From positions 1-31,631 of IMG/VR virus record IMGVR_UViG_3300035663_000065: a stretch of DNA of 31,631 nt; one strand, written 5' to 3'. The notes beneath the pieces are model-generated. The model was not told where the DNA came from. It made no database searches and saw only the letters and a list, made by a program, of their open reading frames with translations. This document shows positions 1 to 31,631 of this stretch, in pieces (position 1 is the first letter of the stretch; every line of letters starts with the position of its first letter). This DNA is from a virus. The position numbers and the translations under genes are program-made.

Positions 1-172
1 GCCCAGCAAATGCCGATAGCTCATCGAGTCCCATCGAGCCGAAGATTTTAGAAAACGTCCCTGAGAGCTTTTTCGTTTCGCTGCTAGTGTTGGCGATTTG
101 CTCGGCGACCTGCTCAAACGCAGGAGTAGCATCATCAACGCCTTCAAGAATTATTTGAATTGATTCAGCCAT
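1..172 (-). CDS. Tail tape measure protein, N-terminal part (cut by window edge)
   Basis: Only the first 57 codons are present and the frame runs open to the window edge. The start is the ATG at 172; it reads MAESIQIILEGVDDATPAF and continues with a polar helical stretch. The opening pattern of a short beta strand, then D-A-T-P-A-F, then an amphipathic helix is typical of the N-terminus of phage tape measure proteins, which set tail length and are threaded through the tail tube. Position supports this: it lies directly after the tail assembly chaperone and its frameshift extension, as gene H follows G/T in lambda. The ATG overlaps the end of the frameshift extension (TAA at 177-175). Most of the gene lies outside, so the assignment rests on context and the short N-terminus. 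Confidence 0.72.
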   Translation of the reverse strand, partial: MAESIQIILEGVDDATPAFEQVAEQIANTSSETKKLSGTFSKIFGSMGLDELSAFAG

Positions 173-174
173 GA

Positions 175-887
175 TTATCGTTCTCGTCTATACGCTTCGC
201 TCTCGGCTCTTGATTGCTCACTGCGAAACATCTCATACAAACTGACAAACCACGCTGATTGGTCTAGCACGCCGCCGCTAACTGGCGGGATGCCTTCTTT
301 CATTAAATCTGCAAGCCTGATTGCTCTCAGCAACTCTTTGCTGATTAGCCGCTTAGGACAACTCGTCAGCTCAAAAAATCCGGTCTGATTGCAATCATCG
401 CACCCGGCCTCATTGCACCTTGGACACGCGATAGAAACCGAACAGTTTATTGTCGGTTCGTCAACGCATTTTTTTCCTGTGCAATGCTTACACAGCAGCC
501 CCTGCCGGATTAGAGCTGCCGTTCTTAGTTTTTTTCGTCGTCCTTGCTAACGCTACCGCTTGCTAAAATTTTCCGAAACAATTCGCGAGCTTCACCAAAA
601 GTAAAAACATCTTTCAGCGAGTCCCGGCTGAACTCAATTTCTTTTTCTGTTTGTGGGTCTCGAAAGTTTTTCCATCCTGTAATTACGTTTGCCAATGCGT
701 CCGCAATGTAATCAAAGAACTCTTTTGAAGTTGTCTTTGGTGCAGAGTCCCAGACCTCGGCCAACTGCTCATGCTTTCGCATTGACAGAGCAACAATAAA
801 AATCGTCGGTCGCTGGTCTTCTGGTTTCTCCTCGTCGTAGTCTAAGTAAATTGGAAACCGATAGCCCGGCTCTAACGCTCGCCCCAT
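175..887 (-). CDS. Tail assembly chaperone, long form made by -1 frameshift (gpGT-like)
   Basis: This is a two-frame product. The first 120 residues come from the frame starting at ATG 887. At the heptamer at 534-528 the ribosome can slip back one base and continue from C528 for 117 more codons to TAA at 177-175, giving about 237 aa. The extension frame has no start of its own with a clear ribosome-binding site but is open throughout. It carries a DnaJ-like cysteine cluster (CKHCTGKKC, later CPRCNEAGCDDC), then a helical tail with a G-G-x-L-D-Q segment. In lambda the equivalent GT protein bridges tail tube subunits and the tape measure during assembly. The cysteines probably bind zinc (inference). 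The frame relation and the slippery site are read directly. Confidence 0.82.
494..534 (-). promoter_or_regulatory. Programmed -1 ribosomal frameshift signal
   Basis: Read on the minus strand, positions 534-528 are A AAA AAC in the zero frame, a perfect X XXY YYZ slippery heptamer directly before the zero-frame stop TAA. After a one-base slip the next codon is CTA, which opens the 117-codon extension. Seven bases further on, GGCAGC (520-515) can pair with GCTGCT (499-494), giving a six-pair stem including one G-U. That is the usual distance for a stimulatory structure. Tail assembly chaperone frameshifting is well established for lambda-like phages. Confidence 0.85.
525..887 (-). CDS. Tail assembly chaperone, short form (gpG-like)
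   Basis: A 120-aa cytoplasmic protein expected to coat the tape measure during tail assembly without entering the virion. I assign the role from position (between tail tube and tape measure) and from the frameshift site at its last codons. I do not recognise a diagnostic sequence motif. The protein is mostly helical in appearance, with conserved-looking hydrophobic and charged heptads and an acidic C-terminus ending in S-K-D-D-E-K-N. The ATG at 887 is preceded by GAGGCGAG, a good ribosome-binding site. The stop TAA (527-525) immediately follows the slippery heptamer, so the short form is the default product and the long form a minority product. Confidence 0.8.
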   Translation of the reverse strand: MGRALEPGYRFPIYLDYDEEKPEDQRPTIFIVALSMRKHEQLAEVWDSAPKTTSKEFFDYIADALANVITGWKNFRDPQTEKEIEFSRDSLKDVFTFGEARELFRKILASGSVSKDDEKN

Positions 888-909
888 TGTCTCGCCTCAA
901 CTATTAAAC

Positions 910-1845
910 CTAAGGTGCAGAAAAAACGATTGTCAGCTCATCGTTGCCAGCCGCCGCGCTGCGGTTGCACTGGAAGGAAATCGTATCCGTTACGATTCCG
1001 TTCCGGTCAGCCTCTTGCACATTTGTAATCTGAAACTTCGGAGCATTGATTGCAAACTTGTCTGTAGTGTTTTCAAGGTCAAACGCCAGCGCTCGCTCAG
1101 TATGGCTGAGCCAGTCGCCATAAGGATTCGCCTCAGATACAAGCGTAGATTCTGGGTCAATCGAGCCCACAACGTTTCGGTCTGTAATCATTGCCGCAGC
1201 ATACCCGCTATTGTCTGAGTTTGTCGCGCACTCGCGAAGGATAACCGTATTGCCTGCATCGACTTCAAGCCGAGCAAAGCAGGGCGACCAACTGCCGATG
1301 GTAAACGTCGCGTTTCCAACTCGCAGCGGCAGGGCTGTCGGATAGGTCGGAGCAAGAATTGCCAAGTCCGTTACATCAACCCAAACGCCAGTAAACGTCC
1401 ATTCAATAACGGCAATCTTTCCGGTCTCAAAAATCATCTTGAACGTCCCGGCACAGCCACGCATCAGCTTTCGCTTGCCGTCAATATAAGCCCCAAGCGT
1501 AAGGGTTTTCACATTAGTTCCCGGTGCTTCTGTCTTCGGGCTGAATGTACCTGTGCTGACGCTCCAGCCGCAGGCAGGCAGAAAGGTCGAAGCCCAGCCC
1601 GGTACGCCGCCAGCTCCGCTGCCGTAGACCTCAGTCTTGAACGTGCAGGTTCCGCCGCTCAGCTCGCGGATTGCCGTCATGCTTGAAAAGCTACCGTTGC
1701 CCATTCGAGGAGTCATCGTAATCGTCGGCTGCATCGTCAGGTCGAAAACATTAAACGCAGCGTCAGCACCGGCGAGAGTCTCAGCCGTTCCGCTAGTCGT
1801 TTCAATCTTTGCAGCAAGAACGTGCTTGCGTTTAATTAGTGGCAT
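910..1845 (-). CDS. Major tail tube protein (gpV-like)
   Basis: A 311-aa protein, long for a tail tube subunit but with the look of one: a basic start (MPLIKRKHVLAAKIETTSGT), many beta-strand-like alternations, and repeated G/T/S-rich turns. Tail tube proteins of this class polymerise as hexameric rings around the tape measure and form the channel for DNA. The start is ATG 1845 with a strong GGAGG 10 bases upstream, and it overlaps the end of the minor tail Z gene by 14 bases. The order Z, tube, G/GT, tape measure is that of lambda-like phages. The extra length could include an Ig-like or surface domain in the C-terminal third (inference). Confidence 0.75.
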   Translation of the reverse strand: MPLIKRKHVLAAKIETTSGTAETLAGADAAFNVFDLTMQPTITMTPRMGNGSFSSMTAIRELSGGTCTFKTEVYGSGAGGVPGWASTFLPACGWSVSTGTFSPKTEAPGTNVKTLTLGAYIDGKRKLMRGCAGTFKMIFETGKIAVIEWTFTGVWVDVTDLAILAPTYPTALPLRVGNATFTIGSWSPCFARLEVDAGNTVILRECATNSDNSGYAAAMITDRNVVGSIDPESTLVSEANPYGDWLSHTERALAFDLENTTDKFAINAPKFQITNVQEADRNGIVTDTISFQCNRSAAAGNDELTIVFSAP

Positions 1846-2467
1846 TTTCAGTCCCTCCGGTTTTTTTTAAGTGTTGGTCGATAAGGTAGCGAGCCTCAGA
1901 TTCTATTCGCCGCTCAAATGCGATTTGCAGTTTCAGCTTTGTTGGCTCAAGCATTTTGTTTCTTACAAAGGTTCCCCACGGAGAAACGCCAAACAAAGGA
2001 ATAATTGGCAAGTTGTCGTGTCGCTTTTTTTTGCCTTTATTTCGCCCTTTGTATTTCAGCGGCACTTCGACCGGCGATGCTCGCTTAAATACATGCCTGC
2101 CGAGTCGAGGAATCTCAGGACCAAACGCGCTCAGGGCCAGTGACCGCTTGCCGCCTTTTTCTATTTTGTAGGTCACGCCTTTTTTGGCCTGCTTGGCCCC
2201 AAAGTATTTAAGCGGAAATCTTCCCGATTTGTCCAGCTCGCTTATCGCTGAAGTATTGCCTCGCTTCTTTGAGCGCAAAACCTTCTTGAGGTCTTTTTTC
2301 TTTATGTTTACGCGACCTGTTATATCAGTGCTTATCAGAGTAACGCCTTGCTTGGCGACGCGCATCGAGGCGCGAGCAAATGCTTTTTCGATTCCGCCCG
2401 GTATATCGCGCAGGGCTTGCTCTAGCTCCTGAGCATGTTCTTCTCTGATTTTCATCGTTACGGCCAT
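1832..2467 (-). CDS. Minor tail protein Z-like (tail completion/connector)
   Basis: A 211-aa, very basic protein. The segment around residues 82-128 (SGRFPLKYFGAKQAKKGVTY, then GRHVFKR) closely matches the pattern I know from prophage minor tail protein Z. The N-terminal helical half (residues 1-75) is followed by this beta-rich part and a C-terminal helix. Lambda gpZ acts late in tail completion at the head-proximal end and is needed for correct DNA positioning in the tail. The start ATG 2467 lies 4 bases after the preceding stop. The gene overlaps the tail tube gene. The family call is from the motif; the role is from the family. Confidence 0.72.
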   Translation of the reverse strand: MAVTMKIREEHAQELEQALRDIPGGIEKAFARASMRVAKQGVTLISTDITGRVNIKKKDLKKVLRSKKRGNTSAISELDKSGRFPLKYFGAKQAKKGVTYKIEKGGKRSLALSAFGPEIPRLGRHVFKRASPVEVPLKYKGRNKGKKKRHDNLPIIPLFGVSPWGTFVRNKMLEPTKLKLQIAFERRIESEARYLIDQHLKKTGGTENATN

Positions 2468-2470
2468 CGC

Positions 2471-2959
2471 TCAGGTTCTCACCGTGTAAGGGTTTGTTTC
2501 ATCTGTGCGATAGATGACTGTAAACTCTAAACGAGCGCCGCCTATTTCTTCAGCATTAACGTTTGTAATTGTGTTGAAAACCGTATTGATTGCGAGCCCG
2601 TCCCAGTTGTGCCAGCTTGCAGCCGGGACCGTAATCGCCTTGACCATATCGCTTGCAAACTCATTGCAAAGCGCATCGAAGCTCATCGTATCGTCTTCGC
2701 TCGGCCTGATTTCTCCGAAGACAGTAAAAACTAAATCCCAAGCAATCGCTGGCGGATTGCCGGGATGGCTCATCGTTTCGTTATATGTGTTGGAAGTCTG
2801 CGTGATTGTGATTTGATAATCTTTCAGATTTCCATTCCAGATTTTTTCAGCACGAATTACAGTTCCAGCTACAGTCGTCTCATAACCGCTGCTTTGAGAA
2901 ATTAGCTGAAGCCGCTGCGAAACCTTCAGTGCGATTTGTTCACAGATTGCCGTAGCCAT
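2471..2959 (-). CDS. Tail terminator-like protein (gpU position)
   Basis: A 162-aa protein with an N-terminal helix (MATAICEQIALKVSQRL) followed by a mixed alpha/beta body, which is the layout of tail terminator and tail completion proteins that cap the tube and join it to the head. The motif evidence is limited. The assignment relies on size, the N-terminal helix and the position between the head closure gene and the Z-like gene. It follows the preceding gene by 2 bases, so translation is probably coupled. It could equally be described as a generic head-tail connector component. Confidence 0.55.
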   Translation of the reverse strand: MATAICEQIALKVSQRLQLISQSSGYETTVAGTVIRAEKIWNGNLKDYQITITQTSNTYNETMSHPGNPPAIAWDLVFTVFGEIRPSEDDTMSFDALCNEFASDMVKAITVPAASWHNWDGLAINTVFNTITNVNAEEIGGARLEFTVIYRTDETNPYTVRT

Positions 2960-2961
2960 TT

Positions 2962-3312
2962 TTACTTAACCGCCAACTGTAGCATGCCGTGGTCATTGTC
3001 CATAACGCGAACAATCGTGCAGGTCTTTTTCTGAGCGTCATTGACGCGAGCAGCAATCAAAATTTCGTCTCCGCCCGTATCAATTTCCTGAGCAGTAATG
3101 CCGCTTGTTGCCGAGTTGGCAACGTAGAGCATGAAAGACAAAGCGAGCATATTGCCTGCATCGTCCATCAACGCAGGCGGCTCCCTGTCGACGATGGCGA
3201 GAATCGTCCGAGAGCCGCCACTGCGAGGATGATAGACAACAGTCTCGGCAAACTCATCAGAAGACAAGAACACCGAGACCGCATCGCTGGCGATAGATTC
3301 GCGTAGCGTCAT
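2962..3312 (-). CDS. Head closure / head-tail joining protein (gpFII-like)
   Basis: A 116-aa protein beginning MTLRESIASDAVSVFLSSDE, with Y-H-P-R-S-G-G soon after. An N-terminal helix with a D-E-F-A-E-T-V-x-Y segment, followed by a beta barrel with a D-R-E-P-P motif, is characteristic of lambda FII-type head-tail joining proteins in many prophages. The protein would sit below the portal and stop DNA leakage after packaging. The start ATG 3312 is just after the stop of the 223-aa gene (3316) and the stop is 2 bases before the next start, so it belongs to the same translated string. Confidence 0.65.
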   Translation of the reverse strand: MTLRESIASDAVSVFLSSDEFAETVVYHPRSGGSRTILAIVDREPPALMDDAGNMLALSFMLYVANSATSGITAQEIDTGGDEILIAARVNDAQKKTCTIVRVMDNDHGMLQLAVK

Positions 3313-3315
3313 TGA

Positions 3316-3987
3316 TTAGACCCGTCGAGCCTTCCAGCCGATGTAATCGATTGAAACGCTGTCGGTGTTGTTGTCCGAGGTCTTTTGAATCTGGACGAAC
3401 GGCTGAAGCTGACCAGTAGCAGCGGCCATCGTGAACGTGGTTGCCGAAGCAACTCGGTCGCCGTCGATGAAAAAGCGAACGTCACTCTTGCCAGCAGCGA
3501 ACGAAATAACAAAACGGCGAAAGGTTGCGACCAGCGTTTGCCCAGTCGCCTTGTCATCGTTGTCGGTCGTACCGTCATCTGTTTCGATAAGTACCGCGTT
3601 TGAGCCGACTAGCTTAAACTGCACGTTGTTCGTAGTCGAGTCCGTATTGTCAGCACGATTTGATTGCAGGCCGAACGTTAGGGTTGTTGCCGAGTCCAGC
3701 GTAGCGACAGTCTTAACTCGAAATTCGACTTCAATCAGCGAGTCGATATCGAGCTGTAGTTTGTCGCCAAAGTCCAAGCAAACATTTTGAATCTCAGTTT
3801 GTGAGTCAAAAGCCAAAGTTACTACGCCGCCGTGAGCAGCCGCATCTTTGGTATAGGTTGGCGTACCGGCTGAGCTGGTGTCAGTAATCTTCCAGAGTCC
3901 CTCGCCGACAGTCGCGGCCAGAGTTGCGCCGCCAATAAAGTCGTCGCCTCCGTAGATAAAATCATGCAAAGGATAAGCGTTGAACAT
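3316..3987 (-). CDS. Putative capsid decoration or surface protein, jelly-roll-like
   Basis: A 223-aa protein with no motif that names it. It is rich in T, D, S, A and G with regular beta-strand spacing, and ends with a strand resembling the last strands of concanavalin/LamG folds (V-S-I-D-Y-I-G-W-K). It lies immediately downstream of the capsid gene, the place of the decoration protein (gpD) in lambda-like phages. A ConA-like cement or carbohydrate-binding head protein is the most economical reading. It is inferred from composition and location. The start ATG 3987 has GAGG about 9 bases upstream. Confidence 0.45.
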   Translation of the reverse strand: MFNAYPLHDFIYGGDDFIGGATLAATVGEGLWKITDTSSAGTPTYTKDAAAHGGVVTLAFDSQTEIQNVCLDFGDKLQLDIDSLIEVEFRVKTVATLDSATTLTFGLQSNRADNTDSTTNNVQFKLVGSNAVLIETDDGTTDNDDKATGQTLVATFRRFVISFAAGKSDVRFFIDGDRVASATTFTMAAATGQLQPFVQIQKTSDNNTDSVSIDYIGWKARRV

Positions 3988-4035
3988 ATTGAATTTTCCT
4001 CAAGTTTTTTTGTGAATTGAAAGCGAGTAAATCGA

Positions 4036-6660
4036 CTAGGCGTTGTGATACTTGTAAACGCCGCGCCAATCGACAGCAGCAACGCCGAAGGTTTGGCGAA
4101 CCTTGTATTTGTAAGTGTCAGTGTTGAAGTCCCATTCGTTCTCAAGAACCGGCGACTCTTCACCTTGCAGGAACGATACCTCGACAGTATCGACTGAGGC
4201 GTAGTCAGCAGCCATAAACCAGCCGGTCGTGCTATAGGCTTCCAGCACAGGCTCGACGATGACCTGAAGCGGGCGAGAGCCGTTCGGGCCGTAGATATTC
4301 AAACTGTTGGAGTTACCAGCAGCCGAGCCGCCAGCGCCGGGGTCAGCAAGCGAGCCGACAAGCTGAAGCGCTCCAGCCGAAACGCTAATCGGCACAATCA
4401 AAAACCGAGGCGTTACGTTGATAATCGCATCGCTGGTCAAGCCTTTCTGCTTCATCATCGCCGTGAAAGCGGTATTCAGCGTCGAGACCGATGGAGCAGC
4501 CGAAGCGTTGGCATAATTGCTGCCTGAAGCGTGCGAAGCTGAGAACAGGCTGAAGCCATCGCCCATCGTCGGGTTGCTGGTTAGCACGTTATAGACAACT
4601 TTGTTCACCTTGCGGCGAGCGGCGTTGCCGTGCATTGCAGGAATCCGCGAGATAGCATCGAGGTCGTCGTTGACGACCGTCTCCCAGCTCACGGTAAAAA
4701 TCGCACCGTACTTCTCGACCTTATAGCTTTCCTTGCTGTCAGTCATTACGCCTTGCTTGTAAGGCTTTGACTCAGGAACAACCTCAAGGTCAGGAGCTTC
4801 AGAAAAACGAATTCGATTGATTGCCTTAAAATCGGCAACAGCCGGCGCCGTTCGAGTCCAAAGCTGATAAGTCGTCGGAGCTTCTTCGTATGCAGTCAAC
4901 AAGGTTTTGTTGGCGGCATCGAGCAGCAAGTTTGAGAACGTGCCGGTCGTATGATAGGCCGAACGCTCGATATTGAACCGGCTGCAAACGCTCGGCGAGC
5001 CAAGAGCAGCAAGAGCGATATCGCGATTGCTCATGCGGTCAGTGTTCACACCCTGACGCTGCAAAATCTTTTCTGCCATTCGCATCAGGCCAAAATGCTT
5101 GAACTCTTCCGAGCCTTCAGCAGGCTTGCCGCCAGCAAACGGACTCGTCCGCAGGCCAGCGCCACGAAACGCGCGGCTAATCAAACCATCGCGAATCGCT
5201 TCGTTAAACTTGTCATCAGAGCTGCGGGTCACTTCGATGCGCTCGCGCCCCGAAGAAGCTCCCAACGGTTGGTTGGTCATAAGAACTTTCTCCAAAATCT
5301 GGGTTCGAGCAATATCTAAAGAGACGCCAGTGTCGCAAAGTTGCTCAGCAAACGAACGCTCGATATTCGCTGCCGAACACAGTGCAACAATTTCCTTTCG
5401 CCGCTTCGAGTCTTCTTTCAGGGCTCGTTGAACGGTCTGCTTGATTTCTTCTTCACCGGCCATTGGCTCAGCCATTTTCTTTTCGTCGCCGTAATGACCG
5501 GGACGAGCGACCGTTTCTTCGACTTTCATTTCTTCTTTGCCAGCCTCAGCCGACATAATTTCTTCCGGCTCTTCTGCTGCTTCAGCCGCTTCGCTCATCA
5601 TGCCGACAACCCAAGTCAGGGCTTGCTCTGGGTCTTCAATTTGCTCAGGCATACCCTTAGCGACAAGCATCGCTTTCATTTCTTCAGTCAAAGCGCGTTT
5701 CATCAAATCGTCTCCGTTTATAAAGTAACTTCGTCGCAGGTCGCGAACTGTTGAGGTTTCATCTGCGCCCGCCGCGACCAGCGAGGCATCGGTCGGCATC
5801 CATCGCGTAACGATATCAGCCGGACCTTCGATTATTTCTCCACGCAGGCTGTAGGTCTCACCTCGCCTGACGCTTGTAATTTGCTTCGGCGTTGCCGTGA
5901 TGCTGAAGTCAGTTAGATGACCATCGAGCAGTTTTTCGTATGCGCTCTGCGAGTCCGAGTCGCGGGCAAACGTTGCATCGCCGACAAGCTGCGTCCCTTC
6001 GGTCCTGATATTACGAACCGAGCCAAGCACGTTACGAACCGTGCTGCGGTCATGCGAGTCGACAATCGGTAGCTGCATCCTGTCAGTGCGAAACTCAACG
6101 CCGTCCATTAAAAGGATTTCGCGAATTACAGAGTCTCGCTCTGAGTCGTATCGCTCGATAGGATTTTCACTAGCGACGACGACCTCGACGGATTTTGTTT
6201 CTGCGTTTGCCGTTTCAGCGCGAACGCTGACCATCCGCAAAATCATTTTCTGCGGCGGCAGTTCATCAGACTTCCAGCTTTTAATTTGCTTTGGCTTCAC
6301 TGGCAGCGACCTTTCTTTTTTGTCTGCGGCTTCAATCTGACGAACAAGTTTTCCGGCCCATGCCTCACCTGCATCGCCGCCCCAGAGAGCCCACGCGATG
6401 CGGCCTGCACTAGGGAAGCCATCTTCGCCGGGACTCCAGCCTTTACCTTTTTTGTCAACCGCATGGCGAGCGAAATAACTATTCATTCGCTTTGCCGTAT
6501 CCGCTGATATGTTCTTGCCGTTACTCAGGTCGCGAGCCCTTGCGACTCCGACCATCGTGCCGCCTCGGTTATGTTCGTCGCGCCACTCAAGCCCTTTTTT
6601 TGCTTCGGCTCTGACTCCTGCTGGCGGCTTAAAATCAATGTGGTCATATTTCTCAGGCAT
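4036..6660 (-). CDS. Prohead protease-scaffold-major capsid protein fusion
   Basis: One 874-aa frame holds several parts. Residues 3-115 form a basic domain with DHIDFKPPAG and GRIAWALWGGDAG, a module I have seen in other phage proteins but cannot assign. Residues 155-300 look like the S78-type prohead protease, with H203 in VDSHDRSTV and S253 in DFSIT as likely catalytic residues. Residues 320-460 are acidic and helical, like a scaffold delta domain. From about 461 to the end the sequence resembles the Mu gpT / HK97-fold major capsid family (KYGAIFTVSWETVVNDDL, NPTMGDGFSLF). Cleavage near residue 460 would release the capsid protein. I chose ATG 6660 over the upstream in-frame ATG at 6708 because GGAGG precedes it and it overlaps the portal stop by 8 bases. 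Confidence 0.85.
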   Translation of the reverse strand: MPEKYDHIDFKPPAGVRAEAKKGLEWRDEHNRGGTMVGVARARDLSNGKNISADTAKRMNSYFARHAVDKKGKGWSPGEDGFPSAGRIAWALWGGDAGEAWAGKLVRQIEAADKKERSLPVKPKQIKSWKSDELPPQKMILRMVSVRAETANAETKSVEVVVASENPIERYDSERDSVIREILLMDGVEFRTDRMQLPIVDSHDRSTVRNVLGSVRNIRTEGTQLVGDATFARDSDSQSAYEKLLDGHLTDFSITATPKQITSVRRGETYSLRGEIIEGPADIVTRWMPTDASLVAAGADETSTVRDLRRSYFINGDDLMKRALTEEMKAMLVAKGMPEQIEDPEQALTWVVGMMSEAAEAAEEPEEIMSAEAGKEEMKVEETVARPGHYGDEKKMAEPMAGEEEIKQTVQRALKEDSKRRKEIVALCSAANIERSFAEQLCDTGVSLDIARTQILEKVLMTNQPLGASSGRERIEVTRSSDDKFNEAIRDGLISRAFRGAGLRTSPFAGGKPAEGSEEFKHFGLMRMAEKILQRQGVNTDRMSNRDIALAALGSPSVCSRFNIERSAYHTTGTFSNLLLDAANKTLLTAYEEAPTTYQLWTRTAPAVADFKAINRIRFSEAPDLEVVPESKPYKQGVMTDSKESYKVEKYGAIFTVSWETVVNDDLDAISRIPAMHGNAARRKVNKVVYNVLTSNPTMGDGFSLFSASHASGSNYANASAAPSVSTLNTAFTAMMKQKGLTSDAIINVTPRFLIVPISVSAGALQLVGSLADPGAGGSAAGNSNSLNIYGPNGSRPLQVIVEPVLEAYSTTGWFMAADYASVDTVEVSFLQGEESPVLENEWDFNTDTYKYKVRQTFGVAAVDWRGVYKYHNA

Positions 6661-8449
6661 CGGCCCCCGCCTCCTGCGGCACAGACTCGACCTGACCATC
6701 AGCCGCATCAGCGAGCAGCGCCGAGACGTTATCAGCGCTCAAGCCCAGACCACTCAGCAGAACCGTGGCCTGTGCCTGCGTGATTGCGTTTGCCATCACA
6801 TCTTTAAGCACGTCCATGATTGCTTTGCGATTGCGCTGCCACTGAAGCCGCGAGAGGCCCATCATTTCGCCGCTGCCGGTTGCCGCCTGCTGAACTGGCT
6901 GCTGCGGCTGCGATGCGGCTCCCATCTTTGCTTGAGCTTCAGCCTCGACCGCTGCCGTAGGACTGACGAGCCCAAGCTGCTTGAGCAGGTTTTCTTCTTT
7001 TGCTCGCTGATAAAAAACATGGCGCCAGTTTTTACCTCGACTGCCAAGCTCATCGAGATACGTTGTCTGAAATGCCTTGAGTCCTGCTTCGCTCGATTGC
7101 TGCTCGCTCTGCGGGTCAACCCATTCCCAACTCGGCGGCATATGTTCACAAGGAGCAGACTTGCGCGGATTGTCGAGCAAGTCCGCAACGCTAGGAAATC
7201 CCGCAAGGTCAACCATCGCAGCCGACAAGCAGAATTTATCCCAAACTCTTTGATTTAGTTTCTCAATCAGATACCGCTGCCATCGTCGGAACCTTCTGCG
7301 GTCCTCAAGCTGGCTGGCTCGATTGCTGCTGTAGTTTGTTTTGCTGTAGTCTCTGGCGACCGTCTCATAGCTCAAACCAGTTCCGACCGCGATGCCACGA
7401 AGCATCAGGTTAATCCAAGGCTCGCTTGCTGAGTTTGGCCTGCCGGGATTCGCAGACTCAATCGACTCATTGGGATTGAGGTGCATTACCATGCCGGGCT
7501 GAAGATACTCATATCGGTTGCCGTCCGTGTCGCTGACCTCGCCGACTGCGCTGCTAGGCGGATTGAGACCGCTGATGCCGCCCTCTGTTTTAATTGCTAC
7601 GGTAAAGCATGAGGCAACAGCCGATGCCTGTAGCTCGTTATCGACATAAGTGCCGAGGTCGCGAATCCAGCTAACGCAAGGAGCGAACATCGAAATGCCG
7701 CGAGTCTGCCCGACTCTCTGACGATTGAATAGATGGATAATTTCATCCGCATCGATTCGCCTAGGCTCGCCGCGATTTAGATAAGGGTCTGTCGGATGGT
7801 TTGGATAAATCCAGTAAGCGACCGGCCTGCCAAGCTCGTCTAGCTCGATGCCACGATTGATTCTGTGATTTTCGCGAGTCGCGACCTTGTACGTGTCTCG
7901 CTCTTCGGCCAGCCGGTCAGCCTCAATCAATTCAAGAGCCAGCGGGACAGGGCGAAAGATTCCGCGAAACTTTTTATCGACTGGAACCATGCGAATCAGA
8001 ACTTCGCCCGCCTCGACGATTTCTCGCATCGCCATTTGCTGAAGCTCAGCAAATGTATATTGCCCGTTTATTTCGCAGACCTCAGCCCAGCGTTGCCATA
8101 CGTCATCGCGGCGTTCGTTTATCTGCTCAAGGTCTTCGCCATCTGCTGTTTCATAGGCCGATTGTATATCGATGCCTTTACCGATGACCGAGTTGACAAA
8201 CGTATCAACAACGCCCCACGCCCAAGCGTTATCCCTGACGAGCATCCGAGCCCAAGCCCGCATTTGATTGGCGCCAAACGGACCACCAAGCTCAGTATCG
8301 GCTGAGTTATTTTTCGGTCGCTTGTTTGCGTTTAGCCTGCTCGGCTCTGCTCCAGCAAACGCTCGCATAACCTTGCGAGCCTGCGCTCTGCGTACGCCAG
8401 CCTGCGGACTTACTGCCGAGATAATTGAATCGAGTATTTTACCGAGCAT
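6653..8449 (-). CDS. Portal protein (lambda gpB family)
   Basis: A 598-aa protein with the lambda-type portal signature. The N-terminal helical part contains RAWARMLVRDNAWAWGVVDT, followed by V-I-G-K-G-I-D-I-Q. Then come the EIVEAGEVLIRMVP segment, a Y-E-T-V-A-R-D-Y-S-K-T-N-Y-S-S-N-R-A motif, and a long helical C-terminal extension from about residue 470. The protein forms the dodecameric ring at the capsid vertex through which DNA is packaged and released. Its start overlaps the gpW-like stop in TGATG, and its end overlaps the capsid fusion start. The C-terminal Q/A-rich extension may be a crown or barrel domain. Confidence 0.92.
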   Translation of the reverse strand: MLGKILDSIISAVSPQAGVRRAQARKVMRAFAGAEPSRLNANKRPKNNSADTELGGPFGANQMRAWARMLVRDNAWAWGVVDTFVNSVIGKGIDIQSAYETADGEDLEQINERRDDVWQRWAEVCEINGQYTFAELQQMAMREIVEAGEVLIRMVPVDKKFRGIFRPVPLALELIEADRLAEERDTYKVATRENHRINRGIELDELGRPVAYWIYPNHPTDPYLNRGEPRRIDADEIIHLFNRQRVGQTRGISMFAPCVSWIRDLGTYVDNELQASAVASCFTVAIKTEGGISGLNPPSSAVGEVSDTDGNRYEYLQPGMVMHLNPNESIESANPGRPNSASEPWINLMLRGIAVGTGLSYETVARDYSKTNYSSNRASQLEDRRRFRRWQRYLIEKLNQRVWDKFCLSAAMVDLAGFPSVADLLDNPRKSAPCEHMPPSWEWVDPQSEQQSSEAGLKAFQTTYLDELGSRGKNWRHVFYQRAKEENLLKQLGLVSPTAAVEAEAQAKMGAASQPQQPVQQAATGSGEMMGLSRLQWQRNRKAIMDVLKDVMANAITQAQATVLLSGLGLSADNVSALLADAADGQVESVPQEAGADA

Positions 8450-8667
8450 CAGTTGTTCGGCCTTGTGAGTTTTGCGAGCCGAAACATCCCGCCGCCAGCC
8501 TCGCGAGCGACCCGCTTGAGCAGCAAATCTTCGCGCGTAAAAAGAGCGTTCAGGTCGAGCTTGCTAACTGACCTGCCGCCGATAGAGTAGGACGAATGAC
8601 CGCCGTAAAGCAGGGCTTGTATCGCATCCTGTACGAGCGTCAGTTCTTGTTCTGCTGATAGTGCCAT
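8449..8667 (-). CDS. Head-tail connector gpW-like
   Basis: A 72-aa protein of the size of lambda gpW (about 68 aa). It shows a helix (residues 5-20), a G-G-H-S-S-Y-S-I-G-G-R-S-V beta hairpin and a second helix with L-x-x-L-F, which is the order in gpW. It would bind below the portal as part of the connector, before the head closure protein. It lies directly between terminase and portal genes, exactly where W lies in lambda. Confidence 0.75.
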   Translation of the reverse strand: MALSAEQELTLVQDAIQALLYGGHSSYSIGGRSVSKLDLNALFTREDLLLKRVAREAGGGMFRLAKLTRPNN

Positions 8668-8696
8668 GCCGCTATCGTGCGGCGAGAGAAAAAGAA

Positions 8697-8981
8697 TTAC
8701 AAGGTTTCGCCTTGATGCTCGCTGCCGCTTTCCTGATTTCTTTCCGCCTCAACGGAATTGCGAACCGTTACAGTCCAAGAGTTGCCGCAGAAATGGCATT
8801 TGATATATCGGACCTTGCCGAAGTCATGGGTAACGGTTCCGTAGATTCTGCTGTAGTTGGTATGCTCTGGCCTGTGCGACTGGCAGAGCGCGCAGGGCGG
8901 CGCGACAAACTGCCGAGGCTTTATCGGTATTGGGTCTTGCTGCGGCCTGCGAATGTCTTCTCGTCGATTCTTTCTGTTCAT
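8697..8981 (-). CDS. Small zinc-ribbon protein
   Basis: A 94-aa basic protein with two Cys pairs, C-A-L-C (around residues 31-34) and C-H-F-C (around 62-65), separated by about 28 residues. The second pair is followed by G-N-S-W-T-V, as in zinc ribbons. The start is ATG 8981, which overlaps the terminase stop as ATGA and is preferred over an ATG six codons upstream. The function is not evident: it could be a DNA-packaging accessory or a late transcription/translation factor like small Com-type zinc proteins. The fold is visible; the role is unknown. Confidence 0.6.
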   Translation of the reverse strand: MNRKNRREDIRRPQQDPIPIKPRQFVAPPCALCQSHRPEHTNYSRIYGTVTHDFGKVRYIKCHFCGNSWTVTVRNSVEAERNQESGSEHQGETL

Positions 8982-11152
8982 CTTCGCTGCGGAACCCATC
9001 CGCCCTCCCTTTGCTTAAATCGTTGACTGCCTGCAAACTGCGTCGATGGTCTTGGCTTCTCAGCCTGAACCGGCTGGCGTATCGTCGATTGAATCAGGCG
9101 ATGACCGTAGACTCCAGAAGCGGCCAGAGCGAGAGCCATCGCGTCGAGCCAGTGATTGTTCTTGTTAGTCTGAACCCATTTGCGAATCATTCCCTTGCCT
9201 TCGACAAACTGGTCGCGGCGTTCTTCGGCAACTATGTGATGAGAAAACGAAAGATGCTTTTTGGGGTCGCCCGATGAGAACAGGCTGAGCGAGCCATCGT
9301 TAAGCTGCTGCTGTTCGTTGTAAGTCTTTACCGAAAATCTTTCGTGAACCTGCTGCTTCCAGTGTTCTGTATTTACATGATAGAGCCAGAGCTGCTCGGC
9401 AGGCAGCAGACCGGCCCAGCTATTATCGAACAGTTTGCGAGTCGGCCCAGCCTGACCGGGAAAAAACTTGCTCGCTGAATATCCTTTGCTCGCTGCGAAC
9501 GGAGTCCCGCCGACCTGCCTGATGAAAGCATAAACGGCATCCGTGTAGTCGCCTGAGTCGATGAGGCAGAACGTTGGCGAGTTACTCGAAAGCATATCAG
9601 CACGCCAGTCTATCAAGCTCTTCAGCAGCGAGACCTGAACAGCCTGCGGCGTGACCTCGACGCTCATACCGGGCGTTTCCATAATGCCGTAATCGAGAAC
9701 GTGGCCGATAGCATTGCCGTGAACGTAGACCTTTGCCCAGTGCGAAAAGTATTTGCCAATGTCGAGCCCGACAAATATCTGACCGTCTGACTTCGGCAAC
9801 TCGTTCTGCTCAAGCCCGCTGATTCGGCTGGCGACCTTTCCAGCAGTCAGGCCGATAGTTTCAGCCGCCTCTTCCATGTCTGGGTCGTTCTGAAGCTCTG
9901 CATTGACTCGGCTCATGCCGAGGTCCGCGATGCGATTAAAAAACGCCTGCAAGGCATCGACCTCGATAGGATTGCCGTGCTTGCTGAACCGCTTAGCAAA
10001 CCTGTACGGGTTCGAGATAACAGCCCCCTCTCGCATCGCTTCTTCGTTTGTGAGATAGAACTGCGTAGCCATATAACCGTCTTTGTCACCGTCAGCCTGA
10101 GCCCTCTGACGAATAGCAATGTATTCCTGCCAGAGGTCGCTACGCTCAGGCCATTTCTCCAGCATCCCGTAACGGTCGCCCTCGAAAGCAGGCTTGAGCT
10201 TTCGCTCAGTCGCTCTGAATGAATAGCAGCGGCGATTCTGTATTGTCGTCAGGATTACTCGGCTCATCTGCTTGTCCGGCCCAGCCAGCAGAGCGATATC
10301 GCCGTCAATCATTTCTTCAATCTGCCAGTGCTGCGTTTCACTGTTGGCGACCTCATGGGTCTCAGGGTCATCGACAAGCGCGAAGTCTGGACGAACTCCG
10401 TTGAAATGTACGCCGCGAATCGCCGAGTCAAGCCCGAAGTAAGTCAGATAGCGACCGCCGTAAGGGGAGCCCGGTACATAAGGAAACCCGATTTCGTCCT
10501 GAGTCCAGATGATGCGAGTCTTCTCGCCTGCAACGTGCTGCTTCGCCGCTCGCTGAGGCGCTCCGTCCAGCTCAAGGACTGGAATACAGATTTCAGGGAA
10601 ATCGGCAATCAATAGCTCGTTGCTTGCGAACGTCCGCTGTATCTGCTTAAAAATCTTCTGAGCAGACTTGCGAGTCGCCGCGATAATAACCGGAAAACGA
10701 ACTCGACAGTCAAGCAAGATAGCGATAATCATCCAGAGAGCAATCTGCGTTTTGCCATCACCGCGAGGGGCCGCTATCGCTTTGTCGCCGCCTGTTTTGG
10801 CTCGCTCCCAGATAGCCCGAATCATTGCCCGATGATGAGTCGCAAATGGATTGTAGAAAATCTGCTTGCCGTATGTTTTGAGGAATCGCTCAGGGTCAGC
10901 AAGGCAGGCCCGGCGACGATTGATATCCGCCGGTGCTGGAATAAACACCTCAGCCGCCTTGCTCCTCATCGTCCGCTTGCGCTCGATATCGCTCGACTGC
11001 TGTTTCGTCGCGTCGCTCTGACCCATCAGCGCCGACATGATTTGCACCTGCTGGCTCTTGTCCAACGAGCCTAAAATCTGCGCCAATGCCGAGCTGCTGA
11101 GCGACCTCAAGAAATCGATTTCGGTCTGACTGTAAGGCGGCAGTATGTTCAT
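8978..11152 (-). CDS. Terminase large subunit
   Basis: A 724-aa packaging motor. The ATPase part has Walker A APRGDGKT (residues 128-135), Walker B ALVDDPE (258-264) and a coupling motif TTIQNR (302-307). The nuclease part has an RNase-H-like acidic set: D464 in VGLDIGKY, D532 in LIDSGD and D670 in NHWLDAMALA. It cuts concatemers and pumps DNA through the portal. The N-terminal 60 residues overlap the small subunit gene in another frame by 203 bases. Internal ATGs at 11035 (residue 40) or 10969 (residue 62) would shorten the overlap, and no strong ribosome-binding site decides between them. Confidence 0.9.
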   Translation of the reverse strand: MNILPPYSQTEIDFLRSLSSSALAQILGSLDKSQQVQIMSALMGQSDATKQQSSDIERKRTMRSKAAEVFIPAPADINRRRACLADPERFLKTYGKQIFYNPFATHHRAMIRAIWERAKTGGDKAIAAPRGDGKTQIALWMIIAILLDCRVRFPVIIAATRKSAQKIFKQIQRTFASNELLIADFPEICIPVLELDGAPQRAAKQHVAGEKTRIIWTQDEIGFPYVPGSPYGGRYLTYFGLDSAIRGVHFNGVRPDFALVDDPETHEVANSETQHWQIEEMIDGDIALLAGPDKQMSRVILTTIQNRRCYSFRATERKLKPAFEGDRYGMLEKWPERSDLWQEYIAIRQRAQADGDKDGYMATQFYLTNEEAMREGAVISNPYRFAKRFSKHGNPIEVDALQAFFNRIADLGMSRVNAELQNDPDMEEAAETIGLTAGKVASRISGLEQNELPKSDGQIFVGLDIGKYFSHWAKVYVHGNAIGHVLDYGIMETPGMSVEVTPQAVQVSLLKSLIDWRADMLSSNSPTFCLIDSGDYTDAVYAFIRQVGGTPFAASKGYSASKFFPGQAGPTRKLFDNSWAGLLPAEQLWLYHVNTEHWKQQVHERFSVKTYNEQQQLNDGSLSLFSSGDPKKHLSFSHHIVAEERRDQFVEGKGMIRKWVQTNKNNHWLDAMALALAASGVYGHRLIQSTIRQPVQAEKPRPSTQFAGSQRFKQREGGWVPQRR

Positions 11153-11339
11153 CTTTTTGGTTTTGTGCTTCGGCTGCTAGTATCGCCTTAAACGCCATCA
11201 CCTTTTCGCGAGGAGAACTTTTGACGTCCTCTAAAATTTGCATCATTCGCAGAATGCATCGCTCGCGATATGACGCCTGCGTAGGCCATCGTTGTTGTAG
11301 AACGCGAGCCATTAGCCGGTCGTCGTTTTGCTCCTGCAT
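10950..11339 (-). CDS. Putative terminase small subunit
   Basis: A 129-aa, helical, charged protein immediately before the large terminase. It contains ILEDVKSSPREKVMAFKAIL and later a D-R-N-R-F-L-E-V-A-Q-Q-L-G-I segment, a type of ending I associate with small terminase or terminase-adjacent proteins. It would recognise the packaging site and recruit the large subunit. A classical helix-turn-helix is not obvious. The start could be ATG 11339 (28-base overlap with the methyltransferase gene) or ATG 11312, which shares one base with the methyltransferase stop in TAATG. The C-terminal 67 residues are encoded over the terminase N-terminus. Confidence 0.6.
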   Translation of the reverse strand: MQEQNDDRLMARVLQQRWPTQASYRERCILRMMQILEDVKSSPREKVMAFKAILAAEAQNQKDEHTAALQSDRNRFLEVAQQLGIGADFRLVGQEPAGANHVGADGSERRDETAVERYRAQADDEEQGG

Positions 11340-12604
11340 AGCTCAGCTTTCTTGCCGGTGAATGTTTCCCACCGCTTTACAATCACGTCGCAATACTGCG
11401 GGCTAATTTCCATTCCGTAGCATTTGCGGCCTAGTTGCTCGGCGGCAATTAGCGTTGTGCCTGAACCAAGAAAAGGTTCATATACAATATCGCCAGACAA
11501 AGAAAAGTCTGAAATCATTCTTGCGGCTAAACCGACTGGAAATGCAGCTCTGTGCTCAACTGACTCTCCTGTAATTTGAGAGCCAGCACTTTTTATCTGC
11601 CAATAATTCCAACGGCAATCGTTATAAACTTGACTCGTTCTGTATTTCTCGCTATTCGACATTACAAAAACAAATTCGCATCGTCTGGAGTAAATGTTAA
11701 CCTGCGGCAGATTGATTGCGTGACATTTGTCCCAGATTATTGTTTCTTGAACCTTAAACGGATTTTTGTCGCAAAAAACAATTCTACCGTAATCGCAACG
11801 GCTTTTTGCATTATATGCAACGTTCCATGCAACAGCATTGGATTCTTTGTCTGCGAACTGAGCCATAACGCTTAAGATGTCAATGCAAAACTGAAAATAA
11901 TCTTCTTTGCTCAAATTATCGGAGCCTGCATCTTCGTACAACTTAACGCCTTTGGATGTTTGACCTCCTTTCGTATGGATAAAACCATCTGAATGTGAAT
12001 TGCCCTGATTGTAAGGAGGCGAAGTAGCTGCGAGCTGCCATAGATGATTTTGCATGAGGCGTTTAACGTCTTGATTGTTTGTCGAATCACCGCACAACAA
12101 ACGATGCTCATTAAGAATCCACAGGTCGCCCGGTTTCGTAATTGGCTCAACCGGTGGGGCCTGCGGTTCGTCCTCGATAATCTCTTTCGGTTCATCCGGC
12201 AAAACAATCGGCTCAAGCGAGTTCATCATCTGCTTGATTGCTTCGTTTTCAAATTCAATACCGTCAAGCAAATTCTCAAGTTTTGAATTATCTAAACCTG
12301 CCATCGCAGTCAGCGGGTCGAGAGTCGCGAGAATCTTATCCGCTTCCTCTTCGTTCACATCGAGAACCAGAACCGGCACAAGCTCGCCGCCAAGCGTTTC
12401 TGTCCTGAGATGACCATCGAGCAGCATCAGTGAGCCGTCTGGCATTTCGCGAGCGATACAGGCATCGGCGATACCGACCTCGGCCAGAACTCCTCGCAAA
12501 GCGTCAGCCTGCTCCTGAGGATGCGTTCGCCAGTTCTTTGGGTTTGGCCTGAGCTGGCTTGCTGGTACTCGGCGAAGCTCTTTAATTCTGTCTCGAATCT
12601 GCAT
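11312..12604 (-). CDS. ParB-domain DNA methyltransferase (beta-class, SPPY type)
   Basis: A 430-aa protein. Residues 10-100 form a ParB/sulfiredoxin-like nuclease domain (LRPNPKNWRTHP, LLDGHLRTE). Residues 158-425 are an amino-methyltransferase with catalytic motif IV TSPPY at 194-198, then the SAM-binding motif EPFLGSGTT at 376-384. Motif IV before motif I is the beta-class order. SPPY is commoner in N4-cytosine than N6-adenine enzymes, so cytosine N4 methylation is possible but unproven. No restriction enzyme gene is adjacent, so it probably acts as an orphan phage methylase. It is the first gene after the gene-free gap and precedes the terminases. The start ATG has a GGGGG-containing leader. 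Confidence 0.88.
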   Translation of the reverse strand: MQIRDRIKELRRVPASQLRPNPKNWRTHPQEQADALRGVLAEVGIADACIAREMPDGSLMLLDGHLRTETLGGELVPVLVLDVNEEEADKILATLDPLTAMAGLDNSKLENLLDGIEFENEAIKQMMNSLEPIVLPDEPKEIIEDEPQAPPVEPITKPGDLWILNEHRLLCGDSTNNQDVKRLMQNHLWQLAATSPPYNQGNSHSDGFIHTKGGQTSKGVKLYEDAGSDNLSKEDYFQFCIDILSVMAQFADKESNAVAWNVAYNAKSRCDYGRIVFCDKNPFKVQETIIWDKCHAINLPQVNIYSRRCEFVFVMSNSEKYRTSQVYNDCRWNYWQIKSAGSQITGESVEHRAAFPVGLAARMISDFSLSGDIVYEPFLGSGTTLIAAEQLGRKCYGMEISPQYCDVIVKRWETFTGKKAELCRSKTTTG

Positions 12605-12899
12605 GATTTCCCCCTGCCCCCAGAATTGAGTTTTAACGAGCGATTTGGTTTGCCCTAGTAGAATATCGATTCGGCCCGGAAAGCTCGCCAGAAGTCAACC
12701 TAGAGCGTTTAACGGCAGGCAAAAGCGCGGGACTGTGTGTACGTTTTCTGGTCTCATTCGCAACCGCGAAACGGCTAAACTACTGGGAAGGACCCCGGCA
12801 AGAGGGGGGGGCCACTCACTTGCGAGAATCGCCGCCTTTTCCCTTCCACGCCCACGGATTGTAGGTTTGCAACAACTACTTGTCAAAAAGCCATCAGGC
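12605..12899 (-). other. Gene-free gap with G-rich tract; candidate packaging (cos) region
   Basis: This is the longest stretch without a convincing gene (295 bases). Open frames across it on either strand have no coding look and overlap real genes. It holds eight consecutive G on the plus strand (12804-12811), a CCCC at 12793-12796 able to pair with part of it, and a perfect inverted repeat TTCGC-AACC-GCGAA at 12757-12770. It lies just upstream of the methyltransferase-terminase genes and after the adhesin genes, which is where lambda has cos. A packaging site is an inference from location and GC-rich structure. It could also be a promoter region, though no good -35/-10 pair is seen. Confidence 0.35.
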
Positions 12900-12904
12900 T
12901 CAGC
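12880..12904 (-). terminator. Weak candidate intrinsic terminator
   Basis: On the minus strand the stop codon region of the 263-aa gene reads AGCC-TGAT-GGCT followed by five T. The stem is only 4-5 pairs (12889-12892 with 12897-12900), so this is a weak call. It would mark the end of the adhesin transcription unit. Confidence 0.35.
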
Positions 12905-13691
12905 TCGTCGGCGGCGTGTCGTAGACGAACAGCGGCCCGGTCGCGATGGTCTCAAGAGAGCCTGCCCAGCTTGCAATCAGGCTGTATCGTAGCTCAGCCG
13001 TCAGCGGGTTGCCTGAGTAGGTCAGCGATGGGGTAAAGGTCGCCTCGAAGGTCGAGACCTCAATCAGCGTCGAGCTTACTGCCGATGCCGATGCGGTCTT
13101 GATTGCCGTAGTCGTATTGCTCGGCTGATAGATTGAGAGCGTAATGCTGGTCGCTGCTGAATAGTTCTTTGAAACTGTAAAGCTCAGTTTTGGATGCGCT
13201 GTCCCGTTATAGGTCATCCCCTCGTAAAGGCTTATCGTTCCGTCATCGGCCTGAGTTGCCCTGACTCCAACGCCGACTGCTCTGACTCCTGCGGCAATCT
13301 CTAAAATTGAATGAACGTGCGACCCGGCCATGATAATAAACTCATCGCCTGATATTGGTGCAGCGGTTAGCGGCTCTTCGAGCGTGATAACTCCATTCGT
13401 TGCAACGTAAGAAATGATGGGGCTATTTTCTTCTGCCACGCTTGAGCCATTGACAAATAACAAAACAGCGTGAGCAAATGCCGAAGATGGATAGCCGCTT
13501 AGATTTGTTGAAAACTTTATCGAAGTCGGTGTGAGTGAATTTGTTACCTCGCCATCTATTGACATATTGCTTTTGCGAAGCAGGTCCATCAGCTTGCCGA
13601 ACGTGCCTGCTGTCTTGTGCTGGTTATAGGCTTCGTTCCACACCGCATCGGCGATGGCGTTGAGGTCGTCCTGCGTCAATGTTTGTGCCAT
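12900..13691 (-). CDS. Virion adhesion/baseplate-type protein
   Basis: A 263-aa protein. Its first 40 residues contain L-N-A-I-A-D-A-V-W-N-E-A followed by H-K-T-A-G-T-F-G-K-L, a short motif I know from many phage tail fibre and virion surface proteins, where it forms a helical attachment segment. The rest is beta-rich with a V-H-S-I-L-E-I-A-A-G-V-R linker. The C-terminal half resembles a beta sandwich of the kind found in baseplate upper proteins. It follows the 123-aa gene with the stop and start sharing one base. It is probably a structural adhesin component; the precise place in the virion is unknown. Confidence 0.55.
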   Translation of the reverse strand: MAQTLTQDDLNAIADAVWNEAYNQHKTAGTFGKLMDLLRKSNMSIDGEVTNSLTPTSIKFSTNLSGYPSSAFAHAVLLFVNGSSVAEENSPIISYVATNGVITLEEPLTAAPISGDEFIIMAGSHVHSILEIAAGVRAVGVGVRATQADDGTISLYEGMTYNGTAHPKLSFTVSKNYSAATSITLSIYQPSNTTTAIKTASASAVSSTLIEVSTFEATFTPSLTYSGNPLTAELRYSLIASWAGSLETIATGPLFVYDTPPTS

Positions 13692-14062
13692 TAGTCGACT
13701 TCCTCCGATAGCTCAAACCGCGTTAGCCCGTTCGTTTCCAGCACCTGATTAAAATGCGTCGCCCCGTCTGCCCCGTCTTGAATGTCGATGATGAGGCTGG
13801 CAAGAATCGCTTCAATAACTCGCGGGTTTGCTCCCTCAATTGACGGAAACTCACCTTGCCCCATTCCGGCCAGCAGGTCCACGAATGATTGCTGTGCTTG
13901 TGTCCGGCAACCGTAGTGCGTGATGGTTTGCCCGTCATTGGATAACGTCGCGGAGAAGTTGTTCGGCCCATGTCCGAGAGCTTCCGCAATCGCGTTGGCT
14001 CCGTCCTTGGTGGCGGCTGGTGCAATCATCACGATTGAATAAGTCCAAAGTGTTTGGCTCAT
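13691..14062 (-). CDS. Small conserved-looking virion-region protein
   Basis: A 123-aa protein between two adhesins. It begins MSQTLWTYSIVMIAPAATKDGANAIAE-like and reads as a compact alpha/beta domain with a G-H-G-P-N-N-F-S segment. I do not recognise a family. Its stop and start overlap both neighbours, so it is translated with them. A role in fibre folding or as a fibre-associated subunit would fit the position, but nothing in the sequence demonstrates it. Confidence 0.5.
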   Translation of the reverse strand: MSQTLWTYSIVMIAPAATKDGANAIAEALGHGPNNFSATLSNDGQTITHYGCRTQAQQSFVDLLAGMGQGEFPSIEGANPRVIEAILASLIIDIQDGADGATHFNQVLETNGLTRFELSEEVD

Positions 14063-17037
14063 TAGAAAGCTCCCATACCTGCACGAAGACGTAGCAAATT
14101 TTTCTCGAAATCCGCAATCGTCCCGGTCGGCGTTGTCGCTCCACGGATGATGAGCGTGTAGATGATGCCGTTGAAGCGAACTGATGAACCGGCACGAGAC
14201 CCGATGTAAAGGATGGCGCTAGAGAAGCTGCCGCTGCCCTTGTCGTCGGTTGCACTTGTTCCAGCAACACCGTTCCGCCTGATTGTCGTCAGGTCTCCAG
14301 CAATATCATGCGTCGATGAAATCACAGAGGTGTTGGGTGCTAATCCCGCTGCTGTCGCAAAACTGGCACGTTGAGTTGCCGATGCTGTTGCCGTTCCGCG
14401 AGATAACAGGGCATAAGAAAAACTAGGTAATTCCGGTGCTGTGAAGTAAAACGAGCCTGTATTTGAATTAACGGTTGTCGTCAGCTCGCAAACCATGCCA
14501 TCCGCCGCATCACTATTCTTCCTCACCCCCGCCATCACGGTCATCTTGTCGGTTCCGACTCGCTGGTAGTCGGTGAGGGTTCCGGCTTCAAGCTGGGCTC
14601 CCCAGAGGTAAATCCCGCTGGTTCCATCGCCAAGATACGATTGGCCGCGAGCAGAATTACTTGCTGTAATTAAAGCTAAATTGATTGTTTGCGAACCACC
14701 TGTCGCCGCTGTAAATTCGATAGCGCAGCGATACCAGCCGTTTCCTAAAGAAGTGATTTGCTGGGTCACACCTGCCGACTTATCACCAACCACGCCGTTT
14801 ATCAAATCAAAGTTTGCATAGCCTGATGTCACCACCGCCGTAGGTATAACGAATTGCAGGTTTCTTCCGTTTGCTTTTGCGTAGACAGAATAGGTGTGAA
14901 CAGCACTTGTAGTGAAAGTAGCAGCTTGCTGCACATTGTGGGCTGAAGTAGCAGAAACTTCAATTATCGAGTCGGCTGTCGAAAGACTTTCTATCGGATT
15001 GGCTTCGGAATTTTCCGTTACTGTCGAGCTTGTTTTCGTCCAACTGCTCGTCCCAAAACTCTCCGTATCAACCAGCAAATTCCGCCGTGTCGCCTGCGTC
15101 CAAGTGTTGAAACTTATTTCGGCCGTCTGCAAACTGTCGTCGCTGCCGTCAAAAAGCAGCCCCCAGCAATCTCGCTTGCCGCTTTCGGTTACGTCCGAGG
15201 TCAGGCCGACTTTTTGGTAGGCGGTTGCGGTCGAGCCGGTTTCGACTTGCGCCCCCCAGACAAGCATGCTACCCGAGCCGTTGCCCGCATAGCTTGCCAA
15301 GCCGCCTGTGCCGTCATGGGTGACAATGTACGCGCGAAACTGGTTTGATGCTGCCGTGCCGGTAATCGTAATCGCGCACCGATACCAGCCATTGCCTACC
15401 GAGGTAATTGTGTACGCTGCCGGAGCTGTAACGCCGCTTGTTCCGCCAGCCCCGACCACGCCGTTCTGAATGTCAAACACCCAACCTTTAACGCTTTCGT
15501 TGTGATAAAGCAAAACGTACCGGCGAGCGTTCAATGTCGGTTGCTTAAAATAGCAACTGAAGGTGTAGCTCTGAACGGTTGTCGTAAACGATTGTTGCAG
15601 ATACCTGCCGTTGGTCGTTGAATCTTCGACCATTAAATCGGCAGTCGTTGTGCCGTCTGGTGCTGCCTCATTGTTTGCCGTTACCGACGAAAATAGCTTT
15701 GTCCACGCCGCATCATCAAACTTTTCGCTACACGTCAGCAAGTTTCTGCGGCCCCCATCGGGAGTCCGTGCCAAGGCTGGCCTGCTGCCGCTCGTTGTCT
15801 GGTAGGCGTGGTTGCCGAGGATTTCGCGGACGGAGATGTTGTCGAAGTAGGCTTTGTCACCCGATGAACCCCACGCCAAAGACGAACCGACACCAAGCTG
15901 GATAAACGCAGTCGAAGCAGTTGCCCTGAAAATTTTTGTGATAGTCAGCGTCGAATCTTCAGAAGCTACCGCTTGGCTTGCGCCAATCAGAATCGTTGAC
16001 GACAGCGAGTCCGTTTCATAAATGTAGACTCTGGCGGAATTGACTCCTGTGTTAGCACTTGGAGCCCGCAGCGACGCAGTGAGCAAATAAAACTTACCGC
16101 TTGTCGTTGTGACGGTTTGCCCGGCGTACATTCCGGACGATGATGTCGCCGTTACTTCAAGCTCGCCATTTACTGACGCCAGCGTGCTGTTCGTCGCTGT
16201 CCATCCAGTCGTGTTACTGGTGAACGTCCCATTCGTCACCAACTCACTGCCCAGTGAATCCAGCCCACCGCGAGACGTGTCGAGAATCAGCCCTACTTGG
16301 TCGCCGGGGTAAACAGATGGAGCCACGCCATTTGAATCGACGTACAGGCTGTGCGTCGGGAACGCCGCTTTGAACTCGGTGTTGAAATCGGTGATGGGCT
16401 GGTATTCGGTGGGGGTTCCGAGTTCTACTTGAGCCCCCCAGATAAAAACGCCACTCGTTCCGTTGCCTGTGTAACTTTCCCCTCCGTCAGCATTTGCCAA
16501 ACGGATATTAAAATTGATAGATGTTTGCGCAGCACCAGTCGTACCACGGATAGAGCAGCGATACCAACCATTGCCGACCGATGTGATTGCAGTAGTCCCT
16601 CCAAGTACAGTTCCGACTGCCCCGTTTTGAATATCGAAATAAGCAGCAATGCCTGAACCATTATTTTCAAGCAACCGAATCCAGTTTCTTCCGTTCGGCT
16701 TTGCATAGACAGATACGCTAAACGTCGTGTTGGTCGGTACACCTGATGGAATCTGGAGTGCCAGATGTGTATTTGTGGATGAATCTTCAATAAAAGAATC
16801 GGCGGTCGTTGTGCCGTCTGGTGCTGTCGCTGAGTTTGCGGTGACTGAAGATTGAAGTTTCGTCCACGCCGCATTATCAAACTGCTCTGAGTACGTCAGC
16901 AAATTCCGCCGCCAAGTCCGCTTGCTCTCAGACGCTCCATACCGGTCGCCTACATCGATAGCCAAACCGGCTTCGTTGTTGGCGAATAGGGAGCGGGTGT
17001 TGGGAGCAGAATCACCCATCAGAAGAAGCAGGGACAT
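14062..17037 (-). CDS. Large tail fibre/adhesin with triplicated carbohydrate-binding-like repeats
   Basis: A 991-aa protein. A repeat of about 175 residues occurs three times, at residues 44-215, 431-610 and 651-828. Each copy has an R-N-L-L start, a W-T-K segment, a central F-D-I-Q-N-G-type strand, a V-G-N-G-W-Y-R-C-type strand and a final W-G-A-Q-V/L-E. This pattern is known from phage fibre and head-spike domains with a carbohydrate-binding jelly-roll look. Residues 265-407 form another CBM-like sandwich (ELVTNGTF to YFDNISVREI). Residues 620-645 plus 829-975 look like one LamG/ConA domain. The protein probably binds host surface sugars. It is in the same unit as the small genes on each side. 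No catalytic site is seen. Confidence 0.72.
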   Translation of the reverse strand: MSLLLLMGDSAPNTRSLFANNEAGLAIDVGDRYGASESKRTWRRNLLTYSEQFDNAAWTKLQSSVTANSATAPDGTTTADSFIEDSSTNTHLALQIPSGVPTNTTFSVSVYAKPNGRNWIRLLENNGSGIAAYFDIQNGAVGTVLGGTTAITSVGNGWYRCSIRGTTGAAQTSINFNIRLANADGGESYTGNGTSGVFIWGAQVELGTPTEYQPITDFNTEFKAAFPTHSLYVDSNGVAPSVYPGDQVGLILDTSRGGLDSLGSELVTNGTFTSNTTGWTATNSTLASVNGELEVTATSSSGMYAGQTVTTTSGKFYLLTASLRAPSANTGVNSARVYIYETDSLSSTILIGASQAVASEDSTLTITKIFRATASTAFIQLGVGSSLAWGSSGDKAYFDNISVREILGNHAYQTTSGSRPALARTPDGGRRNLLTCSEKFDDAAWTKLFSSVTANNEAAPDGTTTADLMVEDSTTNGRYLQQSFTTTVQSYTFSCYFKQPTLNARRYVLLYHNESVKGWVFDIQNGVVGAGGTSGVTAPAAYTITSVGNGWYRCAITITGTAASNQFRAYIVTHDGTGGLASYAGNGSGSMLVWGAQVETGSTATAYQKVGLTSDVTESGKRDCWGLLFDGSDDSLQTAEISFNTWTQATRRNLLVDTESFGTSSWTKTSSTVTENSEANPIESLSTADSIIEVSATSAHNVQQAATFTTSAVHTYSVYAKANGRNLQFVIPTAVVTSGYANFDLINGVVGDKSAGVTQQITSLGNGWYRCAIEFTAATGGSQTINLALITASNSARGQSYLGDGTSGIYLWGAQLEAGTLTDYQRVGTDKMTVMAGVRKNSDAADGMVCELTTTVNSNTGSFYFTAPELPSFSYALLSRGTATASATQRASFATAAGLAPNTSVISSTHDIAGDLTTIRRNGVAGTSATDDKGSGSFSSAILYIGSRAGSSVRFNGIIYTLIIRGATTPTGTIADFEKNLLRLRAGMGAF

Positions 17038-17039
17038 CG

Positions 17040-17387
17040 TTAGCTCACTGGTCGGCAGATTACAGAGAATGTTCTTGTCGCTGCTTCAGTCGAGCCGCTG
17101 ACGAGTTTCAGAAACGGTATGCCTGCAAAGACTCGAACATCGACAGCAGTCCATTTTGAAGCTGCCAGCGTAATGCTGTAGGTCGATGCGCCTCCGACCT
17201 CAGTTACTGTATCGTATGTTCCGCCGAGTGAAGTGCTGGCCGTAAAAGTCATTGTCGTGCCGGTCACTGCGGCTGGCATATCAATCGCGACGACCTGCAA
17301 GCCAGAGAGATTGATTGCATCGCTTGTCGTGCCGGACGAAGCAATCGTCCCTGTAATAACCTCAGGCTGAAATCTGTCTACTGTCAT
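17040..17387 (-). CDS. Small beta-rich virion protein, function unknown
   Basis: A 115-aa protein of almost entirely beta-prone, Thr/Ser/Ala-rich sequence (G-T-I-A-S-S-G-T-T-S-D-A-I-N-L) ending F-S-V-I-C-R-P-V-S. Similar small beta-sandwich proteins often sit beside phage fibre genes, where they may be fibre caps or decoration proteins. It overlaps the coiled-coil membrane protein gene as ATGA (17387-17384) and ends 2 bases before the large adhesin start. A structural role is likely; the specific role is not known. Confidence 0.5.
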   Translation of the reverse strand: MTVDRFQPEVITGTIASSGTTSDAINLSGLQVVAIDMPAAVTGTTMTFTASTSLGGTYDTVTEVGGASTYSITLAASKWTAVDVRVFAGIPFLKLVSGSTEAATRTFSVICRPVS

Positions 17388-17758
17388 TGTTGATTCCCTT
17401 TGTTCAAAACTTTTTCGATATTCTCCAGCCGCTCGCCGTTTGATTTTGTCTCGATGTTCATCACCTTTACTCCGGCATTGATTGCTTCAAGCTCGCGGGC
17501 AATCAGGCCATTATTTTTTTGATGCTCCTCGACTATGGTCGTCATCTTCTGCACGCTCTCATCGACTTGATTGATAAAAGTCAATTGACGGTCGGTCAAC
17601 GGTATAAGAATCGTTGTGCCAAACCAGATTGCAGCCTGATAAACGCCCCAGCTCATAATCAGCAGCAGGAATGTCGGCAAGCCGAGCTGCTTTACAACGC
17701 TCATCCACCACGGCTCTTTCTCAACCAGTACCGGCAAGATTTCTTTCTGCTCGACCAC
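17384..17758 (-). CDS. Membrane-anchored coiled-coil protein (holin-like or envelope-associated)
   Basis: I place the start at GTG 17758, giving 124 aa, because it has AGGAG 8 bases upstream and lies just after an intrinsic terminator. The longer open frame upstream overlaps the CAP-protein gene and the terminator. After a charged start comes one hydrophobic segment (about residues 29-54). A long coiled-coil-like region follows (about 60-120) with regularly spaced hydrophobic residues and a basic end. One membrane helix plus coiled coil is seen in haemolysin XhlA-like and other phage accessory lysis proteins, though there the helix is usually C-terminal. Position between secreted proteins and adhesins fits a lysis accessory; this is inference. 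Confidence 0.55.
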   Translation of the reverse strand: MVEQKEILPVLVEKEPWWMSVVKQLGLPTFLLLIMSWGVYQAAIWFGTTILIPLTDRQLTFINQVDESVQKMTTIVEEHQKNNGLIARELEAINAGVKVMNIETKSNGERLENIEKVLNKGNQQ

Positions 17759-17773
17759 TTTTGCTGCTCCTGA

Positions 17774-17806
17774 AATGCAAAAAGCCCGCCCTGATATTTC
17801 GCAGGG
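17774..17806 (-). terminator. Intrinsic terminator after the CAP-domain gene
   Basis: The minus strand reads CGCCCTG-CGAAATAT-CAGGGCG followed by GGCTTTTT, a seven-pair GC-rich stem and a T run. It lies between the stop of the CAP gene (17833) and the GTG start of the coiled-coil gene, and supports the shorter start for that gene. Confidence 0.8.
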
Positions 17807-17832
17807 CGAGCGAGTCCGATTACGACCTGAAA

Positions 17833-18270
17833 CTACCGGCAACGTTTGAAACGTACGCGAATGCTTTTGAGCGGCGCTAGGTTGCGAATCGGCTGAGTCG
17901 TTTGCTTGATTGTCGTCGTGCTGACGGTTCCGGTCCCCCTGCCAACGCAAACCGAGCCAACGCACTGAACATCCTGAATCAATCCAGCAGAGACCAAGCG
18001 GCGATGCGGCGGGCTGTTCATCCACCATCGGTTAGCTTCTTCTGGGGTCGCCTGACCGCTGCTCTTGAAGATTACCTCAGGCCCACGGAACGCCGGGTCA
18101 TGCCTGAAGAATCGGTTGCCGTTCATCCTGACAGCGTACTCGTAAGCTCCGGTCTGATTGCTCGCGTCTACTGTCACGCAATTGCCATTTGCACAAACGC
18201 TCGTCATCGACTGAGCATCGGCAACGCCGCAGAATAAAATCACAAGCAGAATCGACGCAAAAAGTTTCAT
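17833..18270 (-). CDS. Secreted CAP/SCP-like domain protein
   Basis: A 145-aa protein with a clear signal peptide (MKLFASILLVILFCGVADA, cleavage expected after residue 19). The mature part resembles a reduced CAP/SCP domain. H57 lies in R-F-F-R-H-D-P, E65 in G-P-E-V-I (the place of the usual G-E-N-I), W82/W83, and H89 in NSPPHRRL, followed by V-x-C-V-G-x-V-C-V-G-R-G. His-Glu-His are the usual cavity residues of the family. Two Cys pairs (C26/C31, C103/C108) could form disulphides outside the cytoplasm. Bacterial CAP proteins act outside the cell, often at the envelope. A phage-encoded copy beside a peptidase gene suggests a part in lysis or host-surface modification (inference). Confidence 0.68.
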   Translation of the reverse strand: MKLFASILLVILFCGVADAQSMTSVCANGNCVTVDASNQTGAYEYAVRMNGNRFFRHDPAFRGPEVIFKSSGQATPEEANRWWMNSPPHRRLVSAGLIQDVQCVGSVCVGRGTGTVSTTTIKQTTQPIRNLAPLKSIRVRFKRCR

Positions 18271-18286
18271 CAGAAAATCTCCAAAC

Positions 18287-19312
18287 CTATTTGAAACTCG
18301 GCCACACGGACGAGTTGTCTTTCATGTCAATGTCGCCGACCGTCTGACATTCGGCCTGCCTCAGCCAAGACTCGTCTGTCTGCTCGTCGATGACGAACCA
18401 GTTTCGGCCATCGTGAAATGGCCCCCAAGTATTCTTGACGATTCCGTATCGCTGCCCGCCGAGCTTGATGTATCCCATGCGGCTCATATTGTGAGCCCAC
18501 TCCTGCCGAGTATCTCGCACCCAGATATGAACCGGCTTGCCATCGCGGGTCTTCCAGCTCGGATGCTGCGGCCCTCGCTTAAACGCCCACATCGAGCAGA
18601 TGTTTGCAGGCTTGAAATGCTCGACGGTCAGAGTCCACATCTCATCAGGCGTACGAACTTTTTCGCTTTCCAGCAGTTTGTATTTTCCAGCCGCTGCGGC
18701 GAAGTCGTTTAGAAAGCGGTCGCTCGCTCCCCATTGCCGATAGGTCGATTGATTCTGAGGCTCAGGGAAGTCGTCAGAAGCGAGCCCGGCTGCATCGCAG
18801 GGCAAATGACCGTATTGCATCTTGCCGCGAATATGAGGCAAGCAGAGCGAGCCATCGCCAGAGCCGTTGATGCCAGCCAGTTTGCGGCCTGCCCTGTAAC
18901 TGAACGGAGCAAAGAACGAGGCATTGTCAGTCGTCGAGGTAAAGCCGCCCGGCAGCGATTCGGCCTGCTGAAACAGAAACACTTCGGCCAGCATACGAGC
19001 TGAGGTCGTTTCCTTGTCGCCGCTCGCAACGCAGGAGCCGATAAGCTGCGGCTTCCAGTCAGGCAGTTTACCGAAGATTGCTTCGTGTAAATGCAGAAAC
19101 GAAAAGCCATCCTCCATTCCGTCTTTTGCCATCAGCTCGCGAGTCTTCGCCAGAACTGCGGCATCAAGAACCTCTTTCGCTGCGTGTCTCATTAGGGCGG
19201 CGGGAGCCAGCTTTTGTATCTGCTCGCGGGCTCTTGCCTCGTCGTCTAGCCTGTCGGTGAATGATTGCCACGGCATGCCCCAGCCCATCGGCATTGATGA
19301 TGCTACGCTCAT
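18287..19312 (-). CDS. Papain-like (C1-type) cysteine peptidase
   Basis: A 341-aa protein with the papain catalytic layout. Q89 and C94 are in PQLIGSCVASG (compare Q-x(6)-C-G-S-C-W in papain), H274 in WAHNMSRMGY, and N294 in IVKNTWGP (compare N-S-W-G). The order Q, C, H, N and the short H-to-N spacing fit the family. The N-terminal 80 residues are helical and may act as a propeptide-like cap. There is no signal peptide, so it would be cytoplasmic or virion-borne until released by a holin. It lies in the lysis-like region where an endolysin would be expected. It may cleave a proteinaceous envelope or peptide crosslinks, or process virion proteins. Confidence 0.72.
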   Translation of the reverse strand: MSVASSMPMGWGMPWQSFTDRLDDEARAREQIQKLAPAALMRHAAKEVLDAAVLAKTRELMAKDGMEDGFSFLHLHEAIFGKLPDWKPQLIGSCVASGDKETTSARMLAEVFLFQQAESLPGGFTSTTDNASFFAPFSYRAGRKLAGINGSGDGSLCLPHIRGKMQYGHLPCDAAGLASDDFPEPQNQSTYRQWGASDRFLNDFAAAAGKYKLLESEKVRTPDEMWTLTVEHFKPANICSMWAFKRGPQHPSWKTRDGKPVHIWVRDTRQEWAHNMSRMGYIKLGGQRYGIVKNTWGPFHDGRNWFVIDEQTDESWLRQAECQTVGDIDMKDNSSVWPSFK

Positions 19313-20017
19313 CTATCGGACTCCTTTCAGCACTTCGCCGTACCACGCCAGAGCCTCATTAAATGAGAGTGAGCGAGCCTTAGCGTCATCTTCGAGCAGC
19401 GCGTTGAGCGAAAGATTTACAAGCACCTGCGACTGAAGATAGCGAGTCACTTGGTCGAGCGTCCTGAACTCTTTGGCTTGCATTTTGGCGACGACCGTTT
19501 GCAGCGCCGACGAATACTTTGTTTTTTCTTGCTGCTGCATGGTTGCCGCAATGGCTGCGACTCTTGCGGCCAGAGAATCAAACGGCCCTGCTGGCGGCTT
19601 TGGGTCTGGGTCTGGCTGCGGGTCTGGTTCTGGCTTTGGCGGCTGCGGGATGCCGCCGATTTCAAACGTGACCTCTGAGTCGTCGATGCCTTTTTCTGGG
19701 TCAAACGCCGTAATTTCGCAGCGATATTTTCCTGCTCCTGCAAAGAGATAATCGGTTTCGCTCAGAACCTCAGGCTCGATTCGCAGGCCGTTTCTGTAAG
19801 CCTTAAGCCGCTTAAACTTAAAAGCTGTCTCAACGGTCAGGATAACGACAGGCGAGACCGCGACGTTTGAATCAGCCCCGACTAAGATGCGGTTCCCTTG
19901 AATCACAGGGCTCGTCACGCCGAGCAAGGCTTTCTTCTCGGTCGTTGATGTTTTGATTTGTGCCAGAGACTGCGAGCAGAGTAGTCCGGCAATCAGGAAA
20001 GCGAGAATCTTTTTCAT
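19313..20017 (-). CDS. Secreted protein with Pro-rich linker
   Basis: A 234-aa protein with a strong signal peptide (MKKILAFLIAGLLCSQSLAQ, cleavage after residue 19). The first mature domain (about residues 25-125) is beta-rich, with Y-R-C-E-I-T-A-F-D resembling an Ig/PKD-type sandwich strand. A low-complexity P/D/K-rich linker follows (about residues 128-145), then a helical C-terminal domain. It is not a recognised enzyme. Its stop is directly before the peptidase start, so the two are co-translated, and the pair plus the CAP protein form one unit that begins after the terminator at 20027-20063. The role is probably outside the cytoplasmic membrane. Confidence 0.6.
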   Translation of the reverse strand: MKKILAFLIAGLLCSQSLAQIKTSTTEKKALLGVTSPVIQGNRILVGADSNVAVSPVVILTVETAFKFKRLKAYRNGLRIEPEVLSETDYLFAGAGKYRCEITAFDPEKGIDDSEVTFEIGGIPQPPKPEPDPQPDPDPKPPAGPFDSLAARVAAIAATMQQQEKTKYSSALQTVVAKMQAKEFRTLDQVTRYLQSQVLVNLSLNALLEDDAKARSLSFNEALAWYGEVLKGVR

Positions 20018-20026
20018 TCTGTCCCA

Positions 20027-20063
20027 ATAAAAAAACAGCCTGCGGTTTGGCTCCGCAGGCTGC
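20027..20063 (-). terminator. Strong intrinsic terminator
   Basis: The minus strand reads CAGCCTGCGG-AGCCAAA-CCGCAGGCTG followed by TTTTTTTATT, a ten-pair stem (20036-20045 with 20053-20062) and a seven-T run. It follows the 96-aa gene and precedes the secreted-protein gene. Confidence 0.92.
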
Positions 20064-20101
20064 TTGGCAGTGACGACTGGCGAGGAGTGAAGCCTAGTCT
20101 C

Positions 20102-20392
20102 TCACTTTTTGAACAGTTCGAGAACCTCAAGAATTGAAGAGACCAGCTCTTTGATTTCATCGAGGTTATCAATCAGCAGCTTGACGAACTCAGCCCAGTT
20201 CATGCCAGCTCCGTTTACGGCTGCTGCGAGAACCGGATAGCTCGCGGAGTCACCAATTACGGTAGCGTCCGCATCGGCTCCAATCAAGTTTTGAGCAGCG
20301 AAGAGAGATTGAATCAGCTTGATGAGGTCAAGAATTTCTTCTTTGCTTTCAATCAGCAGCTTGATAATTGCAATGATTTGCAGCACGTTCAT
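20102..20392 (-). CDS. Small helical protein with internal duplication
   Basis: A 96-aa protein not matched to a family. Two amphipathic, strongly hydrophobic helical regions (residues 5-33 and 66-95) flank a flexible G/A/D-rich middle. The halves resemble each other: IIKLLIESKEEILDLI against FVKLLIDNLDEIKELV. It has no signal peptide or plain transmembrane helix but might associate with membranes, so a holin-like or antiholin-like role is possible though unproven. It stands alone between two intrinsic terminators (20420-20442 and 20027-20063), so it may be separately expressed. The start ATG 20392 has GGCGG upstream. Confidence 0.55.
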   Translation of the reverse strand: MNVLQIIAIIKLLIESKEEILDLIKLIQSLFAAQNLIGADADATVIGDSASYPVLAAAVNGAGMNWAEFVKLLIDNLDEIKELVSSILEVLELFKK

Positions 20393-20419
20393 TCTGTTTC
20401 CGCCTGTTTGGAATACTTA

Positions 20420-20442
20420 GAAAAGCGAGCCATCCGTGGCTC
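20420..20442 (-). terminator. Intrinsic terminator at the end of the early module
   Basis: The minus strand reads GAGCCA-CGGA-TGGCTC followed by GCTTTTC, a perfect six-pair stem with a four-base loop (20427-20432 with 20437-20442). It separates the nuclease gene from the 96-aa gene. Confidence 0.7.
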
Positions 20443-20466
20443 TATCACACAAACGCAAAATCGATT

Positions 20467-21036
20467 CTAGCGACTCTTCTCGTCGTGCCAAGTATTTATT
20501 CTGATTTTCATTACCTCAAGGCTGCTTGCGATTTCCTGCCTCAGTCCGTTTGGCATCAGCAGCTCGCACGACTCAAAATAGATTTCACCCGGCTCGAAGT
20601 TGCCGGTAATAATCCAGACCTGAGATTGAGGCATCGCGGCCAGAGCGCGAAGTAGAATCGACTGACCTTGCGATATTTGCTCGCCCGGTCGCTTAAACTC
20701 CAGAAACAGAAAATGGCCGAATCGCTCGTAGACTCCATCGACGTTGCTCGGCAGTCCGCGAGGATTGCTTTTGATGATTCCTTTCAGGAAGCCAAAGTCG
20801 ATATGTTCGACCTTGCGCCGCATCGCCTGAACTGGCTCGGCAATTGCCTGCCTGTCCGGCCAGAGGTCAGCAGGCATTTTCTCATCGCCGATTTGCCGCT
20901 TCGTGTCAAAGTACGCCGCGCGAGTTATTCGCTTCGTCAGGTCAGCCGTATCGAACCAGTCTAAATCTTTGTTATTACCTTCGAGCATGATTGCCAGTCG
21001 CTCCTCGTATAGCTCGCGGATTTCCTGCTCAGTCAT
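20467..21036 (-). CDS. PD-(D/E)XK (VRR-NUC-like) nuclease
   Basis: 189 aa from ATG 21036, chosen because GAGAGG lies 7 bases upstream. A longer frame from 21144 overlaps the preceding gene with no good site. The C-terminal part has the nuclease core: N-V-D-G-V-Y, then L-F-L-E-F-K-R-P-G, then ISQGQSILLRAL, i.e. D...E-x-K...Q, as in VRR-NUC and related phage endonucleases. The N-terminal half is helical and charged. Likely roles are Holliday-junction or flap processing in phage recombination or packaging, or degradation of host DNA. The catalytic motif is seen; the substrate is inference. Confidence 0.65.
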   Translation of the reverse strand: MTEQEIRELYEERLAIMLEGNNKDLDWFDTADLTKRITRAAYFDTKRQIGDEKMPADLWPDRQAIAEPVQAMRRKVEHIDFGFLKGIIKSNPRGLPSNVDGVYERFGHFLFLEFKRPGEQISQGQSILLRALAAMPQSQVWIITGNFEPGEIYFESCELLMPNGLRQEIASSLEVMKIRINTWHDEKSR

Positions 21037-21110
21037 TTCTGTGCCTCTCGCCAGTCGACCACGCTCATTCGCTAACCTCCGCGCCAAATAGGATGTTGTT
21101 ATCGAAAAAA

Positions 21111-21419
21111 TTATTGTCGAGCCTCGACTGTTGCCGTAATCCATCCATGAGATACAGCACGACCTGAGGCCGTGACTGTCAAAGTAGGAAATGCGTCAGT
21201 CAACAAGTCAGCCATTCCTTCCACCGACACCGGAACAAGAAGCGCATCGTTAATCACTTTGTTTATTTTTAGAACATCATAAAACTGCCTGCCATCTGTT
21301 TCAAATACAAACTTGATAGTCATTTCGTCTTTAGCAATGACGCACGTACCCATAAACTCGTCGGTTTCATATCGCCACGTTTGTTTATGTTTTGTTTCAA
21401 TTTCAGGTTGCATATTCAT
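21111..21419 (-). CDS. Hypothetical protein following the DpdA-like gene
   Basis: A 102-aa protein with a beta-rich look (F-V-F-E-T-D-G-R-Q-F-Y-D-V-L) and no recognised motif. It overlaps the end of the DpdA-like gene by 17 bases (stop at 21403), so its translation is coupled to it and it might act with it. A second ATG at 21413 could also start it. The function is unknown. Confidence 0.5.
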   Translation of the reverse strand: MNMQPEIETKHKQTWRYETDEFMGTCVIAKDEMTIKFVFETDGRQFYDVLKINKVINDALLVPVSVEGMADLLTDAFPTLTVTASGRAVSHGWITATVEARQ

Positions 21420-22029
21420 CCTCTCTGTCGAAAAGTGTTGGTTCTGGTTCCCTGTTCAATTCTTTTGCAATATCGTCAAGCATATGGTCGTACATCGCTA
21501 CTCCACTGCCATCGCAAGTATCTGCGCCGATTGATGCAAACAATTTGAATCGTTTAGCCGTATTTACGCGGCCAACATGGACATGAAGCCCTAGCGTTTT
21601 TGCTGTCTTTACAATGTCAATTGCCGCCGATGAATCTTTCCACGGGTCTCCGCCGCCAATAAAGACTGCTTTCATTTCTCCCCACGGTATTTCCAAATCC
21701 TCCATTCCATCCTGCGCAACCAATGCCAACGGCCAGCCTCGCACAATCCGCTCACGATACTTCCATACCTCTAATGTCCTTCGTCCATTGGCTACTATGT
21801 CTGGAACCGTAACAAATTGGCAGCGATGCCGATTTGATTGCTCTCGCTTTAATAACGCTTGAAACTCAGTTGCTTTAAATCCACTGAATGCCCCGTTGTC
21901 AATTGCAAACACTCCTCCGGCGTTTGTGTACCTCGTCAATGGAGTAAGCAATTGGCCTGCAACCAATAAAGGATGCAAACATTTTTTGCGCTCAACGTCC
22001 TTTTGAGATTTGTCTATTAGAAATTGCAT
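21403..22029 (-). CDS. DpdA-like 7-deazaguanine DNA transglycosylase (TGT fold)
   Basis: A 208-aa protein with the motif order of the short DpdA-type (TGT-like) family. F-A-I-D-N-G-A-F carries D44, the counterpart of the base-recognising Asp in TGT. P76-D77 lies in VTVPDIVA, VAQDGME at 104-110 and AVFIGGGDPWK at 121-131. H151-G153-R follows in HVHVGRVN, and D170-T-C-D173-G-S-G is the counterpart of the nucleophile region D-x-x-D-C in TGT. Family members exchange guanine for a 7-deazaguanine in DNA, changing restriction sensitivity. No preQ0 synthesis genes are in the window, so the substrate would come from the host. GGGAG precedes the ATG directly after a small hairpin. Confidence 0.75.
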   Translation of the reverse strand: MQFLIDKSQKDVERKKCLHPLLVAGQLLTPLTRYTNAGGVFAIDNGAFSGFKATEFQALLKREQSNRHRCQFVTVPDIVANGRRTLEVWKYRERIVRGWPLALVAQDGMEDLEIPWGEMKAVFIGGGDPWKDSSAAIDIVKTAKTLGLHVHVGRVNTAKRFKLFASIGADTCDGSGVAMYDHMLDDIAKELNREPEPTLFDREDEYAT

Positions 22030-22030
22030 C

Positions 22031-22060
22031 GCTCTCCCGGCTGGACTCGCACCAGCAATC
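22031..22060 (-). promoter_or_regulatory. Hairpin resembling a tRNA T-arm just before the DpdA-like start
   Basis: The minus strand reads GCTGG-TGCGAGT-CCAGC (22056-22040), a perfect five-pair stem with a seven-base loop, followed by CGGGAGAGCG and the ATG at 22029. It resembles a TpsiC arm except for G instead of the second T of the loop. No matching acceptor 5' side or anticodon arm is found upstream, so it is not a tRNA. It may control access to the ribosome-binding site. Confidence 0.4.
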
Positions 22061-22068
22061 TTTCCAAT

Positions 22069-22431
22069 TCAAAATACTTTCTCCGTTACCTGCCAACCGC
22101 CGCCGTTTTTCTTTGCAATCTTTTTCAGCTCGATGCTACGAAAGGTCGCCCAGCTATTCGACTCTGCGGCAACTTTTATTTTCACTTTGCTGTCGTCTTG
22201 CCCCGGTGCTTTCCAAGAGCCTTTGACTTCGTGAAACTCAATTTCGCCGCTAACTAGAAAAACCATGAAGTCCGGCGTGTAGTAAGTATTATCAGCCAGC
22301 CGCAGCTTTACTCGCTCAAAAAAATACTGGTCAACATCATCCCGCAGCCTGAGCATCGTCTCCCATGCTTCTTCGTATTCTGTCTTGCTGCCTTTTTCCC
22401 GCCGCTTGAAATTAAACTTTCTGCGATGCAA
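22069..22431 (-). CDS. Small PD-(D/E)XK endonuclease (DUF1064-like)
   Basis: A 120-aa protein. After a basic N-terminus (MHRRKFNFKRREKGSKTE) a helix precedes the core: Y-Y-T-P-D-F-M-V-F (D54), then E-I-E-F-H-E-V-K-G (E69 to K71, E-x-K form), and a final beta/helix part. This is the layout of DUF1064 and related phage resolvase-like nucleases, which are often found in the replication/recombination segment and serve as Holliday-junction resolvase substitutes. It overlaps the preceding gene by 20 bases. Confidence 0.7.
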   Translation of the reverse strand: MHRRKFNFKRREKGSKTEYEEAWETMLRLRDDVDQYFFERVKLRLADNTYYTPDFMVFLVSGEIEFHEVKGSWKAPGQDDSKVKIKVAAESNSWATFRSIELKKIAKKNGGGWQVTEKVF

Positions 22432-22804
22432 TTTTAGCCTCTTCTATTGTTGCCAACTGCTCTAAAAACAATAACGCATTTTTTTCTGTCGGCTCAATCT
22501 CGATTGCCGTATCAACGTCGACCAGCGTCAGCCTAGTCTCTCGCCATGCTTTTTTGAGCGCAACGACTCGCACGCCGCAGGAGTATTCAGTTGTTATCTG
22601 AGTTTCTGTTTTGAAACAGAACAAGCGAGCCGGTAGATATTCGCAATTAAAGAAAAGCTCATAATCAAAACGCAATACAACTTTATCGCTTTTGATTATT
22701 TCGCCGCGATATGTCATCTCTGGCAAATCAACAAGTTTCAAATATACATCGTCGCATCCAGCAAATAGACGAGTGAACTCCACGAAGCTAATTTTTTTAG
22801 TCAT
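22412..22804 (-). CDS. Hypothetical protein
   Basis: 130 aa from ATG 22804, whose ATGA overlaps the preceding stop. A second ATG five codons upstream is possible. The protein alternates beta strands with charged residues and ends in a helix (F-L-E-Q-L-A-T-I-E-E-A-K). No family was recognised. Its place between a small unknown and a nuclease suggests it is an accessory gene of the early module. Confidence 0.5.
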   Translation of the reverse strand: MTKKISFVEFTRLFAGCDDVYLKLVDLPEMTYRGEIIKSDKVVLRFDYELFFNCEYLPARLFCFKTETQITTEYSCGVRVVALKKAWRETRLTLVDVDTAIEIEPTEKNALLFLEQLATIEEAKIASQKV

Positions 22805-23052
22805 TTCTCGTTGTCCCATTTCCGCTGCTCAGCGACGAACTGGTCGAGCTTATGTATCGTCCAGCAAGTCATATGCAGCCCGACCTCGAACTTGTCCATC
22901 TGCCTGATTACTTTCCGAATCATTCGCTCGCACTCTTTCTCTGGCCTGTTGAGATACAGCTCGACTCGCTTCATCATGTCGTCGTCTTGCTTGATTGAAA
23001 CGCAGGCATAACCAGTCGGAAGATAATGCTCGACTCTTACACTTACTTGCAT
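22801..23052 (-). CDS. Hypothetical protein, basic helical
   Basis: 83 aa from ATG 23052, chosen because GGAG lies upstream and it follows the helicase-loader stop at 23067. It starts MQVSVRVEHYLPTGY, then has a helix rich in K, R, D and E with two Met pairs (D-D-D-M-M-K-R, H-M-T-C-W). The function is not recognised. The gene overlaps the next by 4 bases (ATGA). Confidence 0.5.
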   Translation of the reverse strand: MQVSVRVEHYLPTGYACVSIKQDDDMMKRVELYLNRPEKECERMIRKVIRQMDKFEVGLHMTCWTIHKLDQFVAEQRKWDNEK

Positions 23053-23066
23053 TGCTATTCGCTCCG

Positions 23067-23642
23067 TCAGAATAGTCGCTTGATATGCTCCCACAACGAT
23101 TCTTTTTTTGGGTCCCATTCTTTACCCTCTGGTTCGTCGATTGCCCAAGCCCATCGCTCCAGCTTCTCGCTCGGCTGCGGCTCGTTTCTTTCTTCAGCCG
23201 TCAGGCAGCGGCGGCGATAATCATTTACAGCTCCGACCAGCTCAGAAACTTTTGTTTCGAGTTGCTGAAACGTCAGCCTCATCTCGCCGGTTCTCTTGTT
23301 GATTGCCGCATCGCAGACTTCCATTAGCTCGTCGCGCTGTGCCAAATTCCAGCCTGCCTTGACTGCTTTCTCATAGCAGTCTTTCACGAACTCGGAATGG
23401 CGATTCCTGTTTCGCTGCCCTTGTTGACCTTCGACCGTCTCGATTTCGCGAGCCAGTTTGACAATCTCGCTCGTCGTCGGCAATCGCTCGAAGCCGCCGC
23501 TCGTCGCTTCCATTACCGCTTTGGCGATATACTCGTTTGGCTGATGCCGAAGGACTGCAATGTACGCTCGCAAATGTTCCTCGTTTGCATCGCGGCCATA
23601 AGCAGCGAAAAGCTGAGAAACCAAGTCGATTAAATTTACCAC
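23067..23642 (-). CDS. Putative replicative helicase loader (G39P-like)
   Basis: A 191-aa protein whose N-terminal 70 residues follow the helicase-loader pattern of G39P-like phage proteins: L-F-A-A-Y-G, a helix ending H-Q-P-N-E-Y-I-A-K-A-V, then LPTTSEIVKLARE (compare the P-P-T-x-x-E-I motif). The middle is basic and polar, and the C-terminus is Trp-rich (E-R-W-A-W-A-I, S-L-W-E-H-I-K). It overlaps the DUF1376 gene by 7 bases, the usual initiator-loader pair in phages. It would load a host DnaB-type helicase at the phage origin. No helicase gene is in the window. Confidence 0.6.
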   Translation of the reverse strand: MVNLIDLVSQLFAAYGRDANEEHLRAYIAVLRHQPNEYIAKAVMEATSGGFERLPTTSEIVKLAREIETVEGQQGQRNRNRHSEFVKDCYEKAVKAGWNLAQRDELMEVCDAAINKRTGEMRLTFQQLETKVSELVGAVNDYRRRCLTAEERNEPQPSEKLERWAWAIDEPEGKEWDPKKESLWEHIKRLF

Positions 23643-24436
23643 GGAATTTCCTCCTGAGTTATAACTGCCGTCTGTGTTTGCATTAGTCGCTTTGCTTCCT
23701 TTAGTGCCGATGCCTCGTCAAGATTCGATAGCCGCTCCGCATCGCGAGGATTGAGCCCGGCTGCTTCTAGCTTGAGCTTGACCAGCATCCGCCGCTTTGC
23801 ATCTGCATCGACCTGCCTGAATGTCTTGGGCTCTGACCGAGCCTTTGAGCCGCCTGAACTGTTCGTTGCCCGGTTCAGCCACTGTACGAGAAACCTAGTC
23901 ATGCCTCCTGCTGTCTTGCTGCCGTTCGCCTCAGCCCATGCCAGAGCCTTTGAGCACTCGGCCAGCACGTCCAGCCCTTGGTAGAGCCGCTGCCATTTGT
24001 CGACCTGCTCGGCGGTCAATGCCCAGCTACTAGGCTCCCCTCGACAGGGGAATATCAGCAGGGGCGGCTCAGCCGGTCTGTGCAGCGTCAATCCGGTCTG
24101 GGGTATTTCCAGCCCTTCAATCGGCAAAAGCTCGCCAGAATTGATTCTAGGGGCTTTCTTGCGGGTCTGGCTGGGTTTCCGCTGCCGCTCCTGCTCAAGC
24201 CGGTTGTTCTGGAGTGTTCCGTCTGGGTTTCGGTGAAACTTTTTATCCAGAACTGAGCGGACGATTTCCGCCTCCTGCCTGCCAGCGGCCATCGCCTCCT
24301 CGTCGGTCAGCGGCCCGCCCTTGCTCCAGCTCGCACAGAGCAGGTCGATATAGACTCCCCGCTCCGCTGCGGTCATCGTCGTCGTGCCGCCGAGCCAGTC
24401 GTCAGGATACAGCGGAAAGTTTTTGCGTTTTGCCAT
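23636..24436 (-). CDS. Replication initiation protein, DUF1376-like
   Basis: A 266-aa protein. Residues 8-85 match the DUF1376 pattern: F-P-L-Y-P-D-D-W-L-G-G-T, MTAAERGVYIDLLCASW, a K-F-H segment, and then N-N-R-L-E-Q-E-R. The C-terminal part contains LDVLAECSKALAWAEANG and a W-L-N-R-A motif that recurs in phage replisome organisers. Such proteins are thought to bind the phage origin, often located inside the gene itself, and to recruit the helicase loader encoded next. A terminator lies just upstream, so it is first in its own unit or read through. No clear iterons were seen. Confidence 0.7.
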   Translation of the reverse strand: MAKRKNFPLYPDDWLGGTTTMTAAERGVYIDLLCASWSKGGPLTDEEAMAAGRQEAEIVRSVLDKKFHRNPDGTLQNNRLEQERQRKPSQTRKKAPRINSGELLPIEGLEIPQTGLTLHRPAEPPLLIFPCRGEPSSWALTAEQVDKWQRLYQGLDVLAECSKALAWAEANGSKTAGGMTRFLVQWLNRATNSSGGSKARSEPKTFRQVDADAKRRMLVKLKLEAAGLNPRDAERLSNLDEASALKEAKRLMQTQTAVITQEEIPW

Positions 24437-24451
24437 TTGTGTTTTGTCCTA

Positions 24452-24486
24452 TGAAAAAGCCCGGTCGACAGGTCGCAGCCGGGCAC
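24452..24486 (-). terminator. Intrinsic terminator before the DUF1376 gene
   Basis: The minus strand has GCCCGG (24484-24479 region) pairing with CCGGGC (24464-24459), then TTTTT at 24458-24454. The loop of about 14 bases contains CGACCTGTCG, which can itself pair. It sits 16-48 bases before the next ATG, so it may attenuate expression of the replication genes. Confidence 0.75.
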
Positions 24487-24522
24487 TGCGTTTCAAGTTA
24501 TGCCTGTCTCAATTTTTCAGCC

Positions 24523-24858
24523 TTAGCCAATCAATCGCTTTCGCTCAATTTCCGAGAGGTTTGGATTTGTTTCCAAAGCTAAACGAACCTTGTCAATTTT
24601 GAGCTTCCCGATTTCTTCGACCTTGTCTGCCTTGTCTGAGGCTAGCTTGCTGTTATCTCGATAGGAAGCAGCAAGAGAATCCTGCAGTCTGGCAATCTCC
24701 TTATCTTTAGCGCGCAGTGCTGAATCGACAGCGGCAAACAGAGCAGCCATATGCAGGCACGTTCGGTACTGCTTAGCTGGGTAGTTGCCGCGTGAATCGA
24801 CTTCGATTCCTGCTGCTTGTAGAACATCCGACATAGATGCGTTAGGAGTAATAGCCAT
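24523..24858 (-). CDS. Coiled-coil hypothetical protein
   Basis: A 111-aa protein. The first 45 residues form a small domain (S-D-V-L-Q-A-A-G-I-E-V-D). Residues 45-95 form a coiled coil of charged heptads, and the end is L-S-E-I-E-R-K-R-L-I-G. It begins soon after the preceding stop, with AAAGG as ribosome-binding site, and is followed by a terminator. The family is unknown; DNA-binding or protein-interaction roles are open. Confidence 0.5.
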   Translation of the reverse strand: MAITPNASMSDVLQAAGIEVDSRGNYPAKQYRTCLHMAALFAAVDSALRAKDKEIARLQDSLAASYRDNSKLASDKADKVEEIGKLKIDKVRLALETNPNLSEIERKRLIG

Positions 24859-24862
24859 AACA

Positions 24863-25480
24863 TTAACCTTTCAAAAAAGAGGTAAGCGATTCCGCTTCAC
24901 GTCTGACGCGCGTCAAAATTCGTACCGGAACCTCATCCCATTGCTCTGAGGCAACTTGCTCAAGTGACTTCTTCCAGTCAACAAGAATGTCAGCCAGCTT
25001 GTCGAGATGCGATTCAAGAGAGGCGGACGACAGACGCTTATCAAGCTTCTCTACTGCTCGTCCTGTTTCTTCCACTCCGTCACGAATCTCGGCAATCAAG
25101 CGTGCCGTCACCCGTTCGCCGGATTTCGCCGCCGTTGCAATTGCCTTTTTTGCCACACGTTTAGCGTCGTTGTCGGTCTCGCATTTTGTAAGTTCGAGAA
25201 TTTCTTTGACGCTCCAATCATGGGTACCCGAGTACCCAAGTTTTGGCCTCAACTCAGAAGCACGGATATATCTATCCGCCTGAGACTTTTGATACTCAAT
25301 CCGTCCGCTTGCACAGTACTGCGACCAAGACTTAAACCCTGCCGATTCGTATAGCCGTTCCGTTTTAATTCGCAGCAGCTTTTGGCCGATGTGATAGAAC
25401 GCCTCAAACGCTTCGGTGTTAATCTCTGTCTCCAGTTGTTCGAGGTCGCGAACAGCTTTCGTTTTCCCTAATACAGTCAT
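24863..25480 (-). CDS. Putative DNA-associated helical protein
   Basis: 205 aa from ATG 25480. The longer frame upstream runs through a terminator and is rejected. The region 26-75 (F-Y-H-I-G-Q-K-L-L-R-I-K, then L-Y-E-S-A-G-F-K-S-W-S-Q-Y-C) is a motif I know from phage and plasmid proteins with a ParB-like or DUF3102-like helical DNA-binding segment, followed by helices with R/K patches and a coiled C-terminal half. It may regulate replication or transcription. The family name is uncertain. GAAAG precedes the start. Confidence 0.5.
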   Translation of the reverse strand: MTVLGKTKAVRDLEQLETEINTEAFEAFYHIGQKLLRIKTERLYESAGFKSWSQYCASGRIEYQKSQADRYIRASELRPKLGYSGTHDWSVKEILELTKCETDNDAKRVAKKAIATAAKSGERVTARLIAEIRDGVEETGRAVEKLDKRLSSASLESHLDKLADILVDWKKSLEQVASEQWDEVPVRILTRVRREAESLTSFLKG

Positions 25481-25506
25481 CGATATTTCTTTCAATAAAA
25501 CGTTTG

Positions 25507-25542
25507 TGAAAAACAGCAGGGCTTTAAGTACCCTGCCTGAGC
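25507..25542 (-). terminator. Intrinsic terminator downstream of the small HTH gene
   Basis: The minus strand reads GCAGGG-TACTTAAAG-CCCTGC followed by TGTTTTTC, a perfect six-pair GC stem plus a T run. It lies between the 61-aa HTH gene and the 205-aa gene. Confidence 0.8.
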
Positions 25543-25586
25543 ATCGCCGGGACTGGTTGATATTTGGCGACCGCAACTGGGGGTTT

Positions 25587-25772
25587 CTACTCGACTGACT
25601 TCCAGCATCTTCGCTTCGCGATGTTCATCACGGTCGCTCGATGTATGCCGAACTTTTTTGCTAACTTGTTTGGACATTTTCCAGCAGCAAATGCTCGCCT
25701 GATTTCGCGAACGTCCTTGCTGCTGACTTTTCGATTGCGGCTGTTGTCGCCTGCCGTGTTATCGAAAATCAT
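25587..25772 (-). CDS. Small helix-turn-helix protein
   Basis: A 61-aa basic protein. Residues 17-55 form a resolvase/Hin-type helix-turn-helix: V-S-S-K-D-V-R-E-I-R-R-A-F, then A-A-G-K-C-P-N-K-L-A-K-K-F-G-I-H-R-A-T-V. The recognition helix ends before A-K-R-R-C-W. No catalytic domain is attached, so it is probably a transcription or replication regulator. It overlaps the stop of the annealing-protein gene as ATGA and is followed by a terminator, so it ends that operon. Confidence 0.65.
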   Translation of the reverse strand: MIFDNTAGDNSRNRKVSSKDVREIRRAFAAGKCPNKLAKKFGIHRATVMNIAKRRCWKSVE

Positions 25773-26587
25773 CGAGCGACCTCCTCGACTGCCTGAGCCA
25801 GCGACGAGGCTTCAGTCTTACGCTCGGCCAGTGCTACGCCGAACGCCTCGCCAACCGTAGTCTCGCCGTCTCTAATTGCCGTGTAGACTTGCTGCAAAGT
25901 CATGCGGTCGTCTGTCGTCCAGCCCTGAGCAATCGGCTTGGCGAGCAGATTCTCAAGCTGAGCAAGACTAACGCCGATGCCTTGAAAACTGTTTACAATC
26001 TTTTCGACCGTCTCGCTGCTGAGCAGTTTGGCAACCATTCGTTCGGCCAGCGACTGAAGCTCAGAGCGAACGCCGGGCGGGACGCTTCGCATGACTGCTT
26101 CGCGAACTCGCTTGCTGAGTTCTGCTTTCAGGATGACGTTGTAAAAGCGGTCGTCGTTGTGCTTGGTCATCTGCCCGCCTCGCGACCGATACCACTTCGA
26201 GACGATGCCAGAGTCTCGCCAGATTCGGCCTGACTGAAAATCTGTAAAGGTCGCCGTAACTCGAACCCGGTCATCATCCAGCGGCTCGACTGTCTGCTCG
26301 ATGCGGTTGTATCCCCAAGCCGCCGCGATTGCCTCAGCCGCGCGAATCGACAGGCCGCGAGCGTACTGCATACGCCCTGACTTGTCCGCGCCGATTGGCT
26401 TGGCGTACATCACCGACTCGGCAAACGATGGATACGCCTCAATCTGGTCGAGCAGCTCCTGCATGACTGCCTTATTGTTTCGCGGCCTGACCTGCGCTGC
26501 CATCATCAGCGATTCGTTTTCCATCTTGATAAGCTGATAATCGGTTGCCGGTTTTACATCAGCCGGAATCAATTCTTGCTCTTTCAT
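25769..26587 (-). CDS. Putative single-strand annealing/recombination protein
   Basis: A 272-aa protein. The core around residues 55-165 contains A-K-P-I-G then a R-G-L-S-I-R-A-A-E-A-I-A-A-A-W-G segment, a beta region with D-F-Q-S-G-R-I-W-R-D-S-G, and D-D-R-F-Y-N-V-I-L-K-A-E-L-S-K-R-V-R with R-S-V-P after it. This order recurs in phage proteins next to RecB-like nucleases, where it is taken to be an annealing protein. It starts 2 bases after the nuclease stop. It would promote annealing for recombination-dependent replication. The family naming is from memory of the pattern, so moderate confidence only. Confidence 0.45.
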   Translation of the reverse strand: MKEQELIPADVKPATDYQLIKMENESLMMAAQVRPRNNKAVMQELLDQIEAYPSFAESVMYAKPIGADKSGRMQYARGLSIRAAEAIAAAWGYNRIEQTVEPLDDDRVRVTATFTDFQSGRIWRDSGIVSKWYRSRGGQMTKHNDDRFYNVILKAELSKRVREAVMRSVPPGVRSELQSLAERMVAKLLSSETVEKIVNSFQGIGVSLAQLENLLAKPIAQGWTTDDRMTLQQVYTAIRDGETTVGEAFGVALAERKTEASSLAQAVEEVAR

Positions 26588-26589
26588 TT

Positions 26590-27438
26590 CTACTTCTCCT
26601 CCAAAATTTTCATTGCCTCAGTCACCTGCCTGCTCGCAGCGATACGCTCGCTGTTCACATACGGGCAGGTCGACCAGTAACCACACCACGATTCGCTACA
26701 CCACCAAGAGCCAACCGCAGCAGGAGGAAAGAGCCCTGCGTCGATTGTCTTTGAGACTATCGCGACTCGCTTAGCCAGAATCGGCAGGTCGCTCTTGTCT
26801 CGTTTCGCTTCGATTAACTGCCGCCGCACTGGGTTGCGAGTTGTCGGCTCAATCAGAATATCGAGCTTGACCGTAGACTCGCCATCTGGATTGACGCTCG
26901 CAGCGTAGACCGTCAACTGTGTCGAGACCTCAGCATCGGCAGGGCTCATCGAGCGGCCTGACGTTTTGAAATCAACCACATCGCCGCCAGTCGTTACAAG
27001 GTCGATGACTCCAACCAAGTCGTGCGAGATAGCCGGAAGCTCCAGCCGAAATTGTTTTTCAACTTCGGCAGGCTGATAGTCTGGAGCCTGCTGCATCGCG
27101 TGACCTGCGGCCATCAGTGCTACGAGGTCTTTCGTCTTGCCGACTGACTGCTCGGTCTCGTCCCTCTGAAGCTGATAACCATCGTGTTTGAGCTTAGCTT
27201 CGTAGCTCGCGACTGCCGCATCGATAATCTCAGTCGTCGGCAAGTCTTCGTGCGAATCAATCTTCTGCCTGAAGTTATGCTCCGCTCCGCTGTGAACTGC
27301 TGAGCCCTTGAGCATCGCCAGTTTCGGCGGAATGATTTCTCGCTCGATGTACCTGCGCCGCCAGCTCTCAGGACATTTTGCAAACGTTTCCATTTGCGAT
27401 GCCGAAAGGTGCTGTCGCTTTTTCTCCTGCTCACTCAT
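26590..27438 (-). CDS. RecB/Cas4-like exonuclease with probable Fe-S cluster
   Basis: 282 aa from ATG 27438, which overlaps the preceding stop by 8 bases. The protein has the PD-(D/E)XK exonuclease layout: H49 in G-S-A-V-H-S-G, D146 in VGVIDLVT, D156-F-K158 in VVDFKTSG, and Q174/Y178 downstream. C22 (in F-A-K-C-P-E-S-W) and three C-terminal Cys, C247, C252 and C258 (around W-W-C-S-E-S-W-C-G-Y-W-S-T-C), fit the four-cysteine iron-sulfur cluster of AddB/Cas4-type nucleases. It would resect double-stranded ends for the annealing protein next to it. Confidence 0.82.
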   Translation of the reverse strand: MSEQEKKRQHLSASQMETFAKCPESWRRRYIEREIIPPKLAMLKGSAVHSGAEHNFRQKIDSHEDLPTTEIIDAAVASYEAKLKHDGYQLQRDETEQSVGKTKDLVALMAAGHAMQQAPDYQPAEVEKQFRLELPAISHDLVGVIDLVTTGGDVVDFKTSGRSMSPADAEVSTQLTVYAASVNPDGESTVKLDILIEPTTRNPVRRQLIEAKRDKSDLPILAKRVAIVSKTIDAGLFPPAAVGSWWCSESWCGYWSTCPYVNSERIAASRQVTEAMKILEEK

Positions 27439-27712
27439 CGTCTGTTTCTCCGCTGTGCATTTCGATAACCTTTCCAAGAATCGAGCCGATGCCAATCAGC
27501 CCGAACAGAGCCGCCAGTGCCGCCTGAGTATCTCGGACTGCCATTGCCTCGGCCCTTGCCTTATCCAGACTCAGAAACAGATTGACTACTCGGTCAAGTG
27601 CTTCATTTCCCTTGTCATCATCGCTCAGCGCCTTTTCGACAATCTCGATGCCGAGCATTTCGAGCTGGTCGAAGTTGCTGCTAAACAGTGCGGTCGCTTC
27701 GGCGAACTTCAT
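27431..27712 (-). CDS. Hypothetical protein with hydrophobic segment
   Basis: A 93-aa protein with an acidic C-terminus (S-G-E-T-D-D-E). The C-terminal half contains a glycine-rich hydrophobic run (A-A-L-A-A-L-F-G-L-I-G-I-G-S-I-L-G). No signal peptide is present. The function was not recognised. It overlaps both neighbours (32 bases upstream, 8 bases downstream), so it is translated with the CsrA-like and nuclease genes. Confidence 0.5.
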   Translation of the reverse strand: MKFAEATALFSSNFDQLEMLGIEIVEKALSDDDKGNEALDRVVNLFLSLDKARAEAMAVRDTQAALAALFGLIGIGSILGKVIEMHSGETDDE

Positions 27713-27872
27713 TTGATTCCCTTTCTGTCCTATAAATTGAAATGTCGCGGCCAGCCTTAATCGTGATTCCAGCCTTGCGATTTTTCTTTGAATACTGATT
27801 TGAAAAACAAACCTCGATAGTCTCTCCGCTCGGCAGCAGCAGAACGATTGCGTTCTTCGCTGTCAGCGTCAT
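27681..27872 (-). CDS. CsrA-like small RNA-binding protein (candidate)
   Basis: 63 aa from ATG 27872, chosen because AGGAAG precedes it and it starts 2 bases after the HTH stop. A longer frame from 27917 overlaps that gene. The length is that of CsrA (about 60-75 aa). The order of short strands also fits: I-V-L-L-L-P-S-G-E-T-I-E-V, then R-K-A-G-I-T-I-K-A-G-R-D-I-S-I-Y-R-T-E. The second part resembles CsrA's V-x-L-G-I-x-A-P-x-x-V-x-V-x-R-x-E. The usual first strand (L-x-L-x-R-x-x-G-E) is altered, so this is a divergent candidate. CsrA proteins bind GGA in RNA leaders and control translation. Confidence 0.42.
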   Translation of the reverse strand: MTLTAKNAIVLLLPSGETIEVCFSNQYSKKNRKAGITIKAGRDISIYRTERESNEVRRSDRTV

Positions 27873-27874
27873 CG

Positions 27875-28117
27875 TCAGGCTTCCTTTTTTTCCGGTTGCT
27901 TTTCCTTGCTCTTGCATGGTCTGCCTACTTTCCTTCGTAAGTTTTTGTCAAGAAATACCACATCCTGTTTCGTCAGCATCAGGACAAATCGCCCTGTTGT
28001 TCCGACTGGTAGTCGCCGCCCTCGCTTGAATCGCTTCAGTGCATACTGCACAGTCCGAGCATTGACTCCAAGCATTTTCGCGGCTGCTTGTACGCCGTAG
28101 AGTTGGTTGCCTAGCAT
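27875..28117 (-). CDS. Small HTH (MerR/excisionase-like) DNA-binding protein
   Basis: An 80-aa basic protein. Residues 8-32 (Y-G-V-Q-A-A-A-K-M-L-G-V-N-A-R-T-V-Q-Y) form a helix-turn-helix of the MerR/excisionase type, followed by a wing (R-R-L-P-V-G-T-T-G-R-F-V) and a lysine-rich tail (R-K-V-G-R-P, which resembles an AT-hook). It is the first full gene of the early operon and may control it. Its ATG (28117) shares a base with the stop of an upstream four-codon minigene, so translation may depend on re-initiation. Confidence 0.7.
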   Translation of the reverse strand: MLGNQLYGVQAAAKMLGVNARTVQYALKRFKRGRRLPVGTTGRFVLMLTKQDVVFLDKNLRRKVGRPCKSKEKQPEKKEA

Positions 28118-28131
28118 TACGTGCCTTTCAT
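28117..28131 (-). CDS. Four-codon leader minigene (M-K-G-T)
   Basis: The minus strand reads ATG AAA GGC ACG TAA from 28131 to 28117. AGGAGA at 28144-28139 is placed seven bases before this ATG, while the ATG of the HTH gene lacks a site of its own and overlaps the minigene stop as TAATG. It is a candidate leader peptide for re-initiation. There is no experimental evidence, and it could be chance. Confidence 0.4.
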   Translation of the reverse strand: MKGT

Positions 28132-28181
28132 TTTTCGGTCTCCTGTGTGTGTGATTCTCATCCGTGCGAAGCTATACGATT

Positions 28182-28208
28182 CCGAGCAGGGTACGCCTCC
28201 CTGCCCGG
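28182..28208 (-). other. Stem-loop after the DUF2201-like gene
   Basis: A ten-pair stem (28182-28191 with 28199-28208, one G-U) with a seven-base loop, starting 16 bases after the stop codon at 28226-28224. No T run follows, so it is a poor intrinsic terminator and may be an RNA-stability or factor-dependent element. Confidence 0.55.
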
Positions 28209-28223
28209 TATCGAGCAGCCTCA

Positions 28224-29555
28224 TCAACTGAAGCTCGCGATTCTTACTGTCTTGCCGATTGGGCTTTGTTCATAGCTTCCCGGTGGCTGAACCGTCACGC
28301 AGTCGAGCGAGTACCGGCTCGGCCATCGCCCTTCTGAGTCGGTAAACAGGATTACCCCGTCAACGTCTGTCGATTCGACCTCCGATAGCACTGAGCGAAA
28401 GTCTGTGCCGCCTCCGCCCTGAGCCGCAATCGCGACCTCCTCGCCGCTGCTGCGATTCCACTCGTCGCGGCCAGTTACTGCCGTGTCGTGATAGTAAATA
28501 TCAATTTCGCGAATCTCAGGAATCGCCTCGACCAGTTCGCGAGCCATCGATTGCCAGTGGCTGAAATAGCAGATGCAGGAGCCGCTCACGTCGAGGACTA
28601 GAGCCAGACGGAACCCGCTGACCTTGCGGCGGGCTGGCCGGTAGACTCCCTGAGCAATTGAGCGCCGGCTCGGCCTGCTCCAGTCTGCGACTGATTCTCC
28701 GCTTGCCCTCGATGCGACCAGTTCAATGACCACATCCTGCCAGCGACAATCGCTTGCGACGATTAACTCTCCGCTGAGCGACTGCGAGCCGCTGCTTGTC
28801 CCTGCTTGATGCCGAAACGTTTCCGGCGATTTAATCTTCCCCTGCTCGGCTGCGTCCTCGATTGCCTGAGCGACTTCCTCGGCTAGTTCTTCAGGGTCGT
28901 CCTGACCAAGCACTTCAGGAGCGAACTTTTTCGCCAGCGAGCCGGGACAGTGTACGCCATCAGTTACAGAGCCGGGCTGACCGTCAGACTGCTCTCCCGG
29001 CTGATTGCCGTCCTGAGGCTCTGGCTGACCGTCTGGCGAGCTTTCCCCCTGCTGCTCGTCCTGAGACCCGCCCTTCTGCTTGTCGTCGCTCTGGCTCGAT
29101 TCTGGCTTATCCTGCTGCGGCTTGTCTTTTGGCTGCTCGCTGCTCGCTTCGTGCTGGTAGTATTCTTCCCAGCTCAGGCCATCGCTGAGACCGAGTTGAT
29201 TCGGCCAGCATCCATCGGGCGGGAGTTTGTAACCGGCCCTAACGACGAGCGGATTGATTTCGCGGTCCATCGACTTGTTCGCCCTGTCGTGGTCGAGCCA
29301 GCTGCCATCTGCAAATCGCTCATTGTGCCGGAAGCGAACGTGGCAGACCTCATGGACGAGCAGTCCGCAAATCTGGTCGAGGGTCAGAGTCTCGATGTAG
29401 TCTGGATTAACCAGCAGGACGATTCCGTCAGTCGCGGCGGTGCTGACCTGCTTTGTCTCGACGAGCCTCAGGCATCGTATCGCACAGGCATCGGCGACGA
29501 TTGCCGGGTCGGTGCTCATCAGCATTTTGGTAAGGGCGATTTCGGCTTTGTTCAC
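28224..29555 (-). CDS. Metallopeptidase-VWA protein (DUF2201-like), MoxR partner
   Basis: A 443-aa protein starting at GTG 29555, with AAGGAG upstream. The N-terminal metallopeptidase-like domain has HEVCH (H68, E69, H72) in L-L-V-H-E-V-C-H-V-R-F-R-H. A Q/E/D/S/P-rich linker spans about residues 135-205. The C-terminal VWA domain has the metal-binding pattern D322-V-S-G-S, then T384-D385 in GGGGTDF, and D406 in F-T-D-S-E-G. This architecture is known from DUF2201 proteins, which pair with MoxR ATPases. Such pairs act as chaperones for protein maturation or in conflict systems, but the target here is unknown. Confidence 0.82.
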   Translation of the reverse strand: MNKAEIALTKMLMSTDPAIVADACAIRCLRLVETKQVSTAATDGIVLLVNPDYIETLTLDQICGLLVHEVCHVRFRHNERFADGSWLDHDRANKSMDREINPLVVRAGYKLPPDGCWPNQLGLSDGLSWEEYYQHEASSEQPKDKPQQDKPESSQSDDKQKGGSQDEQQGESSPDGQPEPQDGNQPGEQSDGQPGSVTDGVHCPGSLAKKFAPEVLGQDDPEELAEEVAQAIEDAAEQGKIKSPETFRHQAGTSSGSQSLSGELIVASDCRWQDVVIELVASRASGESVADWSRPSRRSIAQGVYRPARRKVSGFRLALVLDVSGSCICYFSHWQSMARELVEAIPEIREIDIYYHDTAVTGRDEWNRSSGEEVAIAAQGGGGTDFRSVLSEVESTDVDGVILFTDSEGRWPSRYSLDCVTVQPPGSYEQSPIGKTVRIASFS

Positions 29556-29607
29556 GTTTGATTCTCCTTGCGTTGTCTGGCTCGCGGTCTTCGCTTGCCT
29601 GTCCTAG

Positions 29608-29636
29608 ATTATTATCGGGATTGCGAAACTATTCAA
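29608..29636 (-). promoter_or_regulatory. Candidate promoter of the DUF2201-like gene
   Basis: TTGAAT (29636-29631) and AATAAT (29613-29608) are spaced 17 bases, close to a sigma-70-type pair. The flanking TCCCCTATT and C-G-A-T-A sequences recur upstream of the 54-aa gene. The first base of transcription would be about 29600, some 45 bases before the GTG start. Confidence 0.5.
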
Positions 29637-29660
29637 TAGGGGAAATCCAGAAAAAATCAG

Positions 29661-29693
29661 GAGAAAAAAGAGCCCCGTTTCCAAGGCTCTTTT
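29661..29693 (-). terminator. Intrinsic terminator after the MoxR gene
   Basis: The minus strand reads AAAAGAGCC-TTGGAAACGG-GGCTCTTTT followed by more T. The stem is six GC/AT pairs extended by A-T pairs (29669-29674 with 29685-29690). It closes the MoxR transcription unit just before the promoter of the next gene. Confidence 0.85.
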
Positions 29694-29708
29694 CCCCCTG
29701 CTGGCCGG

Positions 29709-30686
29709 TTACCGGCTGGCGACGATTGCCGCTGCGTGTCGCTTGACGAGCTTGCTGAACTCTTTTTCTTTGAGCAAGCTCGGCTGCTGCTTGGCGACTG
29801 CCTTGAGAAACTGCACTTGATAAGTCCCGTCCATCCCATCGACGAGCCGCATGACCGAATCATCCTGAAGAATCCAGCGAGCTTTAGCCACGGCTGGCAG
29901 TAGCTCGACCAGTTTGCTCATCATTGCCGGGCTGGCTGGCAGGCTGGCGGTCCCGGCGAGAATCGCGTCGATGCTCGGAAGCTGGACGTTGGCTCGTCGC
30001 CATCGGCAGAACGATGCGGCTGCATCAGGTCCGATGATGCCTGCTACGGTCTCCTGCTCTGGCTCGTATGGCAGGAGCCGCGAGAGCCGAGCCCAGTTGC
30101 GAGGAGTCGGCTGATTGAAATCCTGCTTCGCGTCCCACTTGCTGAACATCGCCGGGTTCGATTCGAGGAAAGCCAGCAGGCCAGCATCGGCGAAACTCTG
30201 CTCTTGATACCAGCCCCGCCATTCGGCGAAGTCTGGCTCGATTGTGATGACGATACATCGCTCTCGCAGTGCCGAGCTGAGTCGCGAACATCCGGCTCGG
30301 TCGCTGACCAGATTGCCGGTCGCCATCAGGACCGTTCCCTCTGGCAACTTGTAGTCGCCAATCGCTCCGCCGAGAAACAGCTTGAGCAGCGGACTGGTCA
30401 ACTCCATCGGAGCTTGAGTAATCTCATCGACGTTGAGCAGGCAAGCAGACTCCGGCCAGAAGTTCGGCACGTTCCAGCGAGTGCGACCATTCTCGACAGT
30501 CGGAATTCCGCGAAAGTCTACTGCTTCAAATTCGGCTGGCCTGACCTCGACATATGGCAGGCTTAACTCCTGAGCGAGGATATAGCCGACCGTTGTCTTG
30601 CCGATACCCGGCGAGCCGAGCAGGAGGACAGGCAGACCAGCGGCGGCGGCTTTCTTAACTTCAGCGATTGCGGTAGTGATGTTCAT
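29709..30686 (-). CDS. MoxR-type AAA+ ATPase
   Basis: A 325-aa protein. Walker A is GSPGIGKT (residues 24-31), Walker B L-L-N-V-D-E (83-88), sensor 1 M-A-T-G-N (121-125), and the arginine finger region is L-R-E-R-C (140-144). MoxR ATPases act with VWA-domain partners as chaperones in protein assembly or maturation, and the DUF2201-like gene downstream is the expected partner. The start ATG 30686 has a weak GGAA-containing leader within a repeated CAAACGCA sequence. It is separated from the partner by a terminator and promoter, so the pair can be expressed at different levels. Confidence 0.85.
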   Translation of the reverse strand: MNITTAIAEVKKAAAAGLPVLLLGSPGIGKTTVGYILAQELSLPYVEVRPAEFEAVDFRGIPTVENGRTRWNVPNFWPESACLLNVDEITQAPMELTSPLLKLFLGGAIGDYKLPEGTVLMATGNLVSDRAGCSRLSSALRERCIVITIEPDFAEWRGWYQEQSFADAGLLAFLESNPAMFSKWDAKQDFNQPTPRNWARLSRLLPYEPEQETVAGIIGPDAAASFCRWRRANVQLPSIDAILAGTASLPASPAMMSKLVELLPAVAKARWILQDDSVMRLVDGMDGTYQVQFLKAVAKQQPSLLKEKEFSKLVKRHAAAIVASR

Positions 30687-30719
30687 TGCGTTTGTTCCTT
30701 GCGTTTGTGATTGTGAGTC

Positions 30720-30761
30720 CCTGCGACGATGCAGGCCGTCGAGCCCCGTTGCCGAGGCTCT
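30720..30761 (-). other. Two hairpins in the MoxR leader
   Basis: GAGCC/GGCTC (30741-30745 with 30756-30760) and CCTGC/GCAGG (30720-30735) form two stems between the 54-aa gene and the MoxR start. The first is nearly the same sequence as the terminator stem at 29670-29690 but lacks the T run. It could be an attenuator or a decayed terminator. Confidence 0.5.
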
Positions 30762-30776
30762 CAGGTCTGGACCGTG

Positions 30777-30941
30777 TTACTCTGCTGCAATTCGCTCAAG
30801 TCGCTCAAAGGTTAAGCCGTTCCAAATTCCGCGAAAACTGATTCCGGCTTTAGTTACAAATTCGATTTCGACTGAGATGATTCCTTGGCCTGAGCAGATA
30901 AGAGCGTTTGCAGATTCGATTGCTTGTGAGAGAGTAGCCAT
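30777..30941 (-). CDS. Small hypothetical protein
   Basis: 54 aa from ATG 30941, placed after a strong AAGGAG. A longer frame upstream runs through the leader and terminator and is rejected. It reads MATLSQAIESANALI, then a beta-like part (I-S-V-E-I-E-F-V-T-K-A-G-I-S-F-R) and an L-E-R-I-A-A-E end. The function is unknown. It is the first gene of the unit that includes the MoxR ATPase. Confidence 0.5.
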   Translation of the reverse strand: MATLSQAIESANALICSGQGIISVEIEFVTKAGISFRGIWNGLTFERLERIAAE

Positions 30942-30993
30942 TTTTAATTTCTCCTTGCGTTTGTTTCGGTCGCGACTTGCTCCCGATGGAATA

Positions 30994-31022
30994 AATATCG
31001 TCGCAACAGCGAAGAAAGTAAA
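30994..31022 (-). promoter_or_regulatory. Candidate promoter of the 54-aa gene
   Basis: TTTACT (31022-31017) and GATATT (30999-30994) are spaced 17 bases. The segment aligns with the candidate promoter at 29608-29636 (shared TCCCCTATT, T-T-C-G-C, and C-G-A-T-A elements), which argues that both are real control regions. The -35 and -10 matches themselves are modest. Confidence 0.42.
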
Positions 31023-31055
31023 TAGGGGATTGGTCGTTTCAGGGAAAATAGTTGA

Positions 31056-31090
31056 AAAGAAACAGAAACCCCGCAAAACGCAGGGTTTCT
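31056..31090 (-). terminator. Intrinsic terminator after the partial gene
   Basis: The minus strand carries AGAAACCCTGC-GTTTT-GCGGGGTTTCT with one mismatch, then TTTC runs. The stem uses 31064-31074 with 31080-31090. It lies between the stop of the partial gene (31108) and the next promoter. Confidence 0.72.
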
Positions 31091-31107
31091 TGCTGGGGAA
31101 AGAATTC

Positions 31108-31631
31108 TTAGTTGGCCGTGGTCAGGATTGCCAGAGCCATCGCCGAGTCGATTTCTGAGCCGATTTCCCCTGCCAGATTGAGCAGACCTCGGAAGCTCGC
31201 GTCGATTCCTGCTGCCTCGGCTTTGACCGCATCGAGTTCAGCCAGCAGTTCTTCCCGTTTGCGGCTGGCTGTCTGCCGAACGTTCTTACTGGAGTCGCTC
31301 GCGGCGAGCTTCGCATCCTGAGCAGCTATCGAGGCGAGCAGTCGCTCGTACTTCGCTCGCAGTTCGACGGCTGCATTATCGGCCACGGCTGCGGCGGTCT
31401 CACTGTCAGCCGGGCAGTTGGCTCGAAAGAAGACCATCCCAAGCGACTCGAACTTCGCGGCGACCTCAGCCCAGCGGTCCATCCGCACAGTCGGCAAGTA
31501 ATAGATTCGGGCGTTGTCCCGCAGCTTGTAGCCGCCGACCTGCTCGACAATCTTTTCCAGCCCGATTCCTACGCTCGCTCCCTGCACTTGACCACGATAC
31601 CGAGTCGCGTCGATATGCTCTGCATCTTGAG
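31108..31631 (-). CDS. Partial gene, helical phage protein (5' end outside window)
   Basis: The frame is open to the window edge, so the true start lies outside; at least 173 residues are present. An internal GTG at 31587 is not needed as a start because the upstream codons remain open. A beta-rich part (V-G-G-Y-K-L-R-D-N-A-R-I-Y-Y-L-P, then W-A-E-V-A-A-K-F-E) is followed by a long helical region and a C-terminal helix (L-N-L-A-G-E-I-G-S-E-I-D-S-A). The layout recalls DUF6744-like phage proteins, but I cannot confirm this. The gene ends at a terminator. Confidence 0.6.
   Translation of the reverse strand, partial: QDAEHIDATRYRGQVQGASVGIGLEKIVEQVGGYKLRDNARIYYLPTVRMDRWAEVAAKFESLGMVFFRANCPADSETAAAVADNAAVELRAKYERLLASIAAQDAKLAASDSSKNVRQTASRKREELLAELDAVKAEAAGIDASFRGLLNLAGEIGSEIDSAMALAILTTAN

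Follow-up and report, generated by a model that had tools for sequence, protein, structure and literature searches.

The window, by which we mean the entire stretch of 31,631 bases analysed here (1..31631, read without regard to strand), raises a simple question: why does a phage contig lack one particular four-base word altogether? No GATC is observed in it, against 159.7 expected from its own tri- and dinucleotides. A first-pass annotation had reported this complete absence and proposed that all 256 tetranucleotides be compared with expectation. The program count agrees with it: GATC is the most depleted of the 256, followed by GCGC (73 against 177 expected), and the CTAG, GTAC and GGCC sites that it listed as present are indeed found (observed/expected 34/34.5, 49/64.5 and 105/154, respectively).

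Absence of GATC and selection against it

Synonymous-codon shuffling of 27 window ORFs (23,625 bases) yields a mean of 93 GATC sites over 200 shuffles (range 67-113), against a real count of 0. The absence extends to the clade of the window: over the ~121 kb of nine contigs (the window, G001, L002, L003, L004, L009, L015, L016 and L019, with the near-identical L001 omitted), in which the genes are partly the same, about 582 GATC sites are expected and 0 occur. It is not a library artefact, because the same metagenomes yielded both GATC-free and GATC-bearing contigs: 3300042444 gave L015 with 0 and L013 with 30 sites, and 3300037508 gave L001 with 0 and L024 with 11.

The 1,288 substitutions that separate the window from a 95% identical relative have created no new GATC, while the same substitutions when shuffled create a mean of 34.6; hence, selection against the site is continuing. 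That it has been long and still acts is strongly supported, and the window shows what defines restriction-site avoidance in phages, a site far under expectation and kept so by selection. The first-pass reading of long selection against one site therefore stands; the host system of the MboI/DpnII/Sau3AI type that it invoked is no more than a possible cause, few matching enzymes occurring in the one candidate phylum that was sampled. A stronger correlate, which had no part in that reasoning, is a nuclease gene of the phage itself.

A putative nuclease family that accompanies the loss of GATC

The gene in question, g20467, is an ORF on the minus strand (20467..21144; 225 aa from the first ATG) whose C-terminal half has a predicted PD-(D/E)XK-like fold and constitutes the candidate GATC nuclease. 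We took the best 80 of 91 relatives of this family, of which one (L435) is G001 itself, leaving 79 further contigs that were counted over stretches of up to about 20 kb, i.e. parts of contigs. Combined, these carriers have 2 GATC sites against 2,433 expected; the ratio of observed to expected is below 0.1 in 78 of the 79, and the remaining contig has 1 against 9.9. As grouping the non-carriers by shared proteins placed almost all of them in one group, nucleotide clusters were used instead, with clusters of expectation below 9 dropped and the window's own clade removed from the non-carrier set. GATC is at zero in 33 of 35 carrier clusters and in 15 of 95 non-carrier clusters, all with an expectation of at least 9 (Fisher p 6e-17, uncorrected for phage kinship). 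Pooled over 37 carrier clusters, GATC stands at 0.0015 of expectation, the next tetranucleotide being GGCC at 0.44. The co-occurrence of the nuclease family with the absence of GATC is thus near-perfect over several phage groups.

These groups, which like most absences of the nuclease gene are based on partial contigs, share almost no other proteins and range in GC content from 0.38 to 0.56; all carriers join into one group if a single shared protein is counted as a link. On the partial stretches examined, no protein family besides the nuclease spans at least 4 of the 6 carrier groups, and no methylase family is common to the carriers, though different methylases could serve different phages. 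The carriers are in part also depleted in CCWGG, GGCC and CGCG, which suggests that they have been exposed to host restriction too. A plasmid search with one family member returned no match.

Two relatives devoid of the nuclease contain GATC. The first, G411, is a whole sequence of 36,169 bases, mostly syntenic with the window, with 24 of the 39 window genes recognised, the large terminase subunit (TerL) at 59% and the portal at 69% identity; it has 430 GATC sites against 366 expected and no member of the family. Its counterparts of the flanking genes g20102 and g22069 are separated, in their aligned parts, by ~120 bp, and the nuclease-bearing block is therefore missing there. The second pair consists of named phages: MW202753 has the nuclease gene and 0 of 97 expected GATC sites, and its relative MW202825 (TerL 79.5%; record flagged UNVERIFIED_CONTAM), in which no family member was seen, has 91 of 145. 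Since GGCC is likewise at 0/80 in the former and 64/138 in the latter, this pair differs by more than the nuclease. The named-phage relatives of two other carrier groups are too distant for use as pairs.

Sequence and predicted fold of the candidate nuclease

The conserved domain comprises 118 aa from a methionine, M108, which is invariant in the 47 aligned members (alignment A3) and may be the real start of the protein (20467..20823, minus strand, M108 at 20823). Within it, the signature D...(D/E)xK of the PD-(D/E)XK nucleases is formed by D136, the presumed metal-binding aspartate (codon 20737..20739, minus), and by the ExK of E149-F150-K151 (20692..20700, minus), with D136, E149 and K151 each invariant in 47/47. 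An equally invariant glutamine, Q161 (20662..20664, minus; 47/47), opens the next helix (159-170). The order strand-strand(ExK)-helix-strand corresponds, in prediction, to the core of the restriction-endonuclease-like fold. Taken together, g20467 looks like a PD-(D/E)XK nuclease and, as a member of that superfamily, would cleave DNA in a metal-dependent manner.

A structure model of one family member has a pLDDT of 80.8; in that of the L452 member, a relative of 117 aa, ten-residue blocks from residue 31 onward are at 86-96 and residues 1-25 below 50. The top fold matches of the family model are Hjc resolvases, with Z scores of 8.0-8.9 over 98 residues at 3.0-3.1 A, values near 8 being modest; the VRR-NUC structure 4qbn scores lower, at 5.3-5.5. 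The top viral structure matches are two models named VRR-NUC (37-39% identity, E 1.3e-9 and 7.3e-9). Foldseek with the full-length model against the PDB gave nothing at E <= 0.001, and a PDB sequence search with profile A3 no credible match. In Pfam the window protein matched no family at E values up to 10, whether VRR-NUC (PF08774), DpnII, MutH or DpnI, and the member from MW202753 matched none at values up to 1; Padloc and NCBIfam likewise had no match for g20467.

The nearest predicted folds are accordingly those of the Hjc/RecU resolvases and VRR-NUC proteins, from the latter of which g20467 differs in lacking the Pfam match. The usual job of Holliday-junction resolvases is recombination, and an ordinary resolvase would leave the absence of GATC unexplained; MW202753 encodes a RusA resolvase besides its family member. 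With Type II PD-(D/E)XK enzymes such as DpnII and Sau3AI/MutH, g20467 shares the D...ExK motif and a presumed GATC site. It differs from DpnII, MutH and DpnI in its want of a Pfam match, its small size (~118 aa) and, on the stretches examined, the lack of any methylase family common to its carriers.

Other window genes as candidate causes

Two further nuclease genes were considered and set aside: g26590, a Cas4/RecB-like PD-(D/E)XK nuclease (26590..27495, minus; PF12705, Cas4), and g22069, a Holliday-junction-resolvase-like nuclease (22069..22431, minus; PHROG 190). Homologues of both, at 59% and 53% identity, occur in G411; g26590 is not a good candidate because that relative is GATC-normal.

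The window also encodes a DNA methyltransferase with a ParB-like N-terminal part, an N6_N4_Mtase domain (PF01555, 2.2e-30) and a TSPPY motif (11312..12604, minus). The ParB-like part (12299..12604, minus; ParB-like in PHROGs) emerges from blastn against G001, L002 and L003 and from protein alignment as the anchor of a swappable DNA-modification cassette. Also encoded are a putative small terminase subunit, so called from its position alone (10950..11339, minus; protein alignment), whose first ~58 residues vary together with the cassette in the alignment, and the large terminase subunit (8978..11152, minus; PHROG 38, PF20454). That the methyltransferase targets GATC and drives the avoidance is highly improbable. 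GATC is often scarce in phages that encode a close relative of its catalytic domain, which early on gave the appearance of tracking, and within two other lineages the contigs with the methyltransferase are lowest in GATC (0/200 and 6/85). In the same lineages, however, strong depletion (0.03-0.24) is also seen in contigs that have another methylase or in which no methylase was found upstream, and L031, with a near-identical target-recognition region, is GATC-normal (19/20). Within the window's own clade the cassette is swapped: the methyltransferase is not the cause because close relatives without GATC have replaced it with Mom genes or an ABC-GNAT gene.

Host-side explanations

The main rival is host restriction, in which the hosts would carry enzymes of the DpnII/MboI/Sau3AI type, the DpnI type or both, and the phages would have escaped by losing the site. 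With both types mixed, neither methylated nor unmethylated GATC would be safe, and the nuclease family would only mark the phages of such hosts. We regard this as possible but not the best fit, with a probability well short of even. It has precedents: the loss of GATC from phage K, ascribed to host Sau3A (PMC6532042); its complete loss from the HF1-group haloviruses (PMC7230728); and the phages whose hosts possess Type IIM enzymes for GATC, 46 of 46 of which are depleted, 45 below 0.8 (PMC6286503). Phage K and the HF1 group resemble the window as dsDNA phage genomes wholly without GATC, but in their case the host is taken to be the source of the pressure, whereas here the best correlate is the phage's own nuclease gene. 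Two other lineages, in which the stretches examined show no family member, are strongly depleted in GATC, some contigs being at zero (0/200, four contigs), and the zero counts in 15 of 95 non-carrier clusters imply that host pressure alone can purge the site. These gene-less lineages are nevertheless mostly only partly depleted (0.00-0.24 when pooled by subset, against 0.0015 in the carriers), and the carriers comprise several groups of disparate GC content, of which only the nuclease family is common to most.

The candidate host phylum sampled is Planctomycetota. Relatives of the ParB-like N-terminal part are found mostly within Planctomycetota genomes, and TerL has matches, only at ~28-36%, in 63 of 392 of them; no relative of the portal turned up in the genome contigs that were scanned, and none of g18287 in 294 genomes, in a search that had no positive control. 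Three Synechococcus phages with normal GATC are among the best named portal matches (31-34% identity). DpnII occurs in 5 of 392 Planctomycetota genomes, and also in G007, and DpnI above the cut-off in 2 of 294. Some such genomes, including G020 (2/69) and G280 (8/96), are themselves GATC-poor, which favours host restriction; enzymes of the GATC type are nonetheless rare in the phylum sampled. In a non-random sample of 60 Planctomycetota stretches, mostly from genomes with a TerL match, 5 that read as N were excluded and 3 of the remaining 55 have an observed/expected GATC ratio below 0.25.

A further alternative, mismatch repair having also been raised by the first-pass annotation, is that the phage avoids the methyl-directed form of such repair or is damaged by it; this is the least probable of the alternatives and hardly credible here. 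Its model is phiX174, which likewise has no GATC and shows a mutation rate that falls when sites are added (PMC5014478). In contrast to the window, phiX174 has an ssDNA genome of 5.4 kb and a Dam+/MutH+ host, and mismatch repair is the explanation proposed for it. In the phylum sampled, 8 of 294 genomes have a MutH-type protein above the cut-off, a scarcity that makes mismatch repair improbable as a general cause (the true host may differ), and this alternative leaves the link with the nuclease gene unexplained.

A phage-encoded GATC cutter as the favoured explanation

That nearly all other carriers of the nuclease gene are also GATC-free suggests that the phage makes a GATC cutter and is itself safe for want of the site. 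We consider a phage-encoded GATC-specific nuclease, with the phage immune through its purged site, to be the best explanation and a reasonably probable one. The small PD-(D/E)XK endonuclease (20467-21144, minus strand) would cut DNA at GATC, its targets probably being the host chromosome and/or competing phage DNA; the phage would be immune by having purged every GATC from its genome, not by means of a matching methylase. Such a scheme would amount to restriction without modification, with immunity through site elimination. We infer four things here: cleavage by the enzyme, GATC as its site, the methylation state needed and the purpose served.

Virus nucleases that destroy host DNA while their own is protected include T4 endonuclease II, whose phage has modified cytosine, and the restriction enzymes of chlorella viruses. 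As proposed for the window phage, these attack other DNA and spare their own; their protection lies in base modification or methylation, whereas the window phage has no site. In the part of the literature covered, we found no report on point of a phage that lacks the site of a nuclease it encodes, nor of GATC tied to phage-encoded endonucleases or VRR-NUC; PMC6755750 and PMC9516812 are not decisive.

Missing restriction sites in phages are usually taken as the footprint of host enzymes. We lean, with rather less assurance, towards a broader reading, in which these small phage nucleases form a mobile family that cuts GATC without a protecting methylase and every lineage that keeps the family has purged the site. 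The absence would then be more than an escape from host restriction: it would be the immunity half of a weapon against host chromosomes and rival phages. Some published cases of site avoidance may share this cause. If true, a phage-borne cutter in a site-free carrier would be a simple way to tell self from non-self, and a search for gene families in which every carrier is without the same word would offer a route to other such enzymes. The candidate family could also supply new small nucleases specific for GATC, which can be put to the test.

Absence of GATC and its maintenance by selection

The claim of the first-pass annotation that the window, an IMG/VR virus record, lacks GATC holds on counting: di- and trinucleotide frequencies of the window predict 159.7 sites and there are 0, the strongest depletion among all 256 tetranucleotides. 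In 27 window ORFs about 93 GATC would be expected when protein sequences and codon usage are kept constant, and there are 0; 1,981 window ORF positions lie one step from GATC, 468 of them reachable by a silent change. The second most depleted tetranucleotide is GCGC (73/177, observed/expected as in the ratios below), which is also avoided by most high-GC phages with ParB-methylase genes, though their methylase domains differ. Contigs of the window's own clade (L001-L004, L009, L015, L016, L019 and the 40.7-kb G001; 75-100% nucleotide identity) likewise have 0 GATC, and L013, with 72% identity in the portal, is intermediate (30/63).

Substitutions relative to the window were reassigned at random among sites matched for base and codon position. 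Those of G001 created 0 GATC, against 34.6 when shuffled (300 shuffles, range 19-50); those of L009, L019, L004 and L003 also created none, against shuffled expectations of 26.1, 17.0, 17.1 and 12.0, respectively. In the more distant G411 (locus L010) the real substitutions created 89. Since the substitutions of the close relatives never made a GATC where shuffled ones would have, selection removes newly arising sites; the selection against GATC that had been proposed is thereby confirmed, and it is maintained in the clade.

A candidate nuclease absent from a GATC-normal relative

Of 39 window genes tested, G411 (36,169 bases), a mostly syntenic relative with 430 GATC against 366 expected, has homologues of 24, and apart from one pair (g29709 and g31108) their order is conserved. 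The 24 include the nuclease-like ORFs g26590 (Cas4/RecB-like; 59%) and g22069 (Holliday-junction-resolvase-like; 53%). The ORF g20467 (20467-21144, minus strand) is absent: its family profile matches the window and G001, not G411. In G411 the aligned parts of the g20102 and g22069 homologues lie about 120 bp apart, and as their window counterparts flank the g20467 block, that block is missing there.

The g20467 protein has no Pfam match. Nine residues are invariant in 47 aligned members (M108, N134, D136, E149, K151, E155, G160, Q161 and W219, window numbering), and at the level of sequence the family carries a D...ExK signature; the invariance of M108 suggests that translation may actually begin at 20823. 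Hjc Holliday-junction resolvases are the best fold matches (Z 8.0-8.9; 98 residues aligned at 3.0-3.1 A) of a domain model of a 117-aa member from the carrier L452 (pLDDT 80.8; 68.6 for the full window protein). Among viral structure models, the two best matches to the family are named VRR-NUC (37-39% identity). The predicted fold is evidence for a nuclease and carries no information on sequence specificity.

GATC in phages carrying the g20467 family

The named phage MW202753 (Manatee Spring) has a relative of g20467 (44% over 73 residues), and its 35.6-kb genome has 0 GATC against 97 expected. By TerL, the nearest named phage to it is MW202825 (79.5%; record marked UNVERIFIED_CONTAM), which shows no family member and has 91 GATC against 145 expected. 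MW202753 also encodes an ArdC-like antirestriction protein. It is missing GGCC as well (0/80), so more than a single feature sets the two phages apart.

A search with an alignment of the window and MW202753 kinds recovered 79 further virus contigs (the best 80 of 91, one being G001), with 2 GATC in total against 2,433 expected; 78 of these 79 are below 0.1 of expectation and the remaining one has 1 against 9.9. Together with the window, G001 and MW202753 they make 82 carriers in 37 nucleotide clusters. Pooled with one contig per cluster, GATC stands at 2/1,354; the next-lowest tetranucleotide is GGCC (0.44) and the lowest pentanucleotide CCWGG (0.12-0.14). GGCC and CGCG fall below 0.1 in 12 and 16 of the 37 clusters. 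The depletion of CCWGG, GGCC and CGCG may mark other nucleases or host restriction. Among clusters with an expectation of at least 9, zero GATC is found in 33 of 35 carriers versus 15 of 95 non-carriers, a comparison uncorrected for kinship in which the non-carriers, drawn from other searches of this analysis, lean GATC-poor because many are relatives of GATC-poor phages.

The carriers form five groups when at least two shared proteins are required and seven with at least three; linkage through any one shared protein merges them all into one. With the nuclease set aside, and considering ORFs of at least 90 aa on the examined contig stretches, one protein family is common to three of six carrier groups and none to four. 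The profile found no members elsewhere among the other phage loci compared. In the lineage of TerL relatives of L029 (L255-L332), GATC is near zero in most loci with TerL at least 83% identical to L029, while 26 loci at 73-77% have a pooled ratio of 1.07 (2,155/2,011; single loci 0.31-1.40); the g20467 family was not found on the examined stretches.

Exchangeable modification cassettes

Window 10950-12604 covers a swappable cassette together with the constant ParB-like part and the putative small terminase that bound it. Its content varies: an N6_N4 methylase is encoded by the window, L001 and L004 (C-terminal 60 residues only in the last), two tandem Mom proteins by each of L002 and L003 (PF25680, E 1.7e-40 or better), and an ABC-ATPase/GNAT protein by G001. 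At this position G411 has a 225-aa protein without a family match (L010 6493-7170). One breakpoint falls close to residue 98 of the ParB-like protein and the other around residue 58 of the putative small terminase, whose N-terminal half (about 58 residues) is exchanged together with the cassette; judging from this exchange, packaging specificity may be coupled to DNA modification in the window clade.

GATC is absent from all of these contigs with methylase, Mom or ABC-ATPase/GNAT cassettes. Many GATC-poor phages harbour relatives of the catalytic domain of the window methylase, and in two such lineages GATC is lowest on contigs with the window-type methylase (0/200 and 6/85), yet strongly depleted without it: 6/184 and 108/578 with another methylase, 94/784 and 298/1234 where none was found in at least 3 kb upstream, and 36/245 and 54/409 where the methylase state is not assessable. 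Swapped out in GATC-free relatives and missing from depleted contigs, the window methylase is rejected as the reason for the absence. Coliphages with a DNA hydroxymethylase are reported to avoid few sites (2.4% versus 55.8%; PMC6286503). The purging of GATC despite modification genes fits a pressure that those modifications do not relieve, whichever side it comes from.

Possible causes: host restriction or a phage-encoded nuclease

The first-pass annotation had read the absence as long selection against one restriction or methylation site, such as that of a Sau3AI/MboI/DpnII-type system in the host range, or as mismatch-repair or Dam-dependent effects. Purging by host restriction is possible, and host restriction alone can suffice: it is described for phage K (PMC6532042) and HF1-group viruses (PMC7230728), and where hosts have GATC Type IIM enzymes, 45 of their 46 phages are below 0.8 (PMC6286503). 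The 15 non-carrier clusters with zero GATC are in keeping with this. Species with both DpnI-like and DpnII-like strains are described (PMC4687349), and in such a setting site loss would be the sole safe option. In the Planctomycetota, a candidate host phylum, DpnII is present in 5 of 392 sampled genomes, and also in G007, DpnI is over the cut-off in 2 of 294, and the stretches sampled from a few genomes are poor in GATC, such as those of G020 (L333-L337; 2/69) and G280 (L388; 8/96). GATC-poor stretches are also seen in G032 (L405; 9/46) and G157 (L376; 10/47), the latter with a DpnII match; most other sampled genomes of the phylum are near 1. The Planctomycetia genome G013 (L424, L427), at 0.47 of expectation, has a DpnI-like gene in two pieces overlapping in different frames, as if frameshifted.

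A putative phage-encoded GATC nuclease, g20467, is better supported than host restriction, and on sequence evidence we regard it as the probable cause of the GATC absence, with fair rather than high confidence. The enzyme would cleave or nick DNA at GATC, and a phage genome without the site would need no methylase for self-protection. The purge may have followed gain of the gene, or the gene may have been kept only by phages already GATC-free; either order would require a GATC-directed enzyme. The enzyme would probably serve to degrade host DNA or to keep out other phages.

Follow-up and report, generated by a model that had tools for sequence, protein, structure and literature searches.

A compact DpdA-like transglycosylase and a T-fold partner: a probable two-gene DNA-modification cassette in a phage genome fragment

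Genes at the locus

The window, meaning the whole stretch of DNA analysed here, is a virus record of 31,631 bases and is probably a fragment of a phage genome. Capsid, portal and terminase genes lie within its first 12 kb, and its last 10 kb carries DNA-processing genes, the recognisable ones all on the minus strand. The genes of concern are the following.

11312-12604, minus strand: N6/N4 DNA methylase, 430 aa, adjoining the terminase gene (window annotation)
20467..21144, minus strand: 225-aa gene with no family match, just downstream of the companion (context only)
21111..21419, minus strand: T-fold companion, 102 aa (AlphaFold2, Foldseek, DpdA linkage in viral loci)
21403..22029, minus strand: predicted compact DNA-guanine transglycosylase (minimal DpdA, phrog_15826), 208 aa (AlphaFold2, Foldseek against the PDB, BFVD, conservation, neighbours in relatives)
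22069..22431, minus strand: TnsA-like or Holliday-junction-resolvase-like nuclease, just upstream of the transglycosylase gene (context, outside the module)

The 208-aa reading frame named by the first-pass annotation is present on the minus strand; it starts with ATG and has GGGAGA upstream. The companion gene overlaps its stop. A second ATG of the companion at 21413, with a better-spaced AGAGG, is an alternative start and would give 100 aa. Elsewhere in the window, a VWA/metallopeptidase-like protein (DUF2201) adjoins an AAA ATPase (28224-29555 and 29709-30686, minus strand), and the two look like a chaperone-type pair.

Fold and conserved residues of the compact transglycosylase

The 208-aa protein belongs to phrog_15826 of the PHROGs library (E 2e-37), which is labelled 'unknown function'; Pfam and NCBIfam give nothing useful for it. 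No tRNA-guanine transglycosylase (TGT) is found by plain phmmer or by a profile search of PDB sequences, and the relation surfaces only by fold search. The AlphaFold2 model, made from an alignment with 44 viral relatives, has a pLDDT of 94.8 and a pTM of 0.89. Every one of its 39 best Foldseek matches in the PDB is a tRNA-guanine transglycosylase (best E 6e-5, probability 1.00), with TM-scores of only ∼0.46-0.56 on the query. Matches among viral models (BFVD) include queuine transglycosylases from an archaeal rod-shaped virus, Mycobacterium phage Bella96 and Arthrobacter phage Sonali, as well as proteins of Cellulophaga phage phiST and of Vibrio phage nt-1, a DpdA2 phage. The DpdA2, DpdA3 and DpdA4 subfamilies were reportedly set out by Cui et al. 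in 2023 (as cited in PMC12783734). As modelled, the protein is a compact enzyme of the TGT fold, made of barrel elements only and with no extra domain, and the TGT-type motifs first noticed in the sequence are borne out by both conservation and fold.

Among the BFVD models the closest in fold (TM 0.74 on the query) is A0A0F7L9Z1, from an uncultured marine virus. With its 499 aa, it is possibly a compact enzyme fused to another domain.

Comparison of 45 sequences, the window protein and its viral relatives, shows D77, Q106, G125-G126, K131, H151 and D173 to be invariant. D44 is kept in 44 and is E in the remaining one, and D170 is H in six. Of the active-site residues proposed at the outset, D44 and D173 hold up and D170 does not; judged by conservation, D173 is the nucleophile candidate and D170 appears not to be essential. 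Candidate catalytic or base-binding residues are D44, D77, Q106, G125-G126, H151 and D173. On the basis of motifs and of what is generally known of TGT, all of these except H151 would correspond to D102, D156, Q203, G229-G230 and D280 of that enzyme; hhalign backs only the D44-to-G126 part of the mapping, and weakly. The features that place the protein among DpdA-like enzymes are its TGT-type fold, its conserved aspartates and the absence of a tRNA-binding zinc domain.

A family apart from the larger DpdA

The compact proteins of Mycobacterium, Arthrobacter and Erythrobacter phages are all assigned to phrog_15826, and relatives of the compact enzyme are encoded in 480 viral stretches picked up with the first alignment. 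The larger DpdA proteins belong elsewhere, those of phages phiG7 and Sonali to phrog_887 and phrog_7068. Alignment of the compact enzyme to the larger DpdA with hhalign gives an E/P of 0.0076 and a probability of 5%, with the N-terminal motifs in register and the D173 region missed. Neither this comparison nor that with a planctomycete TGT is significant (P about 0.01, D173 region unaligned), a global hhalign run yields no useful alignment, and the DpdA of the bacterial Dpd system in PADLOC does not match the 208-aa protein. In our reading phrog_15826 is a compact branch of the phage DNA-guanine transglycosylases, apart from the larger phage DpdA. Actinobacteriophage annotators already name some members 'DpdA-like tRNA-guanine transglycosylase', and the DpdA-like idea is therefore not new. 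The name 'DarB-like antirestriction' carried by an Erythrobacter phage relative is taken as a mis-annotation.

Compact and larger enzymes occur together in four named phages: phiG7, SHIN8, Vibrio R29Z and Sonali. Two of these are Seuratvirus phages, phiG7 from China and SHIN8 from Japan; the same frameshift splits the compact gene in both, and the larger DpdA is intact. The split gene is either a pseudogene or a programmed frameshift.

L008 13244-13836 and L011 5001-5593: frameshift-split compact gene of phiG7 and SHIN8

These two phages would fit a compact protein that is an accessory paralogue of the larger DpdA, or one in decay, and that a phage with both can spare. We think this very unlikely as a general account, since 51 of 56 clusters of relatives (see below), the window included, have no larger DpdA in the flanks examined, and these show an open frame with the active-site residues conserved.

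Gene neighbourhood in viral relatives

The neighbourhood of the compact gene was surveyed in a sample made up of the best 80 of the 480 stretches together with named phages; its 94 loci (numbered with the prefix L) reduce to 56 clusters at 90% identity. A gene for QueC, QueD, QueE, YhhQ or a QueF-like protein is directly adjacent on the same strand in 28 of the 56, or in 31 when the window-type companion is counted. The clusters with such a neighbour have no larger DpdA in their flanks; five other clusters do. About 20 of the 56 have no 7-deazaguanine gene within the flanks examined. One locus (L103) has QueD, the compact gene, QueE, QueC and FolE in a single run, with no other transglycosylase within the 12.5 kb examined, and two more (L050, L051) have the order QueD-compact-QueC-QueE. 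Mycobacterium cluster P phages and Rhodococcus phage ReqiPine5 show YhhQ-compact, and the cultured Arthrobacter phage Aoka has YhhQ, then QueF, which passes the PF14489 cut-off, then the compact gene. YhhQ is the preQ0 transporter, and mycobacteria have no queuosine pathway (PMC6884629).

In a maximum-likelihood tree of the compact proteins the type of neighbour has switched repeatedly. The strongly supported branches force at least four changes for QueF, three each for QueD and YhhQ, and two for QueC, which argues that the link to 7-deazaguanine is not one inherited accident. The use of 7-deazaguanines, suggested initially from motifs, thus finds support in the relatives. With adjacency in half of the clusters and no larger DpdA near those genes, a minimal DNA-guanine transglycosylase is the best reading of the compact protein. 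The link to synthesis genes holds for the family; at the window itself the 7-deazaguanine link consists of the T-fold companion only.

In 24 or more loci, L067, L071, L090 and L102 among them, QueC alone lies directly upstream of the compact gene, and the flanks examined contain neither QueD nor QueE nor FolE. This arrangement may mean that 7-carboxy-7-deazaguanine of the host is used, or that QueC has changed.

A gene of the nucleoside 2-deoxyribosyltransferase family adjoins the compact gene in four clusters and is possibly a further part of the pathway.

L029 1033-1503, L030 3374-3820, L044 3494-3916 and L053 3409-3822: nucleoside 2-deoxyribosyltransferase-family gene (PF05014 in L029, L044 and L053; L030 judged by sequence)

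This last gene could also be read as a sign that the substrate of the compact enzyme is host or phage tRNA, or free nucleosides, rather than DNA, the cassette serving to tune tRNA queuosine. The fold is, after all, that of a tRNA-guanine transglycosylase, and a boost of tRNA queuosine has been discussed as the role of some phage preQ0 genes (PMC6884629). A length of 208 aa, however, leaves no room for the zinc-binding tRNA domain, the compact gene is surrounded by DNA-processing genes, the named viral fold matches are mostly phage or archaeal-virus queuine transglycosylases of the DpdA kind, and the putative host has its own TGT. Action on tRNA or free nucleosides is thus judged improbable, and DNA is retained as the likely substrate of the compact enzyme.

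The T-fold companion

The 102-aa companion is recognised by no sequence library; Pfam and NCBIfam give nothing useful. An AlphaFold2 model from 11 sequences (pLDDT 87.8) has the order strands-helix-helix-strands, which is that of the T-fold. Each of its 50 best Foldseek matches in the PDB is either GTP cyclohydrolase I or archaeosine synthase QueF-Like, with a probability of 1.00 and a best E of only 2.6e-3. C26, D31, E67 and H91-G92 are invariant, the first three having been checked in 11 relatives. C26 and D31 stand at the end of a strand and before the next strand, as do C21 and D28 of QueF-Like, with a spacing of 5 vs 7. By sequence, the window-type companion does not match QueF or QueF-Like (E above 4). 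Since it keeps the Cys, Asp and Glu but is not a QueF by sequence, it is called here a T-fold partner, probably QueF-like. The companion was also considered as a degenerate QueD, an idea dropped because the HxH zinc motif is absent and QueF-Like is the better fit.

Relatives of the companion were found at 12 viral loci, and in 10 of these a DpdA gene is next door or one gene away (compact in six, larger in four). The compact gene is beside the companion relative in 6 of the 12, with one gene between in L108. A larger DpdA is beside or close to it in L109, L110 and L118, and L114 has the run QueE-companion-QueC-DpdA with a larger DpdA. The remaining two loci are one cut at a contig end and one without DpdA.

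In sister loci (L002, L042, L095, L072, L097, L120) a gene for an 82-86-aa protein lies directly beside the compact gene. A profile of four of these sister companions has archaeosine synthase QueF-Like as its only sensible PDB match (E 0.0013), with Cys21 and Asp28 of QueF-Like aligned. A first search with three sequences found two loci of this type and a better alignment found 11, four of which had seeded that scan; among the 11, the compact gene is directly upstream in nine and a larger DpdA in one.

These linkages indicate that the companion is a genuine partner of the compact transglycosylase, as the first-pass annotation had surmised for this overlapping gene. Our best guess, based on the modelled fold, is that its putative reaction is a modification of preQ0. 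Some T-fold proteins are regulators and not enzymes, and the companion might instead be a non-catalytic helper, a subunit or a base carrier, with the compact protein inserting unmodified preQ0. The want of a QueF sequence match, the shorter spacing from C to D and the equal Foldseek rating of GTP cyclohydrolase I and QueF-Like would agree with such a role. Against it, C26, D31 and E67 are invariant in the 11 relatives, and sister phages have true QueF-like genes at the companion's place. A helper role is possible but doubtful, and a QueF-like partner that acts on preQ0 is preferred.

Source of the base

QueC, QueD, QueE, FolE, YhhQ and a larger DpdA were not found within the 31.6 kb window, and no preQ0 genes occur in the 32, 60 and 53 kb records of three relatives; G001 alone among the three has structural genes in common with the window. 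The initial description of a stand-alone enzyme applies within the window; the window is probably incomplete, and some relatives pair the compact gene with a larger DpdA. Among 84,980 bacterial and archaeal genomes a single relative was detected, at 65% identity, on a contig of a Planctomycetaceae MAG, a number explained in part by the single search pattern used. The contig could be viral and have joined the MAG in binning. Since this MAG, from a host-like planctomycete, encodes QueC, QueD and two TGTs, supply of preQ0 by the host, as suggested at first, is plausible; preQ0 genes could also lie in the missing part of the phage genome.

GATC and restriction

The window contains no GATC where 160 are expected, which confirms an absence noted earlier. 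GCGC is also low, 73 vs 177 expected. The combination of GATC loss, the methylase and the transglycosylase had been put forward as layered anti-restriction. This was dropped: G001, the closest relative, which has a transglycosylase 73% identical to that of the window and shares its terminase and portal, has 258 GATC vs 253 expected, and GATC loss is therefore not a family feature. The preferred view is that the window phage acquired this loss as a separate adaptation. The methylase has no counterpart in G001 at 1e-5.

Proposed cassette and significance

It is proposed, with a probability of about 0.78, that the window carries a two-gene phage DNA-modification cassette consisting of a minimal DpdA and a QueF-like T-fold partner acting with preQ0. 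The predicted folds, the conservation and the gene linkage are the observations behind this proposal. The minimal DpdA, whose TGT barrel lacks the tRNA-binding zinc domain, would swap guanine in phage DNA for a free 7-deazaguanine base, most likely preQ0, drawn from the host queuosine pathway or made by phage genes that lie outside the fragment. By analogy with the biochemistry of TGT, DpdA and QueF-Like (PMC6884629 and general knowledge), preQ0 would sit between D44, D77, Q106 and the G125-G126 loop; D173 would attack C1' of deoxyguanosine in phage DNA to form a covalent intermediate, and guanine would leave and preQ0 enter. The T-fold partner would then alter the preQ0 nitrile, either as the free base or once in DNA, and its product might be an archaeosine-, preQ1- or other 7-substituted deazaguanine. 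Such a base may protect the phage DNA from restriction enzymes.

A broader hypothesis is that a widespread class of minimal transglycosylases, with hundreds of viral loci, operates by salvage, in cassettes that add a transporter or a finishing enzyme of the T-fold, and that the window-type companion performs an undescribed reaction on preQ0 or DNA-preQ0 which gives a new 7-deazaguanine base in phage DNA. This is speculative, and we regard it as rather unlikely in full.

The DpdA-like reading made at the start is right in kind, and the T-fold partner goes beyond what was then guessed. A role is proposed for 'unknown function' PHROGs, phrog_15826 and, in sister phages, phrog_37496. The compact enzyme is roughly the smallest predicted DNA-guanine transglycosylase seen in this analysis. 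The results suggest that in many phages two or three genes suffice to modify the DNA, the queuosine precursor being salvaged from the host. As the cultured Arthrobacter phage Aoka and Mycobacterium cluster P phages carry the cassette, the proposal is directly testable.

Comparison with known systems

The compact family shares with phage DpdA of the 9g, CAjan and Sonali type (phrog_887, phrog_7068) the TGT barrel, the D-x-G-A-F motif, the histidine before the nucleophile region and the association with preQ0 genes. It differs in its length, ∼200 aa vs ∼300 aa, in its separate PHROG, with similarity near the detection limit, and in having QDG in place of the H-x-G-E-D stretch. Unlike those genes, the compact gene often stands beside YhhQ or a T-fold gene, and it sometimes co-occurs with a larger DpdA. 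With the bacterial Dpd system of PADLOC, whose DpdA does not match, the same reaction class is expected.

Phages with a stand-alone DpdA form group 3 of Hutinet et al. 2019, which includes Orion and 7-11 and for which host supply was proposed; Mycobacterium phage Orion, with a lone DpdA, showed no modification (PMC6884629). These phages and the window are alike in having a transglycosylase without preQ0 synthesis genes. The window differs from them in its T-fold companion, and its relatives have adjacent preQ0 genes or a transporter. The 'DpdA-like tRNA-guanine transglycosylase' of Mycobacterium cluster P and Arthrobacter phages belongs to the same phrog_15826 and is 32-43% identical to the window protein; the name is the annotators' own, and we found no test of it. 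Archaeosine synthase QueF-Like (5jyx/5k0p) resembles the companion in size, T-fold and the places of the Cys and Asp. The window companion matches it by fold only, whereas the sister-phage companions match it by sequence.
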